A DNA stretch of 64,000 nt from NCBI GenBank assembly GCA_020342235.1, contig CP073212.1, positions 62,001-126,000 of the forward strand, read 5' to 3'. This DNA comes from Saccharomycopsis phalli (Eukaryota; Ascomycota; Saccharomycetes; Ascoideales; Saccharomycopsidaceae). Of the stretch, positions 1-64,000 are shown in pieces (the stretch's first letter is position 1; each line of letters opens with the position of its first letter). Under the pieces are notes generated by a model, which saw nothing but the letters and a program-made list of their open reading frames with translations, was not told the origin of the DNA and did no database searches. The position numbers and the translations under genes were made by a program.

Positions 1-888
1 GCGTTTGTAGTGACGCTTATTACAACACTTGCGTGTAGCAAGAGATTCCAGACTGCTACATTTGTGTTTATCGAATTCAATAATCACACAGGCTGGAGTA
101 GCAACACAATTGCTGCGATTGTGGGACTTATAAGTCCACTTTGGGCATACGCTGGACTCGACGCATCGACACACATGGTAGATGAGTTGGGAGAAGAAAA
201 GTCGAGAGTATTAATCCCAAGGGCAATAAGATATACTGTGGTTATTGGGTTTGTCACTGCGCTAGCATACTCTATTGCCATGTTCTTCTGCATTACGGAT
301 GTTGACCTGGTGGTCAGTACCCCGTTGCCGATTCTTGAAATCTTTTACCAAGCAACGGCAAAAAGTGCAGTGGCAATCTTTTTACAGAGCATGTGTATTC
401 TCTCAGGTATACTCTGTAACATTGCGGCTAATACCTGGCAAACACGAATCTGCTGGTCGTTTTCGGGGATGAATGGGGTGCCAGGATCCGCCTGGTGGCG
501 GAAAGTTGATCCTACTACGAAGCTCCCCTTGAGGGCACACATGTTCTGTAACTTCTGGATTGCTGTTATTGGGATTCTTGTGCTAGTCAGCAGCACGGCA
601 TTTAATGCGGTGATTTCAGCATGCATCACATTGCTACTTCTTTCGTATAGTATTCCGGTGATCTTACTGATGAGAGGACTGGGATGGGTGGACTTGGTTG
701 CTGGGGTGATGACGGTCTTGTGGACGATCTTCTGTTTGGTATTTTTGTCGTTTCCCTATGACCTACCAGTGACACTGTCTAACATGAATTATATTCCGGT
801 GGTTTATGTTGGTGTTTTTATCATAATGGGACTCTACTGGGTATTCTATGGCCGGAGAAACTTTGGAAAGATTGAAAGTTCAGGCTGA
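1..888 (+). CDS. GABA/choline-type amino acid permease, 3' part
   Basis: The frame is open from the first base of the window to a stop at 886-888, so the N-terminal half lies outside. The visible 295 codons contain about six hydrophobic segments and match the end of the APC-superfamily GABA/choline permeases (Uga4/Hnm1/Bio5 group). Recognisable pieces are the loop with WAYAGLDASTHMVDE near codons 48-62, PRAIRYT near codons 72-78, and PVTxSNMNY near codons 256-264. These proteins take up GABA, choline, polyamines or related amines at the plasma membrane or vacuole; the exact substrate cannot be read from this part. CTG codons at 307-309 and 775-777 fall where I expect Ala in homologs. Family assignment is solid, substrate is open. 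Confidence 0.85.
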   Translation, partial: AFVVTLITTLACSKRFQTATFVFIEFNNHTGWSSNTIAAIVGLISPLWAYAGLDASTHMVDELGEEKSRVLIPRAIRYTVVIGFVTALAYSIAMFFCITDVDLVVSTPLPILEIFYQATAKSAVAIFLQSMCILSGILCNIAANTWQTRICWSFSGMNGVPGSAWWRKVDPTTKLPLRAHMFCNFWIAVIGILVLVSSTAFNAVISACITLLLLSYSIPVILLMRGLGWVDLVAGVMTVLWTIFCLVFLSFPYDLPVTLSNMNYIPVVYVGVFIIMGLYWVFYGRRNFGKIESSG

Positions 889-1535
889 ATCTGGAGCTTA
901 AACTCTAAAGCATAATGTGGCTTATATAAGATACACAGATAAGGCCATGCAAAGATCCCAATCACTGCAACCCCGCATGTTTACATCATTGTTTAGTCTG
1001 GTATACTCACATTTTTAATTTAGTTTGTCTTCTATAGTTTTTCCATTGCTGTTCTAATCACGCCTCCTCTGTTTCCGGTATTATCTATTGTATATCTGTC
1101 TTGGCCACGCCTTGGCATAGCGCATGTTCAAGTGTCTATAATTATCAGCAGAGTGACCACTCCACTGTCAAATATATCTGTAGACATGTCCCAGATTAAG
1201 GTCACATGGCTGAGTAAGCCAAAGGACTGGGTACATTCAAGACAAGTGGAACTGCGTCTATTGTGTGTATCCCCGTGCCAAGAAATAATTAGCCGTACTT
1301 ACAAGTGTAGAAACTGCAGATATTTTATCGAATCTCACAGACTTGTACTTGTTGAATCACTGTGCTTTGCAAGACAAGATAAAACCAACCATAAAAATAA
1401 TTATTATTATTGCTCGCAGATCAACCGCCCATCTTGCCCAGGCGGCTTATCTAACGCTTACGTAAAGCGGATTCCATATTGTCAGATCAGTCCATCACCT
1501 TACGCATTAGACTACCCCCACTAACCCCGACAAGA
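889..1535. other. intergenic region, promoter side of the hydrolase
   Basis: AT-rich spacer between two genes on the same strand. A 130-codon open frame lies inside it but shows no protein-like composition and overlaps the start of the hydrolase gene, so I do not call it. A short ATT/TTA run sits near 1398-1410. Nothing else stands out. Confidence 0.6.
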
Positions 1536-2786
1536 ATGGTCCTTTCACTCGACGGAATGGCCAAAGTGCTATCGATTCCGTTCAAGATTATCAGTGCCAC
1601 TCTTTTATTCCTCGTTGGCGGCCTCAAGTATAGGAAATTTCGCGGGAACTACTTCAGCTCAATCAAGCTCGAAGTGTACCGGACTTTTGCCTCCATGAGT
1701 CCTCAGGACGCCATGGTGTTTATATGGTACTCCAACAAGACGCTATTAAACAAGTTCATCAGGCTAAAGTATCCCAATGTGACCGAGTCGATGCCACACT
1801 TTGGTGAGCCCTTTGATGCACGGTCGCTTTGGGTAGTGAAGCACGACGACCATAAGCCTGACGATCCAACGTTTATATACGTCCATGGCGGCGGATACAT
1901 GTTCCAAACGGGCATCGAGCAAGTGGAGTCGCTTATAGCTGCATACCAGCTTCTCCACGGCGAAATCCGTGCAAAGACAAATATCCTCTTCTTGGATTAC
2001 CATCTAGGCACCCAGGGATATCCGATGCCCAATCAGCTCTACGAATGCCACAACACATACCAGCAGTTGCTAAGAAATGGTCACCACAACATCAGCTTTA
2101 TCGGCGACTCGGCAGGTGGTAACATGGCAGTGTGCTACACCCAGTACTTGAAGCTCCTACACCAGCAAAAGAAACTCATGAATGTCGTCTACCCGCAAAA
2201 CCTCGTGCTCCTTTCGCCCTGGGTACGCATTGTGCCTGATCCAGACCAGTTCTGCGCGGGAAAATCATACTATGATAACCGTCACTACGACCTCGACACC
2301 TACGAAAACTACATGAACGTCAACAACTTGCCCAAGCTTCTCAACGGTCTAGACTACCGCCAGCTTCATATCTCGCCGGGGAATATTCCCTACAACAAGG
2401 AGGACTGGGCAGATATCCCTACTTTCAACAGTGAGGACTGTGGTGTATTGGTCATTTGCGGTGAGGACGAAGTGTGTCGTGATGATATCCTTGAGTTTTC
2501 GGAGGCAGTTTTAGGATGTCCTTTTTACTCAACCCAGAGGTACGGCGACTCTGGTAACCGTTACAATGAGGCAATTCACCGCTGGGAGTCGTCGCAAGGA
2601 TGCCGATCAGAGGTCCATATTGAGCCGTGGGGCGTTCATATCGGGTTTGCATTCTTTGAGTGTCACTCGCTTGAAATAATTGAGACTGCAATGAGCAAGG
2701 GTTCATTGATAAACATAGACGACTTCGATGAGACTGAGTTTTTTTCGCTAAACAAGGTAGTGCGATTTTTGAATAGAGTTTTATGA
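1536..2786 (+). CDS. alpha/beta hydrolase, steryl deacetylase (Say1)-like
   Basis: A 416-residue protein. An N-terminal hydrophobic stretch (about residues 11-30) could anchor it in the ER membrane. The oxyanion motif HGGG is at residues 117-120 and the nucleophile elbow GDSAGG at 190-195 (Ser192). Likely acid and base are in the GEDEVCRDD and WGVHIGF regions near the C-terminus. This is the hormone-sensitive-lipase-type fold of yeast Say1, which deacetylates sterols and is of similar length (about 424 residues). I chose the ATG at 1536 because the upstream in-frame ATG at 1479 would add residues lacking homology-like character. It could also be a related arylacetamide-deacetylase-type esterase; sterol specificity is inferred from family only. 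Confidence 0.75.
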   Translation: MVLSLDGMAKVLSIPFKIISATLLFLVGGLKYRKFRGNYFSSIKLEVYRTFASMSPQDAMVFIWYSNKTLLNKFIRLKYPNVTESMPHFGEPFDARSLWVVKHDDHKPDDPTFIYVHGGGYMFQTGIEQVESLIAAYQLLHGEIRAKTNILFLDYHLGTQGYPMPNQLYECHNTYQQLLRNGHHNISFIGDSAGGNMAVCYTQYLKLLHQQKKLMNVVYPQNLVLLSPWVRIVPDPDQFCAGKSYYDNRHYDLDTYENYMNVNNLPKLLNGLDYRQLHISPGNIPYNKEDWADIPTFNSEDCGVLVICGEDEVCRDDILEFSEAVLGCPFYSTQRYGDSGNRYNEAIHRWESSQGCRSEVHIEPWGVHIGFAFFECHSLEIIETAMSKGSLINIDDFDETEFFSLNKVVRFLNRVL

Positions 2787-3920
2787 TCACTTGAACCTTC
2801 CATTACCGTTTTCAAGGTATATGTTTTCTCGAATCGTCCGTTTGTCCCCTTTCGTTTGCTCTTTACCAGATATACCCTGGGTGAGCAATTTTTGAAATGA
2901 TTATTTCATAATTTTTTTTTTAGAGCCAGTTACTGTCTCTTTTGTATATTTTCAGAACTATAGTCGAGCTAATTAATCGTTAATTCGGTCAAAAATCACT
3001 TATTTACTGCCAAGACTATCAACTCAAACCTTCAGTCCATGATTAGAATAACCTAAAGGAACTAGTTTAAGGTCACAGGGTCTTGCAAAACTACCTTAAC
3101 GATAAAGTAACAAAACTTTGAATGCTTCTCTAATCTGCTTGGTGTAATGATAGAAATAGAAATATCGTCTTAAAACCCAAGAAAACTGGCGCGATATTTG
3201 TACCATCTAATTTTCGGCAATTTGTCATCACATACCATAATAATTCTTTTCTGGAACTAATGTGATGATATTTAAAACTACACTTTGCGTAGGAATAGAG
3301 AAAGTCTGACGGCTTTATCAGATACTCGGCCAATGAAAAAGGATAATCAAAGAGACAATTGCGCCTATGCATCTGGACTCTCAATACTGCAGGAATAAAA
3401 TAACGCTTATACAGCATATCTAATTAATCGATTAACATCACTATGTGCCCAAGTAGAGATAAACTTTGACCTATTTTGACCACAAGTACGCATTGTCTCT
3501 GATTGTTATGTGGTAACTAAAATATATTCGCTTGACTATTCAGAGAAATGTCTCGCCATTTATACTTGAAAATGAAATGAATCAATCCTCGTTCGATAAG
3601 AGACTAGACCGATTGGTATTATCTCTTACCTTCCAATATAGTTGGTTCAGCAAGAAATAAAGCGCAATGGATAAAAAAAGAAGCGCAATTGGTAAAAGAT
3701 TAGCATAATTGCCGAAATGATACAGAAATTGTAAGCCAGGGAGCATGAAAAAAGATAAGAAATTAGTCTAGCTACCAAGAAAAGAAGTGAAACGCCTTTT
3801 TATTACACTTGCTAAGTTTACCATATATTGATACAAATTGTGGCTTATTAAAACAGACTTCACATGTATCCTCTAGAACATCCATAAAACTAAAAGTTGG
3901 CGGCCTTAGCCTCTAATGCA
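2787..3920. other. convergent intergenic region
   Basis: AT-rich spacer between the 3' ends of the hydrolase and the methionine permease. No supported gene. A loose short duplication involving AAGCGCAAT(T)GG occurs near 3658-3695. Nothing else seen. Confidence 0.6.
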
Positions 3921-5669
3921 TTAGTTAACCGCCATTTCCTTTATAGTGTAGTTTGCATCCTTCTTGTCGTCATCAAATTCAGCAGACTTAGACGACCGGT
4001 CAGGTTCAATCTTCTTTCCAGTGCTATCATGCGAGGCATCCCATTCGTCAAGATCCTCAAGTTTGACCTTGATAACAGTATGGCCCTTGACGCCATTTTC
4101 GTCTTCATAGTAAACGGTCCGATGCTTGTAGCCTTTGTATCGTGGCAAGACAGTGGACCAAATGTAATAGTAGATAACGCACAAAATAAGAAGTCCAATG
4201 GTGGTTAAGGCGTAAGTTGCGTAGAAAAACGATACATCTCCGCCATAGATTCCTGAAGATGGAGGGACAAACGACATGACAATGACAAATGTTTCGTACA
4301 AGATGGTAATGTAGAGAATAGGAGTAGGAAGCTTGAATCCAGCATATCCCAAGCCGGCCCTCTTTCTTTGTCTTCTAACAAGCAACAATCCAACAACAGC
4401 AAGAAGCTTAAAGATATACCCCGAGTAGGATCCAAGATCCACGACAAAGTTGTAAGCATCTCCTGGAGGAGGCGCAAGCAATACAATAAGATTAACGAGA
4501 TACAGAGCAACAAAAGCAAGAACAGGGGTTCCAAAAGGCTTAACACTGGTCCACAAATGAGGGAAAGGTAATACACCTTGTCTGCCACACTCTCTGAGAG
4601 AACGCGAATGTCCCACTACCACTGCCGTCAAGTGACCCAAAGCTGAAAGAGCCACCATGACGTCGAGGAGCTTTTCTGCGCTCTTGGTCTTGAATATCTT
4701 TTGAAAGAACTTACCAGCAATCAACGTTCCAGAGTCCTTGATTTCTTTTATGTTGTTGATTCCTGCATAATACGCGGTGAGAATCAACATGTAAATCACG
4801 AAGATCAGGAACATGACAAGCGGTACGAAGATGCGGAAAATGTTCTTTGTCTGTTTAGGATGACTCTCCCCGGCAACAGCAATGACATAACCTGTTCCTC
4901 CGTAAGTGAACGAAACCTTGAGGATCGCCGTGGCAATAGAGTTGCCGTCCTTTGTGGTTCCCTCCCAGGAGTTGTTGAAGATGGCATGTGAGTTCTTAAC
5001 GCTAGTTCCCCCGCCAAGGACGACAAACCCAGTAATGACAATAAACAACAAAAAGACAATCTTGACCAACCCCAAGACATTCGAGAGCCTGAGGGCCCAC
5101 TTAGAGCTGACAATAGACAAGAGCGTCACAAACGTCAAAACAGCGGCACCCAAGCCACGCTGTTGCCAGGCAGTGGCCTTGTATTCCGCAGCTAGATAGA
5201 GGTACTGGGCAAAGGCAACACTGGAGGAGGTGATGAACGACAAAATGACATTCACAGCAGCATATGTAGTAGACACCAAGTACTGTGGTTTAGGGTAGGC
5301 TTGTTCCAAGTAAACGACGTCTCCCCCAGACCGTCGCTTGAAGTAGGTGACAAACTCAATGTACACGAGAAGCTCGAACATTGCAATTATAAATCCAGCA
5401 ATCCACAAGACATAACTGGCACCAATGGAACCCATGGACTTCACCACAGTTGCGGGTGTTGCAAAGATTCCAGTCCCAATAACACCCTGGAGCATCATAA
5501 AGTACGTGGTAACGTAGTTAATGTTGTATCCTAGAGGGTTCACCTCCTCGACAGGAGCCCCAATGGACAACTGCTCGTCATCACTACTGGCAGAACTAAG
5601 CTCTTGCGGCGTGGGCTCGACGTTCGTGCCAAAGACGGGAATAAGTGCCTTTCTGAAATACTTTGACAT
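3921..5669 (-). CDS. methionine/L-type amino acid permease (Mup1-like)
   Basis: A 582-residue polytopic protein with about 12 hydrophobic segments. A hydrophilic N-terminal tail leads into the first helix with the APC signature GVIGTGIFATP (about residues 62-72). The LAPPPGDAYNFVVDLGSYSGYIF block near residue 400 is typical of the fungal L-type (LAT) methionine permeases Mup1 and Mup3. It would import methionine, possibly cysteine, at the plasma membrane. The long acidic C-terminal tail, with many Lys and Asp, is the sort used for ubiquitin-driven endocytosis. The upstream region holds Met31/32-type sites (6227-6235, weaker 6152-6160) and a TCACGTA (6034-6040), which fits sulfur control. Mup1 versus Mup3 cannot be settled here. 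Confidence 0.8.
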   Translation of the reverse strand: MSKYFRKALIPVFGTNVEPTPQELSSASSDDEQLSIGAPVEEVNPLGYNINYVTTYFMMLQGVIGTGIFATPATVVKSMGSIGASYVLWIAGFIIAMFELLVYIEFVTYFKRRSGGDVVYLEQAYPKPQYLVSTTYAAVNVILSFITSSSVAFAQYLYLAAEYKATAWQQRGLGAAVLTFVTLLSIVSSKWALRLSNVLGLVKIVFLLFIVITGFVVLGGGTSVKNSHAIFNNSWEGTTKDGNSIATAILKVSFTYGGTGYVIAVAGESHPKQTKNIFRIFVPLVMFLIFVIYMLILTAYYAGINNIKEIKDSGTLIAGKFFQKIFKTKSAEKLLDVMVALSALGHLTAVVVGHSRSLRECGRQGVLPFPHLWTSVKPFGTPVLAFVALYLVNLIVLLAPPPGDAYNFVVDLGSYSGYIFKLLAVVGLLLVRRQRKRAGLGYAGFKLPTPILYITILYETFVIVMSFVPPSSGIYGGDVSFFYATYALTTIGLLILCVIYYYIWSTVLPRYKGYKHRTVYYEDENGVKGHTVIKVKLEDLDEWDASHDSTGKKIEPDRSSKSAEFDDDKKDANYTIKEMAVN

Positions 5670-6033
5670 GGTCTGATACTATAATGGCAGTGTGCCGAAA
5701 CTATATATATATATATATATATACTAGGATTGCGCTTTATCAGTTCTGAAGCCACATATTATAGCCGATTTACTGACACCACAGAAGATTCCCGATTATG
5801 TAGAAGATACACACAATAAAAAAAGACGCACTATGAGACCTAAAAACGTGGTATGTAGTATACTAGACTGGCAGAATATTACTTTGCAGTGAAATTTCTT
5901 GTCCTGCTATTACTAGAAAAATTTTCCGAGACTCCTTGCTGCCTGATTGCTATATTATTCTCAATGCCAGTGTATCTGGCACCCGCAGTTCTTTGCATTG
6001 TCAGCTCAGATTGAATTTTACGTACTATGCATG

Positions 6034-6040
6034 TCACGTA
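6034..6040 (+). promoter_or_regulatory. near-match to Cbf1/Met4 site
   Basis: TCACGTA, one base from the TCACGTG core bound by Cbf1/Met4, about 365 bp upstream of the methionine permease start. Weak alone; meaningful mainly with the Met31/32-type site nearby. Confidence 0.35.
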
Positions 6041-6226
6041 AGAATGATATCCTATCACGAGTAATGAGGGTAGATTGGGTGCTGCTCACTTATTCCTATC
6101 ACAAGTTATGGCATTTTCGGTAGCCGGAGCTGTAGTCTCGCCCAAGAAACAAAAGTGTGGCGCTCTTGGCGTACCGGGTCAGCAAAGACTGCTAATTTAG
6201 GTGGAAAAAGTCAAAAATTCCGGCGA

Positions 6227-6235
6227 AAACTGTGG
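6227..6235 (+). promoter_or_regulatory. Met31/Met32-type site upstream of methionine permease
   Basis: Exact AAACTGTGG, the known Met31/Met32 consensus of sulfur-regulated yeast promoters, about 560 bp upstream of the permease ATG. A one-mismatch copy, AAAGTGTGG, lies at 6152-6160. The same exact nonamer occurs upstream of the Jlp1-like gene. Confidence 0.5.
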
Positions 6236-6289
6236 TCCTGACAGGGGTCCAGGCAGGATTCTACAACAATGTAAGAAATCACGTCAGAT

Positions 6290-7978
6290 TCATGCTACGT
6301 AAATTCTTCCCTCATATGGCGCAAGAGTCTCCTGAGGCTCCAGTTCACTGCTGAGCACCAACCGGAGACCGTCTGCGAGTTTGAACAGTTTCTTTCCATC
6401 GGTGAAATTCAAAACAACATACGCGTGCTTTCCCTGGAATCTCTTGTGGTACGCAAACACCTCAGGGTCATCCATGTCGTCGATCTCCAACGATCCGTAC
6501 ACCAAAACATCGCTGTGCTGTTTGCGTATTCCCAATGCTTTCTTCCAGAAATTGAACAACGAGTCCTTATTGCGGACCTGCAGTGCCGCGTTGATCTCTT
6601 TATAGTTGTCGTTGACCCTGGTCCATGGTTTTCCAGTAGTAAACCCGGCGTTGGGCGAATCGTCCCATTGTACCGGCGATCGCGCATTGTCTCGGGCAAA
6701 GAGATTGATGCTATCCATGGTTTTCTCTACTTCCTTCTTATCATGAGTCGCCAGGTAGTTCCGGTAAAAGTTGATAGTATCAATGTCCTTGTACTCGGAG
6801 ATATCCCAGGAACGTGGCAAGTTTGTCATGCCGAGTTCTTGGCCCTGGTATATGAAGAGCGTGCCGGTTAAACTGGTGAGCATCACTGCCAACAATTTAC
6901 CCCCACGAACTCTGTTTTCCGGTGAGTCATCGACAAACCGTGTAATAGACCGTGGCTGGTCGTGATTTTCAGCAAATACTGTTGACCAAGCATCAGTGCC
7001 TTGCACAAAGTTGCTCTGGGTTTCAATAGCCCGCTTGAGATCTGGGAGTTTCCAGTGTACATTCTTGAACCGTTCGTACTTATCCTTACCCAAGTCAACC
7101 AAATCAAAAAGGAACATCATGTTCATTTCCTTCTCCTTGGCACCGGTGTACTTTACTGCATCCTTGACAGTACATTCACCCACTTCCCCAACGGTCATCG
7201 CATCATACTTGGAAGTCGTCTTGGCAAACATTTCTTTATGAAATTCGTGAATCCGTGGTCCGTGCTGGTGGTACTGGCCACAAGGCTGCCACTCAGAGTC
7301 CGGAACGACAATAGGAGCGTCGCCAAACGGTCGTCTCTTGGAGTAGATACCAGCAGTGTCGATACGGAACCCATCGACCCCACGCTTGTACCAGAACTCC
7401 AACGCGTCTTTGTAAATAGCCTGCCGAGTTTCCTCGTTATCCCAGTTGAGGTCCGGTTGTCCTTTGGCAAAAAGGTGCAAGTAATATTCGTCTGTTGTCT
7501 CATCATATGTCCATGCACTCTCGGAAAAATACGATCTCCAATTATATGGTGGATGTCTCTTACCGTCGCTGTCAATCCGAGGCTTTTCCCAGATGTACCA
7601 GTCTCTCTTTGGGTTTGTCTTGGACGATCTCGACTCCTGAAACCACTTGTGCTGGTCCGAAGTATGGTTCACCACCAAGTCTAGAATCAACTTCAAGCCC
7701 CGGGAATGACACCCCTCAATCAACCGGTCCATGTCTTCCAATGTCCCGTATTTCGGGTACACTTTGGTGTAGTCGGAAATATCGTAGCCCATGTCCTCTT
7801 GAGGTGAGTCAAACATTGGCGATAGCCAGATCACGTCCACACCCAAGTCTTTGACATAGTTGAGGGTACTGATAATCCCAGGGATATCACCGACACCGTC
7901 ACCGTTGGAATCTTTATAAGAAGCTGGCCAGATCTGATATACACTGGCTTCTTTCCACCAAACATGGTTAACCGTCAT
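6290..7978 (-). CDS. alpha-glucosidase (maltase), GH13
   Basis: A 562-residue cytosolic-type GH13 enzyme without a signal peptide that hydrolyses maltose and related alpha-glucosides to glucose. Catalytic motifs are complete: nucleophile Asp207 in GFRIDTAG, acid/base Glu265 in TVGEVGECT, and Asp340 in FAENHDQPR. The conserved region DLVVNHTSD is at about 100-108. Thr208 directly after the nucleophile is the residue found in maltases, whereas yeast isomaltases have Val; this favours alpha-1,4 specificity. The protein ends with PYEGRIYVA, close to the usual maltase C-terminus. Two Mig1-type sites lie upstream. A CTG codon at 6581-6583 (residue 466) sits in INAA-x-QV, where a small residue is more usual than Leu. 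A maltose permease lies about 4.7 kb away on the other strand. Confidence 0.95.
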   Translation of the reverse strand: MTVNHVWWKEASVYQIWPASYKDSNGDGVGDIPGIISTLNYVKDLGVDVIWLSPMFDSPQEDMGYDISDYTKVYPKYGTLEDMDRLIEGCHSRGLKLILDLVVNHTSDQHKWFQESRSSKTNPKRDWYIWEKPRIDSDGKRHPPYNWRSYFSESAWTYDETTDEYYLHLFAKGQPDLNWDNEETRQAIYKDALEFWYKRGVDGFRIDTAGIYSKRRPFGDAPIVVPDSEWQPCGQYHQHGPRIHEFHKEMFAKTTSKYDAMTVGEVGECTVKDAVKYTGAKEKEMNMMFLFDLVDLGKDKYERFKNVHWKLPDLKRAIETQSNFVQGTDAWSTVFAENHDQPRSITRFVDDSPENRVRGGKLLAVMLTSLTGTLFIYQGQELGMTNLPRSWDISEYKDIDTINFYRNYLATHDKKEVEKTMDSINLFARDNARSPVQWDDSPNAGFTTGKPWTRVNDNYKEINAALQVRNKDSLFNFWKKALGIRKQHSDVLVYGSLEIDDMDDPEVFAYHKRFQGKHAYVVLNFTDGKKLFKLADGLRLVLSSELEPQETLAPYEGRIYVA

Positions 7979-8025
7979 TTTGTTGGCGAATTTTTGTGTC
8001 TATCGCAATCTTTTATACTCCCCAA

Positions 8026-8036
8026 CCCCACAATTT
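8026..8036 (-). promoter_or_regulatory. Mig1-type glucose repression site
   Basis: Reads AAATTGTGGGG on the minus strand, an exact match to the Mig1 consensus (five A/T, then S-Y-GGGG). It lies about 48 bp upstream of the maltase ATG, as expected for a glucose-repressed gene. Confidence 0.5.
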
Positions 8037-8342
8037 GGCAGTGACCTCGACTCGAAAATCGGGCAGACTATTTTCCCGAAGTGTGCCAATCGCTGTAACA
8101 GCAACCAAAAATAAGATAGGAGTTAACGTGGCATGAATAACGGGCTATGAATACAAACAATGTAAAAAAAAATATATAGTACAACCGTATAACAAGGTGA
8201 CGTCAGCGGGCAGCTCGATCAATGCGTAAAGTGTTGCTTATTGTCATTCCTCGACATTGAACAATACTTTGCTTGATTTTACCTAATCTCCACAAAAGCA
8301 AAGACTATCACGAAGGTACGGCGGAGTCCCAAAACGGCAACC

Positions 8343-8353
8343 TATATGTGGGG
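8343..8353 (+). promoter_or_regulatory. Mig1-type glucose repression site
   Basis: TATATGTGGGG, an exact Mig1 consensus match, about 365 bp upstream of the maltase start. Together with the proximal site it suggests carbon catabolite repression. Confidence 0.45.
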
Positions 8354-9586
8354 GGTGCGGAATATCTTCTCCACTCACTTTAACAGAATATCCAAGTCCC
8401 CACCTAATTTTTAACCTTAACTTTATTCGTCAATTCTATCTCTTTTTTCCCACATGAGTTATTCATTTGATGGTTGATGCCGTTGATTTCCACTGATGTC
8501 ATCATGCCTAAAACTGAATACAACTTTACAGTCTTGGCATATCCGAGGATCCTGGTTTGCTCTAGAAAATTTCACCCTAGACTTGATGGATGATTTTTTA
8601 ATTCTCGCTAGCGATGCTTGACGTCAGTCTCACCGAGTTTCTCCTAAATTTTTTAAAGTTTTTTCGCAACTCAGAGACACTCGTCCGTAAGGCGCGGACC
8701 ACTCCCCACTGGGAACAGTTGTAACTTAGGTTGAAACTTTTCTACTCTTGTAAAAAAAATATTACCTCTATAGAAAATTCACTAGTTCTAGCTTCATCAA
8801 ATATGCTCAAACTAAAATTAACAGTCATCCAAAGTTTGAACTTTATTCGAGCGTGACAGCAACCTGGGACTTTCCTCAAAATGACTAGCACATTTATCAA
8901 ATACTTATGCGGTGCAAAGCAAACTGGATCCTTGCTCTCGTTGACTTGGACTTCTAAATAGAGGAAATGCCTACATTGGAAGATTGCCAGCTTGAAAGAT
9001 CAAAAACTGTAGTTGTTGTTTTAAATGTATGCTCGCCGAGGAAAAACTAAGATATTGGCAACAGTCATGCACTTTGCATAATATTCCGTTCCACAATTAA
9101 CGGCAAACAAGAGTTTTGCAGATTCCCACAACGCCAACTCACATCGGACTCTACGTCGATAATAAAACACCCAATCACATAAACTTTTCCCAAAATAGCT
9201 AACAATAACCCTTTGAAATTTTCAGTGCCGCCTGAAACTGGCGTTAGCCCCACTGCAATCACCTGACAAAAACTCGGCAATTGCTTACCAGGAATGGTGA
9301 TATATCCTTACGGTGTAATTAATATGCAGATCATAAAAAATTTTGATCTGTCCCCCACATCCAGGACGATTAAAGTTTCAAAATGATTTGTATTCTCTAT
9401 TGTTCAAAGGCCTTCCTTGACTTTTGTAGATCCTTTTGGGTTCCGAAGGCAATGCATCAGCAATGTCCGTAATTCTACAAATCCAGCTCCCCTATAGGGA
9501 TTTCTATAATAGAACACCCGTAAATTATTCTCCTAGGCCTCTAGATTCATTGAAGTTCTCAAAACTCCCCGAGTTTTCGTACTCGC

Positions 9587-10948
9587 TCAGTCAAAGTTAA
9601 CCAACCTCTTATTAAAAGCCTTCTCAAACTCATCCATAGCCCCTGGGAAATCGTCAAAATCCTCCAAGTACCCCACAACCACATTCATCCCACCTGACGG
9701 AGTACTTACAAAAGAAACTCCAAAATGCCGCGTAATGCCGTTGGACTGACTGAAAAGCAAGTCCTCAACTTTCCAGTTCCCCGATTCAATCATAACGTTT
9801 CCTAGATTGGAAATGTCGATAGTATCGCGTGAATGTACTCCCAACTTCTGTTTAAAGAACTGAGCAATGTCAATAAGTCGTAGGCACCCCACTGTGGAAA
9901 ATGACACGCCGGAGTCCATGTACCAACGGATATCATCTCCAAAATGCCGAATGACTTTGACTAACTCCTTCTTGGACTGCGGGAGGAACGGTATTCTGCC
10001 AAAGTAGCCCCCAACAGCGAGTCCGTACCGCATGGGAGTTTTCAAGCATCTTCTGGCATTTATTGCAACAATTAAGGTCGTGGACACTTTTTTCTTGGAT
10101 ACACGCCGAAGAATCGTGTCTTGAAGACATTGAGTGGCCACAATTGATACGTACGAATTCATAGACACCTTATTACTCTTGTTCCACTTCAGAATCTCTT
10201 TCACCTTGTCGGGGGACACATTAAACACTTTGAATTTTGTCTGTGTGCCCTGCTGTGTGATTTTGTATTTGAACTGCGGCTCACTTCGGAGATTCACCCA
10301 CAATGGATTCCACCAATTGTACCAAACAGATATCCATTCCTTGACCCAAACCGGGAGGAAAATTTCAGAAACAATTGTAGCAATAGTAAAGTAAATCCCC
10401 GAGTTGTAGACTGCCTCAGTTTCTTGGTTCACTGGCAAATCAGGTACATCCGACGTTGCTTGAAAGAGCACGTTCTTGAACGTTGTGCCCTCAATTTGCG
10501 ACAATTCCTTGACCAAATCCTCGTGGAAATAAATAGCACTGCTTCCATCAAACAACGTGTGATCATATAAAATCGTGAAACTCTGTTCAGATTCTGTCTC
10601 ATACACCACCAACCTCCAAAGCGGAGTTTCCAGATCAATCTTTGGCGAAATCTGGTTCAAGTCGTACAACGCCTGCTCATCCACAATTCCTGTTTTGTAA
10701 ATCACCACATCGTCAAATAAAACTTCCTTGAGTCCCCTGAGCTCAAACTTGTCCAATTTGTTCCCGTCAGTCCGATGAAAGTTCACTCTGAATTGGGCAT
10801 TGGCAGAAACAACTCGGCTTAGTGCTTCCGATAACGCCTCTTTAGAAACTCGCTGATTATATTTTGCAGTCACATTGAAGTTCGGATAATACTCATTGAT
10901 CTTACGGCATATCTGATACTGTTCAAACACCGTTGGGCCTCGATACAT
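9587..10948 (-). CDS. alcohol acetyltransferase-like acyltransferase (AATase family)
   Basis: A 453-residue protein of the Atf1/Atf2-like AATase family, which moves acetyl from acetyl-CoA to alcohols or sterols. The acyltransferase motif HxxxDG is present as HTLFDG at residues 130-135. The N-terminal half also fits, with GPTVFEQYQICRKINEYYP near residues 4-22. A second conserved region follows near YGLAVGGYFGRIPF in the C-terminal half. The BAHD/condensation-like fold uses the His as general base. Members form volatile acetate esters or detoxify sterols; which substrate applies here is unknown. It sits between the maltase and the maltose permease, but nothing in the sequence links it functionally to maltose use. 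Confidence 0.75.
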   Translation of the reverse strand: MYRGPTVFEQYQICRKINEYYPNFNVTAKYNQRVSKEALSEALSRVVSANAQFRVNFHRTDGNKLDKFELRGLKEVLFDDVVIYKTGIVDEQALYDLNQISPKIDLETPLWRLVVYETESEQSFTILYDHTLFDGSSAIYFHEDLVKELSQIEGTTFKNVLFQATSDVPDLPVNQETEAVYNSGIYFTIATIVSEIFLPVWVKEWISVWYNWWNPLWVNLRSEPQFKYKITQQGTQTKFKVFNVSPDKVKEILKWNKSNKVSMNSYVSIVATQCLQDTILRRVSKKKVSTTLIVAINARRCLKTPMRYGLAVGGYFGRIPFLPQSKKELVKVIRHFGDDIRWYMDSGVSFSTVGCLRLIDIAQFFKQKLGVHSRDTIDISNLGNVMIESGNWKVEDLLFSQSNGITRHFGVSFVSTPSGGMNVVVGYLEDFDDFPGAMDEFEKAFNKRLVNFD

Positions 10949-12690
10949 TGTTGCTTGTAGTTGGCTGTATCATGACTCTTGGGTATCCGGCGCTGCTTAC
11001 GTAATGAGTACACGTTTTGGTCATTTTAGTATGCTCCGCAATATTCTCACAGCTAAATTCTGCTAGACACTCTTGTCTCTATTTATGCTATTGTGCGATT
11101 CTGCTCAGAATCTCATCACAAGTAGGTGCTGTTTTGTTTAGAAATCTAACTTTGGAGTTTCTGTAGCTGAAAACAGAAAAGTGCATCGAAATGGCATTTC
11201 AGACACACAAAGAAAAATTGAACAGCAAATCGAGGATATCCTAAGATAGTTTGATAATCAAATATAACTGTGTTGATAGACACGAGGTTTTTCTATTTTT
11301 TTCGAATTGGGGGGGGGGGGGGGGGGGGGTTATGCATTATCATTTTGATCTATGATCTTCCGGTACCAGACAATATTATCCACTCTGCCATCGTGGATAA
11401 GCAATAGTGATTATGTAACAGTCCCGGAATAATGTTTTAAGAAGAGAGTATCCATTGGAATTTTTATCAATTCCATTTTTAGATAACCTGAGTTTCAATC
11501 AAACCTTATATTCCCACTTGAGAAATGTGCAATTTACTAAGCTCATACCCACCATTGAGCATAGGCCAAGTGAAGCTGTTAAATGATATATTTCATAGGA
11601 ATTGTTTCATATTTGATTCTAAACTCCGATCTTGTCGGACTTCAACTCTTCGTGTTGCGTTTATTGTGGAATTGTATCACCCTCAATAGCAACCATCCTT
11701 TTACAGCTGTCTACTATCAAAAGAAATTACTCCTCTATTTTTAGAATCACTCTGATTATATTTGGGATGGTGGATACAGTACTTGTCTGGACCGTGGCCA
11801 CGATTTTGTATACATGACGGGGAGATATTTCACAAGAAAACGTCAAAGAACTTACCGTGGAGATGGTCTGAGTGAATATCAACAGTGACTTTTATCTTAT
11901 GTATGTTCACGTCGATTGAGCAATCGACGAGAGGTCATGGATTACAAAAAGCTGGTTGTTTACGGCAGCAAACCGTATTGCTATTCTTGTTATGAAAATT
12001 ATGGCTTGTTACTTCTACAAACGCTAGCAGAGGGGCTTATAACAAGAATAATGGTAAATCGCTGGATAAAGTGGAGTACTGGAACACGTAATGTTTGAAT
12101 GAACAGAATACGAGGTGTGATAATCTATTTTGCGCCTTGTGGCTACGCGGCTTTCCTCCTGTAAGCCCCACCCAAATTAGTACAGTTTCAGGTAGTATTC
12201 GCTAATTAGATTTTTAAGTGAGGATAATAGGTAGGTTCTCAGGAAAGTTTTGTCCACTTGGCATGCCTTAGTTCATCGAATGTGGGGTGCCTATATTGCC
12301 TTGGAGAATCCTTTCTGATTCCATGCAGGAATATGCAAAAACCCCTCTATGACCATACGGCCAGCAATGTTTCGGATTAACTTGCTCAACACCCAATTCC
12401 GTTGACCTTTACCATACCACTAATGATACATGTCCTGGTGTATATTAGTAGGCCTATAATTCTGGCCTACTATTGGTACCATGTACTTGCTGGCATCTTG
12501 GCACAAACTCTAAGAGCTTGTCAGGTAGTCCGACGTATTAGGTTCTCTTGCGTCTCTAGACAGCAGCATGCACAGAATTCATAATGCGATCTTTGTTGCG
12601 AGATACTTTGCGAGTCATGACTGACATCATGGTCCCACCAGAATCGTACTATAAATTCCCCCTGATGCCTTGGTACAATCATCATTGATC
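10949..12690. other. long intergenic region with G tract
   Basis: 1.7 kb divergent spacer between the acetyltransferase-like gene and the maltose permease. A run of 21 G is at 11309-11329. GTGGGG at 12282-12287, preceded by CGAAT, and CCCCAC near 12167 are partial Mig1-type matches. Short frames at 11632, 11916 and 12402 are not protein-like. Confidence 0.6.
11309..11329 (+). repeat. poly-G tract (21 bases)
   Basis: An uninterrupted run of 21 G flanked by a T-rich stretch on the left and TTATGC on the right. Long G runs are rare in yeast genomes and can form quadruplexes or slip during replication or sequencing. Confidence 0.9.
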
Positions 12691-14421
12691 ATGAGTATTA
12701 GTCATGTTGAAGATTTGAACCACCCAGAAAAGACCAAGACGTTTGGCAAGAAAGATGGCGACTCCGAGGTAGACGTCCAGATGAACGAGTACTTGAGCAA
12801 GTTCATTGAGTTTTCCAACGAGTCCAAGGCAAACGACCACAACGAGAAAGTTATGTCCTTGAGTGAGGGTCTTAAGACGTTCCCAAAGGCTGCTCTTTGG
12901 TCGTTTGTCTTGTGTTCTACCTTGATTATGGAGGGCTACGACACAAATCTTTTAAACTCCTTCTATGGATTCCCCGCATTTCAGAAGAAGTTTGGTGTTT
13001 TCTTTCCTGAGAAAAATGAGTACCAGATTCCGGCAAAATGGCAAACTGCATTGAGTATGGCCGTCAACGTCGGTGAAATTCTCGGCTTGGCTGCTTCTGG
13101 TATGATTGCTGATCGTTTTGGGTACAGACACACTCTCGTTGGTGCTTTGATTGCCGTTATTGGTTTAATTTTTATTGTATTCTTTGCAAAGGACCTTCCA
13201 ATGTTGTTGGTGGGTGAAATCCTCTTGGGTCTTCCTTGGGGTGCATTTCAAACCTTGTGTGTGACCTATGCCTCTGATGTTTGTCCAACCAGTTTGCGTC
13301 TCTACCTCACCACATATGCAAACATGTGTTGGGTGTTTGGTCAGTTGATTTCCTCGGGGATTTTACGTGCCTTTGTGACTTCAGAGTCCAAAAATGCTTA
13401 CCGCATTCCGTTTGCAATCCAATGGGCATGGCCTATTCCTATAATCATTGGTATCTTACTCGCTCCTGAATCACCATGGTGGCTTCTTAGAAAAGGAAGA
13501 ATCGCTGACGCCAAGAAGTCATTGAGCAGACTTCTCTCTGAAAACAAGCATTTGCCTAATAAGGAAGTTCTTGTTGGTGCTACTATCACTAAGATGCAAA
13601 TGACCTTGGAAGATGAAGCAGAAACTGAGAACAACGCAAGCTATGGTGCTTGTTTTAAGGGATCAGATCTCCGAAGAACCCTCACTTGCTGTATGGTATG
13701 GTTAGTGCAGCAAATCACTGGGTCCTGTTTGATGGGTTACTCGACTTACTTTTATATTCAGGCTGGTTTGGCCACCACTATGGCATTTAACTTCTCGATT
13801 ATCCAGTACTGTCTTGGAATCATTGGAACGCTCATGTCATGGGTCATTTCACAGAAATTCGGCCGGTTTGACATCTACTTTAGTGGTCTCAGTGCCATGT
13901 TTGTGCTCTTGTTTATTGTTGGTTGCTTGGGTATAAAGCATACGGAGAATAGTGGATGGGGCGTTGGTTCGCTTTTGATCATTTTCACCTTCGTCTACGA
14001 CATGACTGTTGGGCCAATCTGCTACTGTTTAGTCACTGAGATTCCTTCCGTGCGTTTGCGAAACAAGTCTGTTGTTCTTGCTAGAAACGTCTATAATCTT
14101 GCCGGAATTGTGGTAGCCATTATCACACCTTACATGTTGAATCCTACTGCTTGGAATTGGAAGGCCAAGACCGGATTTTTCTGGTCAGGGTTCTGTTTGG
14201 GATCACTTGTTGTCTGCTGGTTCTTTTTGCCAGAGACAAAGGGTCGTACTTACGCTGAATTGGACCAATTGTTCATTGCGGGTGTCAAGGCTAGACAGTT
14301 TAAGCACACCGAGGCAGATGTTTTCAACACCGATCGTCTTATTGCCAAATTGGGTGACGATGGTATTAAGAAATTCATTGAGGAGCGGGAGAAGTCCGAG
14401 GTTCACGATGAGAAAGTTTAA
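12691..14421 (+). CDS. maltose/alpha-glucoside permease, MFS sugar transporter
   Basis: A 576-residue 12-helix sugar porter that would import maltose or related alpha-glucosides with protons. Family marks include EGYDTNLLNSFYGFPAFQKKFG near helix 1, GMIADRFGYRHT between helices 2 and 3, PESPWWLLRKGR before the central loop, and PETKGRTYAELDQLF at the end of helix 12. PESPWW-L-RKGR and the N-terminal sequence are characteristic of yeast Mal31/Agt1-type carriers. The first true ATG is at 12691. The gene contains essentially no CTG codons; Leu is TTG, CTT or CTC. Together with the maltase it makes a maltose-use locus. No MAL-type zinc cluster activator is in the window. Confidence 0.92.
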   Translation: MSISHVEDLNHPEKTKTFGKKDGDSEVDVQMNEYLSKFIEFSNESKANDHNEKVMSLSEGLKTFPKAALWSFVLCSTLIMEGYDTNLLNSFYGFPAFQKKFGVFFPEKNEYQIPAKWQTALSMAVNVGEILGLAASGMIADRFGYRHTLVGALIAVIGLIFIVFFAKDLPMLLVGEILLGLPWGAFQTLCVTYASDVCPTSLRLYLTTYANMCWVFGQLISSGILRAFVTSESKNAYRIPFAIQWAWPIPIIIGILLAPESPWWLLRKGRIADAKKSLSRLLSENKHLPNKEVLVGATITKMQMTLEDEAETENNASYGACFKGSDLRRTLTCCMVWLVQQITGSCLMGYSTYFYIQAGLATTMAFNFSIIQYCLGIIGTLMSWVISQKFGRFDIYFSGLSAMFVLLFIVGCLGIKHTENSGWGVGSLLIIFTFVYDMTVGPICYCLVTEIPSVRLRNKSVVLARNVYNLAGIVVAIITPYMLNPTAWNWKAKTGFFWSGFCLGSLVVCWFFLPETKGRTYAELDQLFIAGVKARQFKHTEADVFNTDRLIAKLGDDGIKKFIEEREKSEVHDEKV

Positions 14422-15957
14422 TAGAATAGTTTTTTTATAATAATTTTACGGGATAATGCACATGTAGCATACAAGGAAAGCTATAGGGCAACTCATTTTT
14501 GATCCGCAATATATCAATGAGGCCACAGTATATATATTTAGTATAATTACGTTACCCCATATAGACTAAAAGCGGCTTGAAAATCACTAGAAAGCAGAAA
14601 TAAGCTCTATCCAAAAGGGGAACGAATCACTACCTTTTTATCCGATTATCCAGTTAGAAGAAGTAAAACAAGTAGTTTACAATTTGGAAAATTCATGTTA
14701 ATTACTACACATAAATCAACCTGTTATAATACAAATAAAGATGAAGTTCTACAACTGCGTACGAGTGAGGTTTTAGTGGTTCATACCAGTCAAATACAAT
14801 GTCACCATTAGGATTGAACTGGCACGCAGAGGCTTTGTTATAATCCTGATACCAATATAATTTTTCTGTGCTTTCAAGTATCTGCTCATTTGTTTACGTT
14901 GACTCCAGTGAGTGGTTCAATAACGATACTTTGTATGAACAACTATAACGCAAGATGTCTCAGGTAGGAGGCCAATATGTTTTTTAATACCTGTCACATG
15001 CAAACAGCATGACCACTCTTTGCTAGCATCTATGAATCTCAGGATTGTCTTTGAACTGGACAGCACTGCATAAAAATATACAGTATATTTTAATTGGATT
15101 TGGAATTTCAATTAACATACGCAGATACGTGAAAATCGGTAAAGTGACGAAATCAACTCCAAGTGCAGCATGTGGCTTTCTTTTTTTCTGTAGTTTGACC
15201 ACCTATGCTTCGGCTAATTCTGAATACCATACGCTTGGCTGATCTGAAGCAAGGGGACAATCAATAGAAAAAAAAAGGAGTCAAAGGAGTACACAGTATG
15301 TAAGCAGAAAGAGAAGTTCTAAGCAGGCTCAAGACTATACTAATATGCATTCAAGGCCTAATACAATGCGTACCATAGCAATGTATTGCTTATGTATTTT
15401 TTTTAAGCCCAGAATGGTCTGATTGATACAGTTTTTCAATGATTTGTTAGAATATAAATAATTATCACGAAGATGAAGAAGCTGACAAATATCAGCACTC
15501 CTGCTTTACGTTACTTTTTTAGCCACATTTCTTGCAGTCGTTCAGTTTGACGTGCTTCAACTGTGGGCAGACGGAGTAAGCCTTATTGGTTGATAACAAG
15601 ATACGCCCAGATAAAACCAAATATATTCATTTTGCATTTGAAGTTTAATTATGCAGATCTGCCAGAGCTCTATGGTCAATTAGTTAAGTTAGTATTCCAT
15701 ACTAACAGAGGTTCAATTCTACATCATAAATTTTAGTATGAATACTGTTTTGCTGATACAACATGGCTATTAACATGGTAGCATCTCTGATTTCATTTCA
15801 ATGTCTCTGACTTGATTATAGTGTCGTGGATACTCACCGATATCTTGAAATTGTAAATCTCATGCTAGTGTGGCTAAATGTCGTGATCATGCGTATTCAT
15901 GAATGATGGCTCCTTGCCAATATATATAAGTTAAATGGATTCATTAGATCCAGCAAA
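14422..15957. other. long intergenic region upstream of MFS transporter
   Basis: AT-rich, 1.5 kb between two rightward transporter genes. Carries a Met31/32-like site at 15558-15566 and a TATA-like TATATATAAG near 15921-15930. Small frames near 14815-14900 (minus) and 15045 (plus) are too short to support. A tRNA-like hairpin near 15670 was rejected. Confidence 0.55.
15558..15566 (+). promoter_or_regulatory. Met31/32-like site upstream of MFS transporter
   Basis: CAACTGTGG, eight of nine bases of the AAACTGTGG consensus with the CTGTGG core intact, about 390 bp upstream of the transporter start. Suggestive because the neighbouring dioxygenase has an exact copy. Confidence 0.35.
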
Positions 15958-17583
15958 ATGACGTCGCTTCTTAAAAGCCTTGGCCTGCAGTTTTATGACT
16001 TTCTTAGGATAGACAACCCTGCAGAGTTTCGTCATGAGTACCATGACAAGACGATTGACAGAGAACGACGAGAAAAACCGGTGGTACGCAACAAGTTTGA
16101 ACAATTGAAGGACATACTTAACTGGTACCCATCCTACTATTCAAGTTACGAGCGGAAATTTCTTTTCAAGGTCGATGCTACTGTGCTTATTTTTGTGTCC
16201 TTGAGTTTCTACACCAAGTACTTGGACAGCTCCAACATTTCCAACGCATATGTCTCTGGAATGAAGCAGGAGCTTAAGCTCAGCGGAAATGAGCTCAACT
16301 ACTTCTCGACATTTTTTAACATTGGCTACTGTATATTCCAGATTCCTCTTGTTTTCCTTGTCCAAAAACAGGCCTGTGCCCGGTATCTTCTTATTGTCTG
16401 TGAATTGATCTGGGGAATATGTACCTTTGGAGCGGCAGTATCACATAGTGCTGGCCAGTTGTACGCAGTGCGGTTCTTTATTGGTGTTAGCGAGGCTGTT
16501 AGTTTTCCTGGGGCATATATTATCATGAGCACTTGGTATACTCCTGAGGAGTTAGTGCGGAGAGCCGGGTTTTATAATTTCATGGCTAGCGTGGGAACTG
16601 CAACGTCTGGACTTCTTCAAACGGCATGTAAGCAACATTTGGATGGAGTTCTTGGCAAATCAGGCTGGCGGTGGCAATTTATTATTGATGGGGTAATTAC
16701 TCTTGGCTGCGTCCTTTATGGCCTCATTCTTTTTCCAGGTACCCCAGAGACCACTAAGAAGTTTGGGATCTTCAGCGAAGATGACTTGGTATTTGCACGG
16801 AATAGAATGAAGAACCGTGTAGCCATCCCAAAGACGTTCACCACTCAGATATTCAAAGACATTTTCTACACCTGGCAGCCATATGTACTTACGCTTCTTT
16901 GGGTGGCCCATCATCAGGTGCACTATGAGTCCGACTTGAAGCTTTACATTGCGTCGAAACCAGATAAATATGGTCCTAATGCCCCTACAAATTTAGCAGC
17001 AGCAAGTGGTGGTGTTGCTGCCGCTGCTGCTTTCATTGTGCCAAACCTTGCAGCAGTGTACGGCCGTATGCAAGTCGCCACAGGCGTCTTGGCCATCACC
17101 TACTTTTCTGTTATTGTTCTAATCGTATGGAATGTCTCGGAGCGGTTGAAGATAGCGGCTTACTTTTTGGAAATGATATTCCCAAGCGGCTTGGCTCCAT
17201 TATTCTACGCTTGGGCCGCTAACTTGAACCGTGACAGTGCTGAGAAGAAACAGTTTGTGCTTGCACTCATCAATACACTCTCCTATGCAACTCAAGCCTG
17301 GTCAATTCCAATACAATGGAACGTGAAATACGCTCCAAGGTATACAGTTGCGTTTCGTGCAAACTTGGCTATGGTGATTATTGCTCACTTGGCGTTTCTT
17401 GCTACTTGGACGTTGGAGCGATATGACCAGAAATTCATTCCTAAATGGACAGGGCAGCGTGATAATTATCTTTTGGAAAGTCTGGCTACAAGCTACGGTA
17501 CAAGCAGTTCAAGCACTTTGGACCAGGCCAAGGATAATGATATAACTGTATCAGTAGACCAGAAGAGGTCGTATGAGCACTAA
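15958..17583 (+). CDS. MFS transporter, allantoate-permease (ACS) family, possible sulfonate carrier
   Basis: A 541-residue protein of the fungal anion:cation symporter family (Dal5, Seo1, Vht1, Fen2, Tna1, Yct1, Soa1). It has a hydrophilic N-terminus of about 70 residues. The first helix region contains KVDATVLIFVSLSFYTKYLDSSNISNAYVSGM (about residues 71-102), typical of the family, and GVSEAVSFPGAYIIMSTWYTPEE follows helix 5. Sequence alone does not fix the substrate; the shape resembles the Seo1/Vht1/Fen2 side. It is convergent with a Jlp1-like sulfonate dioxygenase, and in S. cerevisiae JLP1 lies near the ACS-family cysteine transporter YCT1. Import of sulfonates or other sulfur compounds is therefore inferred. 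Both CTG codons lie near the ends, outside the conserved core. Confidence 0.85.
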   Translation: MTSLLKSLGLQFYDFLRIDNPAEFRHEYHDKTIDRERREKPVVRNKFEQLKDILNWYPSYYSSYERKFLFKVDATVLIFVSLSFYTKYLDSSNISNAYVSGMKQELKLSGNELNYFSTFFNIGYCIFQIPLVFLVQKQACARYLLIVCELIWGICTFGAAVSHSAGQLYAVRFFIGVSEAVSFPGAYIIMSTWYTPEELVRRAGFYNFMASVGTATSGLLQTACKQHLDGVLGKSGWRWQFIIDGVITLGCVLYGLILFPGTPETTKKFGIFSEDDLVFARNRMKNRVAIPKTFTTQIFKDIFYTWQPYVLTLLWVAHHQVHYESDLKLYIASKPDKYGPNAPTNLAAASGGVAAAAAFIVPNLAAVYGRMQVATGVLAITYFSVIVLIVWNVSERLKIAAYFLEMIFPSGLAPLFYAWAANLNRDSAEKKQFVLALINTLSYATQAWSIPIQWNVKYAPRYTVAFRANLAMVIIAHLAFLATWTLERYDQKFIPKWTGQRDNYLLESLATSYGTSSSSTLDQAKDNDITVSVDQKRSYEH

Positions 17584-18551
17584 TACGATACAAATATTAA
17601 TTAGTGAACTTGTTATTTTTTTGTCTGGCATGTTGATTGTTTCACGTTTGAGTATATGGTTGAAGTATTATAACGTGTAGAATATTTTGAATTTTCAATG
17701 TAACAAAGGTTATTCCTGTTATGATTGGTGAACCATCTGTTGTATATGGTAACTCTTTACTGATGTTTATATCTTATTTTTAAAAAAAAAATCTAATCAC
17801 AGATTCATACCATAAACTATCTCCATTTCAGACTTCGGACTTCTTGAAACTAATACAAGTGGTATACGGATCTAACTATATAATCGTAATTCCAATTAAT
17901 AAAACTGCAGGAATGATCCAGAAACTGAATTATCATCTATATTGTATTGTCTACAAAATGTAATCTTTCCAGCCACAATTATTTGGCCAAAAGTGTTCCT
18001 CACCTCCCATCACGTTTGGACACGCATTTCAGTTTTATAGAGATTAAACTGAATCGGCCCTTTATGACAATATCCCGTGAAATGATATAACCAAAGGAAA
18101 ATGACAGAGCCACAGGGCTCACTAGAAGAGCTTGAGCAGCAAAATATCATTTTGCATGACGCAATAGACAATATGTGACATAACGCACCGTAGATCAAAT
18201 AAACATGTCAGACATTTAGAGTGAATGCTTGGCAATGGCGATTGTACCACATTAGGTAACTTTATCTTCCGAGGAGATTATTTTCAGGTAGTGGCAAGCC
18301 ACAATGATGACAAACGACTGTAAATGTAATGGCCAGTCCAATTAATAAGATTCTTGGAAGGCTCTTAAGCCAGAATAGAAGCCCAATACACACCAGAAAC
18401 CGACAATTGAGCTGCGGCATATAGCTCACCATGGACTGGTCTTGGTCTGTTATTGCAGAATTATACACCAGCACATCTCTTTACACCATAAAATCTACAA
18501 TATTCCATATACGTCAATTTTATCAAATACATCTGATTCAAGATATTTCGG
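17584..18551. other. convergent intergenic region
   Basis: AT-rich spacer between the 3' ends of the MFS transporter and the dioxygenase gene. Small leftward frames at 18010-18198 and 18262-18474 have no supporting features. Nothing else seen. Confidence 0.55.
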
Positions 18552-19817
18552 CTACTCCAAAGATAATCCCAAGGCCTCTCTTTGTGACTTTGACTCAGCA
18601 TCAAAAAATGGCTTCTCGGCCAAAGAAGTCACTCTAGTCCCATGACGTGGTTGCTTTCCTTCATGGTCCCACACAGCACGGTGCTGAGAGATCCGATTGT
18701 CCCAGATTGCGGATGTGCCATATCCTGGCTTCGATGGCTTCCAATTGAACCGGACCTGGATGTCTGCATTCTTCTCGTAAACATCGTACAAGTAATTCAA
18801 TACCAAGTCGCTTTCAACTGGACTCAAGCCCACGATACTCTTGGTCATGCTCCGGTTGACGTACAAAGACTTCCAGCCAGTTGCAGGATGTGTACGAACA
18901 ATTGGATGCCGTCTTTCGACTCGTTTTGGGCCTCCAAATGGATCGTCTCTATCCAAGTATGAGTGGGCAGAAACAAAGATCGCTTCCTTGCCCTCAAGAA
19001 ATTTCTGGAACTCAGGGGACAACTTATCGTACGCACCGTACCCAGATGCCCATAAAGTATCTCCACCGACATCAGGAATTGTGTCATTGTGCAAGTGTGT
19101 CACTCCTGCTGGCTGGTACTCGTGCACCAAGTCGGTATGCCATGCTTGGTTACCACCACCATTGCCGTATTTACCAAAATTTGGCCAATTGTTATTCTTG
19201 AACGACAAGTCGAGTCCCTTGTGGCGTCTGTAATCGACCCAGATGGACGTAATGCCTCTCAATCCAGGAACTCCGGGGGCCTGCGGATGTTTCTCCACCT
19301 GGCCCCAGTATTCGCCAAGTGAAAGCTGCTTCTGTGGGCTCAATTTCTGGTCCCTGAAAAACACAACAACTCTCTCGGCCACAAGAAGCGCGAGCTCGTC
19401 CTTTTGCTGGTCGTTCAAGTCTTCAAGCTGCAAGCCGACAATCTCGGTACCAATGTGGTTGGTCAAGTTGATGACCTTCTCAGCTGCGCCGAACAATGCC
19501 TTCTTTTCTGGATCAGCGTTCTTACCTCTTTCAATGTACGGATAGTCTTTGTTTCGTACCGCATAGGCCTCGTCAACGAAAACCGGAATTTCGCTTTCCA
19601 AAGGTCGTGCTGGGTACCCTTGAGACACATCAACACCAAACTCAGCAAACCGCTTTTTGGCAGACTCGGGCAAAATTTCCAACCCTCGTGGATCCGGTCC
19701 GGCAGTCGACTCGGTGAGTCCACTCTTGCTCCGTGGAGACGTGTCTTGCGACTTGTGGAGGAGTCGTCTGATTTGGTCCTCGAGGGACTCTGTTCCTGTC
19801 AATGTTACTGTAGTCAT
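18552..19817 (-). CDS. JLP1: Fe(II)/2-oxoglutarate sulfonate dioxygenase (Jlp1/TauD family)
   Basis: A 421-residue non-heme iron dioxygenase, close in length to yeast Jlp1 (412). The family cleaves taurine and other sulfonates with 2-oxoglutarate and O2, releasing sulfite as a sulfur source. The iron ligands are His227 and Asp229 in WHTDLVHEY, and His379 in WDNRxxxH. Arg395 in HGTRVT should bind 2-oxoglutarate. The substrate-side block QPAGVTHLHNDTIPDVGGDT follows the HxD. An exact Met31/32-type site lies 63 bp upstream and a CACGTGA about 250 bp upstream, which fits the known Met4/Cbf1 control of JLP1. It is convergent with an ACS-family transporter. Exact sulfonate preference is not visible. 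Confidence 0.93.
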   Translation of the reverse strand: MTTVTLTGTESLEDQIRRLLHKSQDTSPRSKSGLTESTAGPDPRGLEILPESAKKRFAEFGVDVSQGYPARPLESEIPVFVDEAYAVRNKDYPYIERGKNADPEKKALFGAAEKVINLTNHIGTEIVGLQLEDLNDQQKDELALLVAERVVVFFRDQKLSPQKQLSLGEYWGQVEKHPQAPGVPGLRGITSIWVDYRRHKGLDLSFKNNNWPNFGKYGNGGGNQAWHTDLVHEYQPAGVTHLHNDTIPDVGGDTLWASGYGAYDKLSPEFQKFLEGKEAIFVSAHSYLDRDDPFGGPKRVERRHPIVRTHPATGWKSLYVNRSMTKSIVGLSPVESDLVLNYLYDVYEKNADIQVRFNWKPSKPGYGTSAIWDNRISQHRAVWDHEGKQPRHGTRVTSLAEKPFFDAESKSQREALGLSLE

Positions 19818-19879
19818 GATGATACATTTTATTCGCCATATTGTTCACTTTATATACCAGGGTATTACTAATGCCCAGG

Positions 19880-19888
19880 AAACTGTGG
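19880..19888 (+). promoter_or_regulatory. Met31/Met32-type site
   Basis: Exact AAACTGTGG, 63 bp upstream of the dioxygenase ATG. Known consensus for Met31/Met32, which recruit Met4 on sulfur starvation. Confidence 0.55.
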
Positions 19889-20065
19889 CTTGATGGGTGC
19901 CAACAGCGTGGACTTGCGAGATCACCACAGCCAATCAGTACAAAGACCGACTTGGCCAAAAAGGATATTTGAGTACAAATTGTGTCGACATCAATACGGG
20001 CTGCTATTGCGATCTTCGTCGAGGCGATTAGATGCGAGCAGGGGTCGATATGACATTACCCACTG

Positions 20066-20071
20066 CACGTG
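20066..20071. promoter_or_regulatory. Cbf1-type CACGTG site
   Basis: CACGTG followed by A, so the minus strand reads TCACGTG, the preferred Cbf1/Met4 form. About 250 bp upstream of the dioxygenase gene and paired with the Met31/32-type site. Confidence 0.5.
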
Positions 20072-21398
20072 ATGCACATGAAGCAGGAGTGGCAGCAAAT
20101 GACAGCCGGCTCAATTAATAGTATAACATAATACTTTTATATCTAGATATTGTCTTTTAAAGACACTGTGATTCTTCAACTGTACCTTCACTTGGGAAAA
20201 TCCAAAGGCAGCAATACTATTGAAGAAAATCCATTACCAACTGACTCGTAGCTGTTGAGGATTGAAAACTTGATAGGCACTGTTGATTTCTTGACACATA
20301 ATTTCTCACATGGATGTACGTGATTACTGGTTGCCTGGGAGCTCTGGGCAATAAAAGTCGTTTATTATGGTCGGACATTAGTCTCACATCTTTGATGTTT
20401 CAGGTCTTTGTTGCCAAAGGGGTACAACAACCTTTTGTCTATGAGGATGATTCCGTTAAACAATTGAGAAATTGGGCTGAGGATTATATTTTGGCAATGT
20501 ATCAATTTCCTTTATTAAATTATTACCGACGCCATCATATTTACAGAAATTTGCGAACATCAGCATCAACAGGTTCATCACTAAGCACACACATCAGCTG
20601 ACTTGCATGATTGCACAATCTGGCCGTATTTTGAGCTTTAATCCTGGGGAAATAGCGGGTTAGTACCACAGGTAGTTAAACAAGTTTGTTTTTTTTCATT
20701 TCGGATATTTTGCCATTACAAGCAAGAAATACCAGGGCTTGTGGCGTCACAGAGGTGTGCAAAATTGAAAGGCCCGGGATTGGCAACAAGCGTCGGAATT
20801 AAGCTGTGGATTTTAAACACGTTTGACACATACGTTAAATACGTTCTTGCTATAACTTTAATCCTTGAAATTGGCCTTGTCTGTTTATTTACTAAATTGC
20901 AAATGGGGTTTTGAAGGTCCACGCTATGCAGGTCTCAGGGCAGATGAGTGATATTGTACTAGCGTACCTTAAACATTGTAATTTCAGGCGAGTTTTGACG
21001 GATTAGAAGCGCAAAGACCTATTAAATCAAAGAATGTTTTACAAAGAAGAACATAATTGCTTAATGTGATGCTGTTATAAATATATTTAAAATGATCTGA
21101 ATGTCAGTAGTGCAATTGAGTGGTTTCCTCGTAATGTGTGCTACTGCAGTATCCGATCCTTGCTACCAGATTGGTAAATATCTGTCTCAAACACATTTAC
21201 CTCTAGCGCGAAAATTTTCTACAAAGACATTATCAATTCTAGACATCACGATTAGTTATTAGCTATAAGAAAAGGTCCACCTTTACTATACCAATTGATA
21301 TACACGTCACTAATCAATATACAACTTGCTAATTACATTCTGCTGACCACGCTTGCTTGTGCTCCACTCTTTTCTACTCACTCACCACTCACTACGTC

Positions 21399-21938
21399 AT
21401 GGCAATTAAAAAAAGTAAATACAGCCTCGAGCAGGTCGAAGAAATCAAAGAATGGATCTATTATATCCTTCAGCAAGATGCACCTGAAGGCGAATTGTTG
21501 GAGATCTTAAAAGATGGACTGGTATTATGTGAGTTGGCCAACGTCCTCCTGCCAGAGAACCCAATTGCGTATAAAACCAACCAGAAGACACCATTTTTCC
21601 AGATGGAAACAATTGAGAAGTTCTTGATCAAGGCATCTGCTATCGGGGTTCCCCCAAACGAAATGTTCACCACTATTGACTTGTTTGAGAAGAAGGACCC
21701 TGACCAAGTCTACACCGGGTTGATTTCCTTGTCAAGAGCAGCCAATAAACTCAACAGCGAGACTCCTTCCATTGGCCCAAGTTTGACCGACAAGAAACCA
21801 GTCAACTCTCAGTTCAAGACCACAGGCAACGAGTACGTCTACAACTCGTTTGAATACGCCTACATCAAGAACCACAAAGAGGGAAGAGACCGAAGAGTAG
21901 TCTCTGGAAGCAGCAATATTGTGAGGGGCGGTGTCTAG
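21399..21938 (+). CDS. SCP1: transgelin/calponin-homology actin-binding protein
   Basis: A 179-residue protein with one N-terminal type-3 calponin homology domain (about residues 8-115) and a short basic tail ending near SGSSNIVRGGV that resembles a calponin-like repeat. Yeast Scp1, of similar size, bundles actin in cortical patches. The CH core is visible as LEILKDGxVLCELANVLLPEN (about 33-53), with a CTG codon at x (21519-21521) where homologs usually have a small or beta-branched residue. The start is the ATG at 21399; the frame's earlier start at 21357 is not needed. A single CH domain followed by a short tail excludes IQGAP or fimbrin. Confidence 0.9.
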   Translation: MAIKKSKYSLEQVEEIKEWIYYILQQDAPEGELLEILKDGLVLCELANVLLPENPIAYKTNQKTPFFQMETIEKFLIKASAIGVPPNEMFTTIDLFEKKDPDQVYTGLISLSRAANKLNSETPSIGPSLTDKKPVNSQFKTTGNEYVYNSFEYAYIKNHKEGRDRRVVSGSSNIVRGGV

Positions 21939-22477
21939 TTTGGTGGGACTGTATATTGTATTTTAGTTTTGATATTCTTCTTTCATGCTTGGCATTCGAC
22001 TATTGAATTATTACCATACTACCCTTGTAGGCCTCGATACGATTGTATTTATGCGGCTGAGACTGTAATTACATATGATGATGGTACGGATTGATAGATA
22101 ATATACGGGTTGTCTTTTATCGTGGTGCTAATCATCTAGATTTGCTGAGCCCAGTCTACTTACTCCTAACCACATAATACATTGATAATCTAGATTAATT
22201 GCACATAGTATTTTTTTCATCTATTATATCCAGACTATTAGTACTGTTTTTGGATTATTATATATTGTACGACCGAGATTCATGACCATGAGGATGCTAA
22301 CATGCATATATTAAATAAAACGGCATAATATTTCAGCATCCTAATTTGTTCTTATTCCAGCATCTTAAATTGTTCTTATTCCAGAATATCTATTATCCTG
22401 AATATTTACAAATCTTTCGGGCCACTGGGCATGGCCTTAATATTTACACACCTCTTCTTTCTCCCATCCTTTTCTTC
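21939..22477. other. convergent intergenic region
   Basis: AT-rich spacer. A near-perfect duplication of about 24 bp built on GCATCxTAAxTTGTTCTTATTCCA lies at about 22336-22385. No gene seen. Confidence 0.55.
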
Positions 22478-23053
22478 TTACAAATTTGGAGGCATCAAAA
22501 ACCCGGCAATCTGATTTGGACGTTCAGTAGCAAGCAAATCAAAGTTCTGGCAGGCATTTCGAGTATCACTAATCTCAACTTGGATACCCATACTGCTAAA
22601 AAACTTGCGATTGGTTTCGTGCAAGACCCGGGACTTTTTACCTAGCCCAATAACTACCAACTCTGGTTTAGGATACAGAAGCGCAAACATTTGCAAGAGC
22701 TCAGGGTCCAATTTCACAAGAAAATTATTAATAATCTCATATTTTGGGTTCCCCTCGACTGTATGCCCCGAAAAATTCACCTCAAACGCCTCGCCCATCA
22801 TTAATAAACTTCCAATTATCTCTTGGTTCTTATTTGGAGATCGTATCACTATCCCATTGGACAATTTGATCCCATTTTTCATGCATGACTCAATGTTGTT
22901 CACAGGCAGTTTGGACATCGCTAGCATATCAAGATGAGACATAAGCTGACTGGTATCCGTAGGCCCGTTCATCCGGGATGCTGTTGTATGGAACTTTCTA
23001 GAAAGTAATCCCAACCGTTTGTACCCTATTCGAACCCCAAGCATGATGCTCAT
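22478..23053 (-). CDS. mitochondrial complex I assembly factor NDUFAF3-like (DUF498)
   Basis: A 191-residue protein. The first 30-35 residues are basic with hydroxylated residues and lack acids (MLGVRIGYKRLGLLSRKFHTT), a good mitochondrial presequence. The rest matches the Mth938/NDUFAF3 domain: SNGIVIRSPN, then a central strand-rich part, then KPELVVIGLGKKSRVL and a C-terminal MGIQVEISDTRNACQNFDLLATE with the usual thiol and NFL-type end. NDUFAF3 joins early assembly of respiratory complex I in humans. Its presence suggests the yeast keeps complex I, which S. cerevisiae lost. The start is the ATG at 23053; a second ATG at 23044 is also possible. Confidence 0.8.
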   Translation of the reverse strand: MSIMLGVRIGYKRLGLLSRKFHTTASRMNGPTDTSQLMSHLDMLAMSKLPVNNIESCMKNGIKLSNGIVIRSPNKNQEIIGSLLMMGEAFEVNFSGHTVEGNPKYEIINNFLVKLDPELLQMFALLYPKPELVVIGLGKKSRVLHETNRKFFSSMGIQVEISDTRNACQNFDLLATERPNQIAGFLMPPNL

Positions 23054-23264
23054 CTTTGAACGACCAGCTTCCAATACCAATGTATGTTACCCGGACAATA
23101 TAGTCCAACATGCTTTGTGCTTGTGATTGTGTTCTTGTTAGAGCCATGAGAAGGACTTTGATAAGTAAGAAATTGTTGTAAAAAGTTTCAAATTTCTAAT
23201 TTATCAGTTGATGATGGGCATATTTTGTCTTTTATTGCCTGGCGACTTGCTACGTTAGACCATC

Positions 23265-24559
23265 ATGTCACATATATCAGTAGTATCGAGTCTGTTTCTT
23301 GGCGGTGAGTTTAAAAACCCACTTCGGTGTCTTACTAACGCAGATTTCCAGCTCATGAGTCCTACAAATGGGTTCCTTCCGACACTTTTAGCTCATTAAA
23401 CGAAGTAAAGAGCAGCAGTTTGGTGTTTGATCTTGTGCTCTTGGCCGCATCCACTCGATCTGAGTTGGAAGATCATTGTACCACATTGAAGAGTCTAATA
23501 CATAAAGAAACAGTCTTCTTAGTGAATTCTACATGGTCTGTGTTTCTAGAACCTATCATTTTGGAAATACATCCCTACAATCCTGTTTTCTCCATGATCT
23601 CCTATCTCGACATTAAACAAACATCACAAGGCCGATATGTGTTGCAAAACGCAAATGCCAACACTCTGATTGGAACCACTCTGGAAATTTCCGCTTCTGA
23701 ACCAATTTCTGACATTATTCAGTTATTAAATTCTTCTGGTGTCTCTACAAAGTATATCCCTGATTTACGCAACGTCCTTTGGAGGAATGTGATTGAGCTA
23801 ATCTGCTACGACTGCTTTGCAATTTTCCACGAGGAGTATGATCCCAAGAAACTTTTTGCTGATCATTCATCTTCAATAAGACTTGTTTTTAACGAATTAC
23901 AGAACGTTGCATTAGTCAATGGCTTGCATGCTCCATTGACGTTGATGGCGTTCATGGAGAAATCAAAGATCGACCACCCAGAGAATCTTAACCATCCTAT
24001 TATGATTTATAACTTTCTTACGAACCAGGAGTGTCACATTGAGGCCCTTGTGTCGCATCTCTTATCCCTCTATGATTTGCCTCAGCTAGCGGCATTCTAC
24101 CTTCAACTTGGAGATAAGATCCAGAGTTTTTTCGATACAGCAGATTCACTTTCATCATATATGAGTGTTGCTAGCGATTTGAAAGAGTTGGCGGCCAGTG
24201 CTGATGTTCTTATCAATGGCACAAAACCAACGCCGACAAATAGTGGAGTAAAGGGAATAGTTGAGGCTAAGGAAAGCGTGGCCACTAAGGAAGTAATTGA
24301 AGCCCACGCAGAGAGTATAGTGAGCAGCACAGAATCAAGCAGGAATAACTTTTGGGTTTCAGTAGAACCTTCGAGCAGTTCGACGTCGGTATTGACGATG
24401 CCACGGAAGTACGATAGATCGCGGATCTACAAATCGTGGCGGGGTAAGAAATCCCTTGACCGAGAGAAGTTGGGGACATATGACGGGACTGGTATTGTTG
24501 AAAAAGGGGCATATGATGATGTGCCTGCATTTCTAGGTAGGAGCGGCGACCTTGAATAA
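23265..24559 (+). CDS. PanE/ketopantoate-reductase-like protein, one intron, short N-terminus
   Basis: Join of exon 1 (23265-23304) and exon 2 (23352-24559), 415 residues. The body resembles the 2-dehydropantoate reductase family: FDLVLLAASTRSELEDHC plus a helix and FLVNSTW (end of the nucleotide-binding domain), then the C-terminal helical domain with VLWRNVIELICYDCFAIF and later IMIYNFLTNQECHIEALVSHLL. The expected N-terminal GxGxxG dinucleotide loop is absent; about 35-40 residues of the usual fold are missing between MSHISVVSSLFLG and the conserved part. The tail of about 120 residues is Ser/Thr-rich with a basic patch (YDRSRIYKSWRGKKS). Splicing at the first CAG after the branch site would not keep frame, while CAG at 23349-23351 does. 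Enzyme activity is doubtful without the loop; it may be a divergent fungal paralogue. Confidence 0.6.
23305..23351 (+). other. spliceosomal intron in the PanE-like gene (47 nt)
   Basis: Donor GTGAGT, branch site TACTAAC, acceptor TTCCAG. A closer CAG (23341-23343) follows the branch site directly but leaves the downstream frame shifted, so the second CAG is preferred. Confidence 0.55.
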
Positions 24560-25131
24560 GTTCCTAGCATGACCAGAATTGGCAATGGTATATCATAATT
24601 AGTAGAATTATCTGCAGGAAGGTTAGAGAAGAAAAGGTGGAGACTGACACATGAGACTCAAGGTTTCTACTGTAATGGAAAACCTTGCTTGATAAACTGC
24701 TGGAAGAAAAGCCCAGAATAATATGGTTGAGAATGCCAACGATTGTGCGGAGGATTCCTACTATGATACAAGCTAAGTGGCCTAGGGACAGTGTCGCTGT
24801 TTCTGAATAGCTCTGTCAAATAATAAGATAAATAATAAGTATGTGAGATCTATAGCTAACTTCGTGCTTGTTGGAGAAGTAAAACTTCGTGTACCAACGT
24901 CTCTGCAGGCAATGTAAAAGCATTCACAGATTAAATTATATCCATAAGATGTAATTAGAATATAAAAGTTTTTTAATTTGAAGTGTATGTCAAAGGCCAG
25001 TGGCTATTCTATATCTCGTAAATGCAGCTTCTTCCTTCTACAAACGCCTCTACCCAGTACAGGTCATGTGATACAGACTATACAGAACCTAGCTTGTCTA
25101 GTATCGATGGGGCAAATTTCTCTTTCAATAA
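24560..25131. other. intergenic region 5' of tRNA-Leu
   Basis: AT-rich spacer between the PanE-like gene and the tRNA. No gene or repeat recognised. Confidence 0.55.
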
Positions 25132-25243
25132 GGACGTGTGGCCGAGTGGTCTAAGGCGCCCGACTCAAGAGTTTACTCTTCGGCTGTATCAGCTGAGTCT
25201 TCGGGTCTCGTAAGAGGCAAGAGTTCGAATCTCTTCGCGTTCA
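25132..25243 (+). tRNA. tRNA-Leu (anticodon CAA) with intron
   Basis: The acceptor stem pairs GGACGTG with CGCGTTC (two G-U pairs), and the discriminator is A. The D-arm contains GCCGAGTGGTCTAAGGC, typical of class II tRNA-Leu. The anticodon stem pairs CCCGA with TCGGG around CTCAAGT, giving CAA at 25166-25168. A 30-nt intron follows position 37 (25170-25199), as in yeast tRNA-Leu(CAA). There is a long variable arm, then AAGAG-TTCGAAT-CTCTT as the T-arm, with the internal promoter B box. It decodes UUG, the main Leu codon in this window. No tRNA with anticodon CAG is present here. Confidence 0.95.
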
Positions 25244-26205
25244 TTTCTTTTTGACTTTGTAAAGTCTTGAAGAGCATTTTTATTTGTTTCTAAGTTTGCA
25301 GTACATTTTTTTTAGCATCTTAGTTAATGAAGAATCAAGCGTGGACAAGTTAGCCTCGCGTGACGAGCATCTATGATAATTTACGAGTAGAAACTGGGAT
25401 AAGCATGAGTATAATACCTAGAATATATTTATTTGATTATTGAAGGGAAGATCTAGCTATTTTCAGCTAGGCGAACCGAGGTTAAGAAGGATGTACATGT
25501 CCTGAGTGTACTGAGACATGACTTTGGCAGCACTGAGACTCGTTTCAGACTGTTTAAAATTATGCCACTTGATTATATTACACTAAATAAGTTATGGGGA
25601 AGAGGAAGATGGCGTAGAATAATAGAGGCCTCTCAAGTTTGAGGAATGAGAATGACAACAAGGTCAGAGATCTATAAAGGTGGATGAAAGTAACGATAAT
25701 GAACGGGCTGTTTTATTTTTCATGATTCCAATTGGCACACCGAAATCTTTAGTTTAAATATTCATATTGCCGTTACAATTAACCCGGTGTCATCCTTTAG
25801 TAGTCTTGTGATAGGTAACAAGGAATTCTGTGGAATGGTTGTAATTGCGACTGATTTGGAGACTTGAATGGAGTAATCATAATGAAAATTAACCAGATAA
25901 GACAAAATCCAAAAGAAGACGGTATTATGAGACACACTGATTGTTGATTATGCAAGAGACTCGGTACCAGCTGCAAATATATAATAATCAGTGTATGCTC
26001 ATGTGCTGCGTGATTACTCCCCAAGATTAGATTAACAGCACCGCCAATCTCCGGCTACAAGAGTCAAAAGAATATATTGCCGCTACTAAATAGGAACCCT
26101 GGTTAAATAAAGTCTAGTAAAAAAGTAAACAGGGAACTCTACCTATGTTACAGTTGAAATGTCTAGCCAAGAATGAGTCTAGCTTATTCCGTCAAGACAC
26201 GATGC
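25244..26205. other. intergenic region 3' of tRNA-Leu
   Basis: A T-rich run directly after the tRNA (near 25246-25253) would serve RNA polymerase III termination. The rest is AT-rich without a recognised gene. Confidence 0.55.
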
Positions 26206-27954
26206 TCATTTAAACTCCAATAGCCACTCCCAGCCGTTCTGGTTTGGCTCTGACATCTCTTCGTTATACCCTGGGCTCAGTACTGCGGAGTTTTGCAATT
26301 GCAAGTTGCTACTCGAGGCTCTACGCAATGCCTTTATGGTTGCATCGCCCAATCCCGCCAAGTTGGTGCTGCTGCTGCGCTCCTTTTTGACTTTTGTCAC
26401 ACGACGATTCTCGCCGTCATCATCCGGCCCTGTTGAGCTATTTTTTTTGCTTCTACTTGCCAGTCCGTTGCCTCGCTGCCGAGTCTTGATGACGTCGGTT
26501 TTGAGGGAAAGAGGCCGCACAATGCCGTGAAGTTTAAGAAAGAGGCCACAGGCATTGCACAACGGCTGTCCTTCTGCGTTTCTGCGCCACAAGGGTGTCT
26601 TCATGGTTTTGCAGTTTGTACACTGAGTGATGGCTCCAGTTGGTGCTGGTTTGGTTTTGTCGCGGATTTTCGGAGGAGGAGGTCGGTCTGCCTTTTTCTT
26701 TTTCTTCTTCTTGGGCAGCCGTTTCTTTTCTGTGGGGCTAGACGGAGGCACGGCCAGTGTGTCGTGAGGGTTGAAGAAGAAGATGCTCTTGATATTTTCA
26801 ATTTGAGATTGTGAGACGTGGTTTGCGCTGGGCGTAGTGCGGCTTGGAACGGGGTCTACCAATGAGTTCATGCCAATGTTTCCCAGCAGATTTATGCTTC
26901 CCGACAGGTTAATGCTTCCCAGCAGGTTGATATGGTCCATCAGGTCAACGCGGTTCATTGGGTTAATATGGTCTATCAGATCAACACGATTAACCAGGTT
27001 AATATGGTCTGCCAGGTTAATATGATCCATCAGATCAACACGGTTAATCAGGCTAATATGGCTAATCAGATCAACACGACTAATCAGATTAATATGGCCC
27101 ATCAGATTAATATGATCTATCAGACTGATGTGGTCCATCAGATTAATATAGTCCATCAGGTTAACATGGCTCATCAGATCAACATGGCTCATCAGATCAA
27201 CATGGCTCATCAGGTCAACACGACTCATTTCATGATTCGGACCAATACTGCTTATAATCTGCTCAACAGCTGGCTTCTCCACATGTCCGCCTTCGATCTT
27301 CTCATTTCCATAGTGGTTGGTATAAAAATCGCCCGACCAAGGTCCCCGACGCAGTTCGGCTGTGGGCCATCCCAGAGGAGCTTCTACAGCAAGAGGATCC
27401 AACGAAAAATGAAAGCCATTACCACCTACGAAGTCGTCTGATCCAGGCAGGAATCCTTCTGGATGGTTGAAGACAGTCAAGCCGGGGATCTTTTTGTCTG
27501 AGCGGGGAGGAAATTGGTCCGCACGATGAGGAAATTGGTCCTGGTGGTGCAGAAATTGGTCCTGGTGACGCGGAAATTGGTCCTGCCTCTGTCCGCGCAA
27601 CGTCTGGAGACGGTCACTGATCAGAGTGTCCATATCTAGTCCTTGAAGAATCGGAGTTCGAAGAAGGCTGCTGAGAAACGTGTCGGCATCACGCAGCACT
27701 TTTGCGGCGTCCAAGTCGCGTTTCTTGTCCAAGTCGCGCTTTCGATCCCGCTGAGCATGCTGGCGTGCCAATTTTATCGCCATGATCCGCCAGCTCATGT
27801 TTTCCACCCGCTCTTTGAAAGGAAGCACGGCCTTGGCCTGGCGATACATCTTCCAAAGCGCATCTGCCGACGCAAACATGTCGGCAAAACTCTCACGACC
27901 AAGCAGCTCGCTGTTTTGCAAAGACCCAGTGACAAACTCGCGGATATCCTCCAT
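26206..27954 (-). CDS. GAT1: AreA/Gat1-type GATA transcription factor with hexapeptide repeats
   Basis: A 582-residue regulator of nitrogen catabolite genes. The N-terminal AreA/Gat1 motif is clear ([33 protein letters not shown] split over residues 30-62). The GATA finger has Cys445, Cys448, Cys466 and Cys469 with a 17-residue loop, followed by a basic arm. The C-terminus [10 protein letters not shown] resembles the WEWL end by which AreA contacts NmrA-type repressors. Between lie a DQF repeat (124-150) and 20 hexapeptides (residues 243-362) of pattern M-[SDN]-[HR]-[VI]-[DN]-[CTG], and a poly-Lys tract near 415-421. The last repeat residue is nearly always CTG, so its identity depends on the genetic code. 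Gat1 versus Gln3 assignment is by general shape only. Confidence 0.88.
26869..27228 (-). repeat. in-frame 18-bp minisatellite in GATA factor gene (20 units)
   Basis: Twenty consecutive 18-nt units encode the hexapeptide array of the GATA factor. Units near 27150-27228 are almost identical; those near 26870-26940 are the most diverged. The CTG codon at the unit end is kept through almost all copies, and one unit replaces a neighbouring CTG with TCG. Confidence 0.9.
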
Positions 27955-29698
27955 GTAGTCCTCCAGGGCGACCCACCATTATACCCTCGGGAACCGTCCG
28001 GGTAACTCAATAGGCCAGGGTGATGGAATCTGCCAGACTGCGTGTGGTGATTGGCTGAAGATAGTGCCATGATAATGCCAAGTCGTGTAGGTTGCCGCAC
28101 GTCGTGAGTGGGCATACTTGGTCCGTTGGGTCCCGTTTCGTCGTGTAGTGTCTCCGACAACAGTTCCAAGCAGATTACTCTGGATGGCGAGCGCCAAGTG
28201 GTGCCAAGGGGCAAATTGATGGGCCTGTGATGTTTGCGTGGCAATCCCAGTGATGATCTGCGTACCGGGGTTCACACGACTGATTTACGGTGTCTTGACA
28301 CGGTGATACGAGTGATGAGAGGAAATTTACGGCAGGTGATGAAAATCTTAGCGATACGGTGCTGCAAAATGGTAAGTGTGCTGCAAAATAGCGAGTACGC
28401 TGCAATATGGAAAGTGCGCTTGAAATATTACCTGGAATTGTGCCGCAAATTATTACGTGGAACTGGACGGCAAAATCGTCAGCATGCTCAAAATATCTCG
28501 TAAAACTGTACAACAAACCCATGAGATGCTCAATCACACTTGGAAATCACTCATTTCCAGTACTAAATGCTCACATGATAAGCATAGTGTTGATACCACC
28601 TCAGTTTGTCTGGTGCGTTAAGTAGGGTAGTGCTCGTACGGATCATCGACTGGATAATGCAGTAGCATGCACGTTTCGGAGTTTTATCTGGCACCCAATT
28701 ACCACCTGGCCATAGATAACACATTGTTCAGGGCCAACTGTACTTGATAGAATCATGAAGTATATCCCATTGACTTTGGGTACTCCAACGCTTCTATTGT
28801 TAGTAAATTTAAACCGCTGTGCTCTGCATCCTTGTACAATAGCAATGCATGTGCTGCTGGTTTAGCAACTTAAATCACGGACAATCTCGGTAACTCAATT
28901 TGATAAGAGGTCGGTTTTTACTATTAGACGGCCAAGTAAACCCATTTGGCAATACTTCCTGTTCACTAGCCCACATATTATTGTATATAATAGAATAGTC
29001 CGGTTTTAAGCATTACTTCACAGACCTATTTCTTGTTCCCAAATTTCGCACCATGTCTATTTCAGCTATAGTATATGCTAGAAGACACTTTATGCCACCG
29101 CGAATTCACCTCGATGTTTATTTTCCCGTTTCTCTTTCTCCATAGCCCCTCTTCTGTTTATCAACTCAACGTTCAGCTTGCGTGGCTTTGACTTGCTTAC
29201 AATTTAAAGTAAAAGAGTACCGACATTTGTTGTTCATTGTAACCGAGGCCGTCTTCCATCGGTAAATATCAAATATAAATATGTACTTGTCTGCTCGATC
29301 TTACCTATGCAAATGCCTCCAAGTACTAGTCTACGCTGTACCATAAACACTGTTTTCATTCAGCTGGTAAGTTCTGCGTAAATCCTGGCTTTTAAATAAT
29401 CACACCAGTACGACGCCACGTGTCTTGTTGTGCTTGTTGTTTTTGAGTTATAGTTTGGTTGTGTTGCAGCTGCTGCAGGTCCACCAAACTCGAACGTACA
29501 ACCGGAAAGAATAACAGGCCGCTGAACAATGTCAGATCCAAGAAAATTGGACATGCTACGGTACTAGCATCGCACTATGAAAATCTGACGTCATTTGGGT
29601 CTATGCATTACGATTTTTCGTTTTACAATTGTCATGTAGCTTATTCAATGATCTATACATGTGTTATAATTCCGGTTTTCCAATGATCCATACATGTG
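27955..29698. other. long intergenic region
   Basis: 1.7 kb between the start of the GATA factor gene and the 3' end of the Hsp12-like gene; both run leftward. No supported coding sequence. A direct duplication of about 32 bp (CAATGATCxATACATGTGTTATAAT...) occupies 29646-29677 and 29681-29713, running into the end of the Hsp12-like gene. Confidence 0.55.
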
Positions 29699-30322
29699 TT
29701 ATAATCTCCGGTTATCTTGCTTTACATTCTCCCTACCAGCACCAAAGTTGTCCATGGCATTTGCAACTTGTTGCTTTGCACCCTCGACATATTCACCGGC
29801 CTTTTGCGAAATAGGCTTGTTGGTGCCATGAGTAGTGGTGCCATGAGTAGTGGTGCCATGAGTAGTGGTGCCATGAGTAGTGGTGCCATGGGTACCGTGG
29901 GTTGTGTTACCGTGGGTTGTAGTTCCATGTGTTGTAGTACCATGAGTTGTGTGGCCATGAGTTGTATGGCCATGGGTTCCATGAGTCTCGTGACCAGTGG
30001 TACCGTAATTAGAAGTGGTACCTGTAGTACCTGAGGTACCATAATTAGCATTACTACCATGTGTACCAGTACCATGAGCATTGTGTGTTCCATGTGTACC
30101 TTGAGCATTGTGATTAGACTTTGCGTTATCGTACCCCCTTTGAACATCATCGGCAAACTTCTGCGAGGTCGACTTTTGGCTTTCTGGCTGAAGCTTACTA
30201 CCGATCTTGTCAACTGTGTCGGTGATACTTTCCTTCAACTTCTGGGTGGTGCTCTTTTGCGATTCCGGAGTAACAGACTCCTGAACCTTTGTGCTGATAT
30301 TTTTTCTTCCAAAGTCAGACAT
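29699..30322 (-). CDS. HSP12: Hsp12/Hsp9-family stress protein with large His-Thr-Gly repeat insertion
   Basis: A 207-residue protein. The N-terminus MSDFGRKNISTKVQESVTPE followed by SQKS and KESITDTVDKIGSKLQPE is the hallmark of the fungal Hsp12/Hsp9/Wh11 family, and residues 167-195 (ISQKAGEYVEGAKQQVANAM) match its last amphipathic helix. Usual members are about 80-120 residues. Here residues 69-166 are an insertion of TTHG, GTHG and similar units, ending in tandem TTHGT copies. Hsp12 is intrinsically disordered, folds on membranes and protects them in stress and stationary phase. The start is the ATG at 30322, confirmed by the family N-terminus; upstream codons of the frame are not conserved. 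Function of the insertion is unknown. Confidence 0.88.
   Translation of the reverse strand: MSDFGRKNISTKVQESVTPESQKSTTQKLKESITDTVDKIGSKLQPESQKSTSQKFADDVQRGYDNAKSNHNAQGTHGTHNAHGTGTHGSNANYGTSGTTGTTSNYGTTGHETHGTHGHTTHGHTTHGTTTHGTTTHGNTTHGTHGTTTHGTTTHGTTTHGTTTHGTNKPISQKAGEYVEGAKQQVANAMDNFGAGRENVKQDNRRL
29820..29975 (-). repeat. in-frame 12-bp repeats encoding TTHG units
   Basis: The plus strand shows runs of GTGGTGCCATGA/GTAGTGGTGCCATGAGTA type. The first units (29824-29890) are near-identical, which implies recent expansion. Confidence 0.85.
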
Positions 30323-30421
30323 GATTTTCTGAAGATTCTTTAAATTCCCCGTGTTTATATAGCATTTTGGTTGCTCAATGGTGGTTGCTATAATGCACAT
30401 TCATGCATCCCAAGTAGCAAG

Positions 30422-32410
30422 TTAAAGTTTCTCCAGAAAATTATTAGGATTCGGCTTGCGACGCTTGATTGACTTGACCGTGAGAAAATGCTGGAATTGG
30501 ATCTTGGCCAAGTCCATGTGCGTGGCCTCAGGGTGTGTTTGCTGGAACTGGCTCACAATCTGCGCCTTTTGCCGGTACAAATCGTGCTTGTCCTGATTGC
30601 TGAACTGGTAGTTCATCGGCAATGACATGGTCTTTTCCTCGAGCACCTCCTCGTCGCTATTTTCGTCCATGTCAAAGTTCACAACCCCCTCCTCACTATT
30701 GCTCCCGACTGTATACTTGAATAACTTGCCGGTTTTCACGCCCTCGGTCACAGGTTTCTGTGCAAGCTGTCGCTTCAAGGTCTTCTTGGCCAACCCAAAG
30801 CCACCGGCCTTGTTGAACCAGTAGTACTTCCACTGGCTCTGTCTGAGCCTCTTGAAGTTGCTAATGTTCTGGTTCACCGATACCGCGTTATGCAGGTACT
30901 CTAGCGACCGCAAGCGCTTGGTACTTGACTCCCTGCCAAGCACAAGCTGCCCCTGCATGGACACTGGCTCCTTGCACACCGGCTCGGAACTCGGCTTCTC
31001 GATATCCCGAATGTGATGCACGACATTGTTGAGCGACAAAAACTTCATGCCCACGTGCGACTTGTGCTCAAGCAACTTTGGATTGGCACCAATCGGAATA
31101 CTCGCAGATATCTCGTCCAACTTCGCCTTGTCCACCTTGTTGCCTTTGGAATTCAACTTGTAACTCGGAGTAATCACGTTCTTGCTCAAGTCAACCATGC
31201 CAGAGATCCCCAGACCCAGAATGCACGTGACCCAGTAGATGTTGTCGCCGTTGGAACTGGTCAAACTGTCGTTATTAAGCAAGCTCAGCGTGATCGACGG
31301 CGGCACAGAGCCACCGGGCGACGTTATTTCCACCGGCCGTGCCTGTGGAATCTGCCCATTGACACTATACAACGGTCGGTTGAGCACCGTGGTATTTGCA
31401 ATTCCCGACGAAAGAAGATAATTCTGCTTGAGCTCCACCGAAGGCTCGGGCAAGAGGAGCTGCTCAAGGTACTTTTCCTGGTTGTAATTTAGCCGGTACT
31501 GCTTGGCACGATGGACCCGGAACTTGGTGTTGGTAATAAACGGGTGGTTCTCCATGCTCACCGGAATTGGCGTGTTGGCCTTTCCGGTGAAATCCCCGAC
31601 AATCCCGTCGCCAATAAAGCTCTTTGTCTCCTCAATACGCCGGTGTAAACGACCAAGGTCCGCTTTCCCACGCAACCCTTTCTCCAGATCGTTTCCCGAT
31701 CCCGCAAGATCACTCACATCGCTGTGCATCTCCTGGTTCAGCAAGTTGTAAACCGCATCTCCGTCGGTGAATCCTTCTTCTCGTGCAAGTTCCTCCCAAT
31801 AGTCGTCGACGACCCGCTGTCCTCCGGAAATGAGTCTTGCGCCATAAATGAGGTACAACGACCGGAACGTGATCACACCAATCACCCGCGACTTGAACAC
31901 CAGCTGGAGTATGCCATGCTTGATGAGAAACAGCTTGTCAGCCTCATTGGTCACATACTTCACAAGCGACTTGTTCTTGTTCAAAAAGAGGTACGAGTCC
32001 CGGAACTGGAGCTCCTTGGAGATGTCTGTCGCCATCACATAGAGCTTCTTTCCCCGGCCCGGAAGCGTGAAGGTTGACACCACAATACGGTTGTTTTTGC
32101 TCTCGTCAGCAAGGTAGCCATTCTTGCTGATTTTCTCCTCGCCCTTGTCATCAAATTTCACCTGTAGGTACTCGTCCTTAAGAGCTATCCCGTTGTTAAA
32201 GTCCAGCGGCTGGTACTTTGTGTAGTCCACAATATCTTCCTTGGGGAAGGGGTACGGTGGAAGATTGATGGGGACAGAATGGGTCGAGGTGAAGTTCAAA
32301 TGGATCTGCCGATTCGACACATTTGGATTATGCACCACAAATGCCGTTGGCTGGGGCTCGTCAGGCGTGTTTTCAGGCAAATTCAGCTCGATATCTGGAA
32401 TTGTACTCAT
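30422..32410 (-). CDS. chromatin remodelling complex subunit (Rsc7/Swp82 family)
   Basis: A 662-residue nuclear protein. The conserved CRC-subunit domain is at about residues 125-225: GRGKKLYVMATDISKELQFRDSYLFLNKN, then LIKHGILQLVFKSRVIGVITFRSLYLIYGARLI and GGQRVVDDYWEE. This domain defines Npl6/Rsc7 of RSC and Swp82 of SWI/SNF. The length is nearer Swp82 (623) than Rsc7 (435). The C-terminus is basic (SIKRRKPNPNNFLEKL). The first ATG of the frame is at 32410; codons further upstream lack an ATG. It is divergent from MRPL51 across about 110 bp, so the two likely share a promoter. Which complex it joins is not settled by sequence. Confidence 0.82.
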   Translation of the reverse strand: MSTIPDIELNLPENTPDEPQPTAFVVHNPNVSNRQIHLNFTSTHSVPINLPPYPFPKEDIVDYTKYQPLDFNNGIALKDEYLQVKFDDKGEEKISKNGYLADESKNNRIVVSTFTLPGRGKKLYVMATDISKELQFRDSYLFLNKNKSLVKYVTNEADKLFLIKHGILQLVFKSRVIGVITFRSLYLIYGARLISGGQRVVDDYWEELAREEGFTDGDAVYNLLNQEMHSDVSDLAGSGNDLEKGLRGKADLGRLHRRIEETKSFIGDGIVGDFTGKANTPIPVSMENHPFITNTKFRVHRAKQYRLNYNQEKYLEQLLLPEPSVELKQNYLLSSGIANTTVLNRPLYSVNGQIPQARPVEITSPGGSVPPSITLSLLNNDSLTSSNGDNIYWVTCILGLGISGMVDLSKNVITPSYKLNSKGNKVDKAKLDEISASIPIGANPKLLEHKSHVGMKFLSLNNVVHHIRDIEKPSSEPVCKEPVSMQGQLVLGRESSTKRLRSLEYLHNAVSVNQNISNFKRLRQSQWKYYWFNKAGGFGLAKKTLKRQLAQKPVTEGVKTGKLFKYTVGSNSEEGVVNFDMDENSDEEVLEEKTMSLPMNYQFSNQDKHDLYRQKAQIVSQFQQTHPEATHMDLAKIQFQHFLTVKSIKRRKPNPNNFLEKL

Positions 32411-32522
32411 GGCTGGTGTTGATGGAGACGCGTGCTCTTGGAAATTGCCAGAGGTCTGGTCCGGGTAACACTGCACATGGGAAAATTTGATTTTTCATGG
32501 GTCTACAACAACCACACTTAAA

Positions 32523-32995
32523 ATGACGGTACGAGCAGTTGGAAACGCAGTTGTTCCGCTCCGGAACTCGGTGGGGAAGTTTGTTTTGCCTGTAAGTGAA
32601 TATGTTCATTTTTTTGATTCGGCGTCCGACTAACTTAGTGCACCAAAATCACGTTGCGCTACTGCAACTGGGGTGGAAGCTCCAAAGGACTTCGAGAATT
32701 TATCAAGTCGAAAAAGTTTATCAATTTTGCAGAGGCAAACAAAAGCATTGAATTGCATTTGGTCAACAAGTCGGGACACCCGGTTATCACCGGTCATTAT
32801 GCCAATGGCGGTACCAAGCCGATTTGTGTCAAGAACGTGCTGTTGGATGTCGTGAATAATAAAATGGATTTACTAAGGAATGCTTCTGGTGAGAGACTCA
32901 GCAAGTACAAGCAGGCCGTTGAAAGTATTAATGAGAATTCAAGAGGTATCTGGTCGCCATTCCATGTTGCTGAAACTGAGAAGCATTCTGTTTGA
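32523..32995 (+). CDS. MRPL51: mitochondrial large-subunit ribosomal protein Mrpl51 (mL43), one intron
   Basis: Exons 32523-32591 and 32639-32995 give 141 residues. The joined start MTVRAVGNAVVPLRNSVGKF and then [20 protein letters not shown] match yeast Mrpl51 ([20 protein letters not shown]) closely, and RGIWSPFH near the end matches too. This L51/S25/CI-B8 thioredoxin-like protein belongs to the large mitoribosomal subunit. The CNWGG motif confirms the splice junction at phase 0. A CTG codon at 32840-32842 lies in a non-conserved position. It is divergent from the Rsc7/Swp82 gene. Confidence 0.95.
32592..32638 (+). other. spliceosomal intron in MRPL51 (47 nt)
   Basis: Donor GTAAGT, branch site CGACTAAC, acceptor TTAG only two bases after the branch motif. 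No other AG in the next 50 bases gives a working frame, so this very short branch-to-acceptor distance is firm. Confidence 0.88.
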
Positions 32996-33604
32996 ACGTA
33001 TTGTGGTGAGGTAGGCTATATCTGGAGTGTTTCATCATGTTAATATCTGCACGTGGTTTTTAATTGTTACCATTTGAATCGTGAGGATATGTGTGTTTTG
33101 TGATTATTTGTGGAAGCATTCTATTGGTTTGTAAATATGATGAGAAAATGTATGAAAATAGTATGGGCTGGTGTAGCTATGTAGGGTTGGTATGAAACTA
33201 GTGCTGAAGCTCATCCAAAGATTGTGCACATCCTATTTGCAGTAACTGCTGAAACTCATCCAAAGATTGCGCTTGTCTTATTTTTAGAAACTGCTGTCAT
33301 GTGTGGTATTGGCATGTGTGGTAAGATTTCTTGGATTTACTTTTGTTTCGTTTTACCGATTTTACTTCCGATTTTACTACCAATCTTACTACCGATTTTA
33401 CTACCGATTTTACTTTTCATTTCACTCCCAATTTACCTCCCGATTTACTGTGTAATTTCCATTTTCTCATTCGCCCTATTTTAATTCCTCCAATCCTCCC
33501 ATTGTTTGATCCAGATCTTAGATGCTACCAAGACATAGGATACAGCATGCATATACAATCTTGAAAAGTATATAAACCACCCACACACACCTTAATAACC
33601 AGAA
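32996..33604. other. intergenic region with duplications
   Basis: A direct duplication of about 44 bp containing GCTGAAxCTCATCCAAAGATTG spans about 33204-33292. A T-rich 12-bp tandem repeat of TTTTACTACCGA type spans about 33347-33440. A TATA-like element AAGTATATAAACC near 33566 serves the secreted protein gene downstream. Confidence 0.6.
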
Positions 33605-34480
33605 ATGCTTCTTTCAGTTCCTTCCTCTATTTTATTGCTTGCCTCCAGTGTTGCCTCAATGACTTTAGTTCCTCGGGACATAAAGTCAGCGGTGACTAAC
33701 AAGATTCCTTACAGAAAGAACACAGCACTCCTCTATTTTGCCGTGATAGATGGCCGAAAAGACGTCATGAGCGCTCTGAAAGGCACACAAGCAAACACGG
33801 AAAATCTGAACTCGACTGTGGCCACCAGTCTGTTGAGTGATACCAAGAAACAAGCACTCTTCAACTTGATCTTTGACCCAGTGCAGCACGCCAGAGAAAA
33901 CACGCCATATTGGCAAGAGGCCGAGAAAAAGCTTGAAAAGACTTCTTACTTGTCATTGGATAAGGATGCTCGTGACAGAGCAGACAATATTGAGGGTACT
34001 GTGAAGCAGTGTCAGCAGAAGTATGCTTCTTGGGTAAAGGCCAACGTTGTGGTGCTGCAGCACATTAGTGACATTCTCCAATGCACCCAGATTTATGGCA
34101 CTAGTTTCACCCAGGCGGATTTGCCTAGCAGTATTGTAGGAACTACGTCCGGATCGGCGGGAACCACGTCTGGACTGGCGGTTCCTGTGGTAGGATCTAC
34201 GACTTCCGAGGCAGTGACTACTGGTGGCTCTGCTGGAAGTTCTTCTGGCAACAATTCTGGCAACAATTCTGGCAACAATTCTGTCAATAATTCTGTCAAC
34301 AATTCTGTCAACAACTCTGGCAACAACTCTGGCAACAACTCTGGCAACAACTCTGGCAACAACTCTGGCAACAACTCTGAAAACAATTCTGGAAACAATT
34401 TTAGCAATTCTAGAGGCTCTTCTGGAAACAATTTTAGAGGCTCTTCTGGCATGTCTGGTACATCCAATGGAGAGAATTAG
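33605..34480 (+). CDS. secreted protein with N-glycosylation sequon repeat
   Basis: A 291-residue protein of unknown family. An N-terminal signal peptide is clear (MLLSVPSSILLLASSVAS). Residues about 20-165 are helical, charged and hold two Cys (CQQKY and LQCTQ). The next part is Gly/Ser/Thr-rich. From about residue 215 there are 12 consecutive NNS sequons separated by one Gly, Val or Glu, so dense N-glycosylation is possible. No hydrophobic GPI signal is seen at the C-terminus (GTSNGEN), so it is probably soluble or wall-bound by other means. The helical N-terminal part resembles small fungal cell-wall proteins in general layout only. Function unknown. Confidence 0.75.
   Translation: MLLSVPSSILLLASSVASMTLVPRDIKSAVTNKIPYRKNTALLYFAVIDGRKDVMSALKGTQANTENLNSTVATSLLSDTKKQALFNLIFDPVQHARENTPYWQEAEKKLEKTSYLSLDKDARDRADNIEGTVKQCQQKYASWVKANVVVLQHISDILQCTQIYGTSFTQADLPSSIVGTTSGSAGTTSGLAVPVVGSTTSEAVTTGGSAGSSSGNNSGNNSGNNSVNNSVNNSVNNSGNNSGNNSGNNSGNNSGNNSENNSGNNFSNSRGSSGNNFRGSSGMSGTSNGEN
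34239..34400 (+). repeat. in-frame 12-bp repeat encoding GNNS units
   Basis: Units of GGCAACAATTCT/GGCAACAACTCT. Six adjacent copies around 34318-34377 are nearly identical, with a GTC variant making the VNNS block. Confidence 0.9.
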
Positions 34481-35315
34481 AGCTGCGCGGAATGTGTCGT
34501 TGGGGTATGTGTGGACTACAATATATCAATATTTGTTAGCCACAAAGGATTGCCCATGGGTATTGGTGTTTTGCATCTAATTGGCTATCATCGCCTAACG
34601 TCATTCACCAGAAATACAGCAATATATATACGGAATAAATCATTTAATAAAGTCTGTAAACTACCAACATTTTATATTTTGGAACAAGTCCTCACTTTCT
34701 ATTACGCCTGACTTCCATCCAGGTTACCTGGTTTGCTAGCTATAAATAGCCAGACTTTTTTGAAACGTCTGTAAAATATATTTTAACCAGGTTGTTAGTC
34801 TGCTCAAGTCTTTTACAGGAATTTGTAGATGGTAGCATAGTTAATCCTTGAACAAGGAATCTGAACTAGTCAGCTAATTCACGTGCTTATACATTAGCTT
34901 CTTTATAACACATTCTGTTTTGGATACACTTGATACGTCTACTAAACCAGAAGTGGGATTCGGCGATCTCTTGGTGAAACAGAAAACCAACGTGCCATTC
35001 TCTTTCGAGTGGACATAGCCACACCAAACAGTAGAACAAAGCAGTGGAGATATATTTTCATTATGCCCAACTCCCAGATAATCGAAATAGACGTTACTCA
35101 ATACTCTGATAACCGAAATAGACGTTACTATACACTCTGATGACCGAACTAAACACCCAGATAACCCAAATATACGTTACCCCACATCAAGTTCTTTAAC
35201 ACGTCAACTTTCAGATGTTTAAGTAAAAACCACCTGCCAATAGCCAGAATATACAGCCAACCGCCAAGAGCAATGCGCAAACTTGACGTTTGCAAAAGAT
35301 TGGGCATATTCGCCT
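34481..35315. other. convergent intergenic region with repeat
   Basis: No gene. Four degenerate copies of a 29-31 bp unit (CTGATAACCGAAATAGACGTTAC) span about 35072-35185. A CACGTG is at 34880-34885. Confidence 0.6.
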
Positions 35316-35639
35316 TCACATCTTCTTCTTCTTCTTCTCATAGAAAAAGTCACTCCGACTACTTCCCAAATTAACCACCTTTGGGCACCCGTCTCTATTC
35401 TTTTCCGTACGAACACACTCAAAGCAATAATACGCGTCCGAAGTACCGTTATTCTTACACACCACACATCGATTTGCACCTTGACCAAAGGCACATTCGT
35501 CACATATTCTTACACGTTCCGTAGGACGGACAAACGAGTCACAGATAGGACACCGTCCATCACAATTATCACATAATTTCCCTACGCTGGTGCCGGGCTG
35601 TTTCAAACATAGAATCAAGTCCGTCTGATGCCTCGACAT
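35316..35639 (-). CDS. RDS3: SF3b spliceosome subunit Rds3 (PHF5A)
   Basis: A 107-residue zinc-knuckle protein, the usual length. Cys pairs match PHF5[20 protein letters not shown], then [24 protein letters not shown] and [20 protein letters not shown]. It is a core part of SF3b and sits with Hsh155 at the branch-site pocket that recognises the branch adenosine. The C-terminal KKKKK is encoded by a CTT/TTC microsatellite near 35322-35337. It is divergent from the ASR1-like gene, with a shared TCACGTGA palindrome in between. Confidence 0.97.
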
Positions 35640-35688
35640 TGTACTTTGACGATCACTGCAAAAAAGAAAGGCAAATTCACATCGTCTA

Positions 35689-35696
35689 TCACGTGA
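35689..35696. promoter_or_regulatory. TCACGTGA palindrome between RDS3 and ASR1-like gene
   Basis: Perfect TCACGTGA with the CACGTG core at 35690-35695, 50 bp from the RDS3 start in the divergent promoter. Cbf1-type site by motif. Confidence 0.45.
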
Positions 35697-35927
35697 CCAG
35701 GGAGACTTTTTTGCATTTCAAGTTTAAATAATACCCATCAGCGATTTTAAAGAAATACAAAAAAGAGCAATCTGCAAAAAAAATACCGCAACAAGATCAA
35801 TTTGGTTCGAAGCCATTCATCAAATAGTTGCAGCAGCCAATAAGAAAGTCTTCAAAGCAAAGTAGCTCACACAGAAAGCAAGAGATTTAAGAAACAAGCA
35901 GTCCAAGGAAACACAAGGATATCTACA

Positions 35928-36809
35928 ATGGAAACCCCCTTGATACTACCCTCGGAAGAGTGCTCCATCTGTATTGAGCCGCTCTTATCCGGGCAGGTTG
36001 ATACCCTGGTGGCACGGGTATTACCCTGCCGCCACTATTATCACGACTTGTGTATACGCTCGTGGAGTCAGCAGGCGAACACGTGCCCGAGCTGTCGCAG
36101 CAAGTTCAATTTGGTGCAGTTGGTGGACAAGTTGGGCGAGCTTATTTATGCGTATGAGGTGGAGAATGCTACCATGAAGGTGGACCCCGACTACTTAGCG
36201 CCGCAGGTCGAGGAGCAGGTCTTCTGCACGTGCTGCGGATCTGCATCCGGCACGCTTGCACAGTGCCGGCGATGCGGTACGAATTTCCACCGGCGCTGCT
36301 TACTTCCTGGGCAGCGTTGCCCCGGATACGGCTGTGCACCGCGACGGGGCCGGACTGCCCAGTCGCGTGTCACCGAGGATACATACAACCGGTTGATTGG
36401 GTTGAGTGTACCATCGCCAAGTCCGACTCCGGTGCCGGTCGACCCCGAAGAGGAGGAGGCCTGGGCCCGGTACGATGAATTCCGGGGGAACAGTTCCCGG
36501 TCACCGCCCAAGTCTGAGGGCAAGGCAAAAAAGTTTAAACGCCCAAGTCGAAGGGGAAAGGCAATTGGAAGTGGCGCAAAGATCGACAAGTCGGATAAGG
36601 ATAAGACGGCGTGTAGTTCAAAAGTGCTGTCGTTGTTGTCGGAGATGCATAGCAACAGCGAGTCATTGATGAAGGACCAGGTGAATAACCAGGTGATTAA
36701 CCTTGAATCGCAGCAGTTGTATTGTCAATATTCGCCACCATTGTCACCGGAAGGGAGTGGAGATGAGCGAGCTGAAAGGAAGCGTGGGAAGGAGAAGGTA
36801 GGCAAATGA
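35928..36809 (+). CDS. ASR1: RING/PHD-like zinc protein, Asr1-like ubiquitin ligase candidate
   Basis: A 293-residue protein. A RING finger spans about residues 12-58 (CSICIEPL..., CRHYYHDLCIRSW, CPSCRSKF). A second zinc module follows at about 101-137 (CTCCGS, CRRCGTNFHRRCL, CPGYGC), PHD-like. The order RING then PHD and the length match S. cerevisiae Asr1 (288 residues), a ubiquitin ligase that binds phosphorylated RNA polymerase II CTD. The C-terminal third is basic and Ser-rich and not alignable by eye. Another RING/PHD family is possible, so the symbol is provisional. Confidence 0.68.
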   Translation: METPLILPSEECSICIEPLLSGQVDTLVARVLPCRHYYHDLCIRSWSQQANTCPSCRSKFNLVQLVDKLGELIYAYEVENATMKVDPDYLAPQVEEQVFCTCCGSASGTLAQCRRCGTNFHRRCLLPGQRCPGYGCAPRRGRTAQSRVTEDTYNRLIGLSVPSPSPTPVPVDPEEEEAWARYDEFRGNSSRSPPKSEGKAKKFKRPSRRGKAIGSGAKIDKSDKDKTACSSKVLSLLSEMHSNSESLMKDQVNNQVINLESQQLYCQYSPPLSPEGSGDERAERKRGKEKVGK

Positions 36810-38835
36810 TATGGATGATGTTAGTGAGGTGATGTGAAATGATGTGAATGAGGTAAATGAAGTGATATGGATAAGGTGAAGCGAAATGAAGTAATGTAAA
36901 GTGAAGTAAAGTGAAAGGGGAATTTGTTATTCTAGTTTGTATTTAGGTCATGTTTGGGTAATTATAGATATCAGAAGTTTGATTTTATGATCCATGTAGC
37001 ATTCAGCGCCAGTGCCTTTGTCAAATTATCAATGAGGCCATTTTCTCATCAGAGTTTTAGACCAAACACACCTCTAACCAGTACGATATTCCACAAGTAC
37101 CAGAATATCACCAACAACCTTTACAAACTTACAAACACTGTACTGTAGATGGTTTTTCATCCTCTACTCAAATATGGACTCTTTTGTCAAATGGCACAAG
37201 ATATCGACGGTAAAATTTTCGTGAGGTCCAGTATGAGAAATCTAGAATCCAGATAATCTTTAGTTGCACCATTCCATGTAATCACTTCTGATTTGAATAA
37301 TGTTTTATCGCGCGGTACAAGGCCATTTGTTACTTCCACTCCAATTGATGGCACCTTGGGCTCGCCAAGAGATGGTTTTATTACTCAAGATTTTAATGAG
37401 ACAAAACTGGTTGATACATTTCAAATTATCAAATAAAGCCTTTGGTAGGTGTTTACTGGTGGTGCCGATTGGACAGTTTGACTATCAGTGTAACAGGTAG
37501 ATAAAACATTTACTCATCGGGGAAAACCCAAGGGCTTGAACAAAGCTTAATCACAAGTGGAAACATAGCTAAATAAATGTCCGACCCTCTACAGTGCTAT
37601 ACGGAGCCATTACCATCGTGTTGTAGTGACAATTCCAATGATAAGGGCTACAACGGAACTAAACAAGTTGCGTTGTTACGTTTTGTTCGGCCCACTGTGG
37701 GGAATCTAAAAATAAATTGATAATGAAATCAGAAGCATTGACAATAAGGCACGGCACAGATTCTAGATAGCCTGAAATAGCCAGAATAAAATATTATTTA
37801 CAGCACCACCACTTCCGACACAATAGGTCCAAACAAGAAAAGCACCGTGCAAAATCCCACTTGGGGCACGGATTATGATTTTGCCGTTCCCTGCCTCACC
37901 TCATAGTGTGAAAGATGACCAAAGTCTGTAAATTACATTCAACTTAGCGTTGCTTCCACCCCAAAGGAGGAACAGGTAAGTCACTTAGGGACATTGCAAT
38001 CAGACAAGTATGTCTCAATCATCGACTGATTAGCCCAATGGTGCAACCGGACGGAATGTGTAATGCCAGCCTTGTAAAAGCAAAATTACGACTGCCAGTT
38101 TATGAGTTGAAATAAAAGTGCCATGGTCTGGGGTCCAAGTCTAAGGACCACCCATGAAATTATATGAAACGTCACCAAACTTTGAGAGGGGCCCGATACC
38201 ATAATTGTGGGTGAGTTAAATCCGTGAGAATGCATTGTTTGGAATTTTTTTCTACATGAGTTTCAGAGTGAGCACCATGACAGGGGTAAGACAGGTAGTG
38301 TGAAAACCAAAAGAAGGTGTCGTGTTGTAGACCCTAACTAAGTTACACAAATAAAATAGATGTAAATTATGTAATTTTAAGAGGATGGAAATCACCAGAT
38401 ACGCCTCAATGAACCAGTGGTGCATCAACCAGCTCTACTCAACACCCTCTATACTGTGAATATTCATATACGCCTCCACGGACACCCCTGATTTATCACG
38501 TGACATTTCAGATGAATGAGTGCCACATTGCTTATTGTTTGCTGTTCAATGACGCGAGCAGTGTCTTGTTATTTTTCCCAGACCTTGTGGCAGTACCAGA
38601 ATATTGTTGCCTCAATATAATAGAAAGCCGGTGAATATCGAGAAGCTGGTTAATCACAGTTAACTGACAGAGAGAGTGTAGATCAAGATAGTGTACCGTC
38701 TCGTTTTACCCGAACGTTGTCCAGCGGCATCATGCACCCTGCTGCATACTGCGGACACCTCGAAAGATATACCGTCACCACGGGCCGATATGAACAGGCC
38801 AAGTTCTGGTGTGACTTCAACTTTTTGTATCAGAG
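36810..38835. other. long intergenic region
   Basis: 2 kb with no supported gene. A low-complexity GA/TG-rich stretch (GTGAAATGAAGT-like words) is at about 36826-36920. A TCACGTGA palindrome has its core at 38497-38502, about 340 bp before the next gene. Confidence 0.55.
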
Positions 38836-39351
38836 ATGAACCGATTGAAGAGGAAACAAAAGGAGTATTCCGGGGCTATTATAGCGACTCTGAGGCTTAT
38901 GCGAGAGAAGAACCAGCGGTTTAGTGAGTTGTCTTCTTTGCTAGGCGGTGGGATTACGCGGCTGTTTATGTTTTTGGGTAAGGTGAAAGACTGGATGGAC
39001 GAAAAAGAATCAACAAATAAACGGACTTTTGAGGGGGCAGTGGTGATGGATAACAACAAGAGGCCACGTGTGGAGGAGAGGATGAGTTTTGAAGAGGCCA
39101 AGGGGAATGAGAGAGTTGAGGAGGAGAGAGTTGAACGGGAGAGAGTTGAAAGGGAGAGAGTTGAACGAGAGCGAATTGAACGAGAGCGAGTTGAACGAGA
39201 GCGAGTTGAACACGAGAGGCTTGACGAGGAAAGGCTTGAGAAAGAACGAATCGAGAATATCGAGGAGAAGGAGACGGGCACGGATTCGCTGAGCGAGGAT
39301 GAGTTTGATTTGGATATAGATGAGGCTGTGAGCCGGCTAATAAGAGTGTAA
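38836..39351 (+). CDS. charged coiled-coil protein with VERER repeats
   Basis: A 171-residue protein that I do not recognise. Residues 1-60 are basic and helical (MNRLKRKQKEYSGAIIATLRLMREKNQRF). Residues about 92-135 are pentapeptide repeats of VERER type that would form a single charged helix. The C-terminus is acidic (DSLSEDEFDLDIDEAV). The repeats come from 15-bp GAGAGAGTTGAACGG-like units at about 39112-39216. The protein could be nuclear or chromatin-bound, but nothing shows this. Another frame overlapping its start (38691-38924) is less likely. Confidence 0.55.
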   Translation: MNRLKRKQKEYSGAIIATLRLMREKNQRFSELSSLLGGGITRLFMFLGKVKDWMDEKESTNKRTFEGAVVMDNNKRPRVEERMSFEEAKGNERVEEERVERERVERERVERERIERERVERERVEHERLDEERLEKERIENIEEKETGTDSLSEDEFDLDIDEAVSRLIRV

Positions 39352-40798
39352 TATGATGTGGTTAGTTGATAATGTTATGAGTCGATAATATGGGGTGTTG
39401 ATAATGTGGTGTGTTGGTAATGTGGTAATGAAAGTTCAAAATTATAGTAAAAGTTGACGTGGGATCAAATGCTGACTTACGAACTACTGGTATTAATGAG
39501 TCGCTTATTTCCTCTAGGCGTATACATAAATAATAATAATATGTTTATTTGGTTTTAAATAACTAAACAATGAGCCTTCTGGACGTTGGCAGCTTAGGCA
39601 GCAGCGGAAGCGGTGGAAGCGGCGATTTTGGCGGACAGTGGATTATCCCAATGCCATTTGGTGGTTCTGTGGTGTCGTTCTTAAATGAAATCATTCCTAC
39701 TTTGACTGTGGCGGCCATCTGTTTAAGTACTTGTATTACCGAACAGGTAATATTACACGTCTAATCCTGAAGTGGGCAGCAGCAAGGCACAAAATATATC
39801 AATAAAGACAAACTAGATTAGCAGAATTTGTACAGAGGACAATCACAAGTATAAATACGTCGTATACTTGCTGAAACACGCAATGTTTAAATAGTGGTTG
39901 CGTAAGGTTAGCAAGCATGACCGTATGGTAATCAAGTCAAAGTTCGCTAAAAAAGCAGGATCTTAGGGATTTGTAATATGACAAATTTACCTGTTACGTC
40001 TATGATTTACAAATGGCTTGTGACAAGAGTCCGGTAGATGTGTTGATTTGAAATAGTCACGTCTATCGATCTGTCACGTCTTGGCCCTTATTATCGAGAC
40101 GTTGACATTCGGAAGACCCAAAACGCTTTGACATCTGTACGTAAAGATTTTAGAGGTTTTATAGGCTAGATCGATCGCCATACAATGCTCATTGGGTGAA
40201 ACGATTGTCAAGATAAGGACAGTTGATTCATTGCCAAAACAATCAATTGCGGGCCGAGGTATTTATTGAGAATCTTTTACATCCCACCATTTGGAGATTC
40301 TCCTGTCCCTTTGAAATTTTCAGTGCGTTTTCCAGGCCGCAAGTACGTTATTTCCAAGATTCATCATTGGACCAAAAACAATCTTGAAAACACAATCAGC
40401 AGTGAGAAATATTGCAACTAGCCAAGATATTTCTAAAATCTTCAAGATTTCTAGCTCTCCCTTGCAGAATAATTGTTCATTAACTGTACACTGGTAGATC
40501 CACCTATCATATGAATACATTTCCCGATTCAGAGTCGGAAGACGTAAAGTAGATATCCGAAGAGGAAATGAGGACGATCATAGCAAAAAGTCATTGCTTC
40601 CAACTCTGACTCTGTACATAAGCATTTAGTATGTGATAATATTAAGCTACAATTATCCTATAATATACTCATCAAAACAACATCAAAACAGCACATTACG
40701 ACGCCCAATACTCGCTCAGGCCAGCAAAATGTAAGTAACATACATACATACCCAAAACACAACTCATCAATACCAGGCTAGATCATACACCCGGCATA
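39352..40798. other. intergenic region with a possible small ORF
   Basis: Mostly AT-rich. A GATAATGTGGTGTTG-like short repeat is at about 39364-39427. One possible small gene is listed separately. A CATA run lies near 40740-40751. Confidence 0.5.
39570..39764 (+). CDS. possible small Gly/Ser-rich membrane ORF
   Basis: 64 codons with an A-rich leader (AACTAAACAATG). The N-terminal half is Gly/Ser-rich; the C-terminal half is a hydrophobic segment (about residues 35-58). No family recognised; may be chance. The low score reflects length and lack of homology. Confidence 0.2.
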   Translation: MSLLDVGSLGSSGSGGSGDFGGQWIIPMPFGGSVVSFLNEIIPTLTVAAICLSTCITEQVILHV

Positions 40799-43700
40799 CT
40801 ATGGATCATCCATCATTCCAAGGCAAATGTCCATTTCCTCTGGATCCAACGCTTTGATGTACAAACACCGAGACAACAACTCAGGGTCCGACATAAAGGT
40901 GTAGAACTTGGAATACTGGATCTTGCCAATGATCTCTCGCACCACGGATGCCATACTGTGGAACTTGTCCCAGAAAACCATTTCGCCCTGCAGCGATTTT
41001 GGAAAGTTGCCCGTTTTCATATACTTGAGGGCAGCTTTCTTGCTGATGTAGCCCGGTTTCAAGAAATTCGACTGGAGTTCCGCCAAGTACAACCCAATGA
41101 ACGGGATCATGCCACAGTGCGCGACTGCGTTGCGGTTTATCTGGCGGATAGCCGCAAAATCGTTCATGGGGTTCACAAACTCCTCTAAAGTCTTGAACTT
41201 CGCTCGGTGCTCAAGATCGAGCCGCTCCCATGTGCTGGGCAAGTTGGAAATCTTCTCTGAGGTCAAAGCTAGTGCCACCTGGATCATGGTGGAGTAGTTT
41301 TGCAACACCCGACAGTGCATAGACACGTCTATAAACCTACAAATGACGGCAACGCGCTGGAGAACGTCATTGGTAAGCAACACTTCGGAGATAATCCAGT
41401 TGATTGTGAGATTGAACCGCGCCACAGCTAGCTGGATGCCCTTTATTTCCGTGTGAGCAAGCACCTCGACCCAAGATCCAAAATTGTCAAGCAGTTCTCC
41501 GTCCATCTCCACCAACTCGCGCCAGTCAATCTCCAATAGGCAGTCGCGCTCAATTAAGCAAAACTGCTCTGCCACTAGCTGAGCCAGGTATCCAAGGACA
41601 AACGGCACGTGGCCACGAACCAGAGCCAACGATGACGGCTGGAAGTCAGCAAAAACCGCAGAAACACGGTTCCCGTCAAGTCGCAGAACAATGTGCGGTA
41701 CTGTGGTGAATATTGTGCCCATTGGCTCGGTCATGAACCGGTTTTTCGTCTTCCAAGGCTCGGCAGATTTTATCGTAAGCCGGTCCACCTGTGCTTCGAT
41801 TGGCATCTTGGCTTCTGTTTCAAGAATCAGATTGTCCAACAACCGTCGGCTATCAAGACACTTTTTCCCCTCGAGCTTCAACAAGGCTACTCGGATTGGG
41901 TCTTCGCCCTGCAGTTCGTCAGGAATCGCAGCTAGTTTCGCGACAATCTCCTGATCTAGACCAGGTAGAAGATACGACTGCACAGAGAGCATGCTGATGT
42001 CTGATTTGTCGCGGGACATTGGACATGCTTCACTAAGATAGGACATGCTTGGGTGTAAGTATGACAATTCGTAGGAGAAGTCACGCATGTGGTTAGAAAG
42101 GTCGTGCAAACTGTCTGTGGACTGGGAGCTAGTGAGGACTTTTGAGATGCTGTGTGCCAGATCTTTTGAGGTGCCATGTAACAGATCTTTTGAGACGCCA
42201 TGTGCCAGCGACGAAAATTCATGACTGGAATACAACAGTTGCTTGGCAATATCTTTAATTGTCAGATCTTTGGAGATATTCTCACGCATTTGATTAGAAA
42301 GCCCGTGCAAATATGCCAGGTTGGCAAAACCGTATTCCAGCGTCACCGACGGCATCCCTAGATAATTTCCAGCAGCATGCTCGTGTGATTCCACCTGTAA
42401 TTCAGACACATTGCTGCCATTTTCGGTATCTTCGGCTGCTCGTATAGTCCCTGAATAAACAGATTCTCCCAATTCTTCCATTCCCTCCTCCAATCCTTTC
42501 AAACCTCCCTCGTTTCTATTTCCAAGATCCGTCGCCGACGAATTAAACGTGTCCTGGGTACCATTCTCAGAAAATACCGAACTCGGAACTAGCGAATCCT
42601 TTCTGGTCGAAATTGACGACAGGAAAAAGTCCACCTTGGACTTTATCTTTGTGTCAACATCGGCCATCTGCCGAAGATTCTTGAACCCCTTTTTGCCCTT
42701 GACCTGCCGCTCAAGTTCAATGCGAATCTTCTCAAAACTCTTGACCCTCTCAAGAACCCCTGGGTCGAGATTCTTGCGGACAGACTGAAGTGACGCCCGG
42801 GATAGTCTATCCATCAGCGACATTAGCCCTGAAAACCGCGCCTCGTCAAACACCATTGACGAAGTGATATCAACGGTACGCGACTCCTCCGATACTTCAA
42901 TCGACTCATTCCAGTCGATTTCAGCCACAGAGATGAACGAAATGCGGTTCTCTTTGGTGGGTGTCTCGATTTCCGACGAAGATCGGTGGAAAGAAAGCTC
43001 AGAGACTGACTCTTGCACCTCGAGATTCGAGAGGTAGTCTAGTTCCTCAATGACTCGAGCCGAGAGAAAGTCAACGGGAGATTCAGGAGAGTCTGACACA
43101 AGATCAGTAACTGAGTTTATATTAGTCGTTTTCTCTTCCTGCTCATCTGCCTCTTTCTTCTCCACTTGCTTGGTCCTCGGGGAAAACGTGCTCTTCCATT
43201 TCTTCAACATCCCACGCAACTTCTTTCGAGACGCATTTACCTCAAACGGTGCTTCCAAAACAGACTCGCTCTGTTCTGTTTTCTCACTCTGCTCTGTTTT
43301 CTCGCTCTTTTCCCTGGTTGACACACTAATCTCCACCTTCCCCGTGGAAAATATCTCAACGTTCTCACCACTAATAATCTTCCCCCTGTCTGGAACCATC
43401 ATGTTGAAATTCAACAACCGAACCTCGTTCTTGTTGCCAATTACTTCCGGCGCACGCTCTCGACCCAGATGGATCACACGAAACTCCGAAATGGAATTCA
43501 CATGATTCACGACGGCACAGTTCAATATCAAACTATTTCTCTGTCCCGGATCTACAGCGTTGGCCAATAAACTCCCAGCAACATTCAAGTTCTCGTCCCC
43601 ACCCGCGGTCACGTGATGCTCAATGCTCCCCAGCCATCCACGCAAGTTCCAATAGTTTTCGCAGAGGGTCGACCACACCTTTTTCAAGTCTAGTACGACA

Positions 43701-44227
43701 CAAAGACACATCCGGTCTACTAGAGACGTGCGGCTGTGCTGGTGGAGCCGATCCCCTAGTGAGTTCAAGTAAGAGGCCCATTTTTGACGGAGACCAAGGT
43801 CCGAAAGCCAGTCGTCTGGGAAATGGTTCAACATCCAGCTCCGGAGAACAGCAAAAACTCGTAGAAGCTGTTTTTTCGCCTGGTTGTACGCCTCCTCAGA
43901 CTCCAAGTCGTCAGCAAGCGTCAATGCGATACACCGATCCAAACGGGAAATGAGCTGGTCCAATATAGACTTGGCATCGGCGTACAAACGGAACGTCATG
44001 AAAAAATCTGCAGCAAATTGATAGTTGATCTGATTGGCGTCGCACAAGTACCCAATAATTGAGTCTAGAGAAGCCGCCACTAGCAATTCGTTAGTCGGCA
44101 TGGTATCCCCTGGCGCTGTGTCACGGAAAACCGCCTTTCCGTCACTGGAATAGTGCAAGCTATCGGTTCTCATATGGTTGCCATGTAAATTATTCACCAG
44201 TGCTGTTGTTGTCAAGTGCCAATCCAT
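40799..44227 (-). CDS. LTE1: Ras-family guanine nucleotide exchange factor, Lte1-like
   Basis: A 1142-residue protein. A RasGEF-N module is near residues 22-145 (TNELLVAASLDSIIGYL..., FFMTFRLYADAKSILDQLI). The catalytic RasGEF domain is at the C-terminus, about residues 875-1130, with QLVAEQFCLIERDCLLEIDWRELVE, IDVSMHCRVLQNYSTMIQVALAL and LPSTWERL. This N- and C-terminal arrangement around a long Ser/Glu-rich middle is that of yeast Lte1, which promotes mitotic exit at the bud cortex, rather than the shorter Bud5 or SH3-bearing Cdc25. The middle holds short HGxSKDL-type repeats near residues 690-720. I chose the ATG at 44227: upstream in-frame ATGs run through three CACGTG promoter elements. 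It is divergent from the GNT1-like gene. Confidence 0.82.
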   Translation of the reverse strand: MDWHLTTTALVNNLHGNHMRTDSLHYSSDGKAVFRDTAPGDTMPTNELLVAASLDSIIGYLCDANQINYQFAADFFMTFRLYADAKSILDQLISRLDRCIALTLADDLESEEAYNQAKKQLLRVFAVLRSWMLNHFPDDWLSDLGLRQKWASYLNSLGDRLHQHSRTSLVDRMCLCVVLDLKKVWSTLCENYWNLRGWLGSIEHHVTAGGDENLNVAGSLLANAVDPGQRNSLILNCAVVNHVNSISEFRVIHLGRERAPEVIGNKNEVRLLNFNMMVPDRGKIISGENVEIFSTGKVEISVSTREKSEKTEQSEKTEQSESVLEAPFEVNASRKKLRGMLKKWKSTFSPRTKQVEKKEADEQEEKTTNINSVTDLVSDSPESPVDFLSARVIEELDYLSNLEVQESVSELSFHRSSSEIETPTKENRISFISVAEIDWNESIEVSEESRTVDITSSMVFDEARFSGLMSLMDRLSRASLQSVRKNLDPGVLERVKSFEKIRIELERQVKGKKGFKNLRQMADVDTKIKSKVDFFLSSISTRKDSLVPSSVFSENGTQDTFNSSATDLGNRNEGGLKGLEEGMEELGESVYSGTIRAAEDTENGSNVSELQVESHEHAAGNYLGMPSVTLEYGFANLAYLHGLSNQMRENISKDLTIKDIAKQLLYSSHEFSSLAHGVSKDLLHGTSKDLAHSISKVLTSSQSTDSLHDLSNHMRDFSYELSYLHPSMSYLSEACPMSRDKSDISMLSVQSYLLPGLDQEIVAKLAAIPDELQGEDPIRVALLKLEGKKCLDSRRLLDNLILETEAKMPIEAQVDRLTIKSAEPWKTKNRFMTEPMGTIFTTVPHIVLRLDGNRVSAVFADFQPSSLALVRGHVPFVLGYLAQLVAEQFCLIERDCLLEIDWRELVEMDGELLDNFGSWVEVLAHTEIKGIQLAVARFNLTINWIISEVLLTNDVLQRVAVICRFIDVSMHCRVLQNYSTMIQVALALTSEKISNLPSTWERLDLEHRAKFKTLEEFVNPMNDFAAIRQINRNAVAHCGMIPFIGLYLAELQSNFLKPGYISKKAALKYMKTGNFPKSLQGEMVFWDKFHSMASVVREIIGKIQYSKFYTFMSDPELLSRCLYIKALDPEEMDICLGMMDDP

Positions 44228-44354
44228 GCCGATCCGCACGTGACGTAAACAATAGTCACGTGACAATGTGGAGGTCATTTGAAACGAGGACGATGTAACA
44301 CCGCGTGCATTGTCACGTGCTATATCTAGTGGTTTGCATTGCCTTGTTGAGATC
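44228..44354. promoter_or_regulatory. divergent promoter with three CACGTG sites
   Basis: 127 bp between the LTE1 and GNT1-like starts. CACGTG cores lie at 44237-44242, 44257-44262 (within GTCACGTGAC) and 44314-44319. The spacing suggests Cbf1-type factors act on both genes. Confidence 0.5.
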
Positions 44355-45722
44355 ATGGACATTATTCGCAAAGCGCAGCTTCACGATCCGCAGAATATCA
44401 TAGATTCTGACGATGAATACTTGTATGATGTCAAGAAGAAACAAAGAAACCCGACCCTGAGCTCCTTGCGGCTTCTCGTCAGGGGAGTCATAGCTTGTAC
44501 CTTGATGCTTGTGCTCTACCACATTTACACTCTGATTGCCTACACAACCTACAATTATTATGACTCCAATCGCCAGTATCTGGAAGCACTCAGTATCACT
44601 GAACGTGGAATTGCCCATTCTCAGGCCCAGGCTACCGAAACCGACTGGAGCGCACTTGCATATGTCTCGTATGCCACCAGCTTAAACTATCTCTGTGGGT
44701 CGATAATGATGTTCAAGAAGTTGCGGGTAGACTACAATTCCCCGGCGAAACTCATTATTTTCCATCTGATCACGGGTCTGTATTCCAGAGAAGACTACAC
44801 CGAGTTTCTTCATCAGTACCACTCAATTGCTAGCAAGTATAATATCACATTACAGCCGTTGGCCAGTATGACAGACTACACGGTACAAGACCTCAACTTC
44901 AAGGACAGTTTCCATAAACTCGAACTCTTCCAGTACGGCAAGTACGCTGCCTTGGATGGAATCTCGCGGTTCATTTATCTAGATAGCGACGTTTACTTGA
45001 ACGATAAGTTGGACGAGCTATTTTTCCTTCCTCAAAACACCGATATTGCATTGCCAGTCGCATACTGGCTCTCCGATCCACTGAAAAACCGCCACAACCT
45101 TCTCTCAAAATATCCCACCACCACTGAAAGAGGCGACTCGCGTGATACAATGGGGCTTCGTATCACTCGGGGGGTCGAGTGGTCCACCGCTTTGATGGTA
45201 GTTCGTCCAAGTACCCATTTAGCCCGTGCGGTTAACCGGCAATTGGCCCTTCGGGGCCTGAATGACTACGATATGGATATTATTAACCGAGTGATCCGTA
45301 GCAGAGACATGTCTGGAGCTCCAGAGATTTCTACATTGACTATTCCACATCGTGGGTATTTTATGATCACAGGCGACATTTTCTTGACGCCTCGGAACCG
45401 GTACTTTTATTTGGCAGATCCCCGGGACTTGCCGTTCCTAAACGACTATTCCTTACGTAAGTGCAAAGGATCCAGACCTCCGTACTGGTGTGATGCCGGT
45501 GCAGGGTTTTATAAAGAGATTTATAGGGCAAAGGTAGTTCATTTCTCCGACTTTCCTTTGCCAAAGCCATGGTATCAAGTTAAGGAGACTATTTCCTGCC
45601 GAGACAAAAATAGTGACGTCTTTGTCGAGAGATGTGAGGATTACAACGCCTGGGGGGATTTCCACAACAAGTTTATCCGTGATCGGATTGAAATTTGCGG
45701 ATTGCATCAGGAAATTGAATAA
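44355..45722 (+). CDS. GNT1: type II Golgi glycosyltransferase, Gnt1-like
   Basis: A 455-residue protein with a cytoplasmic N-tail and one membrane segment at about residues 40-64, then a lumenal catalytic domain. The metal-binding motif is LDSDVY in SRFIYLDSDVYLNDKLDELFFLP, and the fold is the GT8/glycogenin-like type. Later motifs include NDYDMDIINR and HRGYFMITGDIFLTPRNRYFYLAD. Yeast Gnt1 adds GlcNAc to mannan N-glycan side chains in the Golgi. The ATG at 44355 is chosen over 44310 because it starts the typical tail and lies after the promoter motifs. About six CTG codons occur, some in the membrane span. Donor sugar is inferred. Confidence 0.75.
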   Translation: MDIIRKAQLHDPQNIIDSDDEYLYDVKKKQRNPTLSSLRLLVRGVIACTLMLVLYHIYTLIAYTTYNYYDSNRQYLEALSITERGIAHSQAQATETDWSALAYVSYATSLNYLCGSIMMFKKLRVDYNSPAKLIIFHLITGLYSREDYTEFLHQYHSIASKYNITLQPLASMTDYTVQDLNFKDSFHKLELFQYGKYAALDGISRFIYLDSDVYLNDKLDELFFLPQNTDIALPVAYWLSDPLKNRHNLLSKYPTTTERGDSRDTMGLRITRGVEWSTALMVVRPSTHLARAVNRQLALRGLNDYDMDIINRVIRSRDMSGAPEISTLTIPHRGYFMITGDIFLTPRNRYFYLADPRDLPFLNDYSLRKCKGSRPPYWCDAGAGFYKEIYRAKVVHFSDFPLPKPWYQVKETISCRDKNSDVFVERCEDYNAWGDFHNKFIRDRIEICGLHQEIE

Positions 45723-48164
45723 GTTTGGAAGTGCATTAATATCTCGAATTTTTCGTCTTCCATGCTCATTGAATAGTATTTATCGATATTTAGCGGCCCG
45801 GTAATGTACTGTTATAATACTATATGTAGTTGGTTACAATGATTTCCGAGTAATTGCTATGTTAGGATAGTTATGTTTGTTGAAACCTGAAAACGCAAAA
45901 AAAAAAAATCCAATATTTTGGATATTCATAATATTTGTGTGCCTTTAGTATCGTATTTGACTGATGGGCCTGAGAATAGAACTCTATCAGATTTTACTAT
46001 TGACACACTTTGGCAAAACAAAATATGGCAGACTCTTGGCCTGATCATACGGCTATTTGACACCAGCGGGTTGGACAGCTTTGCATAGTTTATTCAATTT
46101 ACGATATTTATAATGGACAAACTTCGGTAACGTTGATTCTCAAGTGTGTCTTTGCGTAGGTAAGCTAGTATCTATAAATTAAATGTACCCAAGAAACTTT
46201 TAAACACAACCCATTTTCGCGATAAATGACCATCACTTCGTGGACAGGGTTGGCAGAAGACATATTTTAACGTAAAACAATATCTGACAAAGTATTTTAT
46301 CATTCCTTTGGAATTGAGCGATTGAGCCTTTTGATGTTCGTTGATGCTCAAATAGGAGACCCACTTGATCTTGTAATCTGTCGGTTCTAGCCTATTATGA
46401 CATTCGTGTGCATAAACTTGAATCTTTGGCAAGAGTTGAAACCTGATTGTCAGTATTCTTAACGCTCTATTCGAAATTTTTGTCTCATCTTACATAGAAT
46501 TCAAGTTGGAAGGTTAGCCAGTCAATGAAAGTATGTGCATAATGCAATTTAAAACACCCAAGACTCTAATTTTGAAATATCTTAAACACTGAAATTACTA
46601 TAATGTCAATATTTTGGCGTATTCTGATATAAAGTCGTAAATTATTTATGGTCAAATATTCCTTTAGCAGAGCATCCGCTCTTTGGAGAATATTTCCCTA
46701 GGCAATATTCTCTTGTATGCGCCTTTGGAAGCAAACTCTTCAGGGCAGGCAATACACCAATGCCATACCCACTACTGTTTGTTTTGTATTATTATTGTAT
46801 AAATTGCCACGTTTTGGTGGCATGCAAGGAATTAGAATGAAGTCATGTTATCACTGTAAAGTGCAGTGGGGTGGGACTCTTTGATGAGTTAAGTATCAAA
46901 TTAGTTCTAAATTAGGAAAAACATCAGTCTGAGTATTTATTTATGGGTTGTTGTGCCAATTAAAGTTGGTCATGGTTGTATATATGCTGCCAATTTGCCA
47001 GATTCTTAGGTTAGTCTACATTCCCATTCCACAGCCACGATTCTGGTACTAGACTTTAGCATCGTGCGTTCATAAAGTAATCGTACGATATCTTTATATA
47101 TAATGTATCGCATGACTAGTGCTAGAGGATATCTACGGCATTTTGTAAAAGATGCATTGGAGAGGCTGATTGGATGATTTTACCACGCAGAGTTTTAAAA
47201 TCTTTCAATAGATGCAAGTTCTGGCTTGAGTATGCTGATGGATGTTTAACTGCAGCTACAAAGTGAAACAAGTCAAGAATGTATAGTGCGGTTTAAATGA
47301 AACCCAGCCGATGAATGTGAAGAAACAGACTTTGTAGGTCGATAATTAGTCAATGGTTAGTTTATAAGGATTATTGTGAATGTTGTGTTATGAGGATATG
47401 ATTTTCAAACAAATTGAGTCTGCTGTGGGTCGATGATTATTGACTGTGCGGCGTTCAGGACTTTTGAATTAATCCGATGATGAATAGGACTCAATACAGG
47501 ATATGATTATACAGAGTATGATTGATACAGAGTATGATTGATACAGAGTATGATTTATACAGAGTATGAATTATACAGAGTATGATTTATACAGAGTATG
47601 AATTATACAGAGTATGATTTATACAGAGTATGATTTATACAGAGTATGATTTATACAGAGTATGATTTATACAGAGTATGATTTATACAGAGTATGATTT
47701 ATACAGAGTATGATTCAATTTAGACTAAGATAATACCACAGACCAAGACTCAATGCTACCAACACTCAATACAGACCAAGACTGACACTGGATATTGGAT
47801 AGCACGATTAGGATTGATGTACACACGAAATTGTCTATAGTGAGGGCACAGGGAGAATTGGGGCACAATATACTGGTTATCTGACACTGTGAATAGACAA
47901 GGAACATCTACTATTGGAAAACAAAGACCGATGATTATCTGAGATATATTGGTGAATATAAAGCGTGGCATCAGAACCAGAAAGAAAAGAAAGATGCAAA
48001 AAAGACAAGGAGATACGGGGAGAAGCAAACGTAATAGAATCTAGGCAGGTTAGTTCCAGTACAGGGCTATCGGCATAAATTCAATATACACCTAGGTCAG
48101 GGACCAAGAAATGAATAAAAATAAAACATTATGAAATGAAATCGTGATAATCATGTGTCCAGCG
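45723..48164. other. longest intergenic region, with 16-bp array
   Basis: 2.4 kb, AT-rich, between two convergent genes. Contains the 13-copy tandem array listed separately. Leftward frames at 46172, 47725 and 47756 show no protein-like features. No RNA gene recognised. Confidence 0.55.
47502..47715 (+). repeat. tandem repeat, 13 copies of a 16-bp unit
   Basis: The unit is TATGATTTATACAGAG. Thirteen TACAGAG words start at 47510 and recur every 16 bases to 47702 without a slip. Units vary at one position (TTTAT/TTGAT/AATTAT). Flanked by AATACAG remnants on the left side. Confidence 0.95.
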
Positions 48165-49679
48165 TCAGCCATCCAACCCGATGATGTCGCCGTTTTCGTA
48201 TGCGACCTTGACAATGTCAAACGCCTTGAGGAGTTTCCGTCTTGCGCCCAAGGCGGTGACGCCGATGTTTTCCAATTCTGCGTCGCTCAAATAGACCAAC
48301 TCCTTCCACTGGTAGTTTTCCAAGATCTTGGTGTACTTGTGGAGTCTGAGGTTTTTCAACCAAATGGGCAAGTCGTTCAAGTACTTCAACTCAATGAGCT
48401 CGAGGCTGTTGAGGCCCGGGGATTTTGGGGAGAGGAGCGCCAATGTCTGGTTGGTCAAGCGTTTTCCAGGGGTGCTTACCTCTGGTTCCAGCGCGGACTT
48501 GAGGGCCAGGGCGAGGTTCTTTGGTGGTGGGGAGACGGACTTTGGCTCGTCGAAGCGCTTTTTGTTGAAGGAGAACTTCAAGAGCGACTCGTCCTCTGGT
48601 TTGCTCCCTGTGCGCTTGCGGTTCAGAGGCAGCGACAAGATCGACTCGTCGTACTTTGTAGGGGTGCTGCGCACTGCGGGCCGCGAAAACGGCTTCGTCG
48701 GCCGGGGCTCATATGCGGTTTTCTTGAGGGCGTCCAATTTTGAGCGGGAGTTGATGGTGCTGAGGGCCTGGAGTTTGAGGCGGGTTTGTGGGTCCAAACC
48801 GTCCATTGAGTATTGCAGCGGGGTAATAGGCGAGTTTGGCGAAGCTAGTCCCGGGGCCAGAGCGACGGCGGTGTTTATTTGCAAGCTGTTGCTGCGTTTC
48901 CCGAGCGCCTGCTGACTGATTGGGGATAGGAGCCCCGGCGCAAGCACGTCGGAGGCGGTGTTGTTAGGGGTGGTGGTGACGGAGATGGAGGCTGCTTTTG
49001 TGTGCGAGCGCGTCTCGTTGGCGTAGCGCATTGCCTGGTTCTGGAGGAAGCCCGACTCGGTGAGCAATGGCGAAAACACCTGGTCCTTGGACGACGGCAC
49101 GTGCACCGAGCTTGATTTGTTGTGCTGGAAGCGCGGCGTCGGAGTGAAACTGTCCTCGAGGGACGTTGACGCCAACATGGAGTCGAGGTTCGAGGTTTCG
49201 CGCAGGGTGTCAGGTGGGGAGTCCAAGTCGTCGAAGCAGACGCGATTGATTTTCACCTTGAGGTAGTTGATGACGTCGGTCAGGTGGTGTGGCGAGAACA
49301 AGAGGCAGTCGATCAACTCGTCAATGAACAACTGCTTGTCGCGCAACAGCCGCTCGTCAAGCCACAGCTTGAGGCGGGCGACCTGCTGCGCCACGCCGTC
49401 GTCGTCGTCCTTGGCGAGGGAGAAGTCCAAGTTGAGGGCCCAGTCCAGGCCCAAGTTCAGGTAGTTTGACTTGCCAAACAACGGCTTTGTGCCCTTGTCG
49501 AAGCCGTAGCGGGACGCTGGCGGGGACAAAATTGCCATTGCCGTCAGCGGCGACGCGGCAACTGTCTGCGGTTTCACAAACGAGGAGCCGTATCGGGAGT
49601 CCACAAACAGAACTGACTGGGACTTTCCGTGAAGGCCCAGCGGCTCAGACAAGAAGCTCTTTTGGTTGTACGCTGACAT
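48165..49679 (-). CDS. VTS1: SAM-domain RNA-binding protein Vts1
   Basis: A 504-residue protein, close to the yeast length (523). The C-terminal SAM domain is at about residues 432-500, with LPIWLKNLRLHKYTKILENY, WKELVYLSDAELENIGVTALGARRKLL and then AFDIV. It is of the Smaug type, which binds RNA hairpins with a CNGG loop and recruits the Ccr4-Not deadenylase. The rest is Ser/Pro/Thr-rich and probably disordered, with a conserved N-terminal block (LDWALNLDFSL..., a D/E-rich helix). Leu codons in the SAM domain are TTG or CTC, never CTG. The start is the ATG at 49679. It is divergent from PDE2 over 124 bp. Confidence 0.95.
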   Translation of the reverse strand: MSAYNQKSFLSEPLGLHGKSQSVLFVDSRYGSSFVKPQTVAASPLTAMAILSPPASRYGFDKGTKPLFGKSNYLNLGLDWALNLDFSLAKDDDDGVAQQVARLKLWLDERLLRDKQLFIDELIDCLLFSPHHLTDVINYLKVKINRVCFDDLDSPPDTLRETSNLDSMLASTSLEDSFTPTPRFQHNKSSSVHVPSSKDQVFSPLLTESGFLQNQAMRYANETRSHTKAASISVTTTPNNTASDVLAPGLLSPISQQALGKRSNSLQINTAVALAPGLASPNSPITPLQYSMDGLDPQTRLKLQALSTINSRSKLDALKKTAYEPRPTKPFSRPAVRSTPTKYDESILSLPLNRKRTGSKPEDESLLKFSFNKKRFDEPKSVSPPPKNLALALKSALEPEVSTPGKRLTNQTLALLSPKSPGLNSLELIELKYLNDLPIWLKNLRLHKYTKILENYQWKELVYLSDAELENIGVTALGARRKLLKAFDIVKVAYENGDIIGLDG

Positions 49680-49803
49680 GAATGAACAAGTCGCTCCCGC
49701 CAGCGGGAAAAAACTGCATATCATTACCCGGACATATTACATAAGCAGGAAAGGGAGCCGTTTCTTTTTTACAAACCAGCGGGCGCCTTGGTTTTTCACC
49801 ATC

Positions 49804-51786
49804 ATGAACCAGTACCCGGTAATCTTCTGTGGCCCTGTCCCAGCGCCGTTGGCAGAGTTCGCTGATGTCGTCACGTTCCGCCGCCCTGCGGACCTCCTCT
49901 TTGCCTTGACCAGAGTCTCCGAGAACGAGTACGACTTGAGCTTTCCCTTGTTGATTGTCCTTGGCCCGATGCCGCACAAATCTGACGTCCCCAAGTCCTT
50001 GGCCGACTTGTCCTCGGACCAGCTTGCCGCGTTGTTGCGCAGGTTCTTCCGCCACTTGTGCGTCATCGTCACTGACGTCGCCGGCGCTCAGAAGTACAAG
50101 CACGAGATCCAGGTCGACCATCAGCTCTTCCTCAAGAACCGCTACACCCGCATGCAGTCGTGGATAGGCGTTGCCACCTACGGCAACAGCTTGCCTTGCA
50201 CCCTTCTGGAGAAATTGCACCGCCACAGCCAGTTCTCCCGCGCCACGTACCCGCGCTTCCCCAGCTACATGTCCAGCATGAACAAGAAACTCGCGTCTTT
50301 GCTCAGCGGCGACGACGTCTCTACCGACCAGGAATCGTGTTATCTTGCGCTTTTGGTCCGCGAGATCCCCTACGCCTCGATAATCGAGTCCATTCCCGAG
50401 CCGCGCCGCTTCGTGATCGAGCAGTTCCTCATCGAGGCCTGGAACTTCCCCGCGCACTGGCTCTCATACAACGAGCTCGTGTACGCGTGCTTCTTGATCT
50501 TCAAGCGCATCTTCCAGCTTTTTTCCACGTCCCGGCTCGCGCTCCCCGACAGCAGGCTTCTCGCGTTCATTTTTCGCGTCCGCGACTTGTACAACGGCGG
50601 AAACGAGTTCCACAACTTCAGGCATACCGTCGACGTCGTCCAGGCCGTGTTCTTCTACATGCTCAAGCTCCGGCTTCTTCCCCGGACGTCGCTCTTCTCC
50701 AAGAAGATCCTGCTCCATCGCCACTCCGCCCAGCCGGCAGCATCTAACCCAGACACCGTCATCCAGGGCAACGAGCAGACAGTCGGCAACAACGCAGACT
50801 CATCCAAGATACCCGAAGAATTGGACCCCATCATTGAGCATGCTGTCTACCAGCAGGACCCTGCGTCGTACATCGCGTCCCTCACCGTCCCGCCAGGTTG
50901 GGGCGACAGCGTCCCGGAAAACTTCCAGCTCCTCTGCCCAATCAAGGTCTTGTGTCTTGCCATCAGTGCCTTGGGTCACGACAGCGGCCATCCGGGCTTG
51001 ACCAACGCGTTCATCGCCAAGAGCGACTCGCCCTTGCTGTCGATCTTCCCGCAGTCGATCCTCGAAAACTACCACTACATTGTGTTCCACGAGCTGCTCA
51101 AACTCCACTGGCCCGAGCTCTTTGTCAGCGAAAACGTGGCAGAAATCAACAACGGCTCTCCGGTCGACGTCAGCAAACTCATTTGCGAAAGCATCTTGGC
51201 TACCGACATGGAAAGACACTTCTCCTTCATTGAGCAGATCAACACCCTCGAAAAACAGGCCATGGCCGCAAACGCAAAACACGTTGACATCCCAAAAAGC
51301 CTCTTGTGCCAGCTCTTGCTCAAATGCGCGGACATCTCCAACGTCACCCGGCCCCTTCGCCTCAGCGCACGCTGGGGAACCACCTTGGGCCGCGAATTGG
51401 ACGAGATCGCAGTGCTATCAAACTTGCTCGAGTCCAACCGCAAGTTGCATGCAGCTTCCTCCGAGACAGAGCTCAAAAACATCACAAGCACCAGCGACTT
51501 CCAGCGATTAATGACGGCGTACGAGTCCACCGACACGCAGCACGTGCCCCAGTTGATTGAGTTTTTGCGCAGCGGACACTCGCCAGATCCCCCGGCCGAA
51601 GAACCCACGTTAAGACAGCTCATCGACAACAACCCGCGTCTCTCGGGAAGCCAGACGTTCTTTGTCGAGAAGATCAGCTACAAGTTGTTTGCCAAGATCA
51701 GCGACGTGTTGCCCTCGTTGTCGTTCACCAAGACCATCATGGAGAAGAACCTTGCCTTGTGGAAGTCCCTCCAGAATTCTGGCTGA
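49804..51786 (+). CDS. PDE2: high-affinity cAMP phosphodiesterase Pde2
   Basis: A 660-residue class I cyclic nucleotide phosphodiesterase that lowers cAMP and so damps PKA. The metal-binding HD motifs are visible: HNFRH at residues 270-274 and GHDSGHPG at 391-398, then LLKCADISNVTRP further on. The N-terminal third is specific to fungal Pde2. The ATG at 49804 is preferred over 49666, because the extra upstream residues lie in the shared promoter with VTS1 and include the VTS1 start. Third codon positions are very GC-rich, giving long antisense frames that are not genes. A CTG at 51037-51039 lies in SPL-x-SIF, where PDEs usually have Ala. Confidence 0.95.
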   Translation: MNQYPVIFCGPVPAPLAEFADVVTFRRPADLLFALTRVSENEYDLSFPLLIVLGPMPHKSDVPKSLADLSSDQLAALLRRFFRHLCVIVTDVAGAQKYKHEIQVDHQLFLKNRYTRMQSWIGVATYGNSLPCTLLEKLHRHSQFSRATYPRFPSYMSSMNKKLASLLSGDDVSTDQESCYLALLVREIPYASIIESIPEPRRFVIEQFLIEAWNFPAHWLSYNELVYACFLIFKRIFQLFSTSRLALPDSRLLAFIFRVRDLYNGGNEFHNFRHTVDVVQAVFFYMLKLRLLPRTSLFSKKILLHRHSAQPAASNPDTVIQGNEQTVGNNADSSKIPEELDPIIEHAVYQQDPASYIASLTVPPGWGDSVPENFQLLCPIKVLCLAISALGHDSGHPGLTNAFIAKSDSPLLSIFPQSILENYHYIVFHELLKLHWPELFVSENVAEINNGSPVDVSKLICESILATDMERHFSFIEQINTLEKQAMAANAKHVDIPKSLLCQLLLKCADISNVTRPLRLSARWGTTLGRELDEIAVLSNLLESNRKLHAASSETELKNITSTSDFQRLMTAYESTDTQHVPQLIEFLRSGHSPDPPAEEPTLRQLIDNNPRLSGSQTFFVEKISYKLFAKISDVLPSLSFTKTIMEKNLALWKSLQNSG

Positions 51787-52545
51787 ACTTTGTATAAATA
51801 CGCATACTTTTTTCTTTCTTTTTGGCTGGGTTAATAGATTGTATTTTATATCAAGAATCGCCTGTAGTCCCAAAAACCACTCCACAATGCAGCCCATTTG
51901 CTCAGTTACCCTGGAATCTACAAGCCCCGTGACGCCATGTAGCCTAGATCCAGTCTCATTGTCTCCCTCACATTATCCTACATTTGCTATTCCTTTGATT
52001 CCGCTTTTTATCCTCTTCCGCGCCCCTTTGGTCCCACATTCTCATCCCTTTGGCCCACATTTATCTACATCCATGTCCCTCCCACTTGCATACCTACATG
52101 CATATTTTCATCAGCCTCGCCGATTATCAAACCCATTATTATTTACTGCCCTACATCCTCCATCTTTTATATACTCCACCCATTTACCATAGCCACGCTC
52201 CTGTTGCTGTCACAATCCTGTCAAGATCACGTCTGACGCTGTCAAGACTGCCATGCTCAATCAAGCCTGTTTCCCGCAACAATTTGGCAGCTCGACAATC
52301 ACGCCATTGGATCATCTCATAACTTGATCATCCCATAACTTGATTGTCGCATAACTTAAATGGCTTAGACTTCCCATAACTTGAGCAATGCAATGGCGCA
52401 GTGCAGTGGCGCAATCTCACCAACTAAACTTAATTATCATACGTAGATTGGAAACTCTCATACTAAATACTTTTCTTCTTCTAGCTCATGATTAGCCTTG
52501 CCCACCTGTTATATCTCGAGTCAGCTCATCCATCACCCTGCCAGG
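51787..52545. other. convergent intergenic region
   Basis: Pyrimidine-rich on the plus strand. Four copies of a 17-bp ATC(T/C)CATAACTTG-like word lie at about 52310-52384. No gene seen. Confidence 0.55.
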
Positions 52546-54219
52546 TTACTTCTGGTTCCCATTGCCCAACGGAAAGATCATCAGCGTCTTCCGGAGCGGC
52601 TTCTTCGACTCTGCCATGTCCTCCAACGGAAACTCCAAATTGTCAATATACCGCTTAAACTGGCCATTGGTCCACGCTCCTCCAATGGTATACACATTGT
52701 TATTCACAAAAATCAAGCACAGGCCAACCTTCCCGTTGGTACACGAACAATACTGGTCGTTCATCTTCTTCAACGCCATTGCTTTTTGGAAAATCAGCCA
52801 CTTCAACACATACTTGCTTGCTACCGCACTGATTTTCCGCGAAAACAGTTCCAAGGAGTCGCGTTCAATCGACTCCATCACCAGCGAAACCACGCCTTCA
52901 TCGTCAAGTTGCTTCTCAAATTCACTGCAATGAAGGGTCTGAGGCTTTAGCTGCTTGTAGGTCCATTCCCCCTTCACAAGGTTGAAGATCGGCACTATAC
53001 AATCGTCTGCCGATGTAATATCACGCGAGACCGTAGTTCCATCCAAGGTAGAGTATCCCCCGTAAAAGTACACGCTATCTTGCATCAAAATAATCGTGTG
53101 ATATGCTCTTTGACAAAAGTACTGCCGCTGCTGGATACTCGACCATGTCCTAGACCCTACACAAAACCTCCACATTTCAATGGAAATTTGCCCGGTCTCG
53201 TCACAACCTCCATGGACCAATAACGAAATCTCATCAGTTTCGGGGTTCTTATACTTTGTGGATGCATGGAAGGCCGTCGCAAAAGGTGTGACCTCAGATA
53301 CGATTTCCTCCACGAGAATCTCGTCCAGTGTCCTAAGAAAGTTTCGCGACCCCGTCTCATAAACAAAGAGTTTTATAGAATATAAGCTGTTTGTCGCCTT
53401 CATATCTTTAGTGTACCCACCAAACATGTACATCTGGACCTCGCCCTCCTCACCTTCTACTACCGTCAAGGAGTGACCAAATCGCTGGAAAACCAGCTTG
53501 TCCTCGCAAATCACCGTGTAACGTTTTACAGCTAGGCTCACGGTGTCAAAAATCCACGCCTCATCATTTATCACCACCTCTTTGTCAACCAACTTGAATC
53601 CTCCACTGATGAAAATGTACCGGTCCAGAATACACACTGCTGCACAGCAGTTGAGTGCAAATGGGAACTCAAAACTGACCCGGTGAAAGAGATCCAAGTC
53701 AGTGTCTAAAGTATACATTTCATTATTGGCCACGGTCCGAGTGATCCACCCAAGTAACGGACTTGGATAATTAGTCTCAGGGTCCACTGACGGGACTTCG
53801 GAGTCATGCTGCGTCAAGCCGCCAAAGATGAATATTTTAGACCCTACAGCGACACTTGTGCTGTACACCAACGGCGGGCACGGAACCTCTCCAAAAATCA
53901 CCGGGAATTGTACAATCAATCCGACTGGGCCCTGACTTGTCAGGGTTTGCTTATCTTCAATAGAATCGTCAATATCAATATTAATGTCGGGCTTCCATGC
54001 ATTACGCGGAATCCGTGTCTTGGGATCCAGCATTATACTAGCCACTTTACTAAAATAGTAGTACTGGAGCTTCTCGATCTCGTACTGTCGCTGGTTCATG
54101 AGCTGCTCATAATCGCCGATTTGAAGCACCGGGTCATCAAGTGACCCGGCTTTGGCTTTTGCGTATAATTCCACGTATTCGTTGTGCAAAATATCCTTGT
54201 AGTCAAGGTATTGTCCCAT
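52546..54219 (-). CDS. kelch-repeat protein, possibly Gpb1/Gpb2-like
   Basis: A 557-residue protein. An N-terminal helical segment of about 90 residues (residues 30-70 contain QRQYEIEKLQYYYFSKVASIML) precedes six or so kelch blades, seen as IFIFGGLTQ, IFISGGFKLV, VQMYMFGGYTKD, LLVHGGCDETG, VYFYGGYSTLDG and NVYTIGGAW. It should form a beta-propeller. Yeast Gpb1/Gpb2 (Krh2/Krh1) are kelch proteins that restrain PKA and stabilise Ira1/2, but they are longer. The PDE2 neighbour is suggestive yet gives no proof. Kel1-type polarity proteins are less likely as they have long coiled coils. Confidence 0.6.
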   Translation of the reverse strand: MGQYLDYKDILHNEYVELYAKAKAGSLDDPVLQIGDYEQLMNQRQYEIEKLQYYYFSKVASIMLDPKTRIPRNAWKPDINIDIDDSIEDKQTLTSQGPVGLIVQFPVIFGEVPCPPLVYSTSVAVGSKIFIFGGLTQHDSEVPSVDPETNYPSPLLGWITRTVANNEMYTLDTDLDLFHRVSFEFPFALNCCAAVCILDRYIFISGGFKLVDKEVVINDEAWIFDTVSLAVKRYTVICEDKLVFQRFGHSLTVVEGEEGEVQMYMFGGYTKDMKATNSLYSIKLFVYETGSRNFLRTLDEILVEEIVSEVTPFATAFHASTKYKNPETDEISLLVHGGCDETGQISIEMWRFCVGSRTWSSIQQRQYFCQRAYHTIILMQDSVYFYGGYSTLDGTTVSRDITSADDCIVPIFNLVKGEWTYKQLKPQTLHCSEFEKQLDDEGVVSLVMESIERDSLELFSRKISAVASKYVLKWLIFQKAMALKKMNDQYCSCTNGKVGLCLIFVNNNVYTIGGAWTNGQFKRYIDNLEFPLEDMAESKKPLRKTLMIFPLGNGNQK

Positions 54220-54563
54220 TGTGGGTTTTTTTTTTGTCTCTATACACTTTCATGTTGCCGATTGCCAGGGCTTCAAATGCCAAGACAAGACAGGTCACAT
54301 GATCAAGATTGATGATGAGTGAAATATGTTGTAATATCACGTGGATATGACAGGGACCAAGGTGTGAGGTACAATGTGAATTATATTGAGTGTCAGGTAC
54401 GCTAAAAGAGAAATATGTGTATTTCGGGAATAAGGGCAAATTCAGGTGAATAGACAAAGTGCCCAATGTAGACGCAAGTGAGATATTTCGCTCTTTGTCA
54501 CGTGCACATATAGAATGGCATACCAGTCAACATTAATACCTCGGATCCCCGTTACTTATCACA
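54220..54563. other. divergent promoter between kelch gene and PLP-enzyme gene
   Basis: 344 bp. CACGTG cores are at 54338-54343 and 54499-54504; the second is 60 bp before the PLP-enzyme ATG. A TATA-like ATATAG follows it. A T tract lies right before the kelch gene start. Confidence 0.5.
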
Positions 54564-55808
54564 ATGTCCAGTTTTGGCAAACAGTTGCGTGACACACACT
54601 TCACTGGATTCCATGATAATGTTCTTGTCTTGAACCACGGGGCTTATGGAGGCACTACTCCCGCGCTTTTGGACACCAAGTTCGAGATTCTCAGGGACTT
54701 GATGGGATTCCCTGACGAATTCTACCGGCACACACTATACAAAAAGTCTTTAGAAGCCCGACAGGCTGTTGCTGATTTGGTTAACTGTGACGTCAACAAC
54801 TTGGTACTTGTCAACAACGCAACAACAGCCGTCAATTCTGTGGTTCGGTCGTTTCCTTTCCAAAAAGGTGACGTCATAATCTGCTTCTCAGTCATTTACG
54901 GTGCCTGCTACCATACTTTGCAGTTTTTGGAGAAGCAGGTCGGGGTGGTTCTCAAGAAAATCGATATTACATATCCGATTTCCAACGAAGAGATTATCGA
55001 CAAATTCGAAAAAGTCGCGGCGGAAGTCACCCAGAGCCGCCCAAAGCACGTCATGGCGTTTTTTGACGGCATTTCGTCAACTCCGGCTGTACTTTTTCCA
55101 TGGCAGCAGCTCGTCAAGTTGTGCAAGAAGATGGACATTCTCTCGTTTGTGGACGCCGCACACTACGTCGGATTACTTCCAATTGACCTCCAAATAGATA
55201 AGCCCGACTTCTTTTGCTCAAACCTCCACAAGTGGTTGTTTGTGCCAAACTCAGCGGCATTCTTATATGTAGCTCCACAGCACCATGGAAAGATCCACTC
55301 GCTTCCAATTAGTGCGGTTTATAACAAGTCTGGTGACAACAATCCTACGATTTTGGGCGACCAGTTTGCATATACCAGCACACTTGACTATTCGTCGATG
55401 CTTGCTGTTCCTGCTGCCATAAAATTCAGACAGGAATTGGGCGGCGAAGACGCAATCATCAAGTATAACTTGGCACTTGCCAAGGAAGCCAGCAGCTACA
55501 TTGTAGCCCATTGGCCAGGAAGCGAGATTCTCCTGGGTAAGGAGGACGACATTGTCACAGCAATGTTCAATATCAAGATCCCTGGCTTTGACGGACTCAG
55601 TGATGAAAATTTGCTCAAAGTTGTAGACTTTTTGAATGAGTACTTGAGAGTTGAGAAGCGGACTTATATTCCTGTCTTTTTATACAACCATGGTTTGTGG
55701 TCTCGATGGAGTGCTCAGATTTACTTGGAATTGGACGATTTCAAGTGGGGATTGTCTGCTATGAAGGACGCGGTTGAAGCCTGGAAAAAAAAGAGAAGCT
55801 TAGAATAA
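54564..55808 (+). CDS. class V PLP-dependent enzyme, Egt2/cysteine-desulfurase-like
   Basis: A 414-residue class V aminotransferase-fold enzyme. VFNHG-like NHGAYGGTTP (residues 24-33) binds substrate. NNATTAVNSVVRSF (84-97) contacts the cofactor phosphate. Asp197 and His200 in VDAAH, and Lys223 in SNLHKWLF, complete the PLP site. The group includes fungal hercynylcysteine sulfoxide lyase (S. pombe Egt2, ergothioneine synthesis), isopenicillin-N-epimerase-like proteins and cysteine desulfurases. The short NHG N-terminus fits the Egt2 group. No egt1-like gene is in the window, so ergothioneine synthesis is only a possibility. No mitochondrial presequence, so it is not Nfs1. Confidence 0.72.
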   Translation: MSSFGKQLRDTHFTGFHDNVLVLNHGAYGGTTPALLDTKFEILRDLMGFPDEFYRHTLYKKSLEARQAVADLVNCDVNNLVLVNNATTAVNSVVRSFPFQKGDVIICFSVIYGACYHTLQFLEKQVGVVLKKIDITYPISNEEIIDKFEKVAAEVTQSRPKHVMAFFDGISSTPAVLFPWQQLVKLCKKMDILSFVDAAHYVGLLPIDLQIDKPDFFCSNLHKWLFVPNSAAFLYVAPQHHGKIHSLPISAVYNKSGDNNPTILGDQFAYTSTLDYSSMLAVPAAIKFRQELGGEDAIIKYNLALAKEASSYIVAHWPGSEILLGKEDDIVTAMFNIKIPGFDGLSDENLLKVVDFLNEYLRVEKRTYIPVFLYNHGLWSRWSAQIYLELDDFKWGLSAMKDAVEAWKKKRSLE

Positions 55809-56204
55809 AAATTCAACTGAAGATTTGTGTTTTGGTATATATTGTAGTACGACATGCTAAAAACGTAGCATGTGAATAGCACACATGGAGAAACCTCTAG
55901 AACCAGGACATGTGCTTGGCTTGGTATTTTCTGGTTCTTTAAACGAAATTGGCACTTTTGTAAAAATCTTAAGGTACATGGAGTATTTACATTATGTGTA
56001 TTTCTGACACCAAGATGAACACAATAAACAAAATTCATGAAGAATTCTTGAGTAAAAATATATTCGTCAAATAACCGTGGCATCGGAGACAATATATAGC
56101 TAAATACAAAAATATTATTATTATTATTAACCGAATTCACGGTATAATCAGCCCAAGCATCACGTGACACTGTGTAAATATCACAGATTGACAGAAATGT
56201 ACCA
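55809..56204. other. intergenic region
   Basis: AT-rich. A (TTA)n run is near 56114-56130. CACGTG lies at 56161-56166, within ATCACGTGAC, 39 bp before the next ATG. Confidence 0.5.
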
Positions 56205-56825
56205 ATGGCCCCAACGTAAGTAATCTTTGTTTAAAAACCACGCTAATTCAGAACTGTTTTTCTTAAAGTCTCCAATGACAGTGTCATTCCCATTCGGATA
56301 TTCATTAACCGGAAATCGATACTCAAGTCGATTCAAGACAACATCAGTAACAATGAAATGTTCGAGACTGTAATGTCGGTTTCTGAGAGCGCCAATTCGA
56401 TAATCCGACTTAAAAGAGCGCACAAAATCCGGCTTTCCAACAACGACATAAACAGAGTATTAATGGAGTTTCGTCCTGAGTTTTTGGAACTATTCTTCAA
56501 GACAGATGTGCAAGATTTGGAGGCCCGGTCGGTGTTCAAGACCAGTTTGAGTGAGGATTTTCACAATAACAAGGAATGGTACGGGGTGCAGTTGGAAAAG
56601 AGTGGGTGGATGATTGAGTTGTTGCTACGGAAAAATGACGTTGAAATATTCAGAGGACAGACATTAAACAGCGGGTATGGCAGCTATATGGCATTGTTGG
56701 CTCGGGAAAATGAGTTTAAGTTTGGGCAGGAGGACGACAATAAAGCCGAGATGACTATCAAGTATCGTGGATTGAATATCTTGGGCAAGGGTGTGGTGAT
56801 ACATATTTTGCAGAGACCAAGATAG
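56205..56825 (+). CDS. orphan protein with an 11-nt first exon
   Basis: Exon 1 is 56205-56215 (ATGGCCCCAAC); exon 2 most likely starts at 56252, giving 194 residues. The joined start MAPTTVFLKVSNDSVIPIRI continues in frame into a long conserved-looking body. An alternative acceptor at 56281 is also in frame (36 versus 66 nt intron). I do not recognise the family. The protein is mixed alpha/beta with clear hydrophobic alternation (LRKNDVEIFRGQ, MTIKYRGLNILGKGVVIHIL), lacks low complexity and ends with a basic tail, so it is probably a folded subunit of a complex. Without splicing the first ATG is 56358. Confidence 0.6.
56216..56251 (+). other. spliceosomal intron (36 nt, or 66 nt by an alternative acceptor)
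   Basis: Donor GTAAGT, branch-like CGCTAAT, then TCAG. The close branch-to-acceptor spacing resembles that of the MRPL51 intron. The acceptor at 56280-56281 would also keep frame. Confidence 0.5.
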
Positions 56826-57869
56826 CTATATTGCCAACAGATTTTTGTTGCAATAACCAGACTGTTACAATTGACTCATGTGTGTATAATGATACATTTT
56901 ACAGTTGCTCAGCTGAAGTTCAATCATTGCAGGAGGTATAAAAGCCAATTACATGTTCAGCGCGGTTACCAACCACTCTTTCCACAGGAACATTAACATC
57001 CATAGTTGCATCCTAGCAAATTAGTGGCTTCTATAGTCTCTATTGATAATTATTCATTGCAACTATTTTGAATTTTCTCCATTTCCAAAGTTGAAGGCTT
57101 TGCAGTTTGATGTAGTTGATAGATAAAATGCTACTCAATAGGAGTACAGTCATAATTAACAAAATATGGCACTTGTGGAATTCTCTATTCTGAATTTGGT
57201 TGATAAATAGGATCTTTAGTAAATGGGCGAGTATTTTGTGAGCTTAGGATTGTTGTGTAGATTTGTGGTAGTCAGTAGAATCTGAAGAATTAATAGAAGA
57301 GGTACATTCTCAAGGGAATATCCAACTATATATTTTGTTACTTTTTTGGAGTAGAATAGGAGGTCTTTTATTTGGCTTTTATGCTTAACATAGTTTTGAA
57401 TTGTCGTGGTTCAACCGTCTGCCGACTGAATTTGTATACTAAATACACCTGGTCAATAGTGGCGGAGGAATTATTCATATACCTGGCAAGATAATCCCTG
57501 ACATTATGCATGGACATCAGCCATCTTCTATAAGAAGAGGAGATTTCCACTGGCTTAGGAGGACAATTATTCTTTCGTTACCACACCCATCCGGATATTC
57601 AATCCCGAGCAACAAAACAATTACTTGAGAAGTTTATCGAACTAATCTAAATTATCATGGCAAACCGTGCTGGTAAATCTAAACATCAATACATGTAATT
57701 ATACATGTATGATCGTTTTATGGAACCTCAACTATTACGTCACTAGATGAATGGTAGACAAAAAGCTGTCTGGCGACAATGAGGAGTTGAATAATTTACA
57801 TACATTAGAGTCTAATGAGGTACCTGGTCTACTTGGGCATTTTCTTTATCATATTATTCATAGCACCCA
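56826..57869. other. convergent intergenic region
   Basis: AT-rich, 1 kb, no gene recognised. Small leftward frame at 57368-57550 lacks features. Confidence 0.55.
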
Positions 57870-60446
57870 CTAACTGTTGGAAACGCTGTGGTTCATCGGG
57901 TTTGGAGTCAACTCGGATTTAAAAAAGACATTTTCAAAGTTGGAGAAGTTGTTTGGTACCGGGTTGTTGTCGTTGTTGATGAAAACGGGATTCAGCGGTT
58001 CATTGTCCAATGATATGTCCAAGGGAATGTCCAATGGAATGTCCAACGGGATGTTCAACAACTGAGCCAAGCCAAGGGAGCCGTCTGCGGCAAACTCAGA
58101 GAATAGACTCATGTCAAGCTCCATTTCGTTGGAGGATGCCTCGGTTTTGACGCTCTGCAGACTTTCTGTCGTGGGCTGTCTCTCCATTGGCTGGACTTGC
58201 TCCAAAGCATCGATGGAACTTTCCAACTCGCGCTCCTGCTTCTCGACACGTCTGGTGCGTTTTTTCTTCTTTCCGGTAGAGTTTGGCGGCGACAAGATGG
58301 CCTGGATGGCGTCATCGAGGGTCTTTGTGCAGGCTACGGTTAGACATCCCGGGGCCTCGATTTTTGTCTCTAGTTTCAAGTCGCTGACGAGGTTGACGAG
58401 GGTGAGGCGTAAATCCTGGAAGAGATGGCCGCCACGGGCGTATTCTAGGGCGGATTTTGCGGCTAGAAGCGCGTAGCGGGCGCGCATTCTTGAAGGGTTG
58501 AGAGGTATGGCGAGGATGTAGTTCTGGAGGGACATGTGGTTTGTGATGCTGAGGATGGTGCATGATGCTTGGTGGATTGTGATGTAGGAGGAGGAGCCGC
58601 GGGAGGAGTGTAGTTCTGTGGCAAGTACCGGGAGGTATATGAGGAGTTTTGCCTGGTAGTAGAAGGTGACCAATATGAGGATCTTGTTGTTGTAGCTGCG
58701 GAAGTCTGGTGATTTCGGGTCGAAGCGGAGGTCTGGAGGCAAGTCCTTGCGCCAGGACTCGAGCAAGTTTTCGAGTAGGATGCAGGACTTTCGGAGGGAG
58801 TCTGGGGTGATGCCTCCGCGCCTGAAGATGGAGTCGAGGATGTTACCGAGGATCTTTGAGTAGCGCATTACTGCGAGGGAGATGCCCGAGACTTTGCCGA
58901 CCAAGGACAACTTTGAGTTGTTGACGATCAATATGTTTGTGTTGTGGTCGTCGCCCAAGCTGTCGTTTGCAAACGGAAGCGCGCACTCGATCTCGTAGTC
59001 CTTGATGAGCCGCGGGACGCCTAGCTGGAGCGATGCGAATGCGTCGAGGCTGTAGATGCACCAGAAGAGGATGCGGCGTTCGGACTGCTGGATTTTCGAC
59101 ACTGTGGTTCCCTTTGTGCCCAAGACTGCGGACGGGCAGCGATGGAGGCGCAATTGCTGAGCCATGGAGACGACTTTGCCACGGAGCACGTAGGAAGTGT
59201 CGGTGTTTCCGACATGGAGGCTGTATAGCAATGCCAAGGTGAGGATCTGGAGGGACTGGATGCAGCACAGGGCAACCAATGAGGACTCGACCAACTGGCG
59301 GACGAGTTTGTCGTAGTAGCGGAACGCGGCGGACCATTCTGGGTCGATGGAATCGTTTGGCACGTCGCCGCGGTACTTTGAGCTGTGTTTCTTGCCGAGA
59401 AGCGCAATCACGACGACAAGAAGGAGAATGGCGCCGAACTTCTCCTGGCCAAACAAGGCGTTGTCGTTGAACTTGTTTTCTGCGCTGGCGGTCGCCTGGA
59501 TGTACTTTTTGAGGAACTGCTGCTGGTCAAGAATCGGGCAGGTTGCTGCCCAGTGCTGGAAGAAAAACGTCACAAGCTGGTCCAAGTCGACGCGCGGCGG
59601 GAGCTTCAAGCTCGTAAAGAAGAGATACGACTCGGCCTTGGTCGCTGCGGCAAAGTTGATGTTCCGGAGGTTCGGCACGTGCTCCTCGTGCTGGGTCGCC
59701 GACTCGTGCGGGAACTTGAGAAGCGCAAGCGACCGCGCAGTAAGCACTGCAGGAGTGGATGCGTACCCATATATCCCGCCGATCTTCGCCACCAACGACG
59801 GGATGAAGAGCGTCTCCTCCGTGGTGCGCGGCGTCGCCATCGCCACTAACTCGGCAATGCTGTTTTTCACGTGAGTCTTGTCATGCTCCATCGACGCAAT
59901 TGTGAGCGCAGCCTGGGTTCCTGGCGCGTCCTTTTGCTCAAACGACACGTTGAAGAAGCTAAACTCCGGCCGCTCGACGCTGGCAAGCGACGCGGCATCG
60001 TCGTCACCAAGAATCGACGTCGGCCGCTCATGCACCGAATGTGGGTAATTCACGCACCCACAGCCGTCGTGGCCCGGCCCATGGGCCTCCTCGAAAAGCA
60101 GCAAGTTCAGTGAGCTCAACTGGAGGTCCAAGGCCCCTTTGATCAGCGGAGTCGGCGACATCTCCTGGCCCAACTGCTCGTCCTTCAAACTCAAAAGCGC
60201 CTGCAACTTCCGGGTCTCTGCCTGCAACTCCCTCACCCGCTCCTCCAAGCTCTCAGTGTAGCCCCGAGGAAATGCCCGCTTCGAGAGCCGGTCGCTGATC
60301 TTGCACTCGAACCCAACTGCAGCACACTGGGAACACTGGGGTCGTTTGCCGTCGCACTTGGTCTTCTTCGACCGGCACCGGTCGCATGCCTGTGCCACCC
60401 GCTCGATGCCGTCAACGGACTTGATTACTTTCGTTTTGCGCAGCAT
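57870..60446 (-). CDS. CAT8: Zn2Cys6 transcription factor, Cat8-like
   Basis: An 858-residue regulator. The zinc cluster uses Cys21, 24, 31, 38, 41 and 48 ([20 protein letters not shown], then QCAAVGFEC). The following [26 protein letters not shown] is the Cat8-type linker and dimerisation helix. A fungal regulatory (middle homology) domain covers about residues 280-560. The C-terminus has an acidic, Asn/Pro-rich activation-type tail with an IPLD repeat near 815-828. Yeast Cat8 turns on gluconeogenic and glyoxylate genes on non-fermentable carbon. S. cerevisiae Cat8 is much longer (1433), so this is a compact form. GC-rich coding gives long antisense frames. Confidence 0.85.
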
Positions 60447-60911
60447 AAATCAATGTTCTGACTCACCAATTGCACATGTCACTTCCCCGGGAAAATACCG
60501 GGAGTGGGGGCGTTACCCTGTACACGTGACACAGGGCCTGGTATTCTTTACAGTGTGGCGTGGCTCAGTGGGGCTTTAATGGGGCTGGATTGTTGTGAAA
60601 TCATGTTTCACAATCGCTGGTCCGCTACTGCCAGGGACTCGTTTCATTTCTCAGTCAACACTCCGCCAATCTTTGCCTGTCAAATCCTCCACTGTATGCC
60701 CTTTCTGAGAGGGTAGCCTAGTCTCCTGCAATTGGATAAACGCATACAGTCGTGTGCCTTGCCTTGCGTCGTATCCAAGTGTTTGGCTTGATGTGTAGTT
60801 TATCATGTTGGTACGATTACATGTCTTTATTCTAAATTATCAGAACAATTGATGTGGCAATGTAGTTTTATATTATTGTAGGCGTGGATTCATTTTCATT
60901 TTATTTATATC

Positions 60912-60968
60912 ATCAGTGTGGTTTCATCATCAGTGTGGTTTCATCATCAGTGTGGTTTCATCATCAGT
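60912..60968 (+). repeat. 17-bp tandem repeat, 3.4 copies
   Basis: Unit ATCATCAGTGTGGTTTC repeated three times with a partial fourth copy. Confidence 0.9.
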
Positions 60969-61372
60969 TCATTTATATTCACATCACTGATTCTTGTTTA
61001 TTCTAATCTATATTGCTTGTCCCGTTTCTTGGATTCAAACCAAATGAATACACATCACTGTCTTTCCACAAGAATTCTCAAAAATACAATACAAGTTTCA
61101 TCTTCAAATACGTTGTTACCGTATTGACAGACACTCGGAAATTTCAAGTAGCAACATTCACCAGAAACTCATCTCTTCTAATCAGAACAAGACAATGCAT
61201 TAATTACAAGGCCCGAGGTCCGTGCATCACAGTATCACATTTCATTAAGAGAAACTATTTGACAATCGCAACATAATTAGAAATCCCCAAGTAATCAAAA
61301 CTACCAAACTATTATGCACTCCACTCTTCAAGTTGCCTTGCAACTCATTTGTCATCAGAATCATTGGCCCAC

Positions 61373-61505
61373 CATTTAAATGCCAGGAAGTAGTCATTGA
61401 GATGCCAAAAAGTGATTATTGAAATGCCAAAAAGTGATTATTGAAATGCCAAAAAGTGATTATTGAAATGCCAGGAGTAATCATTGAAATGCCAGGAGTA
61501 ATCAT
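61373..61505 (+). repeat. 22-bp tandem repeat, about six copies
   Basis: Unit GAAATGCCAAAAAGTGATTATT; three central copies are identical and outer copies have CCAGGAGTAATCATT in the second half. Confidence 0.9.
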
Positions 61506-61652
61506 TTCAATTCACCTATTTATAATAACCATCAGCGACTATTTCAATTACCCATTTATAATAACCATCAGCAACTATCTCAATTCACCCATTTATAATA
61601 ACCATCAGCAACTATCTCAATTCACTCATCTATAATAACCATCAGCAACTAT
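61504..61652 (+). repeat. 36-37 bp tandem repeat, four copies
   Basis: Unit core TTTATAATAACCATCAGCAACTATCTCAATTCACCCA, following directly on the 22-bp array and running into the end of the next gene. Confidence 0.88.
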
Positions 61653-62515
61653 TTCAAATCATTAAAATAACCCCAAATAACATTCCCTACAAGCTTCTTA
61701 ATACAATAAAACAACACCACCACCATTACCACATTGGCCACACTTAGTCCAATAATCTTGTTTCGACGCTGCTGATTCTTATGGATAATCGTCCGCATCT
61801 TCTTCTCCTCGTCAAGCATCAGATCAATATTCATAATCAACAGATTCTTCTCCTCAATAGCCCCACGCAACCGCTTCAAATCACCCTCAAACTGTTCAAT
61901 ATCCTCCAAATCTCTCTCAAAGTCAGTCTCTCGCTTCCCATGATCGTTAATATTCTGGATCCGGCACACCAACGCCTTTCTAAACTCAACCAACTGCTCA
62001 TAACACTGCGCAAGGAGCTGTATGAATTTACGAAACTCTTCCATTCTCTCCTGTATCTGGCTATCCAGCCTCTCTATTGCCTCATAAAACTTATTTATCC
62101 CACCTGCAAGCTGCTCACAGTCACATTTAATTGCTGCAAACAGAAAATCATCGTCATATTGCAAGTTCTTGTATCGTTCTCTGACCTTGGTAAACTCCTT
62201 GTAATCACGATGAAACAACTGCACGGGCTTCTGATCCATAACAAAAAGCGACTTATCAATACTACTATCAACACCTTTGCTGAAAAACAGTGTCTCTTTA
62301 ATCAAGCCCCCCAGTTTTCCCAACCTCTGAGTCAAGTCTCGAAGACCACGCTGTAGTGCCCCAAACTCATTTGCCTCGGTCTTTGTGAGTTCAAAATAGT
62401 CTTTGGCCTGGTGGTTCGTCGGCGACGGCGTAATGGAAAAGCTCTGCAGCAACTTTCCCTCATTACTAGTATTGTAGAACCGTTCAACGAGTTCGGACAT
62501 GACCTCAAACGGCAT
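61649..62515 (-). CDS. orphan coiled-coil protein with C-terminal membrane anchor
   Basis: A 288-residue protein of unknown family. It is largely helical with long heptad-like runs (about residues 45-235; for example QIQERMEEFRKFIQLLAQCYEQL). One hydrophobic segment near the C-terminus (about 255-275, IIGLSVANVVMVVVLFYCI) is followed by a short basic, aromatic tail. This is the layout of tail-anchored or SNARE-like membrane proteins, or mitochondrial membrane organisers. The first ATGs are at 62515 and 62500; the upstream extension starts with GTG. A CACGTG lies at 62579-62584, about 65 bp upstream. Function cannot be assigned. Confidence 0.6.
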   Translation of the reverse strand: MPFEVMSELVERFYNTSNEGKLLQSFSITPSPTNHQAKDYFELTKTEANEFGALQRGLRDLTQRLGKLGGLIKETLFFSKGVDSSIDKSLFVMDQKPVQLFHRDYKEFTKVRERYKNLQYDDDFLFAAIKCDCEQLAGGINKFYEAIERLDSQIQERMEEFRKFIQLLAQCYEQLVEFRKALVCRIQNINDHGKRETDFERDLEDIEQFEGDLKRLRGAIEEKNLLIMNIDLMLDEEKKMRTIIHKNQQRRNKIIGLSVANVVMVVVLFYCIKKLVGNVIWGYFNDLK

Positions 62516-63498
62516 GGGCGGGTTTATATATCGGAGTGCGCGTAGATTTTGAAAGACGCATAAACGGATGACCCTGAGCACGTGCTTCGGATCAAGAGCC
62601 TACTACATGGATTACAAGCTTTTGGCTTGATCTTAAGATTTGAAGAATGATTTTAGATCCACAAGTCTCGTCGTAATGACTACTTTCCCAGCAGTTTTAT
62701 TTTTTTCTGGAAGAAAAGAGATTTGGTCGCACAGTGACAACGAGTAGAATCCAATATATTTATGCACCTCTGTTGAGTAAACGAAAAGACGGCTTACTTA
62801 AGTTCGGGTCGTTAATCCCTCGTCTATTATTTCACGGGCTAGATATGCCTCAAGATGAGGGGCATGGGATGTCGTAGATCATGATTGAGGAGCGATGCCC
62901 GGAATGGGCCCTTGGGTCACAACAAAAACTGGGTTTTACATTGGGCCTGGAGAGCAATCTCTCATGTTACAATAATAAGTATTATTCAAAACTATAGTTG
63001 TACCAGAGTTCCGGGGGTGATTTGGAGCGCAGTGTACTTTGGTATATTTTTTAAAACGACAAAATTGGAAAATAGCGATAGCGACAGAATCAACAGTAAA
63101 CAAAAAGATTATCAAAACCCATATCTTCTGATCTGTAACAGTATATTACAAACAAATATATAATAAAGCATTTATAGGATCGTTTCATGCTCCAGCCACA
63201 GAAATCACTGTATAAGTAATATGCTAACATCGATTTACATAAAAGGCTCGTAGTACATTGCTATAAAAAGGAATAACAAGAAACCCGATTATACGGTGGA
63301 TATGATACTTTACCATTTTGGAAATATGTCAATAATTACGACTTGGGGATAAGTTTGTATAATCAACAGTAACATGAGAAATCCGATCTGAGCTGATCAT
63401 TGTTACCATAAGTTAATCTATATATTCTAGAGTAAGTGTATAAAACAAAGGAGCAATAAAAGATGTTAGCCAAGCTTGTTTGAATCTATGGCATTTTC
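62516..63498. other. intergenic region
   Basis: AT-rich spacer upstream of the orphan gene and downstream of the His/Asp-rich gene. CACGTG at 62579-62584. No gene recognised. Confidence 0.5.
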
Positions 63499-63999
63499 TT
63501 AATTAGGAGCATCACTGGTTGGAATAGGAGTGCTGACATCTTGATGATGTGTGTCATCTTGATGATGTGTACTATTAAAGAGTTTATGCTCGAGATCTTT
63601 CAAATGACGATCGTGATCATGGTCATGATCATGTGTGCCATTGGCGAGTTTGTGCTCGGTACAGTTAAAATGATGATCATGGTCATGATCATGAGTACCG
63701 TTGAAGAGTTTGTGCTCGTGATCTTTCAAATGGTGATCATGATCATGATCATGATCATGTGTACCATTAAGGATATTGCGCTGGGTATCATTTAAATGAT
63801 GGACAAGTTGCCTGTGGTGATCAAAAAAGGTGCTGTTTCGGATATCATCTCCGAAATGCGACTCGTTGTGCAAGTGTGGAATAAACAGATGTGGTCGAAG
63901 TTTACCCTTTTCATCACCTTCTGAATTTGTCTCGTTGTGCAAATGTGGAATAAACAGATGTGGTCGAAGCTTACCCTTTTCACCTTCTGAATTTGTCTC
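63499..63999 (-). CDS. His/Asp-rich sequon-repeat protein, 3' part
   Basis: The frame is open to the window edge, so the start lies outside; 166 residues are visible. Two 22-23 residue repeats (ETNSEG-EKGKLRPHLFIPHLHN) begin at the edge. Next come three or four modules of (L/A)NGTHDHDHDH followed by HLKDHEHKLF. Almost every module starts with an N-x-T/S sequon (NET, NES, NST, NDT, NGT, NCT). Such His/Asp runs could bind Zn, Cu or Ni, and the sequons suggest passage through the secretory route, but a signal peptide cannot be checked here. No family recognised. Confidence 0.65.
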   Translation of the reverse strand, partial: ETNSEGEKGKLRPHLFIPHLHNETNSEGDEKGKLRPHLFIPHLHNESHFGDDIRNSTFFDHHRQLVHHLNDTQRNILNGTHDHDHDHDHHLKDHEHKLFNGTHDHDHDHHFNCTEHKLANGTHDHDHDHDRHLKDLEHKLFNSTHHQDDTHHQDVSTPIPTSDAPN

Positions 64000-64000
64000 G

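Follow-up and report, generated by a model that had tools for sequence, protein, structure and literature searches.

How does Saccharomycopsis phalluae read CUG? The question is raised by a window of 64,000 nucleotides (contig CP073212.1, positions 62,001 to 126,000), for which the initial annotation proposed that CTG does not mean leucine. We conclude, with a probability of about 97%, that CUG is read as serine through a dedicated tRNA-Ser(CAG), present as three gene copies, whose anticodon was switched from that of the tRNA-Ser(GCU) type, and that the organism carries the code of the CUG-Ser2 clade. This reading is based on the tRNA genes and their sequence class, a match to an expressed Ser2 tRNA, the preference of Pfam scores for serine, and the species itself. 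S. phalluae is a mushroom pathogen of the genus Saccharomycopsis and belongs to the CUG-Ser2 clade (Ascoideales). The altered code has been known for this genus since 2018 and is not new biology.

CTG codons in the window

CTG is used 144 times in 26 window ORFs, against 250 for CTC, 239 for CTT and 457 for TTG. The initial remark that CTG is scarce is therefore right with respect to CTC and TTG, yet CTG is commoner than CTA (74) or TTA (75). The ORF of a GATA factor (26206-27954) alone holds 31 of the 144. Across 128 ORFs from the window and from fetched loci, the CTG:CTC counts were 412:889, compared with 1190:819 for GTG:GTC (odds ratio 0.32, Fisher p 7e-55), and of the 49,732 codons in the ORFs sampled, 435 (about 0.9%) were CTG. 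The frequency of CTG per ORF showed a weak correlation with that of serine codons (rho 0.22, p 0.012) and none with that of leucine or alanine codons. On a disorder scale, the neighbours of CTG sites were nearer to those of serine than of leucine codons, a difference that was not significant (p 0.09).

The individual sites noticed at the outset are collected in Table 1. The CTG codons at 775, 307, 51037 and 6581 lie exactly where they had been placed, and the maltose permease indeed uses no CTG within the six-codon leucine set. The alternation of CTG-CTG and CTG-TCG between neighbouring units of the GATA-factor array can be seen in the codons (AAC CTG CTG GGA AGC, AAC CTG TCG GGA AGC, AAT CTG CTG GGA AAC). 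The suggestion that CTG stands at sites of small residues does not always hold: when read by hand against the best PDB chain, the oligo-1,6-glucosidase 3a47, the maltase sites face K, D, D and D, with leucine at 0 of 4. For the capping enzyme L001, the scores were 380 bits with 1p16 and 314 bits with 3kyh, presumably from C. albicans and S. cerevisiae, respectively, which does not place the genome; by hand reading, the two CTG codons of L001 that could be aligned lie opposite K in both cases in 1p16 and opposite S and E in 3kyh. No PDB match was obtained for L058 or L014 at the thresholds used, and that of L063 was confined to the CH region, which is without CTG. ATP sulfurylase was not found in the genome, in keeping with the methionine auxotrophy known from Saccharomycopsis.

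Table 1. Features bearing on the reading of CUG (window coordinates unless a contig is given)
Feature	Position	Strand	Remark
tRNA-Ser(CAG) copy	C3:1181409-1181499	-	outside window
tRNA-Ser(CAG) copy	C5:1553992-1554082	+	outside window
tRNA-Ser(CAG) copy	C7:1518961-1519051	-	outside window
CTG, GABA-type amino acid permease fragment, PVT-x-SNMNY	775..777	+	read as Ser
CTG, same GABA-type permease, DVD-x-VV	307..309	+	codon reading
Maltase / alpha-glucosidase ORF, 4 CTG	6293..7978	-	Alpha-amylase, Ser minus Leu +2.3 bits
CTG, maltase INAA-x-QV	6581..6583	-	Asp opposite in 3a47
Sugar (maltose-type) permease, 0 CTG among 62 leucine-set codons	12691..14421	+	Sugar_tr 311.7 bits
tRNA-Leu(CAA) gene with intron	25132..25243	+	1 of 12 found in genome
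GATA-factor tandem array, units of ~6 residues	26884..27213	-	CTG at one fixed position in nearly every unit
VTS1-type ORF with SAM_2, 16 CTG	48165..49724	-	SAM_2 score almost unchanged by recoding
CTG, PDE2-type phosphodiesterase SPL-x-SIF	51037..51039	+	codon reading

Pfam scores under leucine, serine and alanine readings

The codon inference that had been proposed as a check was carried out in a Pfam-score version on part of the genome. The ORFs tested were all 21 window ORFs with CTG and two batches of 26 and 29 ORFs from fetched loci (batches 2 and 3), chosen for CTG in ordered-looking stretches with retroelement-like ones excluded. For each reading 25 families were listed, of 37 for the window, of 65 or 66 for batch 2 and of 40 or 42 for batch 3. 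The 58 domains counted comprise 18 from the window, the permease at 1-885, 15 from batch 2 and 24 from batch 3, some genes contributing two or three. Batch 2 overlaps the window in L042 and L055, and MFS_1 is the only counted family common to both listings. The families dropped ahead of the count were AA_permease, PF24981 and five Kelch models in the window; S1_RRP5 and, for their overlap with one counted WD40 domain, the other WD40 models in batch 2; LRR_8 and LRR_4; those listed under the leucine reading alone (the WD40 model PF25168 and NOT2_3_5_C); and those listed for serine and alanine only (PF25047 and CSTF2_hinge). The families dropped from batch 2 ranged from -13.5 to +13.0 bits for serine minus leucine: the WD40 model PF24817 favoured leucine by 13.5 bits, and eight other dropped WD40 models and S1_RRP5 favoured serine by 2 to 13 bits.

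Summed over the 58 domains among the matches listed, serine led leucine by 84.2 bits and alanine by 15.3 bits. Serine scored better than leucine in 30 of these domains, worse in 8 (by 0.4 to 2.0 bits) and equal within 0.3 bit in 20. Recoding CTC, a genuine leucine codon, to serine in three genes served as a control and moved their main domains by -16.6, -17.3 and -3.7 bits (8, 12 and 2 CTC codons), with 38 bits lost in all; recoding CTG in the same genes gave +2.3, -1.2 and +5.0 bits (2, 2 and 4 CTG codons). Two minor families of L063 showed no drop when CTC was recoded (CH +0.1, IQ +1.7 bits). Changes of 1-2 bits count as noise, since even without any CTG the CH domain of L063 shifted by -1.7 bits. 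The CUG columns thus do not prefer leucine, and the Pfam scores suggest that CUG positions hold serine in protein. The scarcity of CTG is also what the standard code would give if the codon were merely rare through codon bias, and Saccharomyces reads CUG by tRNA-Leu(UAG) without a tRNA-Leu(CAG) (PMC5951914). However, the total against leucine, the opposite behaviour of CTC in the main domains and the three copies of a serine-type tRNA with CAG leave this explanation a negligible probability.

The initial annotation held alanine to be as open as serine. This stands for the window alone, where the 19 counted domains speak against leucine and cannot split serine (+9.2 bits over leucine) from alanine (+10.2 bits), and falls on the larger data. 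In five of the 19 (DUF498, one amino-acid permease, PDEase_I, CH and RasGEF), leucine outscored serine by 0.4 to 2.0 bits. Among the window genes, AA_permease_2 in the permease ORF 1-885 scored 90.5 bits with leucine, 94.0 with serine and 91.7 with alanine; the PDE2-type domain, with 2 CTG, changed by +1.05 bits with alanine and -1.2 bits with serine relative to leucine; and SAM_2 of the VTS1-type ORF hardly responded, in agreement with the remark that leucine in this domain is never CTG. A CUG-Ala code of the Pachysolen type, known also from Peterozyma and Nakazawaea, would resemble the present case in that a yeast CUG was reassigned by a new tRNA(CAG), and alanine scored above serine in 9 of the 58 listed domains. 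Yet serine was ahead in 22 of them, S. phalluae sits in the Ser2 clade, and that code uses a tRNA-Ala(CAG), which our pattern search did not find: a pattern open to alanine-type tRNAs gave 11 matches, and ARAGORN or the class II model recognised a tRNA in only three of these, the Ser(CAG) genes. As the tRNA with CAG is itself of the class II serine type, we regard the alanine code as very improbable.

A serine tRNA with anticodon CAG

The genome searched for tRNAs comprises 14,148,124 bp in 8 contigs. Of 806 candidates, the Rfam tRNA search scored only 63 and passed over most class II tRNAs, and pattern searches, built on the tRNA box consensus, were therefore used; the covariance model was applied to fetched loci only. 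Anticodons of intron-bearing tRNAs were assigned by hand with the intron placed after position 37. ARAGORN, run with the bacterial code and no intron option, reported no tRNA in the window. When run with introns, it assigned several Leu(CAA) genes that contain an intron wrongly to Val or Met. For the CAG tRNA it proposed Thr(TGT) and placed the intron at position 33, a call rejected in favour of anticodon CAG with the intron after position 37. Nuclear tRNA introns are not known to occur at position 33.

The search for a tRNA with anticodon CAG, suggested at the outset, found one tRNA in three genome copies, of serine and not leucine or alanine type. It is a class II tRNA by pattern search, with a long variable arm, discriminator G73, a 10-nt intron at the 37/38 place and T runs downstream; the spliced form is 81 nt and reads C32 A33 CAG A37. 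With the anticodon arm excluded, it is identical to the tRNA-Ser(GCT) of the same genome at 58-59 of 65 positions, to Ser(CGA) at 55-56 of 65, a modest margin for GCT, to Ser(AGA) at 49-50 of 68 and to leucine tRNAs at 46-48 of 66-70. A 31-nt stretch spanning the whole spliced anticodon arm exactly matches the S. malanga tRNA-Ser(CAG), as read from its published Northern probe (PMC8629427).

These features agree with the CUG-Ser2 code of Ascoidea and Saccharomycopsis, the meaning of which is that of NCBI table 12: the genus is the same, conserved genes have few CTG, the anticodon arm is identical to that of S. malanga, and the tRNA, which has A37, probably descends from tRNA-Ser(GCU). The CUG-Ser1 code of Candida, Debaryomyces and others also reads CUG as serine by a class II tRNA-Ser(CAG) with G73. 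However, Ser1 tRNAs descend from tRNAs for UCN codons; their position 33 is G (C in C. tropicalis and C. sojae) and their position 37 mostly G, whereas that of S. phalluae has A33 and A37 and is nearest to Ser(GCT).

Leucine tRNAs and a possible end of the transition

A tRNA-Ser(GCU)-type gene whose anticodon changed would yield a tRNA-Ser(CAG) reading CUG. Seryl-tRNA synthetase does not depend on particular anticodon bases and so may charge it with serine, and A37 in place of m1G37 should exclude leucyl-tRNA synthetase; suppression of leucylation by A37 is reported in PMC8645108, a paper that nevertheless questions the leucylation experiments. The tRNA would then be used in translation. The remaining codons of the box are read by tRNA-Leu(AAG), for CUU and CUC, and by one tRNA-Leu(UAG), for CUA and presumably without wobble to CUG; UUG is read by tRNA-Leu(CAA), whose genes indicate that this codon keeps its usual leucine meaning.

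Ascoidea asiatica is reported to read CUG stochastically as serine and leucine, and S. phalluae could do the same if a tRNA-Leu(CAG) competed for the codon or tRNA-Leu(UAG) wobbled to it. One tRNA-Leu(TAG) gene is present, the 8 of 58 listed domains with a slight leucine preference would fit, and both tRNA types occur in 10 of 11 genomes from Ascoidea and Saccharomycopsis (PMC8629427). In S. phalluae, however, class II patterns found no tRNA-Leu(CAG) in the genome. One intron-independent 5'-half pattern gave 48 matches (control 59), and a regular expression detected an A box in none of them; another gave 68 (control 95), 5 of which passed a D-loop test, and the class II model matched neither these 5 nor 2 further candidates. 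The T arm of the S. malanga tRNA-Leu(CAG) had no match in the genome with 3 mismatches allowed. Such patterns could overlook a diverged or long-intron gene. We consider ambiguous reading improbable, and S. phalluae seems to be without tRNA-Leu(CAG), which is common though not defining in Ser2; it would differ in this from most surveyed members. Loss of this tRNA was also reported for Ascoidea rubescens (PMC5951914).

For annotation, S. phalluae proteins need NCBI table 12 and not the standard table. The terms CUG, CTG, codon and genetic code are absent from the main text of the genome paper (PMC8468998), so the predicted proteins may hold leucine for serine at CUG sites, and gene models and the pathogenicity annotation may contain wrong residues. 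We think it fairly probable that S. phalluae finished the CUG switch by losing tRNA-Leu(CAG) independently of A. rubescens, and that its published proteome carries leucine for serine at CUG. The apparent loss would give a data point on the end of the Ser2 transition and, if true, a comparison with Saccharomycopsis species that keep a seemingly unused tRNA-Leu(CAG) could test why it is kept.

CTG usage and Pfam domain scores

Across 26 ORFs of the window (11,872 codons), CTG occurs 144 times, CTC 250 times and TTG 457 times, and one single ORF contributes 31 of the 144 CTG codons. The scarcity of CTG proposed in the initial annotation holds relative to CTC and TTG, but within the window CTG outnumbers both CTA and TTA. 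A larger set of 128 ORFs, drawn from window and fetched loci and counted after removal of three ORFs from two loci that overlap the window, gave a CTG:CTC ratio of 412:889 as against a GTG:GTC ratio of 1190:819, an odds ratio of 0.32 with a Fisher p of 7e-55. The individual CTG codons singled out by the initial annotation are all present at the positions it gave, the CTG-CTG versus CTG-TCG swap in its GATA-factor array is genuine, and a maltose permease essentially devoid of CTG is indeed found (Table). Aligned by eye, the four CTG sites of the maltase face K, D, D and D in PDB chain 3a47, and two aligned CTG sites of the capping enzyme face K and K in 1p16 and S and E in 3kyh.

Each ORF was translated in three ways, with CTG read as Leu, as Ser (table 12) and as Ala (table 26), and all three versions were compared with Pfam. 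Summed over 58 domains, of which some genes supply two or three each, Ser exceeded Leu by 84.2 bits, in line with the earlier suggestion that CTG may not be Leu, and exceeded Ala by 15.3 bits. Per domain, Ser scored better than Leu in 30 of 58, worse in eight and equally (within 0.3 bit) in 20; relative to Ala it was better in 22 and worse in nine. The largest gains over Leu were in ORC2 (+9.0 bits), Cullin (+8.0), BIG2_C (+5.5), RasGAP (+5.1) and Metallophos (+4.9). It had also been suggested that Ala was as open as Ser. This stands for the 19 window domains, where Ser gained 9.2 and Ala 10.2 bits over Leu, so that the window by itself does not discriminate between the two, but not for the 58 domains, where Ser leads. 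Overlapping WD40 models and S1_RRP5 were excluded from the count. Two of these run contrary to the Ser reading, PF24817 with Leu ahead by 13.5 bits and PF25168 present, among the families listed, for Leu only; in eight other WD40 models and S1_RRP5, Ser was ahead by 2.2 to 13.0 bits. A true Leu codon served as control: when CTC was read as Ser in three genes, the main-domain scores shifted by -16.6, -17.3 and -3.7 bits (8, 12 and 2 CTC), against shifts of +2.3, -1.2 and +5.0 bits when CTG was read as Ser (2, 2 and 4 CTG). At locus L063, the CH domain shifted by -1.7 bits on CTG recoding although it contains no CTG codon, and in the CTC control neither CH (+0.1 bits) nor IQ (+1.7 bits) dropped; these shifts are the noise magnitude of the test.

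tRNA-Ser(CAG) and the search for tRNA-Leu(CAG)

A CAG-anticodon pattern accepting class II and Ala-type tRNAs matched the genome 11 times. Three matches, on contigs C3, C5 and C7, are the same Ser-type tRNA; ARAGORN found no tRNA at the other eight loci. The spliced tRNA is 81 nt long, with discriminator G73 and a T run downstream of every copy. If its 10-nt intron is set after position 37, where nuclear tRNA introns sit, the loop is C32 A33 C34 A35 G36 A37 A38. Its spliced form shares a 31-nt exact run, spanning the entire anticodon arm, with the complement of the S. malanga tRNA-Ser(CAG) Northern probe from the eLife 2021 Codetta paper (PMC8629427), which externally confirms this reading; the ARAGORN assignment was Thr(TGT) with an intron at position 33. 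The same complement shares at most 11 nt with the three other Ser tRNAs compared (GCT, CGA and AGA). Outside the anticodon arm, the closest relative in the genome is Ser(GCT) (58-59 of 65 positions identical), followed by Ser(CGA) (55-56 of 65), with Leu tRNAs more distant.

Positions of the features discussed (window coordinates unless a contig is named)
Feature	Position	Strand	Observation
Sugar permease ORF	12691-14421		0 CTG codons
GATA-factor array	26884-27213	-	tandem units of ~6 residues, CTG fixed at one position; some units with CCA in its place, or doubled (CTG-CTG, CTG-TCG)
tRNA-Ser(CAG)	C3		U3-A70 in acceptor stem
tRNA-Ser(CAG)	C5:1553992-1554082		U3-G70 wobble in acceptor stem
tRNA-Ser(CAG)	C7:1518961-1519051		U3-G70 wobble in acceptor stem
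Locus L105	C5:1534380-1534580		intergenic-looking; two small hairpins; CTGA/TGATG boxes by eye
Locus L103	C1:1-10000		contig end; short tandem repeat (one frame reads HPHIRTSA)

A class II pattern listed 33 genes, for Ser (AGA 8, TGA 3, CGA 4, GCT 6, CAG 3) and Leu (AAG 5, TAG 1, TAA 3), and a separate pattern gave 12 Leu(CAA) genes (13 matches, one false removed); genome-wide, neither yielded Leu(CAG). We also used 5'-half patterns, which are independent of introns. The first gave 48 matches (control 59), none with an A box by regular expression, and a class II model run on their loci and nine more returned a single 10.3-bit match, off the pattern site. The second gave 68 matches (control 95), five of which passed a D-loop test; the class II model matched none of these five or of two further loci at E values of 10 or below, with a true tRNA scoring 82 bits in the same run. 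The T arm of S. malanga Leu(CAG), with up to three mismatches, had no match in the genome. A tRNA-Leu(CAG) thus appears to be absent, a conclusion from pattern searches that falls short of proof. According to its title, a 2024 paper on the Ascoideales code reportedly finds the Leu gene retained in most Saccharomycopsis species.

Genome background and repeats

The assembly comprises 14,148,124 bp in 8 contigs (largest 2,335,166, N50 1,822,654, N90 1,540,684 bp). GC content is 44.2% in the window and 43.55% as given for the S. phalluae genome (PMC8468998). The ATP sulfurylase domain PF01747 was not found in the whole genome by a search that detects it in 5 of 14 control genomes. This result agrees with the loss of sulfate assimilation described for Saccharomycopsis (PMC11392346) and with the methionine auxotrophy of the genus. 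In the DNA flanking matches of the first 5'-half pattern, one coding stretch (ISNELPIGGTSFRKVMH in L056) recurred at five genome sites (L056, L061, L072, L098 and L101) and is probably a retroelement family. ORFs of L103 look like LINE endonuclease/reverse transcriptase. The L105 stretch, which did not match the class II tRNA model, is perhaps a C/D snoRNA.

Proposed reading of CUG in S. phalluae

The code of the CUG-Ser2 clade is already known. Krassowski et al. 2018 describe a tRNA-Ser(CAG) with A37 derived from tRNA-Ser(GCU) and conserved genes with few CUG, and report that A. rubescens has lost tRNA-Leu(CAG) (PMC5951914). The tRNA found here likewise has A37 and a sequence nearest Ser(GCT); however, tRNA-Leu(CAG) was not found by the pattern searches, whereas 10 of 11 surveyed Ser2 species have both types (PMC8629427). 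Ser1 tRNAs are reported to originate from UCN tRNAs, and A37 is cited as a leucylation suppressor in a paper that also doubts the older leucylation experiments (PMC8645108); what A33 does in such tRNAs is described as unexplored (PMC11415595). For S. phalluae, our literature search found no statement of CUG meaning, and the main text of its genome paper (PMC8468998) contains no occurrence of CUG, CTG, codon or genetic code.

AlaRS and SerRS are described as needing no particular anticodon bases (PMC5951914). A tRNA-Ser family in which one copy changed its anticodon could thus have captured CUG. In S. phalluae the tRNA is presumed to be charged with Ser and to decode CUG; with three tRNA-Ser(CAG) copies and no competitor found, CUG is expected to be read as Ser.
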